This document shows positions 1 through 64,000 of a stretch of DNA of 64,000 nucleotides, one piece after another. The stretch covers positions 12,182,269 through 12,246,268 of the forward strand of contig NC_069129.1 in the NCBI RefSeq assembly GCF_026914265.1, read 5' to 3'. This DNA is from Mya arenaria. Its lineage: Eukaryota > Mollusca > Bivalvia > Myida > Myidae. The notes under the pieces were generated by a model, which saw only the letters and a list, made by a program, of their open reading frames with translations, was not told the origin of the DNA and did not search any database. The position numbers and the translations under genes were made by a program. The stretch's first letter is position 1. Every line of letters starts with the position of its first letter.

Positions 1-714
1 ACAGACGGAAACTGCTCGCACATAAATTCGATGTCATATCCTCTATCAAATTAATTTATTAAACTGTAGGATATTGTAATATGAATTTCCCGAAAAATTC
101 ACGCAATTAACTGTTTATTTCCACTACCCTTCCCCCCCAACCACCTCCCCCCCACATCCCCCAACCCGCTTACTGACAGCAAAGCGTGGTCTTCACTCTT
201 TATATTGAGAACGACCCATCTGAAAGCAAATCAGACTGGTCTCAGAGAGTCGTTATTAAATTCACATTTGGATCGTTTATACGTTCGACTTTTCCAATTT
301 ACATTCAGTAAATGGCGACCAGTGTTAGTTTGGTCATGTTTGTATGCCCTATTCAATTTAAAAATACTTTTGTGAATTATTTGAAACATAGATGCGTTTA
401 TAAAACTTCCTTGATAAATGTTCAAAAACCTGTTGCACTAAACACGAGTAAATAATATATTTTTCTCCATAAACCGGACATGTAAATGACAGCAACGTCA
501 TAAGCTATGAAATTTTGCGTGAGGTGCTTCCTACGTGTATTAATAACTTTTTTTCGATAAAGTGGGTTTTTGAAAAATAAATTAAACTATGAATTCAGAA
601 AAAAGGGAACGGAAACAAATGTTGATTTCAGTGTAAAATCGTATTTGATTCCACTCGTGATCATTTTCTATGTCAATCATGAAATAAAAAAACGACACAC
701 AGAAATCAACAAAT
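1..714. other. No gene recognised
   Basis: AT-rich sequence with only short chance reading frames and no splice-flanked open stretch that I could support. The one distinctive feature is a C-rich tract, listed separately. Confidence 0.5.
127..167 (-). other. C-rich tract, G-quadruplex potential on minus strand
   Basis: In an otherwise AT-rich region the plus strand has C runs of about 3, 7, 7, 5 and 3 bases separated by short spacers. The minus strand therefore has at least four G runs of three or more with loops of seven or fewer, the usual pattern for an intramolecular G-quadruplex. No gene is seen next to it, so a function is not implied. Confidence 0.5.
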
Positions 715-1699
715 ACCCTCTTTTTTGAAACGACATGCTGTCGCGTATGGCAGTCAACTTCAAGCTACCATATACTTAAACTAAACGCAATCTCGAAAAA
801 TGGTCATCAGACGTGCTAAAAAATGCACTTTGCTTTTAACTTGAAATTGTTTGGATAAGTTATCTGGTGGCTTACAAAAGTGCTGACCGAAACTTTAATT
901 GCTGCAGACTCATTTGATATGCACATATTTATGATAGCAACTTCTGCTCAATTTCATTTACAGTTAATATGACATAAAATGACGCTACTGCACGATGCTT
1001 TAAATGAAAATATTGCTACCCTTAGTATAATTCAGGGTTATTTTAGGCCTGAAATAACACTAATGACCACATAGCATAGCACTAAAACAATGGAAATCGC
1101 ATGAATGAGTCCAAATTATAGTATAAAGTCGGTCTTACATTATTTAAATAATAACATATGTTTTAGGAATGGCAATCGATGTACACTTTAACATTTGTCA
1201 GTTTCACTTCGGACTTAAAATGACTGACATTTGTTATTTAGAAATCCACAGACTGTCTGGTTTTAAAATCATAATCTGTAAGTTTCACTTCAGACTAAAA
1301 ATAACCGACATTTGATATTCAGACATATTCAAGAAACGTGATATTAATAAGGAAAAATTAATACGATTCCATGCTAAAATAAACTTCACTAGTCGTGCAA
1401 ACATAACTATAGTATTGGTCAGAACTCACGCTAAATTGATGCTGCATGGTGAGTATTTATAAAAACCACATAAACGACAAAAACGCAATTATTCATTTCT
1501 TACAAGTCAATTTATCCATGTTATTTCGCATGTGTTTCATAATGGAATTGTTAGTTGCTGCACGCATTTGTTGGATTGTTTTTACATAATATAGTATTGA
1601 TAAAGGAAAGGGCTTCGAAGTAGGCACTTTTTTCTTCCCACGATAGTTTACTGTTATTACAAGAATTGTGAAGTTGTAAATCTTTCCATTTTACACCAA
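715..1699. repeat. Duplicated block A, left part
   Basis: Non-coding DNA that can be followed by eye against about 27325-28345, and in part against 26460-26590. Shared landmarks are the run around ATTTGATATGCACATATTTA (near 913 and 27507) and the stretch GCACTTTGCTTTTAACTT (near 826 and 27412). The copies differ by many substitutions and small indels, so the duplication is old. The block stops at the left end of the long-TIR element at 1700 and resumes at 6376. No open frame is conserved between the copies. Confidence 0.65.
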
Positions 1700-2830
1700 T
1701 AGTCCGGGTTCCAAGTCCTCATGTTTGAGAAAAAAGTGTCCGGCATGTTATACAAATTATTTTTATATGTCGTGTTAGGAGAATGTCTATTATCACTTGA
1801 CAGATACATAACAAATATTTATGGAAAGTGCCTTTGGCCACATGGCGGCTCTTGCAAATTCGCTAAATTCAAGATGGTGTTCAAAATGGCCGCCAAAATT
1901 TGTAATATGAGAAATAATCAAATAATAGGTTGATAAGATATTTTGAAAGTAAATATTAAAACCAAATCACTTTTAAATATATACGTACACCCACTACTGT
2001 TCAGATTCAAGTTTATTTACATTTTTATATTTTAAAGGTCAATGTCATTTTAGAAGTCAAAATGTAAATTTTGAGAAAAATGCACTATCGGACTGGCTTC
2101 TTTCTTTTATTATTTAATAATGATAATGTGTATATAGCTTATATATATATATATCAAAATGAACTGCTATGTATGTTCTTTCAATATTTTATTTTGAATG
2201 CACCCTATATGCTGTTTCCATGGAGATATTCAAAATGGCGTACAAACAGTCACTATTCGGAATAAGCTAAAAATGATAAAAACAGATGGCTATTATAAAT
2301 TGCTAATTCGGTAAAAATGTAATGTTTGAATATATGGAAGAACATTGTCGTGGATATAACTCCTCTCATAATGTTCTTCAAATTGACATACAGCCTTAAC
2401 TACTTCAAGGTCAAGGTCATTTTTTTTTTCAAGGTCAAATAATAAAATGTACCCGAAAAATTGATTTTTTTCCTGCAATATTGTTGTTTTTTTTAATTTT
2501 GTGTAGTTTGTGTCAAAAAGAGGCGGCAGAACTGCAATTTGTATCGTCCTTCATTTTTAACATATTAATTACGTAAAAGTTTTAGATTTTGTTGAATAGG
2601 TGCAGATTTAATACTATTACAGAGTGCCAAAGGTGTTGATATTGCTGTAAGAGTCTTAATAATAAGGCAAATTGTGCAAGTGTTACACTCTAAGTCTTAG
2701 TCAATAGTATATCTAAAGCATGGAATGCATCTATTTCATAATGTGTTTCATGCTACCATGCGTGAATGATCTCTTCAATATCAAGGTCAAGTTCATTTCA
2801 AGGTAAATTTACAAATAAGCAAAATTCTTG
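1700..2830 (+). repeat. Left inverted arm of long-TIR element
   Basis: Reads as the inverse of about 5620-6375. Landmarks are the stretch with GGCCACATGGCGGCTCTTGC near 1839, the AGGTCA-rich segments near 2034, 2405 and 2428, and the stretch starting TGCCAAAGG near 2626. It is longer than the right arm because extra sequence has been inserted or duplicated around 1900-2290. Confidence 0.7.
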
Positions 2831-3780
2831 TATCTTTAAGATATCAAGTCTATTGTCTATTTTCTTCTCTTTTTAAAGTTTACTATTGCATGTTCATTTA
2901 CAACGTGTGATTGCAGACCTAAATATCATCAATATTAGGTCTGTTTTCAGAGAACAGTGTCAGAGTTTCTAAAAACATTTTGGTGCCATAGCAGAACACG
3001 TTGCATAATGAAAGTGCAGAAATTGGCATTACCATTAAGTTTTCCAGTGAAATTTTTTACTATATACCTATGTCTTAAATCTAATTACAAGCAGTGTTTC
3101 TATTTCATATAATGCTTAAAATTATAAATTAACTCACAGAACAGACCAAATAATGGTTATTATAAGGTCATAACACAAAATTGTACCTTGTTTGAGTGTT
3201 TTCTTTGTTTTCGTCTATAAAATAACTTCGAAATCTGAACGGTAACCAGTAGGCGGATCCTAACCATAGAGTAACTTGAGTCAAGTAAATAAAAAAGCAA
3301 TTCACTTATATACATGATATTTATTGACATTTTTCCTTGACAACAAATTGGTCACCATATAGTAATTATTGAAATATATATAAGGTTTATGATACACTAA
3401 TTTATACCTTACTCTTAGAGATTGCCGATCTATATACTAGTTTTATCGTTTTGAAGATATTTCAAAGAAGTTCAGTTTGGTTAAAAAATATTGCCAAATT
3501 CTGTATTTCTACTTCATTTTATTTAATTTATACTAATGTGTAAAGAGAAAGCAGTTCTTAATTGAAGGGTGGTCGAATGGTTTGAATAAAAATGTGGAAT
3601 GAAGGGAAACTAGTCAAATACGAAAAAAAACTTATAGGATATACAAGTTAATTTAAAACGAAGAACAAACTTCGGATTTCATTGGACAAATATATCATAT
3701 CATATAAATATGAATCTCCTGTTATGTGTCTTGCTTGGGTTTGTTTTGCTCTAAATATACTATATCGTTCCGAAAATATT

Positions 3781-4905
3781 GTCTAAAGGGCATTGTGTAT
3801 GCTTACTTAGAGCCTCACATGGGTTTATTTGGATCTAAATGGGCTCTATGGTTTCCAAAATGTGGTCTATTTGACACTGAGTAGGCTTATTTAGTGCTCT
3901 TCATGGGTTTGTTTGGCTCTAAACAGGCTTTATATTTGCCAAACTGTAGTCTAATGGGCACTTAATATGCTAATTTACAGCTGCACATTGTTTTGATCTT
4001 AACATGCTTAATATTTTCCAAAATGTGATCTAATGGTCACTGTGTATGCTGACTTAGAGCTGCACATATGTTTGTTTTTATCTAAATGGGCGTTATGGTT
4101 TCAAAAATGTGGTCCATTTGACACTGAGTTGGCTTATTTTGAGCTGCCCATGGGTTTGGTTTGGATCTAAATGGCCTTTATGGTTTCCAAGCTGTGGTCC
4201 ATTTGACACTGAGTTGGCTTACATAGAGCTGCACATGGGTTTGTTTTGATCTATATGGGCTTTATGGTTTCCAGAATTGGGTATATTTGACACTGAGAAT
4301 GGTTACTCAGTGCTGCACATATTTGCCAAAATGTGGTCTAATGGATACTGTTTAAGCTTATTTAGAGCTGCACATGGTTTTGTTTGGCTCTAAATAGGCT
4401 TAATGGTTGGCAAATGTGTATTTTTATGACACTGAGTAGGTTGAATGAGAGCTTCACATGGGTGTGATTGGTTCTGAATGGGCTTAATGGTTTCTAAATG
4501 TGGTCTATTTGACACTGAGTAGGCTTACTTAGAGCAGAACATGGGTTTGGTTTTATCTAAATGGGCTCAATGGTTTCCAAAATGTGGTCTTAAGGGCAAG
4601 GTGTATGCTTACTTAAAGCTTCAAATGGGTTTGATTGGATCTATACGGGCTTTATGGTTTCCGAAATAGAGTCTATTTCACACTGGGCAAGCTTACTAAG
4701 TGCTGCACATGGGTTTGTTTTTATCTAAACTGGATTCATATTTGCCAAAATGTGGTCTAATGGGTACTGTGTGAGCTTATTTAGAGCTGTTCATGGATTT
4801 GTTTGGATCTAAACGGGCTTAATGGTTGCCAATTGTGGTCTGTTTGACACTTAATAGGCTTAATTAGAGCTACACATGCGTATGTTTGGCCCTAAATAAG
4901 CATTA
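3781..4905 (+). repeat. 84-bp minisatellite (about 13 copies)
   Basis: Direct tandem repeats whose phase marker (GTCTATTTGACACTGAG and variants) recurs at 3781, 3865 and 3949 and then at about 84-bp spacing to about 4900. Other shared words are GAGCTGCACATGGGTTTGTT and TATGGTTTCCAAAATGTG. Copies differ from one another by a moderate number of changes, and degraded copies continue to about 5160. The unit is a multiple of three, but I found stops in all three minus-strand frames of the consensus and a stop in the plus frame I read, so it is not a coding repeat. It forms the core of the long-TIR element. Confidence 0.85.
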
Positions 4906-5289
4906 TTGAAGTCACAATTGACTTGATAAATAATTGAACCGACTTAATTAGAGACCTATCGAGTTTTAACCTATTGATATGCTTGACTGTACACTGGCAC
5001 TGGTACTGTTTTGGCTCGTATAGAACCTACAATGGCCTTGAATATGGCAACTTTATGGATCACTTGGCACTCGATTGGCTTCATACGGTCTATATTTGGC
5101 AGATATCAGATATGAAAAAAAGTCTATTGGACACAAAGTGGACTTGCGAACAGCCATAGTGTGATGCTGGTCTGGAAGATTGGGTTAGGTTACAGCCCAA
5201 AAGCGGTTGAATGACCATTGGCTTGGCTTTCGTAGAGCCCGTTTGTGTTTATTTGATAATGAAAGCGTTTGTCTGTTACCATACATTGT

Positions 5290-5890
5290 TGAAGCAATCA
5301 GATAAGTATGTCAAAATGAAGCACAGTATGAAAGTGATACATGCCATGAATTAAGATAAACAAATGAATTGACTGCTACACTAGCACAACTTGCCATAAG
5401 ACTCGTTCAGCAATAACAATCATGCGATCACCTTCAATTGGCGCACTCTATCGGTATGATCCTTGGCGGTGGCGGTTTCAAAAAATAAAAAATCTATACC
5501 CTAAACAATTGTTTTAAATGAGGGAACATATAATTTACAATTCTGTCTACGCCTTAAGACACATACTAAACGTAAATTGAAATGAAAATGGAAAAAAATA
5601 TATAAAAAAAACATATTTTGAGTTATTTTGCATATCTTGACCTTGAAATGACCATGACCTTGAAATGGCTGAAATAAGCTTAAACTTGACATGGGAGAAG
5701 TCAGATTGATATGTCAACATAAAGCATACTATTTAATAGATACAAGCCATGCATTTAGACAGACTTTCAGAGTAACATTAGCACAGTTTACTATAAGACT
5801 CTTACAGAAATAGCAATCTTGCGACCGCCTTTGGCATGCGATTATATTATGAACCCTTGGCGTTTTCAAAACAATATATAAGCTATATCC
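5290..5890 (+). repeat. Direct duplication inside right part of long-TIR element
   Basis: Two diverged direct copies of about 150-200 bp. One covers roughly 5330-5530, the other 5740-5960. Both contain a stretch ending in CATAAGACTC or TATAAGACTC, then a GCGATCACC or GCGACCGCC segment, then a tract ending TTGTTTTAAATGA followed by AACATA. They belong to the right arm and its inner flank. Confidence 0.55.
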
Positions 5891-6375
5891 TAAATTATTG
5901 TTTTAAATGAAGGAACATACAATTTACGATTCTGCCAGCACTTTTTGACACACAATTAACATAAATGAATTTTAAAAAAAGAAGAAAAGTAAACAGGAAA
6001 AATAGAATTTTAGGGCATTTTTTTATACTTTGACCTTGAAAATGACCTTGACAATGACCATGACTTATTTAAGGTTATATGTCAATTTGAAGTACATTAT
6101 GAGAAAAGTAATATCCATGTGAATATTTTTTCTTATTTATTTAATGAAAATAGCTATATTCGAACATAGTATTTTTACTGAAATGGCAATTAATGGCGGC
6201 CATCTTGGGCGCCATCTTGGATATTTCCTTTTCGCAAGAGCCGCCAAGTGGCCAAATGCACTTTTTATAATCTACAGACTTTAACCTACAGTTTGATACC
6301 AAATTATTTTGTATAGCAGAGGGGTGCAGTAAATTTCCTTATTTTTCACATTTTTCTGCCTTGGAACCCAGACTA
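5620..6375 (-). repeat. Right inverted arm of long-TIR element
   Basis: Inverse counterpart of 1700-2830. It carries several CTTGACCTTGA motifs (near 5637, 5656 and 6038), the mirror of AAGGTCAAGG in the left arm, and the conserved segment CGCCATCTTGGATA near 6210. A solitary copy of this arm lies at about 38335-38725. Confidence 0.7.
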
Positions 6376-7440
6376 CAAGCACTTTGGTTATGCTTTACAA
6401 AACATTTGGACGGGAAGATCAAGTATTTTAGTATGTTAGCGTGTTTTACCCATAGACGTTAGAAGACACTATGAGTAGTTTTAAGGACATTGTCCCGCTT
6501 TGTATCGACCCTTATTGTTTACATGTAATTCTCTGTCGTTCCCTTGGAAAACCTTGAAAGCACAACCTGATAAAAGATGATTACTTTACAGCAACGCATA
6601 TCAAGTGGTAGGCGTCCAGACGGTTAAAAACATCGATGAGAATTGCTAGACATTTACCGGGACATCAGCCAATTAGCAGCAATCAAATGTTGTTTCAGTA
6701 ATCCTAAAACTCAGGGAGAGCTCCTTTGAAAGCAAATAATACACATAAAGTACGATGAATAAAATATCAGTTCATTCACAGTAATGGTAGTTACAATACT
6801 TCAAAGCTCTCAACACCGGTTTAATCGTTTGAAGGCATGGGACTCGTACAATTTCCCGTTGCAAGCATCTTGCTTTTAAAGGCGGCAGACTAAGAGCCTG
6901 AGTCGACCAATGAACCGACGATTCATATTGCCGGAAAAATAATAATCATGCGTATTTGCACAGCCTCTTTTTTCTCCCCACGCCATAAGACAGGGTCGAA
7001 TCTTTACATATTGCAGATTTTTCATTAAACGAAAAAAAATATACCAATTATTTATTAAACTCTACAGGCAAGACGGTGACAAGCTGGTGAAACCCCACTC
7101 GTATTATTTTACTGGTTAGATAGAAAAGAACAGGTGTATTTTGAGAGGGAAGAAAAATATGCCAATGGTGGGGCTTGAACCATGTACCTCTTGTATGAGA
7201 AGTGAATACCGATATATCACTTACCTTCTTATTCTCACTTTCGGTCTTTCGTACCCTATGAATTATATGTTAGACCGACTTGACAGGTGCGATATTGCAA
7301 GTAAAAACAAACGAAAAACTACTGAACTTCTCACATTTTCATTAATTTAGTTTACATAGAAATTGCTACGGACTGACACAACAGGCGGACAGAAATACGG
7401 ACGAACAATGCCAAATTCGAACTCTATAAACTTCTGACGA
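6376..7440. repeat. Duplicated block A, right part
   Basis: Continues block A after the long-TIR element and matches about 28345-29420. Conserved runs include GTCCAGACGGTT, TTGCTAGACAT followed by ACCGGGA, and GAGAGCTCC. No shared reading frame is visible. Confidence 0.65.
7145..7245 (-). repeat. tRNA-derived SINE relic
   Basis: On the minus strand the RNA polymerase III B-box pattern GGTTCAAGCCC occurs at 7181-7171, downstream of a degraded tRNA-like stretch. The same relic is at 29155-29255 in the paralogous block, so it inserted before the duplication. No complete tRNA fold can be drawn. Confidence 0.4.
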
Positions 7441-10073
7441 GGGATAATTGTAAATTGATATGACTTGTGTCTTAAATTGAAATATATCTTTTTTTGTATT
7501 AAAGCATACATGTTTCTATGATAATCTATTGATACCCCAATTTAATTATTACGTTTGACAGTTGTTTCGTTGTTTACAATTAAGGCATCTCAATTAAAAC
7601 AATTCGTATAAAGATCCAATTCTCCAATTCTCACTCATTTATATTAAAAGGATAGGATTCAGTCCTCAGAAAAATCAAACTGTCCGAGACAGGCCCATCC
7701 TAAAGTAATCGATGAAAATTTATTTAAACCAATCAAATTACCGTGCAAGTAATTCACTTAGACGCTTTATGTCAAACATCAAAAATAAATCTTGCGTATA
7801 CAGATTATTTGAACAAAAGGTCGATACTCATTGGCGTGCAATATATTTGACATATATATTCTCCGCCATGAGGTCATCGGTAGGCTCCCATATAGAAACA
7901 TTTGACCTTCCTACTCAGAAAACACAATCCAGAGTAATTCATATCAGATCACAGGGGTTTTCAAAATCGAGCTTAATTGTTGTTTATTGGTAAATAGTGT
8001 TTAAACTATAGCGATTTGAGATCAGAATATCAAGTGGATTCGAGAATTGGCCGTTACTGATCAGAACAGGGCTTGTTTGTTGTTGTTGGTTTTTTTTCGA
8101 AAATCCTCGCGCAAGTCAAACAAGAATGTTTAAGCACAGAAAACCCGAAATAATTTTAGATTTAATTCCCAAAACTTGAACAGCCAATCATATCAGAGGT
8201 CTAAAGCAGTGATCGTCACAAAAGCAGACCATCCCGATAAGCAAAAGTAATTTCGCAATGAATAATTGACTATCTTCAAACTAAAATATTGCACTGGCAA
8301 TGACACATGTATACACACATTCAAAGACTGTATAAAGGTATTACACTAACTCTAAATTTGATAGCTGAAAACTAATTCATTTCAGTTGTTCGTATTCGGG
8401 TTATTATTCCGTGTATATTGGAATAGCAGTTACAAACCATGCTGATCATAGTAGACAATAATTGGATATATCAGACTAAGAGCTCAGTTATATCAAATTG
8501 ATTAAATGCGTAAATTGCAATCCGTAGTTAATGCATTCACCACAATAGTTGAATAAATACGTCACGGTTATATTACATATCATTATATTTTTCCAATATT
8601 AGTAGGTAGGCCAGTTCGTACCATGTTCCAAGCAGTTATTCTATATAAAATATAGGTGCACTGAGCCCTAGGTGGAGCTTGCTACCTGTCTGTAACAAAC
8701 CATCCATTTCAACCGAAGAAAAATACGACTCTTCAGTGGCCATGGATATATCTGAAGTAGGATGTAACTACATGGGTGATAAGAGCTAATTAATTTTCGT
8801 GCAAATTGAAAATAATTGTTTGGTCATTTGCATATTTACACGCACATCTTATTACAGAAAGGTCAATTTAAGCTTATCAATTCAATGCAGATATTGACAA
8901 AAGATTCTGGATTCAATGTTTTGAAGAATTTCATAATAAGTTGATTCATATTGATGACCATTAAATTGGTTCATTAAAGGTGAGGAAAACACATTTGTAG
9001 TTCGTCAAGAATATTTTTTGTGAATGAAACAAAATCAGCACTTGTCTTCTTGAGAAGTCACTTGACCTTCATAATTGTGGTAGTAGTTTCGTTAATAAAA
9101 TATAAACATGAATTAACGGTGTCATAAATGGCATGAAGTTCGTAAGTTACTGCAGTGAAGGCAATTACATCACTATTTGTATCACATTTGAAGGGTATTT
9201 GTCAAATTCCCCACAAAACTATCGCGTGAATCAGACATTTGCAGATGATTCAACGTACAGACAGCTTATTTTTGCTCTATTTCAAAATCCCAGGAAAGAA
9301 ACCGACGGCGTTGAGCCAAATTGCTCATTCTGCTTTAAGCCGTCGAGATATAGCTTCATGTACCGATAAAATTAGGTTTATGTCCAAACTGTTGTGTGTT
9401 TGTTTTTTCAGAATATCTCCGCAACAAGAATGATGTCAAGACGAGAATACGTTGTTTTAGAAATGGGTGGGGCGGCATTTCTTTGCACTCATGCCATCAA
9501 ATGTCCGGTTATAGATCTCACAGTTGAGATTAAATGTCGAACCTTTTTGTTAAATTGGAGAGGGCTTTCGTACACTTTGTTTAGGTACATATCAAAATCA
9601 CTTGTTCCGTGCAGTATGCAGCGTGCATATATACTGACAGTAAACAAACGCCTCTTGCAGTCATTTACAAATAAAAAACACTGTACACTCTTGCATCCAA
9701 AAAGAAGACCTGTTTGTAGATTAAAAATGTTCATCATAATCGAAGGAATTTAAAACATTGCGCGGTTTCGTACCGCGTCGCATTATTCAATTTTGGGAAT
9801 AATTACGACGGATATGAAATGGTGGTGGTTCATTCTGTCAGATTTGGTACCGCTTTGTTTTCAAATAAGTTGAGGTCACAAGAAAACATCAACATCGTCT
9901 TTTGTATAACTGTTTGATACGGGGTTTTCTAATAAAGTTTGTGTAATTCCGTTGAAATGTATTATCAATATATCATCACACAAAGTGCGCGCAATGATAT
10001 ATTACACGTTCATTTCAAACGTTAAATTGTTTTGTTTTGTTTTCAAATCGTGAGGAATTATTATATTATTTCA

Positions 10074-10270
10074 CTTAAAGATGCACTCTTACTTCCAAAT
10101 AAGATTAACCACAATTAATAATATTTTTTAAATATTCCAAAAACGATGAAAAACATTTCGAAAACAATGGTTCTTATGAAGGATACCAAGTTTACTTTGA
10201 AAGATAGAGCATAAAAAACGATATTTCTACGACTCTAGTAGACCACAGTTAATCTTTTAGCATTTACCAA
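10074..10270. repeat. TTAA-type MITE remnant (tentative)
   Basis: Begins TTAAAGATGCACTCTTAC, close to the TTAAAGCTGCACTCTCAC end of the palindromic MITEs at 40383 and 47821. An AAGATTAAC word near the start recurs inverted near 10255. The right end is not clear, so the boundaries are approximate. Confidence 0.35.
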
Positions 10271-11144
10271 TCATTTAATATATTTGCGCTTTCTGCTTTT
10301 TATTGCACGAGTACATTCTTGTTATCAGTAATTAATAAAATAAAAAAATAAATGCATTATTTAGCAAGTAATTAAAGGTAAATCAGTAAAAATTGATAAT
10401 TGTTATAAATGTGTATGTACTGATTTTGAATAACAATGTCAATGTAATACGAACAAAACAATAGAATTCACCTTTGGCGAAAACGTTTATATTATTTTTC
10501 TTCGAGCAAACCTCCAAATTAGTTCAAATTATGATAAGAAAAACTATCAATTCAAACAAATGAATTGTTCCTGAGACAAGCACGAAACTTCAGTGTAGAG
10601 ACCATACAAATTGGCAATCATAGAACTATTTAGACGTTTTCTTTAACACATGGCCAGAAGCAGAAGCAATATTTTGTTATCTTGAACATAATTTGTCATG
10701 CCCCTGGTTAAATGTTTTCATTTGTGAATATATCGCAAACAATTAATCTAACGCGAAGTAAGGAAAATTAGTTCCTTTGAAGTAAGTCTGATTGGACAAA
10801 TTACAAAGTTGCGAGTAAAGTAGGGTCACGAAATGCTTTTTGTCTGTATCAGAGGTGAAATGATATTGTGAAGAGTGTTTAAGTAATATCTCCACGGTTA
10901 CTTTTACACTTTTTTTGCTTAAGAAATTCAATTTTATATGGCTATCAGAAGAGAACAAAATACGCATGGACGAATGCAGAAAGGTAGCAAGCTGTTGAAG
11001 CAAATATAAACAATAAAAAAAGTCATTTAGACGATTTAAATTGCCTGTCCTTCATATTCGGTCGTTCAAAATTAAGAAAAAAAGACAATCACACTAACAC
11101 CACAAGCAAGTCACAAACGCATTAAAAAAAACTTTACCAATAAA

Positions 11145-11290
11145 TGACGGGATGACCGCATTGAAGCGGTCAGTGAAACACGAGTTCACTGGAGAAGGGG
11201 TTGACTGGGGATTTAACTAGTTTTATGGTCATAACCTCACATATCTTCCAACATTTATAAATACTTACACACTTTAAAATATAAGCCTTA
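11145..11290. repeat. Dispersed repeat fragment
   Basis: Resembles 31850-31930: both have GGTCAGT, then TTCACTGG or TTTACTGG, GGTTT or GGATTT and CATAACCTCAC or CACAAACCTCAC in the same order. It is a short diverged fragment of a repeat also found elsewhere in the window. Confidence 0.35.
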
Positions 11291-12619
11291 TCAGAGCCGG
11301 CATCAATCGTGTTTGGTATAGGGTGGTCGTTGATCTATCAAACTCTCTGCCACAGCTTCGTTTTAAGCATAGGCCAATAATCTTTAGCTTCGCTTTGAGA
11401 TCACGTTTAGGTAGGGAGAAAGGGTAATAAGACTTTTACTTTATTATTACGCCATTAAGTCGTTTTTATAACATATTTGTGTAATTTATTGTAAGATAAA
11501 TCAACTGCAATATTTTCAGCTCATCTTTAAACAATTTGTGTGAAATTGAACGAAGATTACCAGGTCATTGAGTACATGTTGGATATTTAATATAAATCAA
11601 ATCAAAGTATTCGTTTTTCGGTGTAATTTATATAGGTACGTTAAACTGATCGATGAAAGATACTTGCATCTGATACAAATCCTGGCCCCTCCCTCTCCAA
11701 TAAGTTCAATGAATTTCTATCGCACTAAGTGACCTTTTATACCCCTTTCATTATGCCACGATATTCCACGGGACATGTCGCAAAATACGACAAGACAGAC
11801 TTCACTTTAGCCACGGATAGCAAGAGTTGTTTAAGCAAAAGTTGATGTACATGTATGTGAGAATTTTCTACGGCATTTACACAATATTTTTTGCCGTAGA
11901 GTTTCTTTCACATATAAAAAGGATTGTTTCCATAGTTATTTGCCATTACTACAAAAACGTTGGTGAATTACAGTGATCGAGATATTATCAAGGTCATGAC
12001 AGCTATATGAAGCTGTTACCTTATATTCTCCGACCCTAAACGCTAGTAAACAATTTGTTGATACTGTCTGGATCGCAATGTCGTCATTTATTCAATAGCA
12101 ATTCACATACTACAGTACCAACTGCGATCTTGTAAAACGGTATTCAGAGACAATAAAACACTCTTTGCTTTTAAGTCCAGTCATTTTGATGAGTTAAATG
12201 TTGGTTGCCTAAAAGGGTGAACGAATGATTTTTTTTTTCTTTTTCATAAAATTTAACGTGTGTAGACTAATTCGTTGTGCACACATTTATTAAGGCAAGT
12301 TTTGTTTAACCTCATTTACATTCGCTATGGCTTAATGGAACGTCAAGACAGATTGCTTAAATGGCAAAAAAGTTGCCTTTAAGCTTCCCTTGTTTGTTTG
12401 TCCTGCACTTTAGGCTTGAAATAATTGACTTTTATTAGTAAATTGTCTTCCATGGCTTACAATCAATACGAGTAATTATAGTATTAATCAGTAGTAATCT
12501 TGGGCTTCAAATAATAATACAGCTGCCGTTTATTATTTGCCAAGCATTGCATAAAAACTAAAAAAGCAAAAGAGATGCCCTTTATTATTTTTTATTATTC
12601 AAGGAGTATCAAGGTAAAA

Positions 12620-13065
12620 ACACACATGACATTTTATTACGTTTCTATCAAATGACCTTTTAAGCTCAGAAATAATACATAGTTCATCGTTATGTATGTA
12701 TCAAGTGACCTTTAAGGATTAAAATTATAATGTAGTTTACCATTGTAATGTATCTATCATGCGACCTTTCAAGGATTGAAATAATAATAAAGTTATTCCT
12801 TGTTACGTACCTAACAAGCCTACAATGATGCCTTGAAATTATATGCAGTTGTTTTCTGTATTGTGTTGATCAATTGAAATTTAAGGCTTGAAATAACAAT
12901 ACAGTTGCCCTTTGTTATATATCTTACAAGTGACATTTAAGGTTTGAAATATCGGTGCAGTTGCCCCTCGATACTACTGTCAAGTAACCTTTAAGGCTGT
13001 CAACAGATATTCAGTTTTCCATTTTAATGTATCTGTTACGGGCCTTTAAAAGCCTAATATAGTGA
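12620..13065 (+). repeat. Degenerate minisatellite, unit about 57 bp
   Basis: Around eight diverged units marked by GTGACCTTTAAGG and similar words at roughly 12706, 12762, 12930, 12985 and 13042, each followed by a stretch ending in ACAGTTGCCC or a variant. The paralogous block has the same units at 21690-21800 and 22250-22390, split there by the TTAA-flanked element. Confidence 0.55.
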
Positions 13066-13989
13066 TGTAATTGCCTTTAACTGTTTATTGTCATGCCAAT
13101 CTTCTCATGAACAAATCACAGAAGCGTGTAATAAATTCGGAAAAATACTCGGAAAACATATTGCCATGCTACAATCATCTTGACATGATGTACAAACAAA
13201 ACATTTGTATTGGTTAGAACTGCCGCGAGATTGATACTGTATAGAAAATCTAAATACAAATTCCCATCAACGACGTAAAGCGAAATTAAATCAACTGTCA
13301 GCTACTCCATAAAGTTTCGCGCGAATTCCATGTCGAAATTTTCAGATGCCGCATACAATTATCTGATTTAACAGATTATGATTAAAGTTGTGAGCTTAAA
13401 ACGAAGCGCAATTTACTTCGCACGATAGTTTACTGTTTTATGTTGTACAAGAAAATTGCATTTGAGCGTTTGTATTAGTCCTAAGAGGGAAAATATTTGT
13501 ATTTAAATCTTGTCATGTAATAAAAGAAGCAAAGAAATTGAGTTCTCAATTCCAATTCTAAATTTCCAAATTAGACACATTCTGTGAGAGAGAACAATTT
13601 GAAGCATAGCAAAAACTACAAAACTAACAGTATCATGTTTTATTGTGACATCAAAATTCAGTGTCAAAGACCTTAATCTTTAAGAATTTCAACTTCCTCG
13701 GTCCCCCTTCTGCCACTCATCCGATACACACTCCCTGCGTCGGATTTTGCGTTGACTATGTGTCAGCCAATGAGGTTGTATTCTACACTCACTCCGCTCG
13801 TTCTCACTCATTAGGTTATGATATCATGTCAACTAACTATTACCTATACATAACCCTTTGCATTTAATACGTGTGTGTATACCGATTCATCTGAATACGC
13901 GCGTTTATAAAGTAAGTGACAAACTGACATAAAAAACGCTTCGAGGGTAGAAACAGACTTGACGTTCATTGTCAGAGAGTAGTAGAATA

Positions 13990-14065
13990 TTCATAAGGTG
14001 GGGATCGAAAACTCTACCCCTTGTTTGAGAGGCAGACAATACTAGACAAATCTCCCTCTTAATCA
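13990..14065 (-). repeat. tRNA-derived SINE relic
   Basis: On the minus strand the stretch ending TTTTCGATCCCCACC resembles a worn B box and is preceded by a tRNA-like segment. The same sequence is at 23260-23335 in the second B copy. It is too degraded to call a tRNA. Confidence 0.3.
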
Positions 14066-14959
14066 AACCTGCAGCATTCTACCCTTAAGATTATATACTT
14101 TAGCGGCGTGAGGAAATGTGCGTGTAAATTAATCCTTCCCTAAATAAACACAATATTCAGTAAGAAAGAAATAAAAGCTTTAAAGAATATTGCGGAAACA
14201 CATAAAAGAATTATGTGCAATATGGTCCAGATCCGACAAGTTTATCATACAAATCGTATCAGAAACTCGTTCGCGTCATAGAAAGGAATGACAATTACCT
14301 TTGGCGACGCTTTCATGGCACGATTAATCTTGTGGAAAACTCAGAAGTAGGACAGAATTGTAAGAAATCATGAGTATGTACAGACGACAGAGATGGGGAA
14401 ACAGCATAATTATGTTGCATATCTGCATGTATTTCAATTAGTAAAATAGCTCAATCCATGTTATCCAAAGGAATATTATGTTATTGTTGATTTCGATTTG
14501 CCCTGACTAGCATAATGTAAAATATGTCCTAATAAGTGAAATTGTCCCCGGATAGTGCATTTATAGTAAAAGACCTTTCCAATAACACTGTCCTAAACAT
14601 TTATCTGAAGCATTGCTATATATATACTGCTACTATCAAAGGCTACCAGAAGTAAACAATTTCAACACTATATCAACGTAGTATTCCCCTCGAGACTGGG
14701 TTTTAAATTAAACGTAGTAAAATATACTAAACGTTATTCACACAATCTCTCTGAACAGAACGCTGTTCATAGCTGTCAGGGGGTCTTCTAAAACGTGCCG
14801 GATGCGGGAACGTTCCAGAAGTGCCGCCGGTAATATGCCAGTAGGTTCACCTTTCGGTTGAGGCACAGTCATTATGGTTAGTAGGATGTTCTGTCTTTTC
14901 CTCGCGCAGACTGTAGGACCTCATTCGTTCCTGAAGAGACAAATGTACAAATGACTGAG

Positions 14960-17900
14960 ACGTAAATGCATAAACAACTATTTCTTATTTCTACATGTAT
15001 TTGAATACGTAATACGGTTTCCTTAAAAAATAGGTTGTTTTTGCTTTTTAAAACAAAACAAAACTGAGACAATTAATTGTTTTGACACTGATTTTTGATT
15101 TTCTTAAGGGGTACCTGTTTTGTAAATGCAACTTTATTAAACGTAGCCCTTAATTCGCATTGCCATTTAACCCTAGTATTTAGGTCATAAGAGGTCGAAC
15201 AAATAAACGTTTATCTTTTTGCGAAATGCCCATATTTATCAACAGCCAAACATGTATTTATTAAGTTCTTCGGTTCCTACCAGATGAAGACGTCAGAATA
15301 AAGAAAGAATGGTGCACCAGGAATTGTTAGAAAATTCATTTAAAAAGATTACATAGCAAAAGTATATATGATTAACAATTACAAAGTTTTTTTTTATTTT
15401 ATTTGTTTGTGAAAGGAAACAAGCGGTTTCGACATTGAACTTTAAAATATCGACAAAGAGCAGTGTCCAAATTCGTTACCATGCAAGATCTCGTCGACCA
15501 GAGTAAGAAATTCATTTTACTATATATCCATCATGAATCCGCACTCAATACATGTCGCAAAATACGGTAGTCCGTATTTCACTCCAGTGCAATAGTGCCG
15601 TGTTCCACTCTTGTGACGTCACGTCATAACATCGTTGCGCGATGTTTAAATGAGGTCATAAAACAAAATATTGCGTCGTTAAACTGACATTTACTATGAA
15701 AATATTTGGCTTTTAAGTGGTCTAACCAGTAATGTACATAATAAAAGGATTATTGGTACTGCGTTTTGATCCGCAATGTCGTATTCGACTCTCGTGGATT
15801 TTTGCAGATGTTGATTTCAATCGGCTTGCGCCTCGTGAAATCCGAATATGCAAAACTCCACTCGAGTCGAATACAACCTCCCTGTTCAAAACGCAGTACT
15901 AGTAAGCCTATTGTATTTGAATTCATAACAAAAACAAAATTTCAGATCAAGTTTCTTGACAAAGATAAAATTTATCCTTCAGTTAGGACTAATAAATATC
16001 GCCAAGTGAGTCCGAACCACACCGGACACAATACCAACAGTTTGATGACTAGAAACATCTCTTGAGATTAAACGTGAATTTTAAATGGCCTTGGAAAGCC
16101 ATCTGTCTGATAAAATATGTACTTTTTACGATGACTAGAGCTCACAGACGTTAAATCCCGTCTCCCTGCGTCAGTCGCTTTTGAAATGAGAGGTGTGGTA
16201 GTTTTCTTTCAACATTGTTGTAACTTATGTAGTGAAAATTGGCATTTTGAGTGATGTTGCACACTTTAGGTGTAAATGCTTTTTTCTGTTAATATGAAGT
16301 AAGTGAAATTAATCATTTATAATAATGTATAGATTTATATGCATGATTAAATGTTCCTCTTTAGTACATTCGCCATATATTAAAATACAAAGGATATCCA
16401 TTGAAAGCAATAGGACATGAAAAGCAAGAGTTCGTGTAAAACATAACGGGTTCTCTCTTTTTTGTTTCTAATATAAAAACGTTTGCATAAACGACTTCTA
16501 TTTTCCAGACAATAAAGCCCTAAACAAAATCTACAATTACGGCTTAACAACAGAGGTCCAATACAGCGAGAGAAAATTGAGGTAGACAAGTTTATTGAAT
16601 TTAATCTAATTCTTAAATGAAAACAAATATATCAGTTCAGTTTATTATGGTCCAATGTTAAAATATATTCCATTTCGCAACAGTATATTTGATAAATAAC
16701 CCCTTAATTGTTACTTTTCTTAACACTGTTTATAGCAATATATGCTCGTCAGGAATTTGAAGGATTTAGGAATTATTATACAATTGTTGAACTGTGCTGA
16801 AAATGTTTCCATTTGAGGAAAGATAACTAAATATAAACAGACTAATCAGGTAATGGCGCTATCCGTTGTGATAATGTCCAGAATCCCTTCCCTTATATGG
16901 TTCACTGTCCAATATAGAGATGTTAAGGTAGTTATATTTAAGTGAAATACGCATTGTACCAAAATCTGCGAATGGTCTTATGTTTTTGAATCAATCCATT
17001 TTTCATTTACCAGAAGGGTGTATTTAACAGTCTTAAATTTGACAGGTAAGTCCCAGAAACACATCAATACGAGCTTTCTAAATTCAGGGTACCCTCGTCT
17101 TATTTTCTAAACGCTATTTTAATTAGTGTATATGCACTCATATCATTGTATAGTTTCATAAAACGCTTGAATCGAAAGTAAATACAGACTAATTTCATTA
17201 TTGTAACATCTTTAGTTGCCAATGATTGAAATCGCTTTTACAGCAATATATATATACATAAAGATCAACCTAAACGTTTAAATTACCATTGAAAGACATA
17301 CCATTATTTACTGTTAGCATGTGATACTTTTGGATTTTATTGTTAGGCAATAGTTACCAAGGAGCTTGTAAATCTACATTTCATTTCTTAATGACGTAGA
17401 TTTTAAGTCAAGATCATCCTCTGAATGTCGGCTAAAACGAAATTAATTTCCTTTTAGATATTGATAAGATCGGGTCAGTCAGAACTGACACAGAGCGAAG
17501 TCTTGTGTTTTTCAAATACGTATTCAGCATAATCTGGCTTATTCAATAGTCCGACTGTTATCGAACGCTTTTAAAAAGTCAACTTTAAAAACGTATACCC
17601 GTCCTGGTTTCTTAGAAATATATTTTTGTATAATTGCTTGGAGGATAAAGATGTTACAGGCTGTTGCGTAACAACCCCTGAATCCGGCTTGTTCCTCGTA
17701 TACTTGTGCCAAGCTGTGGGCTGTTTCCTTAACCTATCAAAAAATGTGTACCATTTTTATGTTAGATGTCTTGTAGCGTTGATGATATTGTTTTGCGTTC
17801 CTTCGGCCTTGGTTTGAGTGTCCTTAGATAGGATCCTGGTTAAGTTTTGACTCTAATGGGCTTGTTCCTGTGGTGTACATGATTTTATCACTTGTAATCT

Positions 17901-18330
17901 AAATCAGTGGAATATTTTATGCAAATTATCACCAACACATTTTATCTTGTATATACGTTAACAATAACAAAGAAGATAAATTGTTGGCATCATATGTGTT
18001 GATATGCGGGAAACATTTGAAACATTAACATCCAAAGTAACAAAGATAGAATATATTGAATACATAAATATAAATATTTTATTACACTGTTTTTTTACTT
18101 CGATTTCGTCATCACGTTGTAATTTTCTTGAATTACAGCAGTAAAATATAGAATACAGTGACAAAAACACAACTTACAAAACAATATCGACAAACAACAC
18201 ATGCATGAAAATAAGATTATTAATAAATGTTAAGGGCAGGCTACAATTAATATCACATAACCATGCTATAATAGTCTGTGTAAAATACATGACGTTAACA
18301 ATGACAATGTAATATTTTCAAATAGCAAGA
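14960..18330. repeat. Duplicated block C, first copy
   Basis: Parallels about 29420-33150. Correspondences include TTTTTAAAACAAAA then AAACTGAG (15046 and 29508), TTTTCCAGACA (16501 and 29571), CAACAGAGGTC (16546 and 29613), GTAGCGTTG then TTGCGTTCCTT (17770 and 32474), and TAACAATAACAA (17959 and 32741). Indels are frequent. No coding exon is evident in either copy. Confidence 0.55.
15756..15902. mobile_element. MITE with ACTGCGTTTTGAT ends
   Basis: The left end GTACTGCGTTTTGATC is mirrored by TTCAAAACGCAGTAC at the right end. A second inner pair (GTATTCGACTC and GAGTCGAATAC) is also inverted, so the whole 147 bp can fold on itself. A relative with the same ends lies at 62639-62756. No coding capacity. 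Confidence 0.6.
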
Positions 18331-18404
18331 AGCATACATTTCGTAATGATTTACGGAAAGAAACACAACATAACACTATAAACAGTTTGATTTTCTTTAA
18401 AATG

Positions 18405-18468
18405 TGACGTCACACACGTCACACACGATCAGGTGACGTCAATAATTTGAAATTTGTTCATGACGTCA
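18405..18468. promoter_or_regulatory. Cluster of three perfect CRE (TGACGTCA) sites
   Basis: The palindrome TGACGTCA, the full CREB/ATF consensus, occurs at 18405-18412, 18434-18441 and 18461-18468, with further CGTCA half sites between. About 110 bp to the right (near 18570) is CACATGCGCAG, one change away from the NRF1-type core. CpG is locally more frequent than in the surroundings. This suggests a promoter or enhancer, but no adjacent coding exon was identified and the direction is unknown. Another single TGACGTCA is at 15614. Confidence 0.5.
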
Positions 18469-18699
18469 TTTCCTCTTTAACATCTGACATCACACAACGC
18501 TCGGCTAGCAGCATTACGGTCAGACCTCAGGAATTAATTGAAAACAAAGATCAATGATATCCTGGATCGCACATGCGCAGGTTTGTCAAATACGCATCCA
18601 AAAACTTATAATGCCAACACAGATATAATGTGTATGCTACGTACGCTGTTAAGTCTGCGATATTGATTGTTCCGACGCTCGACCGATTTAAACAATATT

Positions 18700-19220
18700 T
18701 CTTGTCGGATGTTATCTGGTTCAATATTCATTTATCGGTCTGTTTTAAGTATTTAAGAATACTTCTATGAGTAACATTGGCTTATGTTAATTTATGTGTA
18801 TGTACTTATACTTATTTTGCAAGTGTTTGCGTCTGATGTTTTGATGAGTGTAGAAACCCTTTTATTTTTGGTATTGGAATTTTCCTTAATAAAGGAATTA
18901 TCATTAGAAGGTTTATATACCGTGGCTTTCTTGATATTTCTTCAAATTAAAAATTAGCCTTTTGAATAATGCTTCAGCTTAATATAAAAAGTATTGGTTA
19001 ACTATGCAGCAACTTCGCCTTGACTGGGTAATTTCATAAATATGCCATGTCTATACCTTCATTGTTATTTGTATAAGTAAATAAGTTTGTGATAAGCGGG
19101 TTGAAGATCACAGTTAGTGATATTTGCTTCAGAAAGATATTTACAGCCAAAAAAAAACAAAAGTTCATGTAAAATAGGCTTTTTTATTAAAGGCAATACA
19201 ATTAATTGTACAAATCAAAT
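18700..19220. other. No gene recognised
   Basis: AT-rich spacer with no conserved open frame and no repeat that I recognise. Confidence 0.4.
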
Positions 19221-19224
19221 CTAG

Positions 19225-19370
19225 ACGATATATACTTCATAATATGTGATTTTTTTGTTTTTGTGTTTTATGTCTTTAGCGTTTACCTTGTGCCATTAAA
19301 CGGGGTTTATATATAAACGTTGGGCTACTGAGCTTGTTTCTGTAGTTTTTTATATAGATATTATTAATTT
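19225..19370 (+). repeat. Dispersed bivalve repeat
   Basis: Contains TTATGTCTTTAGCGTTTACC, GTGCCATTAAAC and GAGCTTGTTTCTGTAGTTTT in that order. This is the inverse of the sequence at 31655-31800 and 27155-27312. It is a multi-copy dispersed repeat of unknown class, without coding capacity. Confidence 0.5.
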
Positions 19371-19654
19371 CTGCCAATTAGTTACATAGAAATGGCTCTA
19401 GACGGACACATTTTAGCCTTTTTTAATGTTTAAAGGGCAATAACTCTTGCTTGACTGGTACAAGGTAAACTCATCTTGAGCATGCACCACTGCAATATAA
19501 TAATTCGAACTTAAATAATTTATCTTACATAGAACTGGTGCCGGCAAAATCAGTTTTATTTTTCCTTAACTATTAAGGGACAATAAGTCTTTTGTTACTT
19601 TCCTGATCCAGACAAATAGTACGCGTACACCAGTGAACTATGGCTATGAACACT

Positions 19655-20020
19655 TGTCATAAGTTTCAATAGTTTATATGTAGCTACACAAAAATGGCTG
19701 CGGGCGGTCGAACGGCAGACAGACATACAGATGAACAACGCCAACTCGACATAAGTTTCAATAGTTTATATATAGCTACACAAAAATGGCTGCGGACGTT
19801 CGAATGGCAGACAGACGGAAAGATGATAAAATCGACATAAGTTTCAATAGTTTATATGTAGCTACACAAGAATGGCTGCGGGTGGTCAAACGTCAGACAA
19901 ACGGACAGATGAACAACGCCAAATAAACAATTAACTAAGTTTCAATAGTTAATATGTAGCTACACAAAAATGGCTACGGGAGTTCGAACGGCAGACAGAC
20001 GGACAGATGAACAACGCCAA
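19655..20020 (+). repeat. Tandem repeat, unit about 90-100 bp, four copies
   Basis: The words TAAGTTTCAATAGTTTATAT, GTAGCTACACAAAAATGGCT and GACAGATGAACAACGCCAA recur in order in four successive units. A single diverged relative is near 7355-7425, where ACATAGAAATTGCTACGG is followed by GGACGAACAATGCCAAATTC. GACAGACGGACAGA-type strings are common in bivalve repeats. Confidence 0.65.
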
Positions 20021-21800
20021 ATCTGCATCCATACGTAGATTCCTTAAATCGCAAGTGTGACTAGAATACTAGTTAAACTGTAGTATTTTACTCTTGTGTC
20101 TTTGCAAAGATTTTGGATACAGTATTATTTACTTTCAATACATTATAATACAACTAATTACGTAAACCTTCTCACATTCACAACCTGTTGCATTCAAGAT
20201 TGTTTAATTACTTTATTGCATTAAAAATATATGTTTCTTTGATAATCTAGTCTGACAAGTGTTTAGTTGTTTACCATGAACAAATTTTATTTAACATCAA
20301 CTCTTTTAAAAACTCTTATAGAGAAATCATTTATGAAAGCGGACATGCCACACACTCTCCAATTCTCACTTATTTGTACTAGGATAGCATTCAGCCCTCA
20401 GACAACGGTGATACCAATCTGCCCAAGACAGGAATATTCTAAAGTAATCGTTAAACGGTAATTCCGACAAATCAATTACCCTGAGAGTATCCCGTTTACG
20501 CCTATGTCAAACAACTATATTACGTCTTGCATTTGCGTATAATTTGAGAAATAGGTCAATAAAAATGAATGAGTTATACAACTGAGCTAAGATTGTGTTC
20601 TAGGAGTGTGTCTTAAGAATAAAAAAATACGATTTGACGTGTAAACAAGTAGCACCACTTTGGTTTTCCAAGTATTATTATGCCCAACAATTTAATCAAT
20701 CAAAATCTTTGAATCTGCAATCCTTAGTCACTGCAGTCACCTTCATAATTGTTCTTTACAAGTTATAGAAAACAGGTAAAGATGATATAAAGAATGCGTA
20801 TGTATATCATTCAAGTTCAAGCAGTTAGCCAGATCACACCATATATCGAAGCTAATTATATATGAAAATAGAAGGAGGTAAGACTGCGTTGCGCTATGCC
20901 TTGGTGTACATAACATGTCTATACCAACGCATCCTTTTTATCCAAAGAGTAATCAAAACGCTTCAGAAGTGAAGGATATATCTAAGAAAGAGGGTCCCTA
21001 CAAGCATAGTTTTGACAAATTTACTTCTGTCCAATAACAATTTAGCAAAAATCAAAATATACGTTTTGCGGCGTTTTCTATGGTACGTGAAACTGTTCGA
21101 TGAAAGTTGCTTGCATCTGATACAAAACCTAACCCCTCCCACTCCAATAAGGTTAATTCGTGTCCAGAACTATCGCACTAACTGACCTTTTATACTCATT
21201 TCATTATGCCACTATATTTCACGCGACATGCCGCGATATACGAAAAGACAGGCTTGATTTTGGCCACTGATAGCAATGAGTTGTCTGTGAAAAGTTGGAT
21301 GTAAATGTATGTGCGGAACGTCAACGGCGTTTACACAATAGTTTTGCCGTAGAGTTTTTTTCACATATAAATGGAACTATTTCCATAGTGATTTGCCAAT
21401 ACTGCGTAAACGTACGAGAATGAATTAAAGTCAGGGAGATATAATCACGGTCATGGCAGCTATACGATGCTGTTTCTTTATGTTCTTGGTCCCCAAACGC
21501 TAATATGCTTCTTTTCGAGACCGTCATCTTCGGCTTCAAATAATAATAGAGCTGCAATTACTTATTTGCCAAGGGTTGCCTAAAGACTAAAAACGCAATA
21601 GAGATGCCCATTATTATTTTTTTATTATTCAAGGTAAAAGAGAAACAGGAAATTCAGTTAACAGAACCCCTTTATCACGTTTCCATAAAATGACCTTGAA
21701 ATAACAATACAGTTGCCCTTTGTTAAATATCTAACAAGTGACCTATATGACTTGAAATAACAATACAGTTGCCCTTTGTTAAATATCTAACAAGTGACCT

Positions 21801-22252
21801 TTAAAGGGACTGTGTTACAGATTGGCACCAATTTTTTTTTTAATTATCTAATATAATGTGTTACGCTTTGATATCATAATTGTAAAAAAGTACCAAAATG
21901 TAAAAATAAATTGTGTCGGAGACCGGGTTCGAACCCGCGTCGCCAAAGTTGAAGCCCAGCGTCTTACTCACTGAGCTACAAAGGCTGATTCTATATTCTA
22001 TACACATCGGTAATGTCACGTGATAACACCGACTAGCCAATCACGCATAAGGAATGAATTCTACCTAGTAGACATACCCAGTAATCTTCTTTAATGGAAA
22101 AATACGAAATAACTGCTAAACTTAAATGAATTGTAAACTATGTGGTACTTCAGTTTCCATGCATTGTACACATCGATGCCAAGTTTATGTCAGTTTTCGA
22201 CAATTTTCTTCTTTTTTTCGCTATTTTATCAAACGTGAGACAGCCCCTTTAA
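21801..22252 (-). mobile_element. TTAA-flanked element carrying a tRNA-like sequence
   Basis: Both ends are TTAAAGGG-type: TTAAAGGGACTGTGTTAC on the left and, read inward from the right, TTAAAGGGGCTGTCTCAC. TTAA at each end could be a target duplication, as for piggyBac-type insertion, or part of the repeat. Inside, on the minus strand, is a tRNA-like region with A and B boxes, followed downstream by an AT-rich tail. The first B copy lacks this insertion, so it is younger than the duplication. It may be a SINE in a larger element or a MITE that took up a pol III promoter. Confidence 0.6.
21914..21984 (-). repeat. tRNA-like pol III promoter region (SINE head)
   Basis: Read on the minus strand it contains TAGCTCAGTGAG (A box, near 21978-21967) and GGGTTCGAACCC (B box, near 21936-21925) at tRNA-like spacing. 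The acceptor and anticodon stems pair poorly, so it is a tRNA-derived repeat head rather than a working tRNA gene. Confidence 0.65.
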
Positions 22253-23259
22253 AGCTTGAAAACAGGTTATGCATTATTTCTTTATTATGTATCTATCATT
22301 GTGACCATAAGGGCTTGAAATTACAATGCAGTTAACCTTTTGTAAAATTTCTGTCGACTGACCTTGAGGGCTTGATATAAATTCCATGTAACAAATATCT
22401 TGACATGACATGTACACAAAACATTTGTATTGGTTAGAACTCCCGCGAGATTGATATTTCATAGAAGATCTAAATACAAATTCCAATCAACGACGAGAAG
22501 CGAAACTAAATCAACTGTCAGCTACTCCATAAAGATTCGCTCGAGTTCCATGTCGAAGTTTTCAGATGCCGCATACAATTATCTGATTGAACAGATAATG
22601 AATTTGATTAAAAGCGTGAGCTATAAACAAGGCGCAATTTACTTCGCACGATAGTTTAATGTTTTATGTTGTACAAGAAAATTCAAAGATGTAAATTTTA
22701 TACGAAACATTCTGGTTTGCGATTTCAGTTCCAAGTGTAGTTTAATGAGCGTTTGTATTAGTCCTAAGAGGGGGAAATATTTGTATGTAATTCTTGTCCA
22801 GTAATAAGTAATAAAAGAAGCATAATAATTATGTTCTCAATTCCAATTCAAAATTTCCAAAATAGACACATTCTGTTAGAGGGAACAATCATGAAGCATT
22901 GCAAAAACTGTAAAACTAGCAGTATCATGTTTAATTGAGACATCAAATTTCAGGGCAATACTGTCAAAGACCTAATCTTTAAGAATTTTAAAAGTGCGCC
23001 TTTTGCCACTCATCCGGTACATACTCTCTGCGTAAGATTTTGCGTTGACAATGTGTCATACAATGAGGTTGAATTCTACACTCCGCTCAATATGTCAACG
23101 AACTACTATAATTACAGGACCCTTTGCATTAAACATGTGTGTAAACCGATTCATCTAAATACGCGCGTTTCTGAAGTTAGCGACAAACTGATAAAAAAAA
23201 CAATTTTTGGGTAGAAATAGAACTGACGTCGATTTTCAGAGAGTAGGGAAATGTTCCGA

Positions 23260-23335
23260 CGGTAAGGATCGAAAACTCTACCTCTTGTTTGAGAGGCAGA
23301 ACTACTAGACAAATCTCCCTTTTAATCCAACTCAC
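23260..23335 (-). repeat. tRNA-derived SINE relic
   Basis: Paralogue of the relic at 13990-14065, with the same GATCGAAAACTCTACC string on the plus strand. Present in both B copies, so older than the duplication. Confidence 0.3.
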
Positions 23336-23848
23336 AGCATTCTACCCTTAAGACTATATTCTTTAGCGGCGTGAGAAAATGTGCGTGTGAATAAATCCTT
23401 CTCGAAATAAACACAATATTCAGTAAAAAGCAATAAAGGCTTTAAAGAATATTGCGGAAACACATAAAATGTGTGCAATATGGTCCAGCGGACAAGTTTA
23501 GCATAAATAACGTATCAGAAACTCGTTCGCGTCATAGAAAGGAATGACAATTACCTTTGGCGACGCTTTCATGACACGATTATTCTTGGGGAAAAACTCA
23601 GAAGTAGGACAGAATTGTAAGAAATCATAAGTATGTACAGAAGTCTGTATAATTATATTGCATATCTGCATGGCTCAATCCATGTAATCCAAAGGAATAT
23701 TATTGTATTGTTTGTTTCGATCTGCCCTGACTAGCATATTGCAAAATATTTCCTCATAAGTGAAATTCGTCCTCGAATTAAGTGAATTGCATTTATGGTA
23801 AAAGACATTTCCGATAACACTCTCCTAAAACACTTACCTGAAGCATTG

Positions 23849-23849
<1 letters not shown>

Positions 23850-23926
<77 letters not shown>
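23850..23926. repeat. (TA)n microsatellite
   Basis: About 38 uninterrupted TA dinucleotides directly abutting the left end of the Tc1-like transposon. The first B copy has only a short TATATATATA at the same place (near 14618), so the tract expanded in this copy, before or after the insertion. Confidence 0.9.
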
Positions 23927-23928
<2 letters not shown>

Positions 23929-23949
23929 CTCAAAATTTTATAAGGGTCA
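23929..23949 (+). repeat. Left terminal inverted repeat of Tc1-like element
   Basis: Starts CTCAAAATTTTATAAGG after the TA target dinucleotide. The inverted match at 25472-25492 differs at three positions in 21. Confidence 0.8.
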
Positions 23950-24215
23950 CTTGATTAGATATTTGTTAAAACTTAACCAAATAAGCATGCTTATTTAATT
24001 TCAAAGCATTAGTTTTATCCCTTTGTAGGCCTCTAGAATGCTCGATGATTTTGATTGTATTGATACCAGAGCGTGCAAAGGCGGCACGGAATACTGCATA
24101 CCCACGAAATAAGGCGTTTTGGCATACATGTAACAACTTAAACATGTGGTCATTTCTTGTTTTCCGCTTCGTGTATTCGATTTTTACTCGGACCATCTAC
24201 CACATTGTTTTCAAA

Positions 24216-25292
24216 ATGCTAAACAGAAGACGTTTAACTCCTGATGAAATGCATGTTGGCATTGGAATGCTGGTGGCAGGGTTGTCTCAAAGGACAGAAC
24301 ACCTGAATGTGTCACAAAGTGTAGTTTGCAGGATCTGGAATCGTTATCAAACGAATGGAAATGCTCAACATCGACATGGTGGTGGTCGTGCAAAGGCTAC
24401 ATCTGACGTTCAGGATCGTTACATTGCGGTTTTAGCCAGACGTAACCGCTTTCGTAACGCCACTTCTTTACGCAATGACTTTCAGAACGCCACAAACGTA
24501 AGAGTTTCAACGCAAACGATCAGAAATCGTTTGCATAGTGCTGGCTTGATGGCACGACGACCGGCAAATCGCATCCCATTGACCCGATACCACATCCAGG
24601 AGCGTTTGGACTGGGCACGTCAACACGTTGGATGGACGTTAAACGATTGGACCACAGTGCTTTTTACAGACGAGTCAAAGTTTTGTATTGACTTTAAAGA
24701 TCAACGTTCCAGAGTGTGGAGGGGACGTAATGAACGTTTTGCTCCAGTTTGTGTCGCCGAACATGACCGTTATGGCAAGGGCTCAGTCATGGTATTGGCC
24801 AGAATCAGCATGAACGGGAAAACAGTCTTACACGTAATTGAAAACGGTACGTTGACGGCTGTTCGTTATTGTAACGAGATCCTGGACGTTTATGTTCGAC
24901 CGTATGTAGGTGCAATCGGTCCTGATTTCATTCTCATGGATGATAATGCTAGCCCAAACAGAGCAAACATCACAAAACAATTTCTGGAAAATGCTACCAT
25001 CGAGAGAATGGACTGGCCAGCTCGTTCCCTCGACATGAACCCGATCGAGCATGCCTGGGACATGCTTCAGAAAGCTATTTCTGCTCGTCCGGTCCAGCCA
25101 ACAACGGTTCCTCAGCTCAGAACAGCGCTTCAGGAGGAATGGGCCAGACTCCCACAGCAACAGCTCCGGAGGCTTATCAGCAACATGCGGAGGCGATGTC
25201 AAGCTGTTATTGACGCTCGTGGACATCACACGCTACTAACATTGGCTTTAGAAAAGTTCAAAGATATTCTGTTGATTTTCCAAATTTGTTGA
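24216..25292 (+). CDS. Tc1/mariner-superfamily transposase (DD34E)
   Basis: Encodes 358 residues from the ATG that opens MLNRRRLTPDE; an in-frame ATG further upstream (24045) only adds residues unlike the family. The enzyme cuts and rejoins its own element at TA sites in the nucleus. The N-terminal part (about 10-120) is the paired helix-turn-helix DNA-binding region, including HLNVSQSVVCRIWNRYQ. The catalytic DDE_3 domain has Asp152 (in FTDESKF), Asp243 (in LMDDN) and Glu278 (in NPIEHAW), with 34 residues between the last two. Oddities: the usual DNARPH context is DNASPN here, the usual Trp in SVMVWGGIS is Leu, the first helix-turn-helix looks a few residues short, and the C-terminus runs about 18 residues past the usual GGHT ending. 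The frame is unbroken, but these changes make activity uncertain. Confidence 0.9.
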   Translation: MLNRRRLTPDEMHVGIGMLVAGLSQRTEHLNVSQSVVCRIWNRYQTNGNAQHRHGGGRAKATSDVQDRYIAVLARRNRFRNATSLRNDFQNATNVRVSTQTIRNRLHSAGLMARRPANRIPLTRYHIQERLDWARQHVGWTLNDWTTVLFTDESKFCIDFKDQRSRVWRGRNERFAPVCVAEHDRYGKGSVMVLARISMNGKTVLHVIENGTLTAVRYCNEILDVYVRPYVGAIGPDFILMDDNASPNRANITKQFLENATIERMDWPARSLDMNPIEHAWDMLQKAISARPVQPTTVPQLRTALQEEWARLPQQQLRRLISNMRRRCQAVIDARGHHTLLTLALEKFKDILLIFQIC

Positions 25293-25471
25293 CAACCTGA
25301 TATACGCCTGCTTTTGATCCCTATCATGCTTAGGAGTCCGTTACACTTGAACGGAATGGGTTTGGTACTGATATCTTATGACATTTGAAACCTGAAACAA
25401 TGCCATTTGATAATATTTAGTGTTGATATATCGTTTTCTTGAAATACGTATGTACTTTATATTAAAAAACA

Positions 25472-25492
25472 TGATCCCTATCAAATTTTGAG
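25472..25492 (-). repeat. Right terminal inverted repeat of Tc1-like element
   Basis: Inverted counterpart of 23929-23949, followed by TA and then by sequence that continues the first B copy (GCTACTA near 25508 and 14629). Confidence 0.8.
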
Positions 25493-25864
25493 TAGTATAT
25501 ATATAATGCTACTACGAAATCCAATTCACTAGGTTACAGGCTACTAAAAGTAAACCATTACAACACTATATCAATGTAGCATTCCCCTCGGGACTAAATT
25601 TTAATTTAAGCATAGTAAAATATACTAAACGTTATACACACAATCTCTCTGAACGGAACGCTGTGTAGCCCATTGTCCATAGCTATAAGGGGTCTTCTAT
25701 AACGTGCCGGATGCGGGAACATTCCGGAAGTGCCGCCGGTAATATGCCAGTCGGTATTCGTTTCGGTTGAGGGACAGACTATCATTATGGTAAGCATGAT
25801 GTTCTGTCGTTCCCTCACGCAGACTGTAAGAACTAATTCATTCCTAGAGATTGGCTGAATGTCA

Positions 25865-27150
25865 CGGGATGGGCTTATCAACTGGAAAATTTTTCAAGGG
25901 ACCACACAGAAGTGGAACTGAAAGATCGACGTCCGACGTAAGTATCACTCCGTTGACGACCAATAATCGTTCCTGGATTCACTCTAATCTCTGACTCATA
26001 CTGCGTAACATCTCCCTGTAGAAATGAAAAGAAACAAAGCAGAACGTTACGTTGCCAAGTACATAAAAGGCTTTTCCGAATCTCAAGTTGGACTGGATCA
26101 ATCGGAAAGGATATTTAAAGTGTCTTAGGGACTCCTTTCCCAAAGTCAGCCAGTTAGTTCCTGCCCCACATTGTCAGATTCTACGCCTAGACGTTGGCAC
26201 CAAATTATGTTGTCTGGCATTCATATTCGCACTGGTAAGGACATATCTGAACGAGTTATTTTTATATAGCACGAACGAGACTTATAATACAGGTTATCAT
26301 TGAACTTGTTTATGTTTTCCCACTTCTTTGCAAGGAATTCAACCTCATAAGCGGGGTAATTCCGCTCTATACATCCCTGATTCATAAACAGAAAAAAACA
26401 GGCTTAAACTTGAGGCGTCAACATGATCTACATTAATGTAATATATTTGTTATATTTAAACGCCATGACGTCGTTTATAGCAGTTAACTTGAACTAGCAA
26501 ATCTCGGAAAATGATAATCAGACGTGATTAAACACGCATTTTGCTTTAACTTTAAATTATTTGGATAAGTTGTCTGGTGGCTCCAAATTCCGCTCAATTA
26601 CTCGAAATCCCCGAGGACAATAACGCGCTCTCCGCCCTCCTGCTCCTTGAAAGGGACAGAACCCATACCTAGATGAGAGGCGTCCATATGAACTACGGTA
26701 AAGTCCTATAATGTACAAGTTCATCCAAGATGACATGTGTCTAGGCTGTATATTCCGATGTACTATGAATGAGAACGGGCTGTCAGACAATCTTATCGTA
26801 TTATTTTCATTCATATCTTGAATTTGATGTTCAGCGTCTTAATTCATTGCAAGAGATTTTTTTACGAAATGGTAATTTGATGGCATGGCATCCGTCAGTA
26901 ATGCTCTATTTGACGGAAGTGGCTTTACTTGAAATCAACAAGTATCCTCTTTTTATTCTAAATATGATTAAAAGATTCCGTCTGTCTGAATGGAAATGTA
27001 GTAAAAATGAATCATCCATATTGCATGAATCCTACCACATAGAATTCTTAGCAATTGTATTAAACAGTGATCATTTTACATAATAAAGCGACGCCCATTG
27101 CGGTTTCATCAAACTGTAAATTAAATTTTGGTCCCAAAATGTTCACATAT
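25865..27150. other. No gene recognised
   Basis: Non-coding spacer. About 26460-26590 is a third, partial copy of block A (compare 745-880). Reading frames of up to 104 codons here overlap each other on both strands and show no family features. Confidence 0.45.
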
Positions 27151-27154
27151 TCAT

Positions 27155-27312
27155 ACGAAAAGCTACAGAAACAATCTCAGTAGCAAAAAGTTTAAACATA
27201 AACCCGGTTTAATGGCACTGGGTAAACGCCAAAGACATAGAACATTAAATCACAAACAAGGAACATGGAAGAACGGCACAAAACTCCACAAACAATTGTT
27301 GCCTATATTGCC
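27155..27312 (-). repeat. Dispersed bivalve repeat
   Basis: Same family as 31655-31985 and 19225-19370: GCTACAGAAACAA, GTTTAAACATAAA, GGCACTGGGTAAACGCCAAA and CACAAAACTCCACAAA in that order. Confidence 0.5.
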
Positions 27313-27324
27313 TGAATAGCCATT

Positions 27325-29420
27325 GGTCCTAAATAGCAGTTAACTTATAGCTAGCAAATACAACGGTACCAAATGAAATCTCGAACAATGGTAATCAGAG
27401 GTGATTAAACTCGCACTTTGCTTTTAACTTCAATTATTTGGATGAGTTGTCATGTAATTTACAAATATGGTGAACGAAACTCTATTTAACTGTTGCAGAT
27501 TCATTTGATATGCACATATTTACGATATCAGCTTCTGTTCAAATTCATTTACATTCGTTATGGCAACGTGGGATTCGTAACGCCACTGTGTGATGCTGAA
27601 AACAGAACTTATTACCCTTTATTATTTTTAAGAGTAATATTAGGCTTTAATTACACTTATCTGCACATAGGATAGCAAAAAAACAATGGACAGCACAGGA
27701 ATAAGGCGTAGAGCCAAATGTTTACAAAAGTTGGTCAATCATTAATTAAATGATAATATAAAAAAAGGGAAATCAGTGTGGCCTTTGATATTCGTCAGTT
27801 TCACTTAAGACATTAAATAACTGGCATTTTGTTGTTCATTTATTTGAATAGTCATGCAGACTTAGAAAACGTTATTTATAAGGAGTCACCATGGGCTAAT
27901 ATTAGCAATTCAGCTGCCCATCATAATTTAACTCAGGACGCATACACATAGTAGAAGTAATACAGCTGCCCTGCATCATTATACATCATTTCTCAAGGAT
28001 GTCCCAAGCTTTGAGATAAACTTACATATCTTTATCACGTCTGAATAAAAGCATCCTGAGCATGTTTCTGTAGTTTTTCACATAAGTATTAGAATAGAAA
28101 TACAGCTGCACTGAAGTATGGTATTATCAATATAATCCGTTCAAGTATAACAATTCCAGAAACATGATACTAATACGAAATTCATCGCGTGAGTTTCAGG
28201 ACGGCATTGTCAATCGCCGCATACATTTGTTTGATTTTACATATTATTTTGATAAGGTAAAGGTCTACTAAGTATGCACAATTTTCTTTACACGATTGTT
28301 TTTCTGTTTTTACAAGAATTGTGAAGGTGTAAATCCATTTTTATACGAAGCACTTTGGTTATGGTTTTCAAAACATTTAGACGGGGAAGTTCATTTTAGT
28401 ATTTTTCGCGTTTTTATTGACCGAAAGAAGAGAAAAGAACTTGAGGGGACTGTCCACACTTAATATCAGCACTTAACATATTGTTTACATGTAATTCACT
28501 TTCGTTTCTTTAAAAACCTTAAAAACAACTCCAAAACACAATTTGATAGCGTCAATTTCAATACAGCAAAGCATATCGGGTGTCTTGTGTCCAGACGGTT
28601 GAAAATAACGATGAGAGTTGCTAGACATATACCGGGAGCTCAGCCAATAAGCAGCACGCAAACGTTGTTTAAGCAATCCTATAACTAAGACAGAGAGAGC
28701 TCCGTTGGAAGCACAAAATACGCACTAAGTACAATGATAAGAATATATTTTCATTGGCAACAGTGGTAGGTACAACTCTTTCAATACCGCCAACGCCTCC
28801 AACACAGGTTTAAACGTTCGAAAGGATGGACAACATAGTATAATTTCCTGTTGCAAGCAACTTCCTTTTAAAAGACGACAGGTGTTGTCTAAGGGCCTGA
28901 CAGTCGACAGATGGACTGACTGTGCATATTGTCTGGAAACAATTATTGAAGGGTGTATTTGCCAACTCATTTTTCATCATCCACGCGCCATAAAAGAGGG
29001 TCGCTTCTGGAAATATAGTAGTTCTCTTCATTAAACATTTGTCTATATTAATTATGTATAAAGCTCGGCTGTGAAGATGGTCACAAGATGCTAGGAGCCA
29101 AACTCGATATTTTTTACTGGCTTGATAAGTGCACGTGAGTTTTAAGAGGGCGTGAGAATATGACAATGGTCGGGCTTGAACCATGTACGTCTTGTATGAG
29201 AAGTGAATACCGATAGACCACTTTCCTTCTTATTCTCACTTTCTGTCTATCTTACCCTATGAATTATATGACAGATGCGATATTGCTTGTGCAAATAAAA
29301 ACTTCAAAGAAATATACAAAGTTTGAGCCAATAATGCCTTAATTGATATCAATGAAGCACACACAAAGTGTGGTCCGGATTGGAAAGATCTAGCATAAAA
29401 ACTGTATCTAAATTTCTTTT
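27325..29420. repeat. Duplicated block A, second copy
   Basis: Paralogue of 715-1699 plus 6376-7440, without the long-TIR element. The run from about 28330 to 28370 crosses the insertion point without interruption. Non-coding; frames such as 28810-29184 are not shared with the other copy. Confidence 0.65.
29155..29255 (-). repeat. tRNA-derived SINE relic
   Basis: Minus-strand B box GGTTCAAGCCC at 29182-29172, paralogous to the relic at 7145-7245. Confidence 0.4.
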
Positions 29421-32400
29421 GAGCCATCACAAAGTATAATATTTTTTCGCATTTCTTTACGTATTTCAATACTTCAGACGGTTGTCTGTCTTTTGGATGT
29501 TGTCGCTTTTTAAAACAAAATAAAACTGAGCCAATTAACCAATAATGATAGCGTTTGCATTGACGGCTTCAATTTTCCAGACATATTAGCCCCCAAAAAC
29601 ATCTACAATTCAACAACAGAGGTCAAAAGCATCGAGAGAATTGATGTAGAACAAGTTGATAAAAAAAACTTCCCTTTAATAAAAACAAATATATCAATTT
29701 TATCACTCTATCATGGTTAGACATTTTAATATTTACCACTGTAATACTTTGTTTGATAAATTCCCCTAAGTTGTTACTTTACATAACACTGTTAATCATT
29801 GCAAAACATGTTCATCGGGAATTTAAATGTCTTTATGATGATTGCCGTACGTAAAGATAAACATGATTGTTGGTTTGTCTCCGAGGACTTCAAATGCACT
29901 ATAGAGACCCGACAAGGAGATCATTTAGTGCGACAATAAGTACACTGTTTATAGACAAACTATAAACGATGTTACTGAGAGCTGTGTAACTGGGATATTT
30001 ATTACAAATGAAATCGGTGATATAATGTAAAATATTCGCCGAAGGTGTATTTCTGCGCTGATACAGCGCTACAATTACAACAACAGTTTGTAATTGAGCA
30101 GTTTTGTACAAATACGGGAAAGGAAGTTAATTCTAGCAAAACATTAATAATTGTTTATTATTTCTGTTTTTAGAAATGGTGGACACCTTAGAGATTGCGA
30201 CAATTTTTTTGTGTGTCACAAATAAAAAAAACTGCGCCTATATCAACATAGATTGGATAATTGTTCAACTCGAAATAATCGTGAAATGCAGCAATTGATG
30301 AATAACCTGCTCACTTACTAAAGGTAGCTTTTTCGAAATATGGATATAAGAAACATTTCTAAATTTCCAAAGAAAAGTCATTGTTATGTTAAGAAGAACC
30401 CGAAATACATGTATAATTCTTAGTGAATGGTCGTTTATCATTGTGTGTTTACTTATTTCGTTATTTGCAAAGTTTTGTTGTAAATAAATAACCATGTCTA
30501 ATCATAGATATCCGTAAAACTGCTACAAAACAAATAAAATCATTAGAGTACTCCAACCAGTAGTGTTGGTGATTCAAATAATATGTCTTTGGATACATTT
30601 GGGGTGTACGAGATACTTCAGATGGCATTACGTGTTTGCCAAACACAAGACTTGTATAAGCCAAATATTGCCTAGACGGATAAGTATGACTAACGTTTTG
30701 GCAATTTATACAGTTAATAAACCATTGATAAACTGAACAATCTACCAGTGCATTGGATCGCAAACCATCACAGTTGTTTACGTCTTCGTTGACCTTTCTT
30801 CCTTATGAACATACTTAATACACACTTACTTATGCAGCGTGTCAAAGAAATGCCATGAAACGTGATATTGTCTTTGTCCAAATCGTACTTAAATAGTGAA
30901 TCTCATTCCGTATATCTCAATTCTTATAATTTGTATGAAAGATAAAAAATCAGGACTATATCCGAAAATCAAAATAAAGGATGTCCGTTTTAAAAGCTTT
31001 ACTCACATAGTTGCCTTATTATTAGCCGTCGACCACAATTGACATAAGGCGTGTTACAAGCTATTTGAAGACGACATTCTTTATGTAATAACAAAAACAG
31101 TAACATGAGTCTAAGAAATGCAAACATTTATTTAACCTACATCGTTTAAAGGTTTTTTTGGCACCGTGACTGTTCGCGATTTCTTAGTGACATGTGAATG
31201 ATATTTCAACAGTAGAAAATAAATCTTTATACAGAATAAGTGGTTGTTCTAGTTTTAAACAAAATCCATGTTTCTATTTGCATTAAGACATTCGTTTCAA
31301 TGCATTAAAAAATAAAACAGCAACCATCGAGTCGAAAATGATTTTGAAATATTAAAAAGATTAACTAGATTGAACTTCCCCATAAAGTTAGTGCGCGTGA
31401 TTACTTTCATTTAACAAACACTTCACGAGTTACTTCGAGTGAATGTGTTTTAAACAATGAAATATGGCATATGTCAAAAGGAGATGCATTGATGTTAAAA
31501 CTCAACGGCAATAACATCGATCCATTCAGTTCGCATGTCATCGCGTTTCACGCTGCTTGAATTTCAGTCGGTAGAACAATATTATACTTGACAGTGCTTT
31601 CAGATTTCTAGCTTCTACTCAGTCTCTTCCTACAAGAAAATTTTATAATATTTATGCAAAAAGCTACAGAAACAAGCTCAGTAGCATAAGGTTTAAACAT
31701 AAATCCGGTTAAGTGGCACTCGGTAAACGCCAAAGACATAAAACATAAAATCATAAACAAGAAACATAGAAAAACAGCACAAAACTCCACAAAAAGCACA
31801 GTGCATACATACTATATATAAAAAAATAGGTATGTTTATCAAGAATTGTTAGGTACCGCCTTGGAACGGTCAGTAAAATGTTAATTTACTGGGGGTTTAA
31901 ACCAGTTTATGTGCACAAACCTCACTCTTATCCCAACAATCCTTAATAAAGATAAAACGCAAAAGGTAAATCTTATCTAAGTATGCATTCTTCCTACAAG
32001 AAAATTTTATAAGCCTAAAATTCTTAATTCCACACTCGATACGATCGATTCAAATTCCGTTATTTCACTTTCTGTGTTGATACGTCTAAGATTTCGCCTC
32101 GCCAAAGACGCTATGATAAGGGTAATAGTGGAAATTAGTATACCACGACAAGAGGTAGTGTCTCAACAATCGAGATTGATTTCTGTGTCATTATGGTTTT
32201 GTTTTTGAAGCGAAAACTTTCCATAAGCATACGCAAATGTTTAACTTATCTACATTACTTATCAAGTTATTATTGGAAATCACAATCAAGTACTGCAGAA
32301 AATTGCATTGATCATGGATATATGATAGATAACACATTGCTGACATGCAGGATCATCCTTCGAACTAAACGTTTAAGTAGTAATGTCCCTAATGGAATTA

Positions 32401-33150
32401 CAATTTAACAATTTGATATTACTAAAACTTCTTTCACTTAATAGTTTGATATTTGTTTAATGTAAGTTGTCTCGTAGCGTTGTTTATCTTGTGTTGCGTT
32501 CCTTTGACCTTGATTATCTAGTCTTCTAACATGATCTTGGTTAAGTTTGACGCTAATGGACTTGTTCTTGTAGTTTCCAAAGTTTAATAATAATCGTTGA
32601 TAAACACCCCTAGTTTTATATGTTATGGATGTAATGTGTTGTTGTGTCGTGTTTCTGGTTTGTGAATGTTTGCTTCTGTGCTATGTCATTGGCGTTGCAA
32701 AGTAGCACCAACACATGATAACTTGTTTTTATATATAGACTAACAATAACAATGAAAATACTTGTTTGCGCTATATGTGTTAATATGTGGGATAGACTTG
32801 TTACATTTATTACCATAAAACAAAGCTATTAAAGATATACATAAGTTTAACTGCATTGTTCAATGTAAACCGTTATATAGTGAGCGAGTGCGTCGTCACT
32901 TTGTCAATTTACTTCATATATAGCTGTACAATACAGACTACATGGACAATCCCTATAGCCAAAAATAACAACGACCATGTTTATAGATATATCACTCCAT
33001 GAGAAACAATACCACAAATGAGAACGAACGACAACCCATGCATCAGAGTATCCTGATTAATAAATGCTTCGGCTACAACAACATTACATGACCAAGTTAT
33101 TGCTGTATTAATCTGTAGTGTGTCAAATACATAATGTTTCATATTATGAC
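29420..33150. repeat. Duplicated block C, second copy
   Basis: Paralogue of about 14960-18330 with several size differences. It includes the dispersed repeat at 31655-31985. No protein gene could be supported. Confidence 0.5.
31655..31985 (-). repeat. Dispersed bivalve repeat, longest copy
   Basis: Contains the words shared with 27155-27312 and continues through TACCGCCTTGGAACGGTCAG and a stretch with CAACAATCCTTAATAAAG. Shorter relatives are at 11145-11290 and 19225-19370. Class unknown. Confidence 0.5.
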
Positions 33151-33967
33151 ACTATTAAAGTGCATACAACCCGCTGGTGGTTTAAATCAATAGCGCGCGT
33201 GGCTAAACATTCAATACGTTTCTCGGTCTAGTATCCAGATCAGTCTCTTAAATTAGTGAGCCCAATATTGTTTCCCCGCATCGAATCGGTTTACAGGCAC
33301 AAGTGTAGTACTGCGAGCCGTTTCAAATAACAGGGTAAACATGAAAAGCAAACTGGAACAGAAGCGGGTCGACAAGGACAAATTTCGCTTTGAATGTTGT
33401 CAAGAAAATGTGCGTTTTCTTTCTCAATTCCATTTACGGACATAAGATAAGCAAGAAATGAAATCCGTGTAAATGGTAATTGCCGTTGACTTCACAAAGT
33501 CTTTTTATACTTCTACATTTTATATATCCGGTATGACTAATTATAAAACTGGCATCTGCATGCATTTTACAACTGTGGTGTTGTTCACTTTATTTCAAAC
33601 AAATAAATATTTATTATCTTTTCAAAATATAAAGGGGTTTATTTATTTAATGATGATGAACATGTTGTGATTCTTGGAGTGAGTTTGTATGTTGTTGTTA
33701 ATGATGTTGTTCTTGTAGTTGCTGTTGTTGTTTGTGGAGTGTTTGGGTAGGGTGAAGGAGGTGGTCTTATTTGATATAATCTATTTACCGCCTTATGCTT
33801 CTCTTTTTAGCTGGTAGTCAGCGACTTCGGCGCCAGTTCGGTAGTTTGATGTACATGATTGTGATCTCATATGGGGCCTTACTGCTGAACAACTGGAGGT
33901 AAATAGATACTATGTATGACCGCTAGTTAGGTGTTCGATAATATTATTTAAAGCGTGATGGTTTGCT

Positions 33968-34330
33968 AGTACAATGATACAAGAAGAATCAAGATACAAG
34001 ATACAAGAATCTTTATTCTATTTTATAAGTCGGGTATTTCTTAACAAGAAACATTAGCTCAATGAGTTATTTTCCGACATGAATAACAGACATACATAAT
34101 ATTTAAAAGCAAATAACAATGAGAAAACTCCTACGGATGGTAATTTATTTCTGAAAACATGCAACAACCATTTCCATAAAGTGTGAAACTTTTTTAGTGG
34201 ACATACTACTAGCGCGAATAAGAACAACCTTGACACAGCGGTTATGCCGCAGTTCGCATCCCTTTCGCAGAGGCCATAGAAAGGGACTGTCGTCAAACAA
34301 AATTTACTCCAGCGGGGAAATATATTGAAA
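33968..34330 (-). mobile_element. LINE or SINE 3' end, truncated
   Basis: On the minus strand the sequence ends with AATAAAGATTCTTGTATCTTG followed by further TATCTTG-type repeats, a tail typical of non-LTR retrotransposons that end in short tandem repeats. Upstream is a GC-richer stretch with GGCCTCTGCGAAAGGGATGC. No reverse-transcriptase motif is visible, so only the untranslated 3' part seems to be present. The left limit in element terms is not clear. Confidence 0.4.
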
Positions 34331-34399
34331 TAAAACAACAAGATAAATGGACAAAATAAAAAGAAAAGTTGTTGATTCAGTGTATCAACGTTCACACAA

Positions 34400-35380
34400 T
34401 TTTTTATGAAAGCGTCCCATAAAATATCATTGTAAATGTTTTGAAGTAACTTTCTCGATGTAAAAGAAGATTCAACTATTCTTAGAGGATTTTCGTGGAA
34501 GGACTGTCAAAAAACGTCAAATCAAGTGGTACCAGAGAAATGTCAGCGTGCAGCGTGTTGGGATGTATTATCGCGGCCGATGAAAGTCAATGTTTAAAAC
34601 ATAGACAATATTTTTAATATACCAGCTATAAATTAGACCAAAAAGATTATAATGCTGTAAAGGTTGTCCTTAGCCAAATAGCGTACTGTATCCATAAGAC
34701 ATATTTTGTAAGCGAACGAAGATCAGTTAATGTTAATATACTAAATTATTTGTACTACGATCTAATTGTTCTCCAAAGTCATTATTCAAACAAAAATGTA
34801 TCATCTCGTTTTAGATGATTTTGTAAAATGTACTTAAGCTACTATTCATATGTAATTTCAAGATACGACATGTAAAGAATGCATATTCATACTTTTTTGT
34901 CTATGTGATTATTTGGAATGAATAAACGGATTGTCATGCTTGGCAATTCCAAAAAGAAAAAATATACCAGCAAAATTCAACATATACAAGACCGTTTTGG
35001 CAAATATATAAAACCGATAATATAACAATATTACATTACACAACCAAAATTTAAACCCCTAGTAATTGAATATTTTCATTACACCATCTATTCACTACTA
35101 TGACCGTTTATTTCTTAACATGTTACTTAAATCGATATTTGACTCACGTCTATAGCATATATAACAAATATAAATGAGCTTTACTGTTTTCTTCCATTGG
35201 TTTTTAAATCATTTGACAAACGACATTAGTACATCGTCCAAAAAAACACATAACAATTTATTTATGTGTATGTAATTTCTAATATAATAAACAATTTTAG
35301 CATGCATTAACCTCGATTTATTTAATTCTGTTTCGTATCCGCATGAGTTAATAGTTTGAGAAGTGGCGGCTCCGTGGTGA
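34400..35380. other. No gene recognised; 3' flank of first caspase-like gene
   Basis: AT-rich, without long frames or repeats that I recognise. Confidence 0.4.
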
Positions 35381-35384
35381 TTCA

Positions 35385-35390
35385 TTTATT
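35385..35390 (-). terminator. Poly(A) signal AATAAA of first caspase-like gene
   Basis: A canonical AATAAA on the minus strand, 28 bp past the stop codon, is well placed to end the transcript of the gene at 35418-36353. Confidence 0.5.
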
Positions 35391-35417
35391 ACAGCCGTGA
35401 CATCGCGGTTGTTTGAA

Positions 35418-36353
35418 TCAAAGAAAATATAGCTTTGTAAGGGTACTGGTAACCAATGGCAACGGGATATCATAATTGTCATAGTCGGTAGTATTCTGCA
35501 GAGGTTCGACTATATTGCAAACTTCTCCTAGTATTCGTGTAGAATTTGAAAGTAAATTTTCACCCCTGTAATCATCGTTATTCATAACTGTGAGAAATGC
35601 CCGAATTAAAACAGATGTATCAAATCTGGGAACAACCGACTGAACAGGCCCTGCCCGAATATTTTGGTGCGAATCCGAATCATTTTCCGGAGTTTGTTTT
35701 CCCTTTTCTTTATCTCTTTCTTTATCTGCTAATGGCGTAAGCTTCTGTGGAATTGTTGACAGTATCACCAGTCGATCAGCATCAGTAGGTATCTTTTTTA
35801 CTTCTATATGGTCAGGAATCGCCTTTTCAACATGTGTAGGATAAAGCATTCCTATGTCATCAGCTTGTATCAGGAAAATCTTTGGTTTTAGTGCCATTGA
35901 TGGGGCGTTCTTTATTGGGTTGAATAAGAAGTCTAAGTGTATGGCCTTGTCATAGGCCTGTATTCGAACGCCACTTTGTTTTTCATCATCCAGATATGTT
36001 AAAAATACGAAAAAGAAGGCTTCGTATTCCCAACCGTTTTTAGCAAGCTTGACCAGACGGTTTTCTATTTCACTTGCTTTTTGGTTGCGATAAAACTTAA
36101 CTTCCATTTTATCCTTGCCGTATATATCGACAAGGAATTCATCTAATTTGGCGATATCAATGTCAACCTCTTCTCCGACGAGCTTAGATGCTTCTGTTAC
36201 TACCTCTTCCTTTACCTTCGCATGGCATTCCCTGCCAATGGGATTCAACTGTGAAAAGTAAACTACTAAAGTTTTCTTTCCATGTTTTGGATAATTTAAA
36301 CTTTCCCAATCTTCCTTCGTAGTAATTGCTTTCTTTCGATTCTGATTAGCCAT
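35418..36353 (-). CDS. Catalytically dead caspase-like protein (copy 1)
   Basis: Encodes 311 residues from MANQNRKK. This ATG lies just inside the exon, behind the splice acceptor TTAATTACAG; the longer frame upstream starts in intron sequence. Residues about 25-205 match the caspase p20 subunit (IENRLVKLAKNGWEYEAFFF, then KPKIFLIQA, then DADRLVILSTIP), and about 245-311 match p10 (TSVLIRAFLTVM, ending STLTKLYFL). There is no CARD or DED. The catalytic His of the SHG motif is Tyr120 (LTYL) and the Cys of QACRG is Asp165 (QADD). The S1-pocket Arg of the R-x-G-T motif and the SWR segment are also missing, so proteolysis is not expected. The p20-p10 linker is long and charged. Copy 1 is the most diverged of the four. 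A regulatory, decoy or scaffold role, as for c-FLIP-L, is inferred. Confidence 0.85.
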   Translation of the reverse strand: MANQNRKKAITTKEDWESLNYPKHGKKTLVVYFSQLNPIGRECHAKVKEEVVTEASKLVGEEVDIDIAKLDEFLVDIYGKDKMEVKFYRNQKASEIENRLVKLAKNGWEYEAFFFVFLTYLDDEKQSGVRIQAYDKAIHLDFLFNPIKNAPSMALKPKIFLIQADDIGMLYPTHVEKAIPDHIEVKKIPTDADRLVILSTIPQKLTPLADKERDKEKGKQTPENDSDSHQNIRAGPVQSVVPRFDTSVLIRAFLTVMNNDDYRGENLLSNSTRILGEVCNIVEPLQNTTDYDNYDIPLPLVTSTLTKLYFL

Positions 36354-37690
36354 CTTAAGGATTAGCCATCTGTAATTAAAATATGACATAATAATTTAAC
36401 ATAAATAGTGCATCAGTGTTTACCGTTTCAAAGAAAATCCCAACCATAGCATATTGTGAAATAAAGGTCACGGTAAGATTTGTGACCATTTTCATATGCC
36501 TCTAATAAAAAATAAATAAAAACAAACATTTACATGAGTAAACATGCAAAGGAAACTTCTGTTAATTTTCTATTCAGATTGTAAGGCAGGCATTGAGTAG
36601 TTCGTTTCTTCATCCACAATGTGTACAGACCGAGTTTATACACTGATCTTTTACGGTAGCTTGCAACTTACCTCAAATATGTCAAAAAGTATTAGCAAAT
36701 GATCGGGAATTAATTGAAGATTTGTACGAAGATGAAAGCTTAACGTCAAAGCAAACTTAAAGCAAGAATGTGGATACAATACTGAATTAATGAAATATTA
36801 TATAATATAAATTTACTTTCGATCTGGGTTTTTAATGTTTTGATTAGTCAGTCACAACTAGTTTGGATATCGTGAAAAATATGAAAACTACAGAGACAAG
36901 CCGAGTAGTCTACAACTAAACGATGACCTGTTCAGAAGCAATGTTTCAATGCCTGCCGAAGTCAACAAAAGAGACATAACTTCACAATACGAAAAAAAAA
37001 AAGATTCAATACACGTGAAAATATCTGCATCAACAAATGACAAAACCCAAAGAATGAAATATGTTATAGGTAGAACTATTAAACTGCTAAGCACGATGAA
37101 ATAACTGTTGTTTGTATCACGGATTATGACTATTTACTTTTTAAAAAAAATACTTGGGTACAGTATGTTAATGCATTACAGATATATTTGATATCCTACA
37201 TACCACAGCAAATTCATTTATTATATTAAAGGATAAAGTCGTCATAATGCATCTCGGTATAGTGTTCTAAAAATGTAAAAGTATTTTTACAAGTTTTCCA
37301 ATTAATATAACCAAACGTTTTAATAACCCCATCCCATCCATTCCTTTCAGTGCTTTGATTATCTTTGTTTTAAATATGTTCAAAGGTAAATTGTATTTTA
37401 TTGTAAAACTAACTATTTTAACCAAAAAATAATCGATATGAGATGAATATATGTTTTAATTTCAGATCCGTGATACTCATTTCGAGATAATTTATCATTC
37501 AAAGTTCATCGTGTTGTTGGACATAGGAAACAGAAAGTACACCGAAAAACAAGTTAGAAAAAATGTACAGAAAGCAAAATACTATATAACGAGTATGATT
37601 GTATACATAACCAACTGTATCAAATGAACTTACCAGACACAATCCAACACTTAACAATTTATTAACAAAACATACTAAAGAGGTAATTCA
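36354..37690 (-). other. 5' leader intron and end of non-coding first exon, copy 1
   Basis: Minus strand: a GT donor in GGTAAGTTC at 37633 and an AG acceptor at 36370 delimit a 1264-bp intron, and the coding exon starts at 36369. The equivalent donor and acceptor are kept in all four copies, which supports the model. Intron landmarks shared by the copies are CAGTGCTTTGATTAT (plus strand) and a GTAAGGCAGGCATTGAGTA stretch. Confidence 0.6.
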
Positions 37691-38130
37691 TTTCCACAGT
37701 GACTTGAAGGGAATGTGCTGAATTTTGACCTCTAAAAAAATTTAGTGAAATTTTACCTAAAATAACCTAAAATATATTTTTTTTTTCTTCAGATTCATCA
37801 AAGGGGTCACTCATACCAACTATCTAGCATAAATAACTATGAATTACGGCACTTTTACAAAGTCAGAAAATCTCGATTTGTCTAAATAGACTAAAGTGAA
37901 ACAACTCCAATTTCATCGAAATGTGACAGCTAAGAACAACATGCCTACAAAGGCACCCAAACGATCAACCTTACTAATATTTCATCAATTACCTTTCATT
38001 AATAAACGAACAAAACAGCCTTTACTCGCGAGATAATGGGTAAATTAAAAGAAGAAAAAAACACATGCAGGTTTGGTTACATTACACTATTACTTCTTCC
38101 CCGAATTCGGCTACCACGTCTGCTTCATGA
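37691..38130. other. Extra segment in leader of copy 1
   Basis: About 440-460 bp lie between the donor-proximal and promoter-proximal parts of the leader exon and are missing from the other three copies. No terminal repeats were found, so it may be an insertion in copy 1 or a loss in the ancestor of the others. Confidence 0.4.
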
Positions 38131-38195
38131 ATAAATCAAATAAACAAAAATAACAGTTTAATTTAGTAACCTCCCTTGGTTACACACATTAATTA

Positions 38196-38214
38196 GAGGG
38201 ATGATCCAAAGTCA
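38196..38214 (-). promoter_or_regulatory. Conserved leader block GAGGGATGATCCAAAGTCA, copy 1
   Basis: The same block is at 44104-44123, 51880-51899 and, shortened, 59436-59450. It lies 55-80 bp downstream of the TATA-like box in the direction of transcription and stays nearly unchanged while the flanks drift. It is followed by a CTCCCTTGGTTAC-type element. Function unknown; a downstream promoter or leader-RNA element is possible. Confidence 0.45.
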
Positions 38215-38271
38215 ATGTCGGCCAATGCAAAGCTTAATAAACTTGTATATGTAGTTTTCTGTAGCCGTCAG

Positions 38272-38278
38272 TTTTATA
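38272..38278 (-). promoter_or_regulatory. TATA box of caspase-like copy 1
   Basis: TATAAAA on the minus strand, inside a block (GAATAAACAGTATAAAACTG) that is conserved upstream of copies 2 and 3 as well. Transcription would start near 38245. Confidence 0.5.
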
Positions 38279-38334
38279 CTGTTTATTCGAGGAAACAACT
38301 TTTTTCAAAACATGTTCTGGGATTTCATGTACAT

Positions 38335-38725
38335 ATTAAAACCAATCTGAACATAAAAAATTTATAAAAGACAAGTAAAGAGGAAAACTATATTTTTTGT
38401 GTTTTTTTTTATACCTTGTCCTTGAAGTGCCTTATCTCCATTTGAAGTACTTTATTATAAAAGTATTATCCATGTGAATAATCCCTCTTAGTTACTTGGT
38501 GAATATAACAATATTCGATCATAGTATTTGTGTTGAAAAGGAAATTATTGCGGCTATCTTGGGTGCCATCTTGGATCTCCTTTTCGCAAGAGCCTCCAAG
38601 TGGTCAAACTCACGTTTCATTACCTCTAAACTTTAACCTTAAATATAATTTAAAGATATTTTGTATTGCAGAGGGGTGCTGTAAATTCCATTATATTTCA
38701 TTTTTTAACCTTGAAACCCGGACTA
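38335..38725 (-). mobile_element. Solitary arm of the long-TIR element
   Basis: Matches the right arm (about 5950-6375) of the element at 1700: TTGGGTGCCATCTTGGAT, TCCTTTTCGCAAGAGCC and GCAGAGGGGTGC in order, ending CCCGGACTA at 38725. It has no partner arm nearby. It lies just upstream of the TATA box of copy 1 and may affect that promoter. Confidence 0.65.
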
Positions 38726-39996
38726 ACCTGTCAACAAATTTGACTGTCGATTTCATTCACATTTAGTATCTGTTTTGTGTCATGATGAATATTTTAACAG
38801 ATGTTATTTTACTGCGGTTTCGTAGATTGTTGCATATACAATTATACACAGGTTTTTGGATTTATATTTCGATATATAACTGATGGTTAAATGTGTTGTT
38901 CGTAAGAAGAGACATTGGGCGTTTGGTCTATTTGAATTTTAGCTTTTGTTTTGCGTTCATAACTTTGTCCCGAAAATAAACTTGAAACATTTAATTAACT
39001 TTATTTTTAGAATTTCAATTTGGTGTCTGTTAAATATTTGTATTTCAATATGACTATTTTTTGTTCACATTGACAGAAAGTCAGCCTTTGGAGGGTGATT
39101 ATGATAATTACTGGACTTTTACAAACTGTTTCGTTGGGTTTCTAGGTGCTAATGTGTACTGATGTATGTTAAAAATTGAAAGATTTAATTGTCTGATAAC
39201 TTGGTTAAGAGAAGATTCGAAAAGTGTGTACAGTTCTGAAAACATACTTTTGAAGCTATTGGGGATGTGCTGTCTGGCATTTAAAACGGTTATGTAATTC
39301 CATTTATTAACATTCCACCATCCCTGCAATATTATTGAGGGCAATTTAATGTAGTTATTCATCTAGACGTAGAAGCAAGAGACAAGCTTTTAAAGTTTTA
39401 TAGCGGTCAAAAATAAATCAATTTTATGTGAGTGAAAGGGTGATTAATTTCTTTGGTACAGACATTTTCGCACTAAACATGGCTGTTCACATTACTTGAT
39501 TGGAATGATATATTTGTGCACGTAAGCCATTTATACAGAAAAATATGCCATAATTAGAACTGCATTATTTTTCTTATTTACAAATAAGAAATATTACGGC
39601 ACGAAATTTGCAGTTTTATAAGTATGTCATTAATGTTGTTGTTTTTTCGGAAAGAATAAAAGACGTTATATATAACATTATTAAACTGACTATGAATTCT
39701 GGAAAAAAATAAATATTAGTAGCTGGTTTTTTTCCTACATTAACAGACGTATGATACCGTTAATATCATTATTATTCGGTTTTGTAATAAATTAATCATA
39801 ACATTTTAAGATACATGTATGTTTTTGCCTTAATCTTTGCTTCAGAATACATTTAAACCACATACACATATTGCTTAATTGAAATTCAGTCTTCTTCCAA
39901 TATCATGAAAGCCGATCAAACACAATAAAAGAGACAAAATGCTTTTAAGATCAAACACCAATATATCGCCATCGGTAAGCGTTGCCAACACGTAAC
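38726..39996. other. No gene recognised
   Basis: AT-rich spacer with short frames only. Confidence 0.4.
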
Positions 39997-39999
39997 CAA

Positions 40000-40145
40000 G
40001 GGTGGTATTCAATATTCAACTTAAGTAAATCTTATGGTCATACATGATTGACTTCATTCACTCTGTTGGTCAGTTATAAATAACAAGTAAGCGGATTAGC
40101 TACATCGTTCTTAGATCCATTTAAGATCAATATAGAATACCACCC
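40000..40145. mobile_element. MITE with GGGTGGTATTC ends
   Basis: 146 bp with inverted ends GGGTGGTATTCAATATT and GGGTGGTATTCTATATT (minus strand), flanked on both sides by CAA (39997-39999 and 40146-40148) as a 3-bp target duplication. Non-coding and self-complementary. The same trinucleotide flanks the long-TIR element at 1700-6375. Confidence 0.7.
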
Positions 40146-40382
40146 CAAGTCTTATCAATTATTAAAAATGTTGACAAATCAAGGGGTTGTTGCAGTGAGT
40201 ATGCTATATATCGAACATATGCGATATATTTTGCCGATATATACTGTTTTCTCAAGATTGAAATGTCTAGTTGGAGAGCGAAAACATACGATGGACTGCC
40301 CCCGCCTATCCTTTTCATGGCTGATCTAAACATGGTATTTTTTCTACACGTTAAGATTCAAGTGCATGCTTGATTATAGCTT

Positions 40383-40742
40383 TTAAAGCTGCGCATTCAC
40401 AGATTGACCGTCTTGTATTGACCTTTTTTTTTTAGTTTTGGAAAGGGCCAATTTTTGCGTAAATGTCTGAAATCCAGTGATATATGCCTGCTAACAAAAG
40501 ATCAGATCGCTTTTTTCATATTTACGCAAGAAAATTGATGTTCTATGGCAAAACGCATTACTATCGCTTTGAAATAATGACTATTTTAAGAGAAATTCGA
40601 CAATTTTCCAACCAAAGATACGTTCTATTGCGAGTTATCTTATATGACTGAATTCATAGCACTGAAAGCCAAAATCAGCTGATTCTGAGACAAAAAATTA
40701 AACGGTTGTCAAATCGGTTAATCTGTGAGAGTGCAGCTTTAA
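40383..40742. mobile_element. Palindromic TTAA MITE
   Basis: Starts TTAAAGCTGCGCATTCACAG and ends CTGTGAGAGTGCAGCTTTAA. The two halves are largely inverse of one another. A sister copy is at 47821-48187. TTAA at both ends fits a piggyBac-type target duplication. Confidence 0.7.
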
Positions 40743-41963
40743 TAAGGCACTGCACAGTAGTATCAACGAAATTCATAAACATTGCTGTATAGCTTGCATG
40801 TTTTAAAAAATAACACCCTTGTTAAGACATGGAAGGGATAGAAGACTTAATACCTTCACGTCCTCGATACAATAGAATGAATAGACGATTTATCTTCACT
40901 TTAAACGTTTAAAATATTATATTACATACTATTATGTTAAGTATATAAAGTTTCGCCTTCATGAGATGAAATCTGGGCTTGTTTGAATATTACACCTTAG
41001 TCCATATCGACAACCATAAGAAAGCTGTATAACTGGTGGGTACAAAAGGAGCAAAATCGATTTAATCATACAAAGCGTTTAAAGGGATAACGCATATATG
41101 TAAAGGATATCAAACATACAAACACATCAAGCGTTCTAATTTGTAACATTTATTCTTCCTTTTAATACAATTGTTCTATTGCAAATTTTATTGCAGATGC
41201 ACACTTTCTGGTTTTAGATCTGATGTTATAAACTCTGTATTTCACTAATCATGGACAATACAACTGGGGCATGGTTTTCTTCATTTTTTAAAAACCATAT
41301 AGCGAAATAAAGGGTAAGCGTAGTTTTATACTACAAAATGAGTTAAGTATGTACATGTTAAGATAAAGTTTAGTACATCAAAAAAGGAAATAAATTTGAC
41401 CGCTGCGCAGATTGACGAAATGGTAATAATTGAATTGGTCTTGATTCAGGACGTCAGAAAAAAACAACCGATAATAATACCCTCTATGTATCATAACATT
41501 TAACAAACCATTATCATAAGGCATAAATACACAAAACATATATGCACACATCGACGACCAAATAATCGACCATACTCATAAAAGAAAGAATATACACAAC
41601 TATTCAAATGAAACTATTACCCTTTTTTATAATAAAATTATATAACACAACAAGCATTTCATAATTTTTAACTTATGGTACTTGTACATTTTCATTATTC
41701 CATCTATTCCACAATATTTACGTTTTGTATTTTAAACACTTTAATCTGTATCGAACTAAATACGTCTTTAACCTTATTGACAGCAGACGTATTACACAGT
41801 GGAGTGCACTCATTTTTTTTTTCATCGGCCGATGAAACTCATTTTCTGCATAATACACAAGTTAATTATCTGAGTAAATTTACCCATTGATGTATTGCGA
41901 TTTCCAATTAATTATTTTTTCAGCCAACATCAAGCACGCACGTCATGTCTTATACATATCAGT
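40743..41963. other. No gene recognised; 3' flank of second caspase-like gene
   Basis: AT-rich with short frames only. No canonical AATAAA was found within the first 80 bp past the stop of copy 2. Confidence 0.4.
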
Positions 41964-42866
41964 TTATGTAAGAAAATAGCGCTTTGTAAGGGTACTTGTC
42001 ACCAACGGCAAAGGGATATCATAATTTTCATAGTCGTCAGTCTTCTGCAAAGGGTCAATCAAATTGTCAACTTTCCCAAGTATTCGTGTAGAACTTGTAA
42101 GTAAATTCTCATCCCTATGCACATGGTCATTCATTACTGTGAGAAACGCCCGGATTAAAACAGATGTCTCCAATCTGGGAGGAGTCGGCTGAACACCTCG
42201 GGAAGCATTGGGTTCATTTACCGGAGTTGTTTCTCGTACCGCATCTGCTAATGGCGACAGTGCCTGTGGTATTGTTGACAATATGACCAGTCGATCAGCG
42301 TCAGTGGGTATCTTTTTTATTTCTATATTTTCCGGAATCGCTTTATCTATTTGTGTTGGATACAGCATTCTAAGGTCATCCGCTTGTATAAGAAAAATCT
42401 TCGGTTTAAGTGCCATTGATGGAAGGTCTTTAATTCGGTTGAATATAAAGTCCACGGGTATGGCCTTGTCATACAACTGTATTCTAACATCTTCGTGTTC
42501 TCCATCCTGCAGATATGAAAGAAATATGAAAAAGAAGGATTTGTATTTCCAACCATCTTCAGCAAGAGTTACCAGATATTCTTCTATTTCCCTTTTCAAC
42601 TTGTTGCGACAAAGTTTAACTTCCAAATGCTGCGAATCGTATCTATCGATGAAAAACTGATCTAATGCGACGATATCAACGTCAACCTCTTCTTCAAAGA
42701 GCGTAGAGCTTGGTGATAATACTTCTGCCTTTTTCTTCGCATGTTGTTGGGTTCCAATTGGATTCAACTGTGAAAAATATACGACTAAAGTTCTTCCGCC
42801 ACGGTAGTCTTTACTTGCCAAGTCTTCATTCGTAATAATGTGTGTGGGGTCAAGTCGTTGATTCAT
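41964..42866 (-). CDS. Catalytically dead caspase-like protein (copy 2)
   Basis: Encodes 300 residues starting MNQRLDPTH. The start is chosen because the acceptor CTATTTTTAG ends 16 bases before it, as in the other copies. The p20-like part runs from about residue 24 to 205 and the p10-like part from about 235 to 300. The caspase signature is KPKIFLIQA, but the Cys position is Asp163 (QADD) and the His position is Tyr118 in LSYL, one residue from the usual LSHG. Later landmarks are DADRLVILSTIP, TSVLIRAFLTVMN and the C-terminal STLTKRYFLT. The linker is proline- and threonine-rich instead of charged as in copy 1. It is closer to copies 3 and 4 than to copy 1. The frame is open, which suggests a functional non-proteolytic protein. 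Confidence 0.85.
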   Translation of the reverse strand: MNQRLDPTHIITNEDLASKDYRGGRTLVVYFSQLNPIGTQQHAKKKAEVLSPSSTLFEEEVDVDIVALDQFFIDRYDSQHLEVKLCRNKLKREIEEYLVTLAEDGWKYKSFFFIFLSYLQDGEHEDVRIQLYDKAIPVDFIFNRIKDLPSMALKPKIFLIQADDLRMLYPTQIDKAIPENIEIKKIPTDADRLVILSTIPQALSPLADAVRETTPVNEPNASRGVQPTPPRLETSVLIRAFLTVMNDHVHRDENLLTSSTRILGKVDNLIDPLQKTDDYENYDIPLPLVTSTLTKRYFLT

Positions 42867-42882
42867 CTTAAGGATATGTGAT

Positions 42883-43980
42883 CTAAAAATAGATGACAGA
42901 AATATTTTCAAATAAATAGTCAGATGTTTTGTATTTCGTGGTTAAGTAAATCACTACAATTTCTTTAAATTAAGGAGCGGCTTGATTTTGTACTAATTTG
43001 AGATGTTTACAACTATCATTATTTATAAGATTAAGCATGTTATTCGATAATGAAGTGAAGCCATATATTTATTTTTATTCAAATTGTAAGGCATACGTTG
43101 AGTATTAATTGTTATCCACAATTTGTACGGACCGAGTTTATAATCTTAATGAAACACAGTTGTTTCAGCCATATTTATCAGGATGGATCATAACCACATT
43201 CACTCAGCCACTTATTGCTCATCTTTTATAAAAAAGAGTATGCATTCTACATGTTTAAGGCAAATCTTAAATGCCCAAATGACAATGCCTACATTATGTC
43301 ATACGTACCCATATTCGATTGCTTACTACGATAATAATATGCCTTTTTCAGAACCATTTTGTTGAGTGTTTCGTCTTAAATATACTTGTTTCGAGTCTTA
43401 GAAAAAAATAATATTTGTCTGGATACGATACTTGAATTGTTGGTATAACTGTTGTTGACGCTTTAAACTGTTTTAAAATTAAAAGACATTGTTTTGAAAA
43501 GAATGTAAATGAATTACATACATATTTCAATGAAACAATAGTCACTACAAATTCATTTATAACATTAAATCATTGATTCGTCGTTGTACATCTTGGGATA
43601 GTGTTCTATAAATGTAAAAGTATATACACAAGTGTTCCAATTATTAACCTGCCGTTATTAATAACCCCATCCCAACCATTACTTTCAGTGCTTTGATTAT
43701 AGTAAATCTGTTTCAGAATATATTGTTTATTTCAAGTATAACTATCAATTGAAACTTATTATTGATACATTTGAGATTAATATATAGTTCAATTTTAGAT
43801 CCGTTATATTCATTTCAATTTAATTTACCATTCAATGTTCGTCAATCATCATGTGTTTCGATATAGGAAACCGAAAGTTAAAACAAAAGTTGGAAAAACA
43901 GTATATTAAACGATAACAAATAACTATACTTCGAGTATGATTTTGTAAATAACCCAACAAATTAAACAAGATTAACTTAC
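42883..43980 (-). other. 5' leader intron, copy 2
   Basis: Donor GGTAAGTTAATC at 43980 and acceptor CTATTTTTAG at 42883 on the minus strand, 1098 bp. The leader exon would extend from 43981 to about 44160, below the TATA-like sequence at 44185-44191. Confidence 0.55.
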
Positions 43981-44184
43981 CAAACAAAACTCAGCACCTA
44001 ACCGTACATAAACATAATGTTCAGTCGATGTATCTTTTTCCGGTACGGATCAAAACAAAAATAAGAGTTAAATGAGTAACTTCCCTTTAATACAACTTCA
44101 TTCGAGGGGTGATCCAAAGTCATTTTGTGTCAATTGTAAACGCTTAAAACCCCTCTTATATCTGAAGTATTCTGTAGCTGTCAG

Positions 44185-44191
44185 TTCTATA
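44185..44191 (-). promoter_or_regulatory. TATA-like box of caspase-like copy 2
   Basis: TATAGAA on the minus strand at the place of TATAAAA in copies 1 and 3, inside the same conserved block. One base weaker than the other two. Confidence 0.4.
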
Positions 44192-44244
44192 TTGTTTATT
44201 CAGGTGAAAAACATTTCGAAATATCTGATGTACAACTTATTAAT

Positions 44245-45225
44245 TAGTAATTATGATTAACCGCCTGAAGAATTATATTGTTCTACAGCAAAAATTTAAG
44301 CCTTGAGTTTTAATAAACCTTGAAATCACACATGCAGTTATCTTTCAGCGTTCTTGGTGAACAAATGAAAATGAATAAATGGAAAACAAAATTTAGTTGT
44401 TTTGCGCGTTCCATAAACACCAAACATAATATCGAAACATATGTTCGGGTATTTGCTATTCATCATAACACGGACATATATGTCAGTGATAATAAAAAAC
44501 AGAAATAAGCTAGAGCGGTGATCTAAATTCAATATCACAAAAATCGTTAAATAATGCTTATATATATCGTTTGATATTTCTACAAAGAATGGAATGTCAA
44601 ACTCTTAAAAAGGTTTAAATATTAATATTCGATCTATATTGTAAATCGTGATGATCTTGAATGTAAGTCAAATTCAGTAAATCGTTTTAATGTATCAATG
44701 TCTGTCATCGCATTATTCTAGTACTTTGAAATGTCAAAGCATTTCGCATTTAAACAGGTCTTTTATACGTATGTAATCCAACGACTTCGGTTGAATTAAT
44801 TTTGCGGTTAATTCATTTAATTGACGTTTTCAGTATAAAATTAAAATTAGATGCGACAGGGTAATTACGAATGGTTGGTATTTAGACATAGTACAATTGT
44901 TTGTTTTTTGTTTGTTTAATTGAACATTCAAACTTGTTGACATTCAGCGAAGCAATGTTGAACATTTCATGATGATAATTTTATTTAAAGGATTTTGTTA
45001 AATACAAACCCTAAGCTTAATTTGACTTTCCACAATACATTAGGGTTGGAGAAGAACCAAATGTGCGTTTTCCGATTTGATTTTACCTTTAGGTCTGAGG
45101 TACACTATTTTGCAAGAGTAAAACAGGCATGCTTTGCTACAATAGTGTGTACAATAACTAGACAATAAAGCATTGATTCACTTTTCTGAAGGCCGCTTAT
45201 TTATTCAAGTAGATTTATTCAACGT
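44245..45225. repeat. Duplicated 5' flank of copies 2 and 3
   Basis: Follows 52440-53740 closely (AATCACACATGCAGTTATCT, AGAATGGAATGTCAAACTCTT, CAATAACTAGACAATAAAGC). The unit holding copy 3 carries insertions that this one lacks, so 44235-44255 and 44665-44690 serve as empty sites. Confidence 0.7.
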
Positions 45226-46371
45226 ATTTTTTTCTAACGTTGTTTAATGTTATATAGAAAAAATATTAGTGGTCTATGACAAGAATACCTGCATAATAGT
45301 TTATCAGTGCTCATCCAAGTTTCAAGTTAATTTGTATCAAGGCATATAATATGTATTTTATATATAACAACTGATAAACAACAAAGAAACAGTTCAAACA
45401 ACGAACCCCAGTGCATTGTACTCAAACAATTGACATTATGTCACACTAAAGAAAACATAAGAAATTTATTATGCAAAATCAATGATACAGATATAAAGAA
45501 GAATGAAATTACTTGATTTGGACATGATGATCTTAGAAAATAAGACTTATTTTAGAAGTCTGGTTTTACTGCTATTATTTATTAGATCGTCAATTTTATA
45601 TGTATTGGGATATGTTAAATAGTAATGAGACATAAACTTCTATCCCTGTTACCACTGAAATGTTACATCTCCTATCAAATCTAGATTGCAGAGTGTACAT
45701 TTTTTTGACTGAATATAAAAAAAAAATCAATATGTTAAAAATGATTAATTATTCTTAATTTTCATAAAGCTTTGGCAAGTTATCCAAGATTTTTTCAAAA
45801 CAATATTCTTTCGTATTCATTGGATAGATTATGCATTTTGTCGAAGTGTCAACAGAAATAAACCATTGTTGTACACATTGGTCAAGTAATCTTGATTTAA
45901 CGAAAAATTATAAATGGTACAAATTGGTTAACAAAGTATTCAAATAAACCGAGTTCATCTAAACTGTTTTTTACAAAAAAATATCCATGGAGAGATGGTG
46001 ATATTATTATGAAGAGAAAGCAAAGTATTATGCAACAATTAACATATGACTAATTGGCCTCAGTGAAAACTGCTGTTGTCATATGAGATCTGCGCATCGT
46101 CTCAATATGGTGTTTATTGATGTTCAAAATCCTTCAAGGGGTTCAGGAGTTATAGATTGGATACGAATAATAGTCATATTCATTGCAGATGACCTTTGAC
46201 CTGTATGTGTGTCCTTGACCTTGAACCCAGCTAATTGTAACATACACTCTGCACATTGTCTTAAAATAGTGAAAATTTGAGGCGAGTTATTGTTCAAGAC
46301 AAGAAGCGGACACGAAAAATAGGCATATTAAAAATATTTGACATTTGACCCCCAACTGTGACATAGAAGAA
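45226..46371. repeat. Duplicated 3' flank of copy 3, left part
   Basis: Matches about 55240-56370 in the unit of copy 4. It ends in monomers with GACCTTTGAC and CCTTGACCTTGAA words (46060-46371), a repeat type widespread in bivalves. No gene. Confidence 0.6.
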
Positions 46372-47440
46372 ATAGAAGAAGAAAGTTTATTCAAAGAAAT
46401 ATATCACACAATTCATATTTAAAATCGGCCAACATGACCCGTGATCAAATAAATGTAATACAATGACTTATATATACATGTATGGTGGAACAAATTGATT
46501 GTTTCTATTTATATATTCACAGATTTTACAACTTTATTCATATAATTAAATAAGATTGTCTTGATCGATTATGAGTTATAACTTAACTGTATATCTGTCA
46601 ACCGTATGACTTATGCACAACACTACAATGATACCATGAATTTTAATTAGCATTCTCGTTACTACTATACTTATTATGTGCAAATAACTTCAATAATGTT
46701 CTGCTAGTTTGGACTTAGTTTTTAACAGAAAATAGTCTATGGAATACAAAAAAGGCTTGTACGTACAAATATGCATGGTTGTCATCGATACTATCCGGTT
46801 AATTTAATGTGTGTCAACTTATTCCGAATAATTTATTAATCTATTGTATTCAGATATACACTGTACGTCTAGCATAAACAGTACCGTTATTCAAATACAA
46901 TGTAACCGTACACTAAGTCGTGTTTACACTCACACTTAATTTTCTTAATTCAAAAGCATGATATATGTATGCTGATAAGTTTCTTTCGGACTGCAAAAGT
47001 TGAACAGTCTTATACATACTAGACCTAAGTCTATAATATCTAAAAGTATTATAAAGATTACATTCCATCAAAAAATGATATTCATCTTCAAGTACTTGGC
47101 ATAAAATACAGATCCTATCTTCTCTTGGTGCATTAGATCATCGTCCAGTTTCTATTAGTAAACGATGAGAACTAAGTCTTAACCGTGACATAGTAATTCT
47201 ATATTTTTCTACATTAACAATATTCAAGTATGCTTGGTATTCAAATCTACCGAAAGATATATAAAACGTTGCTCTTGATGAATCATTTTATCCGACTATT
47301 AAGATTTTGAATAAAGTTATCTTTGACTCTTTGCTTAAACAAGCTGAAAAATACATTTATATCACCAACACCTTGTGTTAACCATACCTCATTGAACCCA
47401 AAATTACACAGCATGTCACATACACTAGCGGTCCAGTTCT
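46372..47440 (-). mobile_element. 5'-truncated LINE, 3' end of ORF2 and 3' UTR
   Basis: The minus-strand translation between about 47400 and 46950 gives LINE C-terminal features: NVEKYRITMSRLRLSSHRLL, ETGR, then a zinc-knuckle-like CxxC...H....C in CILCQVLEDEYHFLMEC. This pattern is frequent in bivalve non-LTR elements. The frame has two in-frame stops and at least one frameshift, so it is dead. The 3' UTR ends with TTCTTC-type repeats at 46372. The unit of copy 4 (near 56370-56385) is uninterrupted here, so the insertion came after the unit duplication. Confidence 0.7.
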
Positions 47441-47820
47441 TTTATGACTCGTATGACCTTTGACCGAGCTGGCTGTTCGGTGGGGTTTTCACATCGTTTC
47501 AATACGGTGAACATTTTTGCGAGTTATTTTAAAATCCTTCAAACGGTTCAAGAATTATGGAGCGGACACGAAAGACAGACATACAGACAACTGGAGCAAA
47601 ATCAATATGTCTCTCCATCTATTGGGGTGACATACTTAGTGTGCTTAACTATCCAAAAAGTGAGATACATTACAAATACCTTTTTTCAGAAATATATTGA
47701 AAAACACAATCTACTATTTATCAATTTAAACTCCTTTTAATTGTACATAATACCTATTCCATTTATAATACACCTATGTACTTACAAACTAACATCTACT
47801 TATAACTCTTTATTCCACCC
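47441..47820. repeat. Duplicated 3' flank of copy 3 with GACCTTTGACC-type repeat
   Basis: Matches about 56380-56790 of the copy-4 unit: ACATCGTTTCAATACGGTGA, TTCAAACGGTTCAAGAATTA and AATATGTCTCTC in order. The GACAGACATACAGACAACTG string is a frequent bivalve repeat motif. Confidence 0.6.
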
Positions 47821-48187
47821 TTAAAGCTGCACTCTCACAGATTGAACGTTTTGAAAACTTCTTTATTTTTTTGTCTTGGAACGAGCATTTTTTTGCGCAA
47901 ATCCATGGAAACCAGTTTAATATACGACTGCTGACAAACAATTAGATCGCAGATATGTATATTTAAGTTCGAAAATTGATGTTTTATGCATTTTTCTTAA
48001 ACCGTGAGTAACGGTTTAAGCCATACAACATTAATTTTCGAACGGAAATATGAAAAACAGCGATATGATTTTTTGTCAGCAATCTTATATCATTAGTTTG
48101 AAGATGTTTACCCAAAAGTTTGCTCTTTCCAAGACAAAAAATAAAAAAAGTTGTAAAAATGGTAAATATGTGAGGGTGCAGCTTTAA
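47821..48187. mobile_element. Palindromic TTAA MITE
   Basis: Starts TTAAAGCTGCACTCTCACAG and ends GTGAGGGTGCAGCTTTAA. The two halves are inverse of each other around about 48010 (AATTGATGTTTTATG against CATACAACATTAATT). Sister of 40383-40742. Not evident in the corresponding flank of copy 4. Confidence 0.75.
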
Positions 48188-48348
48188 GATAGCAGGCGTA
48201 TAACAATGAGGAATGGACTATTACTTTTTTTCAATTGACCATGTTCTAGCAAGACACAAGAACATCGTCTTACAAAAGAGTAGCTATGCCTCAGACTAAT
48301 TCTATCTTTTGTATACATCTTCGGCCGACTCAAAGGTCCGCGTATGAA

Positions 48349-49254
48349 TCAAAGAAAATACCACTTTGTAAGGGTACTTGTCACCAACGGCAACGGGATT
48401 TTATAACTTTCATAGTCCGAAGTTCTCTGCAAAGGGTCAATCAAATCGCAAACTTCCCCAAGTATTCGTGTAGAATTTTTAAGTAAGTTTTCATCTCTGT
48501 ACACATGGTCGTTCATTACTTTAATAAACGCCCGGATTAAAACAGATGTTCGCAATCTGGGAGCAGCCGGCTGAACACCTTGGGGAGCATTCGGTTCATT
48601 TACCGGAGGTGTTTCTCGTACCGCATCTGCCAATGGCGACAGTGCCTGTGGAATTGTTGACAGTATTACCAGTCGATCAGCATCAGTAGGTATCTTTTTT
48701 ATTTCTATTTTGGTTGGAGTCGCCTTAACTATTTGTGTCGGATAAAGCATTCTTAGGTTATCCGCTTGTATAAGGAAAATCTTCGGTTTAAGTGCCATGG
48801 ATGGAAGGTCTTTTATTTGGTTGAATACGAAGTCTAGGGGTACAGCCGTGTCATAGACATGTATTTGAACGTCACCGTGTTCTCAAATCTGTAGATATGT
48901 TAGAAATACGAAATAGAAGGCTTCGTAGTTCCAACCATCTTCAGCAAGCGTTTTCAGATATTTCTCTATTTCGCTTGCTAAATGGTTGCAACAATGTTTA
49001 ACTTCCAAATGTCGCGGTTCGTATATATCGGCGAAGAACTGCTCTAATGCGGCGATATCAACGTCAACCTCATCTTGGTAGAGAGTAGATTCTCGGGTTT
49101 GTACAACTTCCTTTTGTTTTGCATGTTGTAAGGTTCCAATGGGATTCAGCTGAGAAAAGTAAACAACTAAAGTTTTCCTGCCTTGCTTCGTGTAGTCTTT
49201 ACTTTCCCAGTCTGCCTCCGTTATAATTTCTTTTTTTCGATGCTGACTGGCCAT
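48349..49254 (-). pseudogene. Caspase-like copy 3 with in-frame TGA
   Basis: A 301-codon frame from MASQHRKK, over 90 percent identical by eye to copy 4, with one in-frame stop: codon 124 is TGA (48885-48883) where copy 4 has GGA. Everything after it stays in the same frame, through Asp165 in QADN and STLTKWYFL at the end. The His position is Tyr120. If the stop is real, only about the first 123 residues, half of the p20 part, would be made. Splice acceptor, leader intron and TATA box are intact, so it may still be transcribed. Alternatives are a segregating null allele, a sequencing error, or TGA read-through; a recent pseudogene fits best. Confidence 0.8.
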
Positions 49255-49270
49255 CTTAAGGATAAGTCAT

Positions 49271-51757
49271 CTGGAAATAGGAAAGAAACATTTTTATTTT
49301 TTAAAATAAAAAGTGTTTCGGAGTATATCGAATAAAAGGAAATATATACCATCGCATATTGTTAGCGGTAAGATGTGTTACTAATTAGAGCTATGTTTAC
49401 ACCTCTTTTTTTACTGTTTTTGAAAATCAGCATGTGATTCAATAAGCGATTGAAATTATAGATTGTATTCACATTGTAAGGCAGGCATTGTGTATTCCAG
49501 TTGTTATCCATCATGCGTGCAAACCGGGTTTATGATATTCATGAACTAAATAGTATTTACAGATAAAAATAGTAACCTTTATAAATTGGATTTATAACTT
49601 AATTTATAGCTACGTGGCTAGTAATCCCCAGTTTAACTGACAACCGCAAAAAATCGCTCATATTTTTATCGGTACACAATCATATACTTTCTTGTTTTGC
49701 TCATGAAAATCAAATGATTTAAATATGATTATCCATTTTTGCATCAATCTATAGTATGCGCCATCAATACACATGCAAAGATCAATATATGACAACTCAT
49801 AGAAAATGTTAGGCTATCGGTAGTCTAAAGCGCTATGTCGACGTCGGATATCTCGATTTTTCGGTTGTGTCGACTTTTTTCTACGGTCCCGAATTTATTC
49901 CTCCTTATTCTATATAAAATAAATCTGCTTGTGTCGATTTTTCTATCTCGATTTTTTCGGTATGTCGACCTCCTATTTCAGTCCCTGTGGTCGAATTTCT
50001 TACATCTTTTTTGTTCCTTATGTCGAACTGTAAATGAGTTGTAGGTGCGAAAATATTCATGACGGTTTGCGGCATGTCACTAAATTACCGTGCGTGTCAG
50101 ATTAACAAACTGTCATAATTGGAGGGTAATTGATAAGTGTGAATAATTAAAGTTGTTTGTTTATGTTTTTGATTCAAGGGGCATTTATTGCTCAAGCTAT
50201 TTATTGAAACGCACAAGAACGCGGATGACATTATGTGAAAATTCGACAACATTGAAAGTTACGTGACGAATAAAATTCTTTACACTGCATGTAAAAAATA
50301 TACAGGCATGACAGCCTTTTTTAAACCAGTTCAAATGGTATCTTCATGTGCAAAATAGTGCTTGAATGTAATTTTTGAGAATGTGCTATATTGCTGTGTA
50401 TTATATCATGAATGTGCTATTTCATCAAAGTTGTTCTCATATATGCTATACTGTTTTTTTTACAATGTACAAGTGTATGTGATTGTGGTTTTATATCTGT
50501 TTTGCGTATTCCATATACGTGAATTAAATGAATTTGACACAAATAAAAAAACAACTCTATCTTCCAATAATACGTTTGCTGTTTTCACGACGGTAATATA
50601 TAACAAGACCGGTCAATTGCAGAAGTCGGACATTGGACATAAATCGAACTCAAATGTGTTGGGATCGGTGATCGTTTTCTTGTAATTCGGATGTGTCGAA
50701 TGTTCGTTATCTCGACCCTTTTCCCTAGGTCCCGACAAAGTCGACCTAACCAGTTTCGACTGTAGTATTTAACTGCTTAGCAAGGCGAAAATAAAACATC
50801 TTTCATTTTTTAAAAAGCTAGTTGTTTCTTTGAAAAAGTCACTCTGGAAAATGTACTTTAAAGGAATCAAAATATATTTAAATCGTACATCACAAACCCT
50901 TATTAAGAAGTCTACTGTATGACGCAAGCCTTGTGAAAGAAAACGCTACCAGCTAACATAACTAATAATAATTACATAAATGGCAAAGCAAATTCATCTA
51001 TAACATTTCAGCATTAAGACGTCGTTGTTCATCTCGGTTTTTATTCTAAAAATATAACAGTATGTACACACGAGTTCCAGTTACGAACCAAACGTTTTCG
51101 TTTCCTTCTATTCTATGTGTACGGACCGGGTTTATAATCTTCGTGAAATACACAGTTGTTTCAGCCTTATTTGTAAGAATGGATCATAACCACATTCACT
51201 CAGTCACTTATTGGTCACCTCTTATAAAAAAAGGTTTAACTTTTGTCGAAGCTTAACTGTTTAAAAGACATTGTTTTGCAAACGGAATGTAAAAGCATTA
51301 CAGGTATGTTTTGATGTGACACAACGGTCATAACAAATTCACTTAAATCATTGATTCGTCGTCGAACATCATGGGATAGTGTTCTATAAATGTAGAAGTA
51401 TAAACAGAAGTTTTCCAATTATTAACCTGACGTTATCAATAACCCCATCCCAACCATTACTTTCAGTGCTTTGATTATCGTTAATCTGTTTTAGGGCATA
51501 TTGTATCTTTCCAGTAAAACTATCAATTTAAACCAATTATTAACATATTTCAGATAAAAATATAGTTCAATTTTAGATCCGTCACATTTATTTCCATTTA
51601 ATTTACCATTCAAGGTTCGTCAATCATCACGTGGTTGGATATAGGAAACCGAAACTACAACAGAATGTTGGAAAAATAGTACAGTAAACCTTAACAAATA
51701 ACTATACTTCGAGTATGATTCTGTAAGTAATCCAACAAGTTAAAAAAAATAACTTAC
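49271..51757 (-). other. 5' leader intron, copy 3
   Basis: Donor GGTAAGTTATT at 51757 and acceptor CTATTTCCAG at 49271, 2487 bp. It is about twice as long as in the other copies because it contains the TA-flanked transposon at 49823-50762. Confidence 0.55.
49823..50762. mobile_element. TA-flanked pogo/Tigger-like non-autonomous transposon
   Basis: 940 bp between two TA dinucleotides (49821-49822 and 50763-50764). The unit of copy 4 has one TA at the same point (58549-58550, AATTAGTATTCAACTG), so the insertion is exact. The ends are rich in TGTCGAC, ATATCTCGAT and AGTCGAC words, known from bivalve pogo/Tigger-type elements. The terminal repeats are diverged and no transposase frame remains; the 107-codon frame inside (50362-50685) is low-complexity. 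Confidence 0.6.
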
Positions 51758-51879
51758 CAGACATAATACAGCACTTGACAGTACATAAACATAATGTTCA
51801 ATCGATGTAACTTTCGATTTGGATCAAAACAAAAATAACAGTTTAATTGAGTAACTTCCCTTTAGCACAAAAATCATTT

Positions 51880-51899
51880 GAGGGATGATCCAAAGTCAT
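51880..51899 (-). promoter_or_regulatory. Conserved leader block, copy 3
   Basis: GAGGGATGATCCAAAGTCAT, the same block as at 38196-38214 and 44104-44123. Confidence 0.4.
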
Positions 51900-51959
51900 T
51901 CTGTGTCAATGGTAAACTTAAAAAACCCTCTTATATCTGAAGTATTCTTGAGCTGTAAG

Positions 51960-51966
51960 TTTTATA
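51960..51966 (-). promoter_or_regulatory. TATA box of caspase-like copy 3
   Basis: TATAAAA on the minus strand about 200 bp above the leader donor at 51757, in the block shared with copies 1 and 2. Confidence 0.45.
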
Positions 51967-52027
51967 TTGTTTATTCGGGTAAAAAAAACCCTCTTTGAAA
52001 ACATTTCGGATATCTAATGTACAACTT

Positions 52028-52420
52028 GTATGTATGTATGTATGTATGTATGTATGTATATATTTCTGTAAACCTGGCGGTCAAGGATAACCCGTGAAAC
52101 TGCAAGCACTTATTTCCAACGGGGTCTTTTGTGTGTTTTTTGCTGAAGGAATAGCACGCGTAAGAAACAGTGGTGGGATACAAGGAAGTCCGGGCTCTTC
52201 TTTTCGAAGAGACCCCTAGGTTCTTTTACGTGCTCAGTGTGAAGCACCGATACACGGGGTACAACTTTTCTGGTTTATCCAGTACACCACTTTTCCAAAC
52301 ACTACCCTTTAAATGCCGAGCGCCATGCAATGAAGCTACTTGTACCAACGTTTAACGTCTTTCGGTATGACGCGGCCAGGGATCGAACCCACGACCTCCA
52401 GCTCTGTAGGCGCATAAATT
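52028..52420 (-). mobile_element. tRNA-derived SINE
   Basis: On the minus strand a B box GGGTTCGATCCC lies at about 52390-52379 behind a tRNA-like head (GAGGTCGTGGGTTCGATCCC), followed by a body with GACGTTAAACGTTGGTACAA and CGTGTATCGGTGC. The tail is a tetranucleotide run (TATG/GTAT)n at 52028-52060. The unit of copy 2 (near 44230-44255) lacks it. Sequences of this kind are common in bivalves. Confidence 0.7.
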
Positions 52421-52439
52421 AAGTAATATGATAACCCCG

Positions 52440-53750
52440 CCTGTATAATTATACTGTTCTACGGTGCTAATCATTATGCCTGGAGTTTTAATTAACCTTG
52501 AAACCTTGGAATCACACATGCAGTTATCTTTCTGCGTTCTTGGTGAACAGATGTACATGAATAAATGGAATACAAAATTTAGTTGTGTTGCGTGTTCCAT
52601 GAACACCAAACATAGAAACAAAACATAAGTTCGAGTATTTGCTATTCGGCCTTATATAACATGGACATAAATGTCAGTGATTATATAAAAAAGAAATCAG
52701 CTGGAGTGGTGACCTTAATTCAATATAACGAAAATCATTAAATAATGTCTATACATGTCGTTTGATATTTCTACGAAGAATGGAATGTCAAACTCTTCAA
52801 TGGGTTTAAGTATAAATATTCTATCTTTATTGTAAATCGTATTGATCTTGTGTATAAGTCAAATTTAGTATAATAATGAGCCAGTCAATTGTAACCACGG
52901 TCCCCACAGGTCCGGGAGTATAACGGGGAAAACAGGGGAGAAGGGCCGTGTTTTTACTTTCCAGGTGGCCCCGTAGTGCCGAGTGACTGTGGTGGTTGTG
53001 ATTTCGCGCCGAAAATAGCGGGGAATGGGCCTAATATAGGATGCCCCTGGGGTGGCAGGGATTTTACCAGCAGTTTGTCCCCGCTGGGCGGAGATTTTAC
53101 CGGGGTTGGCTGGGCCGTAATTCAAAGTCCCCACTATTCTCCGCACCTTGGGGACGTGGTTACAATTGACTGGTTCATAATCTCTTGATTGTATCAAAGT
53201 CTGTCATCGCATCATTCTAGTACATTGAATGTCAAAGCATTTCACATTTAAACAGGTTTTGTTTTTTATATGTATGTTATCCGACAACTTCGGATGTAAT
53301 AATTTTGCGAATTATTCATTGAATTTGTCCAAACTGATACCCCACGTTTTCAGTATAAAATTAAAAATAGATGCGACATATTTTTACGAATGTTTGGTCT
53401 TTAGACATAGAACATTTGCTTTCCTTGTTTAATTGAACATTCTAAATATTTGACATTCAGGGAAGCAATGTTGAACATTTCATGATGATAATTTTATTTA
53501 AAGGATTTTGTTAAATACAAACCCTAAACTTGATTGGACCTTCTACAGTTTTGGAAGAACAAAATATGCGGTATTATCTTATTTTACGTTTAGTTTTGAA
53601 GTACATGTGTACAATTTTTTGCAGGCGTAAAACTGACATGCTTAGCTACAATGTTTTGTACAATAACTAGACAATAAAGCATTGATTCACTTTTTCTGAA
53701 GTCCGCTTATTTATCCAAGTAGATTTTTTATATATTCATATTTCATTTCT
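52440..53750. repeat. Duplicated 5' flank of copy 3
   Basis: Paralogue of 44265-45225, enlarged by the MITE at 52877-53177. No gene. Confidence 0.65.
52877..53177. mobile_element. GC-rich MITE, Harbinger-like
   Basis: 301 bp with inverted ends TGAGCCAGTCAATTGTAACC and TGAACCAGTCAATTGTAACC (19 of 20) that extend to about 35 bp. TAA lies at both ends (52874-52876 and 53178-53180). A 3-bp TAA target is a PIF/Harbinger hallmark. The copy-2 unit near 44675 is unoccupied. The GC content is far above the surroundings, and the open frames on both strands are by-products of that. Confidence 0.7.
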
Positions 53751-55239
53751 TTTCAAACGGAAACGTATGTCGACATTATACATATGATTTTGTATCACAA
53801 TTTTCCAGACTATCCATTTAACATGTATAGTGGGTTATTAATGATGTGTTTAAATATATATAAAAACTCGAGGTAAAAAAATGCACATACCACAAAGCCA
53901 CATTAAATTGTTGATTGGACAGTGCCAAACAATTTTGCACCTGAAACTATTTTTAACATTTAGTATTTTCTGTGCTTGAATTGTATGTAGTCTCGATGGG
54001 TCGATCTGGGAATCTAAGCGGAAGATTGTCCTTAAACAACATGTAAGTCTTCGGTAGTATATACAACTGTGAAGTACATAGTATAGTGTAGTTGTTTTGA
54101 GAGCTTTGCAGTTTGCACTTATCTATCCAAAGATTTTCATAACACTGCTACTTTACCACCAGACATTTATATCGATGGATATTCTAACTGCCTGAACATA
54201 GTTATGTTTCTAATTAAGAAAGCATACACAATAAATTAAGCAAGCCTATGTGGATAAATTTTCATGAAAGGTTTTCACTAACGTTCAGGGCATTATCCTG
54301 GTCGAAATAATCATAGTAGTGTACATTTCCCAAATTTCTGTATAGGCTTCGGTCAAACAAAAATCTCCTTCTTCTATGGACGGACATTCACTAGTTTTTG
54401 CTCCGCCGGATCACTAACAAACCGACCTGTTTCTATCCGAAGTGGCAAACGTAAACACCTGAACTGACACAATACAGAACGTTCAGTTTTGCCCAAGTTG
54501 ATGTAATATTCTACCTTAAATGTGTCTTTGGTTTACATGTTTTCAGTTTAGAATATATGCTGCACATCTGTCTAACATTTTCTACTGTATAAGTCATGAA
54601 AACGGTTATCAACGTTGGAAACAACATATTTAGATTCAGTAAAACCTTTAAACCTGCAGCATTCATCACTTGTTTAACTTCATTTGGCCAATTGTTCATA
54701 GAAGTATGTCTTGCATATTGAACCTTAAAAGGGCAAATTTCACCAATTCGCAAGTGCCTTCTCATTGTTACGTGCATTTTTTTAATAGACACATGACAGT
54801 GATTCAAAGCATCGTTATACCACCTCAGACAATTGGCTACCTTCCACATTTATAGGTTTTGAAACTGAATGGTTTGTGTTTTCAAAAACAGGCTGATGAT
54901 TTTCACATGTAAATAATAAAGTTTTATCAAAACAAAAACTAAACGATTATTTTTGGGGGGAAATTACACCATTCGGTAGTATTTGCTGCATGCCCTATTT
55001 AGTTTTATTGACAAACGACAATGAATCAAAGCATCGTTATCCCATCTCAGATCATTGGTTACCTTCCATATTTATAGGTTTTGAAGCTGAATGGGTTGTG
55101 ATTTCAGAAACAGTCTGAATCAACTTGATCTACTTTTAATTGTTTACATTTTCACTGCATTGTTTGTCCACGTACACCGGATATTGTCAATTTACCGAAT
55201 ACACAGTTGTTACGTTCAACCATTTTTTATTATCTTATG
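53751..55239. other. Spacer between units; no gene recognised
   Basis: Unique AT-rich DNA. Two direct copies of about 105 bp lie at 54784-54892 and 55012-55120 (AATCAAAGCATCGTTAT, ATTTATAGGTTTTGAA). A 112-codon minus-strand frame at 54511-54849 has no recognisable family. Confidence 0.4.
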
Positions 55240-57061
55240 ACAAACGTAACTTTTTTCTAACGTTTTTTAATGTTATATAGAAAATTTATTTAGTGGTCTG
55301 TGACATGAATGTTTGCATACTTGTTTTATCAGTGCCCAAGTTTCTAGTTTTTTTTTTCAAGTTTATTTGTATCAAGGCATATAATACACATATGATATAA
55401 CAACTGATTAACAACAAAGAAGTGTCCCCGAGTTTGTTTTTTTTTACATTTTTTATCGTTTGCTTTGACCAATTATTATTTTACTTAATGTACATATACC
55501 ACTACTTCAGTCACCTTTAATGGAATGAATGTTGCAAGTTTTAATATCATGTTGTTTAACTGCTTTATATTGTTTTTATATCAATATATGTTCAAATTTC
55601 ATATTAGTGTACAACGCCATTGAATATAGAAACAGGCGTTTAATCAAATAAACACATTTAACATTTAACAACAAAGAAACGGTTCAAACACCAAACACCA
55701 GAGCAATGTACACAAACAATTGACATTACATGGACACTAAAGAAAATATCAGAAATTTCTTATGCAAAATCAATGATATAAAGAAGAACGAAATTACTTG
55801 ATTTGGACAAGATGATCTTAGAAAATAAAGCTAAATTTAATAGTCTGGTTTTATTGTTAGTATTCATTAGAACATCGACTTCATACATATTGGGATGGTT
55901 GAAATAGTTATAAGACATACATTTCTACCTATAATCATTGAAGTGGTTAATCTCCTATTAAATCTTGATTACAGAGTGTACATATTCTTAGGCTATATTC
56001 AATACACTGGCACCGGATTTTCAAACTCAATCATTTTTTAAAAAAATCAAAAAAAATCTTATAATTCCTTACTAAAAATTCTAATACCGAATATGTTTTT
56101 TTTTTTTTAAATATGCACTTTGTACTGTATAATATACTAACCCACGATAATAATATTACGCGACCCGGGTAGGGAAACGTTCAATACCATGTTAGTATAT
56201 TACTGACCTGCATATGACCTTTGACCTGTCATTGACCTTGAATCCAGCTAATTGGAACATATACTCTGCACATTGTCTTAAAATGGTAAAATTTTGAGGC
56301 GAGTCGTTTTTCAAGACAAGGAGCGGACACGAAAAATAGACATATTAAAGTCATTTGACATTTGACCCCATAGTGTGACATATGACCGTTGATCGAGCTG
56401 GCTGTTACGTGGGTTCATCACATCGTTTCAATACGGTGAGCATTTGTTTCGAGTTATTTCAAAATCCTTCAAACGGTTCAAGAATTATGGAACGGACACG
56501 ATTTTTGACGGACAGACGGACGGACGAACGGACATACAGGCAACTCAAGCAAAAACAATATGTCTCTCAATATATTGGAGAGATATAATAAGTGTGCTTA
56601 ACTATCCAAAAATTGTGGCACATAACAAATACTTTTTTACAGAAATATATTGTAAAACACAATCTAGTATTTATAAATTTAAATACTCGTTATTGTACAT
56701 CTTACCTATTCCATAAATATCATATCCATGAACATGTATTCACAATCTAACATCTATATATAACTCATACATAAAAGTTGTACATTCGATACCCGATATA
56801 TAATTCCCTTATTTATGCACGGCGTAGAGGAATGGACTAATACTTTTCTTCAATTGGATGTTCAATCTAATTTTACCATATTCTAGCAAGACACAAAGAA
56901 CATCGTCTTATATAATAACATAATTTATGTGTATTTCATTGTCAACATTCGTTTTTCAGCTAGCGTCAACTTCATATGCATTTTTTTAAAGAAATGCCAT
57001 GCCTTAGAGTTATTCTATCTTTTGTATACATCTTCGGTCGGCTCAAAGGTCAACGTATGAA
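55240..57061. repeat. Duplicated 3' flank of copy 4
   Basis: Paralogue of about 45226-48348. It carries the insertion at 55422-55664 and lacks the LINE at 46372. GACCTTTGACC-type monomers lie at 56205-56600. Confidence 0.6.
55422..55664 (+). mobile_element. Short retroposed insertion, probable LINE 3' end
   Basis: 243 bp flanked by a perfect 14-bp direct repeat TTAACAACAAAGAA (55408-55421 and 55665-55678). The paralogue has the matching sequence only once (near 45375, TAAACAACAAAGAA). The 3' part has AATCAAATAAACACATTT, with an AATAAA signal near the end. A 14-bp target duplication with a polyadenylation signal points to LINE-mediated insertion of a 5'-truncated LINE or another transcript. 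Confidence 0.7.
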
Positions 57062-57967
57062 TCAAAGAAAATACCGCTTTGTAAGGGTACTTGTGACCAA
57101 CGGCAATGGGATATCATAACTTTCATAGTCGGGAGTTCTCTGCAAAGGGTCAATCAAATGGCAAACTTCCCCAAGTATTCGTGTAGAATTTGTAAGTAAG
57201 TTTTCATCTCTGTACACATGGTCGTTCATTACTTTAATAAACGCCCGGATTAAAACAGATGTTCGCAATCTGGGAGCAGCCGGCTGAACACCTTGGGGAG
57301 CATACGGTTCATTTACCAGAGATGTTTCTCGTACCGCATCTGCTAATGGCGACAGTGCCTGTGGAATTGTTGACAGTATTACCAGTCGATCAGCATCAGT
57401 AGGTATCTTTTTTATTTCTATTTCGGTTGGAATCGCCTTCACTATTTGTGTCGGATAAAGCATTCGTAGGTTATCCGCTTGTATAAGGAAAATCTTCGGT
57501 TTAAGTGCCATTGATGGAAGGTCCTTTATGCGGTTGAATACGAAGTCTAGGGGTACAGCCTTGTCATAGACCTGTATTTGAACGTCACCGTGTGCTCCAA
57601 TCTGTAGATATGTTAGAAATACGAAATAGAAGGCTTCGTACTTCCAACCATCTTCAGCAAGCGTTACCAGATATTCCTCTATTTCGCTTGCTAAATGGTT
57701 GCGACAAAGTTTAACTTCCAAATGCCGCTGTTCGTATATATCGGCGAAGAACTGCTCTAATGCGGCGATATCAACGTCAACCTCATCTTGGTAGAGCGTA
57801 GATGCTACGGTTTGTACATCTTCCTTTTGTTTTGCATGTTGTAAGGTTCCAATGGGATTCAGCTGAGAAAAGTAAACAATTAAAGTTTTCCTGCCTTGCT
57901 TCGTGTAGTCTTTACTTTTCCAGTCTGCCTCCGTTATAATTTCTTTTTTTCGATGCTGACTGGCCAT
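57062..57967 (-). CDS. Catalytically dead caspase-like protein (copy 4)
   Basis: Encodes 301 residues from MASQHRKK; the upstream extension of the frame lies in intron sequence, since the acceptor CTATTTCCAG ends 16 bases before the ATG. p20-like part about 26-205: HLEVKLCRNHLASEIEEYL, then FVFLTYL with Tyr120 at the His position, then KPKIFLIQADN with Asp165 at the Cys position. p10-like part about 234-301: TSVLIRAFIKVMNDH, ENLLTNSTRILGEV, and STLTKRYFL at the end. No prodomain. It is nearly identical to copy 3 but without a stop, and is the intact member of the youngest pair. The RING E3 ligase gene on the same strand is 2.9 kb to the right. A non-proteolytic partner of active caspases or adaptors is likely but inferred. 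Confidence 0.87.
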   Translation of the reverse strand: MASQHRKKEIITEADWKSKDYTKQGRKTLIVYFSQLNPIGTLQHAKQKEDVQTVASTLYQDEVDVDIAALEQFFADIYEQRHLEVKLCRNHLASEIEEYLVTLAEDGWKYEAFYFVFLTYLQIGAHGDVQIQVYDKAVPLDFVFNRIKDLPSMALKPKIFLIQADNLRMLYPTQIVKAIPTEIEIKKIPTDADRLVILSTIPQALSPLADAVRETSLVNEPYAPQGVQPAAPRLRTSVLIRAFIKVMNDHVYRDENLLTNSTRILGEVCHLIDPLQRTPDYESYDIPLPLVTSTLTKRYFL

Positions 57968-57983
57968 CTTAAGGATCAGTAAT

Positions 57984-59288
57984 CTGGAAATAGGAGAGAA
58001 AGAAACATTTATATTTTTTTTAAATAAAAAGTGTTTCGGAGTGTATCGTATAAAAGGAAATCTATACCATCGCATATTGTTAGTGGTAAGATTTGTAACT
58101 AATTTGAGCTATGTTTACACATCCTATTTATTTATTTTGAAAATCAGCATGTGATTCAATAAGCAATTGAAATAATATTTTGTATTCACATTGTAAGGCA
58201 GGCATTGAGTATTCCAGTTGTTATCCATTATGCGAATAAACCGGACTTTTGATATTCATGAACTAAATAATATTTACAGATAAAAATAGTAGCCTTTATA
58301 ATTGGATTTATAACTTAATTTATAGCTTCATGGCTACAAATATCCAGTTAAACTGACAACCGCAAAAATATCGCTCATATTTTTATCTGTACACTATCAT
58401 TTACTTTCTTTCTTTGATCTTGGAAATCAAATGAGTTAAACATGATTATCCATTAAAATATCAAAACTGACCTTTTTGCATCAATCTATAGTATGCGCCA
58501 TCAACACATGTGCAAATATCTTTATCACTTTATGACAATTCAAGAAATTAGTATTCAACTGCTCAGCAAATCGGAAATAATACACATTTTTTAAAAAAGT
58601 TGGTTGTTTCTCTGAAAAAAGTTACCGTGAGTCTCTTGGGGAAAAGGTACTTAAAAAGTCAAAAGGCATTAGAATATATTTAAATCGTATATCACAAGCA
58701 TTTAATAAGAAGTCTTCTCTATGACGCTAGCCTTGTGAAAGAAAATGCTATCAGATAATAGAACTATAATTGGTATCACGGGTTTTGACTCTTAAATGTA
58801 ACAATGTTAAAACCATAGTTTTGCATTACACAGTTTGATAACATAAATGGCAAAGCAAATTCATCTTTAAAATTTCAGCATTAAGACGTCGTTGTTCATC
58901 TCGGTATTTATTCTATAAATATACTGTAACAGTATGTACACACATTTCCCAGTTACGAACCAAACGCTATCGAACAACACACTCCCAAACATTCCTTTCA
59001 GTGCTTTGATAATCTTTGTTCGGCGTAATTGGTACCTTTACTGTATTACTGTATTACTATCATTTTGAACACATAATTCATAGATTTAAGACAAAAATAT
59101 AGTTCAATCTTTAGATCCGTGATTTTCATTTCGATTTAATTTACCATTCAAAGTTCATCCCGTTGTACAGTATGGGAAACAGGAAGTACAACACAAAATT
59201 GAAATCAGAGCAGAAAACCTTACGAAATACCTATATTTCGATCATGACTGTGAAAATACCCCCCACAAATTAAACTAAATCAACTTAC
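57984..59288 (-). other. 5' leader intron, copy 4
   Basis: Donor GGTAAGTTGATT at 59288 and acceptor CTATTTCCAG at 57984, 1305 bp. The leader exon would begin near 59490; the TATA block of the other copies is degraded here (AGTTTAGTTCTG near 59530), so this promoter may be weaker or shifted. Confidence 0.5.
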
Positions 59289-59435
59289 CATACACCAAAA
59301 ACGCTTAGCAATTCATAAACACAAACAAATTATGAAATATTCTGTAGAGGTGTATCCTGTTAACTCGGATAAAAACAAAAACAATAGTTAAATACCAGTA
59401 GAGTAGCTTCCCTTGGTAACACACAAAATTCATTA

Positions 59436-59450
59436 GAGGGATGATCCAAA
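59436..59450 (-). promoter_or_regulatory. Conserved leader block, copy 4 (shortened)
   Basis: GAGGGATGATCCAAA. The following AGTCA of the other copies is missing, and a (CA)n tract begins 14 bp further on. Confidence 0.35.
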
Positions 59451-59460
59451 ATGTGTGACA

Positions 59461-59463
<3 letters not shown>

Positions 59464-59492
<29 letters not shown>
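59464..59492. repeat. (CA)n microsatellite
   Basis: About 14 CA units in the leader region of copy 4. The other three copies have no such tract there, so it arose after duplication. Confidence 0.9.
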
Positions 59493-59495
<3 letters not shown>

Positions 59496-59865
59496 GTATA
59501 TTGAAGTATTCTGAAGCTGTCAGAACTAAACTGTTGCATACCCTTTCTGAGATTAAACTTTGCATTTGGCCAGCTGTATTTTAATAGTATGGGCGAAAAT
59601 TTATGGCCAATATATAATATATATATAAATTTGTAGCTAGATTTTCATCCATTTTTTGAATGGGGTGGGGTGATTTTTTTTTCAAAGACGCCTGCTTTAT
59701 CGTGGAATATGTGTTCATGCTCCTTCTTATTGCATAAGGGACCAAATACATGTGTTTTGACGAACCACGTGGTAACAATTCCTCTTTTTTACATGTGATT
59801 GCTTTAAACATCGACACTGTACGTAGGTAGGAATAAAAGTCGTTCCCGGACTGTACGACCGGACT

Positions 59866-60134
59866 CAGGGGCGGGCCCAGGAATTGACGTTAGAACTGGG
59901 GCTTAACTAAGGGGCCCAACCTTTAGACATGTACACCTCCCTCGGTACCGAAAGCATATGACATTAAATACTTACGTGGGTCTCCCTCAAGAAATTTATC
60001 ACAATTTTTAGTTGGAAATGTTGCATTTTGAGCGTATTTTATTACCATTTTCTCCGATATTGAAACACAAAGTGAACTGAGACGATTTTAGGGGGTGTGC
60101 GAGCCGGGGGCACCGCCCTCTTATACCGCTAGTG
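59866..60134. mobile_element. hAT-like MITE (tentative)
   Basis: Starts CAGGGGCGGGCCCAGGAATT and ends with the inverse-type GCCCTCTTATACCGCTAGTG. CAGGGGCGG ends are typical of hAT-derived MITEs of invertebrates. The flanks give no clean 8-bp duplication. GC content is raised compared with the surroundings. Confidence 0.4.
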
Positions 60135-60915
60135 AGACCGATACGCAAATACAAACACTAGTTCAACATTTTTATTTGAGCCAATAAAAAAATAAGGGGC
60201 GGTGAAACAAGAGGGGTCGGGCGGGTGTGAAAATCCAACAATGAATTTACAGTCGCCTACTATAACTGGGATTCGCTTAAACCTACGGCCTTGTTGTGTG
60301 AAAGGCACACCGTATAATCTCGACCCTTTAAATATGCTGTTGTTTGTTTTTGTGGAATACATACAATTTTATTACAGTATTCATTTATTTTTAAACAAAC
60401 AGTGACAACAATCATTACAGTTGAAGAATACAAGTGAATAGGAGGACACGTTAAGCATAGAATAACCTATTCCGATGTTGTTGTTTTTTCTACAGAATAA
60501 ATGGAATCGTGGAATGTTTAAAAAAGTCGTTGAATCAGGACTATTTAGCATCGAATGCCTACTCACTTCATAAATCATCTGTCTAATGTATAACAGCAGA
60601 AACTATAATTATTTAATATAATTATTAGGTATTTTCGCACTACGATAGTCGTCATTGAAGAACGTATGTATAGTTTTATAAATAATACAAGAAAGGACGA
60701 GTGTGAGAAGATAAGAAATATACAATCTTGAAATTTAAAGGACATCTTTTTTTAACGATTCCTTTTTCACCTAACACTTGGCAACCATTCAGCAACTCAA
60801 AACAGAAGTAGATCTATGCTTCTATGTATAATTTTATATATCAACCCGAGTTATTATAACATTATTAAACATATATGCACACACAATTCATTGTTACATA
60901 AAGGACATGAAATTC
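60135..60915. other. No gene recognised; 3' flank of RING gene
   Basis: Only short frames. The segment probably holds the 3' UTR of the gene at 60916, but no clear AATAAA was found close to the stop. Confidence 0.4.
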
Positions 60916-61758
60916 TTAGACGGTTGATATCTTCCCTTGTATCGTATTTGATCGTTTGAGCTGCGATCCCCTTGTAACCTTCTCACTGCCGGCGGAAGTT
61001 CCCACAGACTTGCGCAGTAGTTCCATGAGCTCGCGTTTCTCAAGTTCGAGGCTCTCGATTTCCTGTCGTCTGCTTAGCTCCATATCCATAAGAAACTTGA
61101 TGTTTTGAGATAGGCGCGAATTTTCAAGAACTAAAGCGTCTATCTGACTCTGAAGCGTTGACTCTTTTTGGATCATGTGATTTCTCTGCATGTCAAGACG
61201 AAGTTCAAGTTCGTTTTTCTGTTCTTCATGTTTACACGTAAGCTCGGAGCGTAACACTTCAAGTGACGTGCGCAATTCTTGGATACAATTATGATCCGCT
61301 TCCGCCGGTCGCGTGATCAGCAGGCCGCATCCGTTTGGACATTCCTTCCGGCTATATTCACAACACCTGACGTGATCGTCGACCACACGACGTGCCGCGA
61401 AAAACGTGCACCTCTCGTTCGGACATTTCAGCCGCTCAAAAGTACATGTGCTCTCGTGCGACTGCATAAACTCCAGCACGCCGTCGTGCTCACAACCGTA
61501 AGCCCGATTTCGGCAACGGAGCTGTAATCTGTTCAAGTCATTGCGCATGTACCTGAAGAGAGGGCGGAGTGACGATATACTAAGCGGGCGTCGGTCCTCG
61601 GGACACGTGGTTTCATGCACGAGCCACGCTTCTATGCACGAGCGGCAGTACGCGTGCTCGCACGGGGCCTGCACGGGGTCCTCGAGCACATCGCGGCAGA
61701 TGCAGCACGTGAGTGCGTCATTGACGGGTGAAAGAAACCGATCTGTGTCAAAGCCCAT
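60916..61758 (-). CDS. RNF41/NRDP1-like RING E3 ubiquitin ligase
   Basis: A 280-residue protein starting MGFDTDRF, as RNF41 starts MGYDVTRF. The RING has Cys18, Cys21, Cys33, His35, Cys38, Cys41, Cys52 and Asp55, the C3HC3D form of RNF41, followed by LRPLFRYMRNDLNRLQLRC. Three zinc-finger-like units follow: Cys82, Cys89, His101, Cys105; Cys112, Cys117, His129, Cys132 or 133; Cys140, Cys144, His156, Cys158. Residues about 160-250 form a coiled coil rich in Glu and Leu. RNF41 is about 317 residues and ends in a USP8-binding domain; that is missing here and replaced by a short basic Ser/Thr tail, so substrates probably differ. Expected role: transfer of ubiquitin to target proteins in the cytosol. 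Single coding exon; a possible acceptor (CTGCTAACCAG) lies just upstream of the ATG. RNF151-type relatives are the alternative assignment. Confidence 0.9.
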   Translation of the reverse strand: MGFDTDRFLSPVNDALTCCICRDVLEDPVQAPCEHAYCRSCIEAWLVHETTCPEDRRPLSISSLRPLFRYMRNDLNRLQLRCRNRAYGCEHDGVLEFMQSHESTCTFERLKCPNERCTFFAARRVVDDHVRCCEYSRKECPNGCGLLITRPAEADHNCIQELRTSLEVLRSELTCKHEEQKNELELRLDMQRNHMIQKESTLQSQIDALVLENSRLSQNIKFLMDMELSRRQEIESLELEKRELMELLRKSVGTSAGSEKVTRGSQLKRSNTIQGKISTV

Positions 61759-61945
61759 ACCGATATCTGGTTAGCAGAAATTGTACAAGTTTCTGAAATA
61801 CGAAGTTTACCACGGTTATGACTAAAGAATATATCTGAATTCACATCATTCCTGACTAGCACAGATGTTTGGAAACGTTTTGTTTTTAGTTTTTACTGCT
61901 TTCATACTACAACTGTCACCGGCTCGTTTTATTATTGAAACATCG

Positions 61946-61953
61946 TGACGTCA
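61946..61953. promoter_or_regulatory. CRE site upstream of RING gene
   Basis: A perfect TGACGTCA 188 bp upstream of the ATG of the RNF41-like gene, at a distance typical of CREB/ATF promoter sites. Confidence 0.45.
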
Positions 61954-61959
61954 ACATTA

Positions 61960-64000
61960 GCATATCTTCAGTGTCTTTATTTCTTAAATGTTCATTTAAA
62001 ATTAACTGTTGGTAACTGTTTACTTAAAATTAAAACATCCATAGGATTCCATTCTCTTGAAACGAAATTTAGTCACAAAGTAGGAACAAAATATCGCGCA
62101 GGTTTAAATGTAATTTGCGCATTTAGGCTTTACCATGGAATTCCGAAGATCCCGACACTGGGTGTTAATTGCTTGTATGTACATTTAGTTTAGGCTATAA
62201 TATCATATTTGCAAATGCAAATATTTGTTGTAAGTGTTTATTTGTCCATACACTCGAGATATTCTACATAAAGTAAATACAATTAAACATCCATCTTGCT
62301 CAATAAAGCCGATATTCAAATGAAATTCAAAAGGCGTATTGCTTACTAGCAAAAACGAAATTGTAATATCTTTTTAATGTATATCATATTAAGAATTAAT
62401 TGAACGAAATTCGAATCCAATCTCAAAAGTTTTTATTGCTTTTGAATAATTGAAAATCTGTGTTTGAACAGCATTATTGGGATGAAACATTTCGAAAAAT
62501 GAACAATGACTATCAATATGATATCTGTGGGTAGCATTACATCCATATAAATGCATCAAGTACGTGGTCTGCGTTTTAATCTCCCACTCCCATCACATCA
62601 CAAGTCTTCCAAACTTAAAAGTAAAAAAATAGGTTTATTACTACTGCGTTTTGATTCGATTTCATGGATTTTTTATTCATATTTAAAGGGGGCTAGCCGA
62701 GTGGAATCAAAATACACGGGATTCGGGATCAAAACGCCGTACTAACGGCCCTTTAACTATATACATAACTTGTTTAATTCATCTAAAAAGAAATGGTTTT
62801 ATAATAAATGTGATTTTTAAGACGCACTTTTTTGTTTTATGGCGTTTGCATTTTATCTTTTGTTTTTTTTCCAGTGGATTTATGATGGGTACATAATAAA
62901 TAGTATATAATGTGTTCATACAAGTTACAATATTCCTCAAACAGGAGCTCCTTGTTCAAATGCCGATGCTTATATCAAAACTGGTGATTGGGTTAGGCAA
63001 GAGGTTATCTAAATAATTTCTTGATTCAAGAAAACAGCGTCTTCGAGTATGCATAACAAAATCATAGTTTTCATAAAACACCGATGCGTTCACTTAACGC
63101 TAACAGTCATTACTGTTAGTAACTGTTTTGATGTGTATATTTGAGGGGTATGTTTTTTTCTCATTGATCGAGGTGTATAGCTCCACAAATAGTTGACGCA
63201 GAGTTGTGGGACTTGATAGTCGACACAGCTGAACACAAACAACGACGACGACAACGACGCCAGGGCTCTGCCATTACTTAAGACTGCTTTCATTGCAAAC
63301 CCAACACACAAAAACAATGCCAAGAAAGAATAAATATGCCATAAAGTAGAAAAAATATCTCACCCACCGAATCAATCCATCCCACATTGAGTATTTATCC
63401 GCCGAAAATCAACTATCACTGATTCAAGATATACGCATTATGACCTAAATAATAAGTCGATTATGACCCACCAGAGTTGGTTCCATGCCAGGCTTAGGAA
63501 CGTTTGAAACAAAGGGATATTGCCTACAGTTTTGTTTAATTTCAATATTATGAAATAGCATATTGTTAAGTTTGACAAGTGCTTTCGTTAGGTAGCATAA
63601 AAGGAATGAAAGTACCGGGTGCGATATGTCGTCTGCCAACGGACAGTCAGACTATTGATCAATGAATCCTTTTATGAAGGATTTTGCGTACTAATAAATC
63701 TTAATTGTACTTCATACCGCCGAGATTAAACCTACTAAATCGGTCATTATGGCCAATGCGACTTAAGAGAACGATCATCCGTATTAATCATGAACCACAG
63801 TGGCTTGATGACAAAGTATTACAGTATAGGGTATTTTTGAATTTTGTCAAATCCCATTTTATGTTTATGGCAATGTATTATATTGATGATATACATGTTC
63901 AAGTATGTATAAAATATCATTTTGGCTAATTGAAATTATTTATTGTGACTTTAATGAGCCTTGTCATCAACCAACTGTGTTATGAACCGGACTCCATTTC
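61960..64000. other. No gene recognised
   Basis: AT-rich intergenic DNA. Apart from the MITE at 62639-62756 I see short frames only, none with family features. Confidence 0.45.
62639..62756. mobile_element. MITE with ACTGCGTTTTGAT ends
   Basis: The left CTACTGCGTTTTGATTCGAT is mirrored by GGGATCAAAACGCCGTACTA on the right. Same family as 15756-15902 but shorter. Confidence 0.55.

Follow-up and report, generated by a model that had tools for sequence, protein, structure and literature searches.

A total of four caspase-like paralogues were found in the 64-kb window (the whole stretch of DNA that was analysed), where they form a head-to-tail series on the minus strand with start-to-start spacings of approximately 6.5, 6.4 and 8.7 kb (Table 1). 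This confirms the tandem array of dead caspase genes that was described in the first-pass annotation of this DNA, including the state of the reading frames: three of the four (c1, c2 and c4) are open and the remaining one, c3, carries one in-frame TGA. Neither a fifth copy nor any caspase outside the four copies was found in the window, as the next matches in a tblastn search with c4 had E-values of 0.55 and 3.8 and a scan of the open reading frames gave no further candidate. No hits were obtained in the window with Rfam at its gathering threshold or with ARAGORN.

Table 1. Coordinates of the features annotated in the pseudocaspase array. Codons at the catalytic positions were identified by alignment to caspase-3 and their coordinates were counted from the ATG.
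Feature	Position	Strand	Description
c1	35418..36353	-	Intact pseudocaspase coding sequence, 311 aa, single coding exon
c1 Asp codon	35859..35861	-	Catalytic Cys position
c1 Tyr codon	35994..35996	-	Catalytic His position
c1 putative 5'-UTR intron	36370..37633	-	1264 bp, GTAAGT...CAG
c2	41964..42866	-	Intact pseudocaspase coding sequence, 300 aa, single coding exon
c2 Asp codon	42378..42380	-	Catalytic Cys position
c2 Tyr codon	42513..42515	-	Catalytic His position
c2 putative 5'-UTR intron	42883..43980	-	1098 bp, GTAAGT...TAG
c3	48349..49254	-	Pseudocaspase copy with one in-frame stop
c3 Asp codon	48760..48762	-	Catalytic Cys position
c3 in-frame TGA	48883..48885	-	
c3 Tyr codon	48895..48897	-	Catalytic His position
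c3 putative 5'-UTR intron	49271..51757	-	2487 bp, GTAAGT...CAG; 5' part c2-like, 3' part c4-like
c4	57062..57967	-	Intact pseudocaspase coding sequence, 301 aa, single coding exon
c4 Asp codon	57473..57475	-	Catalytic Cys position
c4 Tyr codon	57608..57610	-	Catalytic His position
c4 putative 5'-UTR intron	57984..59288	-	1305 bp, GTAAGT...CAG

The caspase homology proposed in the first-pass annotation was borne out by profile searches, including the clear match to Peptidase C14 that it had expected. Matches to the Pfam family PF00656 (Peptidase_C14) exceeded the gathering score of 21.4 bits in c1 (38.3 bits, E = 1.6e-9), c2 (44.7 bits, E = 1.7e-11; the top score among the four copies), c4 (39.5 bits, E = 6.5e-10) and the C-terminal half of c3 (27.6 bits, E = 2.8e-6), and the N-terminal half of c3 (127 aa), searched by itself, had no Pfam match at E up to 1. 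A profile of c1, c2 and c4 searched against the PDB found caspase-3 at E = 3.6e-4, with all 56 matches at E up to 0.1 being caspases, and c2 as a single sequence gave an E-value of 9.2e-4 in the same database with caspases in 52 of 52 matches. The single sequence of c4 was weaker than the profile as it matched caspase-3 at an E-value of just 0.017, and its list of 60 PDB matches also contains Hsp90-type and U2-suppressor chains. An unrelated fold was rejected on this sequence evidence, which points to caspases.

Structure prediction, which had been put forward as a check, gave no structural confirmation. The two AlphaFold models, built from three-sequence alignments, were of very low confidence with mean pLDDT values of 38.9 and 36.3 respectively. 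A Foldseek search with the pLDDT 38.9 model placed caspase-containing entries at ranks 1-23 (best E = 7.7e-5) and a dehydroquinase at rank 24, with 10 of the 1074 matches reaching an E-value of 0.001; the rank 1 entry has a TM-score to the query of just 0.29, and the Foldseek score also uses sequence. This outcome agrees weakly with the sequence homology and adds little to it.

Peptidase C14 was the sole Pfam family above the cut-off in the four copies, none of which gave a CARD or DED hit, in agreement with the first-pass annotation, and these domains were also not found in the 72 open reading frames of at least 75 aa in the window (scan at E up to 0.01). Only two matches were obtained with NCBIfam, both far under their cut-offs. 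The profile of c1, c2 and c4 was also searched for relatives, with 109 pattern stretches in a viral collection and 493 in a bacterial and archaeal collection, none of them confirmed, and a degenerate caspase-motif pattern had no match in the viral collection; these searches are silent on animal orthologues.

The coding part consists of one exon in all four copies. A candidate splice acceptor, with its AG located 16 bases before the ATG and a pyrimidine-rich stretch upstream, and a donor (TG/GTAAGTT) located 1.1-2.5 kb upstream are found in each copy, the donor TGGTAAGTT being the second longest invariant run in the 5' block that is alignable among the four copies. An addition to the first-pass annotation is thus a gene structure with one coding exon behind a putative 5'-UTR intron. 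The predicted splice joins TG to A and creates an in-frame TGA ahead of the ATG in all four copies, so that the first exon would be non-coding for the caspase frame, and a CARD or DED hidden on this upstream exon and added via this junction is ruled out. Alternative upstream exons might still exist for the four genes. Of the 654 gap-free columns in the 5' block, 327 are identical across the four copies, compared with 183 of 299 third positions in the coding part. Overall the block is not evidently constrained, with the donor and one 16-base run as the exceptions.

Active site, substrate pocket and processing site

The same two substitutions were found in all four copies by alignment to caspase-3, as the first-pass annotation had reported. 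FLSYL or FLTYL aligns with LLSHG of caspase-3, where Tyr replaces the catalytic His and Leu replaces the Gly that follows it, and KPKIFLIQAD aligns with KPKLFIIQAC, where Asp replaces the catalytic Cys. As the identical Tyr/Asp pair occurs in four copies, it most simply predates the duplications, which agrees with the proposal that catalysis was lost before the genes were duplicated.

We take the S1 pocket to be formed by Arg64, Gln161 and Arg207 (caspase-3 numbering). The Gln of QAC, which belongs to this pocket, is retained. The Arg64 position reads G, E, Q and Q in c1 to c4 respectively when the alignment is extended without gaps. The stretch where Arg207 is expected lies beyond the printed alignments, shows no SWR-like motif and falls in a long loop that is variable among the copies; this L3-like loop is longer than the corresponding loop of caspase-3. 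The suggested loss of the S1-pocket Arg holds for the Arg64 position, while Arg207 has probably been lost too.

The linker that separates QAD from KIPTDAD is similar in length to the p20-p10 linker of caspase-3. The position of the cleavage residue Asp175 in this linker reads E, D, V and V in c1 to c4 respectively, so the equivalent residue is missing in three of the four copies and only c2 retains an Asp, which is followed by Lys. The usual processing site therefore appears to be missing in at least three copies. With the dyad and the S1 Arg64 position changed, the proteins of the array are most likely unable to cut.

Duplication history and selection

The coding exons of c3 and c4 are nearly identical (92-99% per full 100-bp bin). 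Its distal 5' block, on the other hand, relates c3 to c2, with 86% identity to c2 and 70.5% to c4, and the switch between the c2-like and c4-like parts was placed near -1.85 kb by blastn. The copy c3 is thus a mosaic of c2 and c4, which would most simply have been formed by unequal recombination. Approximately 600 bp of upstream DNA and the putative intron are common to all four copies, which indicates that they arose via DNA duplication and rules out independent retrocopies. An older retroposition of the founder gene is possible given the intronless coding sequence.

The main selection test was limited to c1, c2 and c4, as the pairwise dS of a mosaic copy such as c3 can be misleading after gene conversion or unequal crossing-over. 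In these three copies (299 codons) omega was estimated to be 0.525, and omega = 1 was rejected (2dlnL = 20.6). A tree of all four copies with one omega gave 0.557 (2dlnL = 18.7 against 1), so the dN/dS comparison that had been proposed favours selection on the protein in both data sets. Pairwise estimates by codon maximum likelihood were 0.53 for c1-c2, 0.58 for c1-c3, 0.59 for c1-c4, 0.50 for c2-c3 and 0.45 for c2-c4, with 2dlnL values against omega = 1 ranging from 8.6 to 16.2. The exception is the c3-c4 pair, where omega is 0.84 and does not differ from 1 (2dlnL = 0.2). An overall omega of 0.53 is only moderate constraint, and it is unevenly distributed along the protein. The regional values for c1, c2 and c4 are 1.26 in the N-terminus, 0.65 in the N-terminal part of p20, 0.19 in the dead active-site core (SMALKP to STIPQ), 0.80 in the L3-like loop and 0.30 in p10; the model with five regional omega values improves the fit by 2dlnL = 52.2 (4 df), a statistic that is optimistic as the regions were drawn with the alignment known. 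The longest runs that are invariant in c1, c2 and c4 are KKIPTDADRLVILSTIPQ, PSMALKPKIFLIQAD and YDIPLPLVTSTLTK, and by homology we take YDIPLPLVTSTLTK to be the dimer-interface strand of caspases.

Neutral evolution was simulated with c4 as the start sequence and the estimated copy distances. The mean number of stops was 8.99 for c1, 6.69 for c2 and 4.35 for c4, with stop-free frames in 0, 0 and 10 of 1000 runs respectively, and all three frames were open together in none of the 1000 runs. The intact copies c1, c2 and c4 are held by purifying selection that is strongest in the dead core and p10, in keeping with the earlier view that the protein itself is under selection.

The c3 copy behaves differently. 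Its tip has an omega of 1.06 compared with 0.53 elsewhere on the tree, a difference that suggests relaxation and is not significant (2dlnL = 1.9), and the neutral simulation of the c3 tip gave a mean of 1.22 stops with 292 of 1000 runs stop-free. The sequence of c3 is compatible with decay.

Possible functions of the array

That these genes encode dead caspase homologues under selection is highly probable from their anatomy. They appear to be of the executioner type, with a short N-terminus and a caspase-3-like sequence. We infer that the proteins fold as caspases, and they would probably stay single-chain because the p20-p10 linker Asp is missing in three of the four; they would then work by binding, without cutting. 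The most likely partner would be an active executioner caspase, with which the pseudocaspase might pair via its conserved p10 strand, and such pairing could damp or allosterically tune the active enzyme by analogy with the action of c-FLIP(L) on caspase-8. For this explanation as a whole, an executioner-type pseudocaspase array that acts by binding with the heterodimer mechanism included, we estimate a probability of roughly 0.4, and it is accordingly offered as a tentative reading. The constraint on the central strands and the C-terminal strand would fit a protein in which selection maintains the fold and the dimer surface, but buried strands alone may account for how conserved the core and p10 are. 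Two further counterpoints concern the heterodimer: the copies appear to have no DED or CARD that could recruit the pseudocaspase into a caspase complex, and the window holds no further caspase. The decoy, scaffold or immune role that was raised in the first-pass annotation might be served by such proteins.

Other explanations are less probable to differing extents. One that is unlikely but deserves consideration is that the caspase domain might bind a microbial ligand such as LPS, for which catalysis would be dispensable. Binding of LPS is described in a review for oyster CgCaspase-3, where it depends on the CASc domain, and for CgCaspase-1 (PMC5877582), and the tandem amplification together with the faster p20 half (0.65) and loop (0.80) would fit a protein in an arms race, although the most conserved part of the array proteins is the dead-site core. 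Slightly less credible is a role as a sponge for inhibitors, in which the dead caspases would bind IAPs and so free the active caspases. IAPs are reported to act primarily by suppressing caspases and are strongly expanded in bivalves, with 159 in the hard clam (PMC7831173), and constraint on the array proteins is highest in the strand core that surrounds the dead site. However, the substrate groove that an inhibitor would fill is remodelled, with G, E or Q at the Arg64 position and a long L3-like loop that is close to neutral; as the linker Asp is missing in three of the four copies, the cleavage that exposes an IAP-binding N-terminus is also not expected.

It is improbable that the array consists of decaying relics, i.e., that an ancestor lost catalysis and its copies now drift, with three frames remaining open through young duplications. 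The stop codon and tip omega of c3, the c3-c4 omega that is indistinguishable from 1, and the near-neutral L3-like loop and N-terminus would all be expected of relics. Against this, c1, c2 and c4 differ significantly from omega = 1, the neutral simulations do not keep the three frames open, and the splice donor and acceptor are retained in four of four copies. For c3 alone, relic status is plausible. A repurposed fold, where the invariant Asp and Tyr would form a new ligand-binding or enzymatic site that is kept by selection, is drawn from the core omega of 0.19 and has little probability; the proteins would then be more than dominant-negative caspases and would represent a new functional class built on the caspase scaffold. 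Cutting through another nucleophile or residue is extremely improbable, for even though all four copies have the same Asp as replacement, inside the most conserved stretch, the alterations extend to the whole dyad, to the Gly that follows the His and to the S1 Arg64 position, and we know of no clan CD peptidase that works with a Tyr/Asp pair.

Comparison with known caspases

The first-pass annotation held that a pseudocaspase family of this kind would be new. This does not stand, as the literature already contains caspases with an altered dyad or active-site motif from mussel, oyster and scallop, and caspases in tandem or in clusters from the first two, so that the array is not evidence of a new type of system. 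What appears to be particular to it is the shared Tyr/Asp pair, the single coding exon with its putative 5'-UTR intron, the long loop that varies among the copies and the direct evidence of selection. A Tyr/Asp replacement of the dyad in a molluscan caspase was not found in the part of the literature that was searched. Several dead copies can be compared here side by side, with the core and p10 under purifying selection and one copy with a stop, which makes a non-catalytic function likely for such genes and testable within one array.

Caspases that lack the conserved His and Cys, and possibly catalysis, are described in Crassostrea gigas (PMC7836458). The same paper describes the cluster Cg3/7-like A-F on LG7, which lacks the conserved His and, by its description, resembles the array in being executioner-like and clustered with divergent active sites in p20; in the whole group, this His is reported to be retained by a single member, which is located elsewhere. 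Most of the group are stated to have the p20 subunit only, whereas the array copies have both p20 and p10. Another oyster caspase, Cg3A, shares the Tyr at the catalytic His position but retains the Cys (QSCRG) where the array has Asp (PMC7836458).

In Mytilus coruscus, tandem arrays and mutated dyads are likewise reported, with 16 of 47 caspase genes located in tandem arrays. Eight caspase-3/6/7 genes have a deletion or mutation of the His or Cys, three caspase-2/9 genes are changed at both dyad residues, and unusual functions have been suggested for these dyad-mutated caspases (PMC10967218). The replacement pair that is named there is Gly/Thr in caspase-2/9, in contrast to Tyr/Asp in the array. 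One of the 47 genes is given as intronless, being part of a two-gene array, and 45 as intron-rich (PMC10967218). Many sequences of the scallop Chlamys farreri are reported to lack the Ala, Cys or Gly of QACxG (PMC8878197), and a caspase-2 of Mytilus galloprovincialis without the pentapeptide has been likened to CLARP (PMC3037946).

Outside the molluscs, c-FLIP(L) is a caspase homologue in which both dyad residues are also replaced (by Arg and Tyr) and which is described as pairing with caspase-8 via its pseudo-catalytic domain (PMC7586951). It differs from the array proteins, which have no death-fold domain, in having tandem DEDs and in being a paralogue of caspase-8/-10. A further precedent for the proposed mechanism is provided by CASPS18 of Aedes aegypti, which is reported to be a decoy caspase that enhances CASPS19 (PMC4840389); this insect protein is described as having no catalytic domain of its own, whereas the array copies retain both p20 and p10.

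Upstream introns and leaders

The longest invariant run in the upstream DNA aligned among the four tandem pseudocaspase copies (c1 to c4) is ATCAAAGCACTGAAAG, which is identical over 16 bases in the inferred 5'-UTR intron of all four, a length reached in 8 of 2000 column shuffles. Its first bases, ATCAAAG, are similar to a TCF/LEF site, and the stretch is a candidate regulatory element. The c3 intron was found to be a mosaic, in which the distal part is c2-like and the part adjoining the coding exon is c4-like; part of the 5' block, the alignable upstream DNA common to all copies, occurs twice within it. Of the four inferred leaders compared, those of c1 and c3 each contain a very short upstream ORF, made up of an ATG, three further codons and a TAA stop, which those of c2 and c4 lack.

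Annotated features (window coordinates)
Feature	Position	Strand	Location or remark
c1 tiny upstream ORF	36355-36369	minus	inferred leader
c3 tiny upstream ORF	49256-49270	minus	inferred leader
c3 inferred 5'-UTR intron	49271-51757	minus	mosaic
ATCAAAGCACTGAAAG, 16-base stretch	37339-37361, 43677-43699, 51455-51477, 58990-59012	minus	inferred 5'-UTR intron of c1-c4
ORF upstream of c4	60916-61758	minus	RING finger, TRAF-/Sina-type zinc-finger matches
Transposase ORF	23985-25289	plus	Tc1/mariner-type, open
~84-bp unit	3736-4897		tandem array

Neighbouring ORF and repeats

The product of the ORF upstream of c4 resembles a RING-type ubiquitin ligase. It has a RING finger, its TRAF- and Sina-type zinc-finger scores are just below or below the cut-offs, a coiled coil was judged by eye, and it matches LNX and TRAF6 in the PDB.

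Elsewhere, the open transposase ORF matches HTH_Tnp_Tc3_2 (1e-19) and DDE_3 (2.3e-11), and the ~84-bp array has two listings, with 7.0 copies (74% match) and 6.8 copies (69% match).
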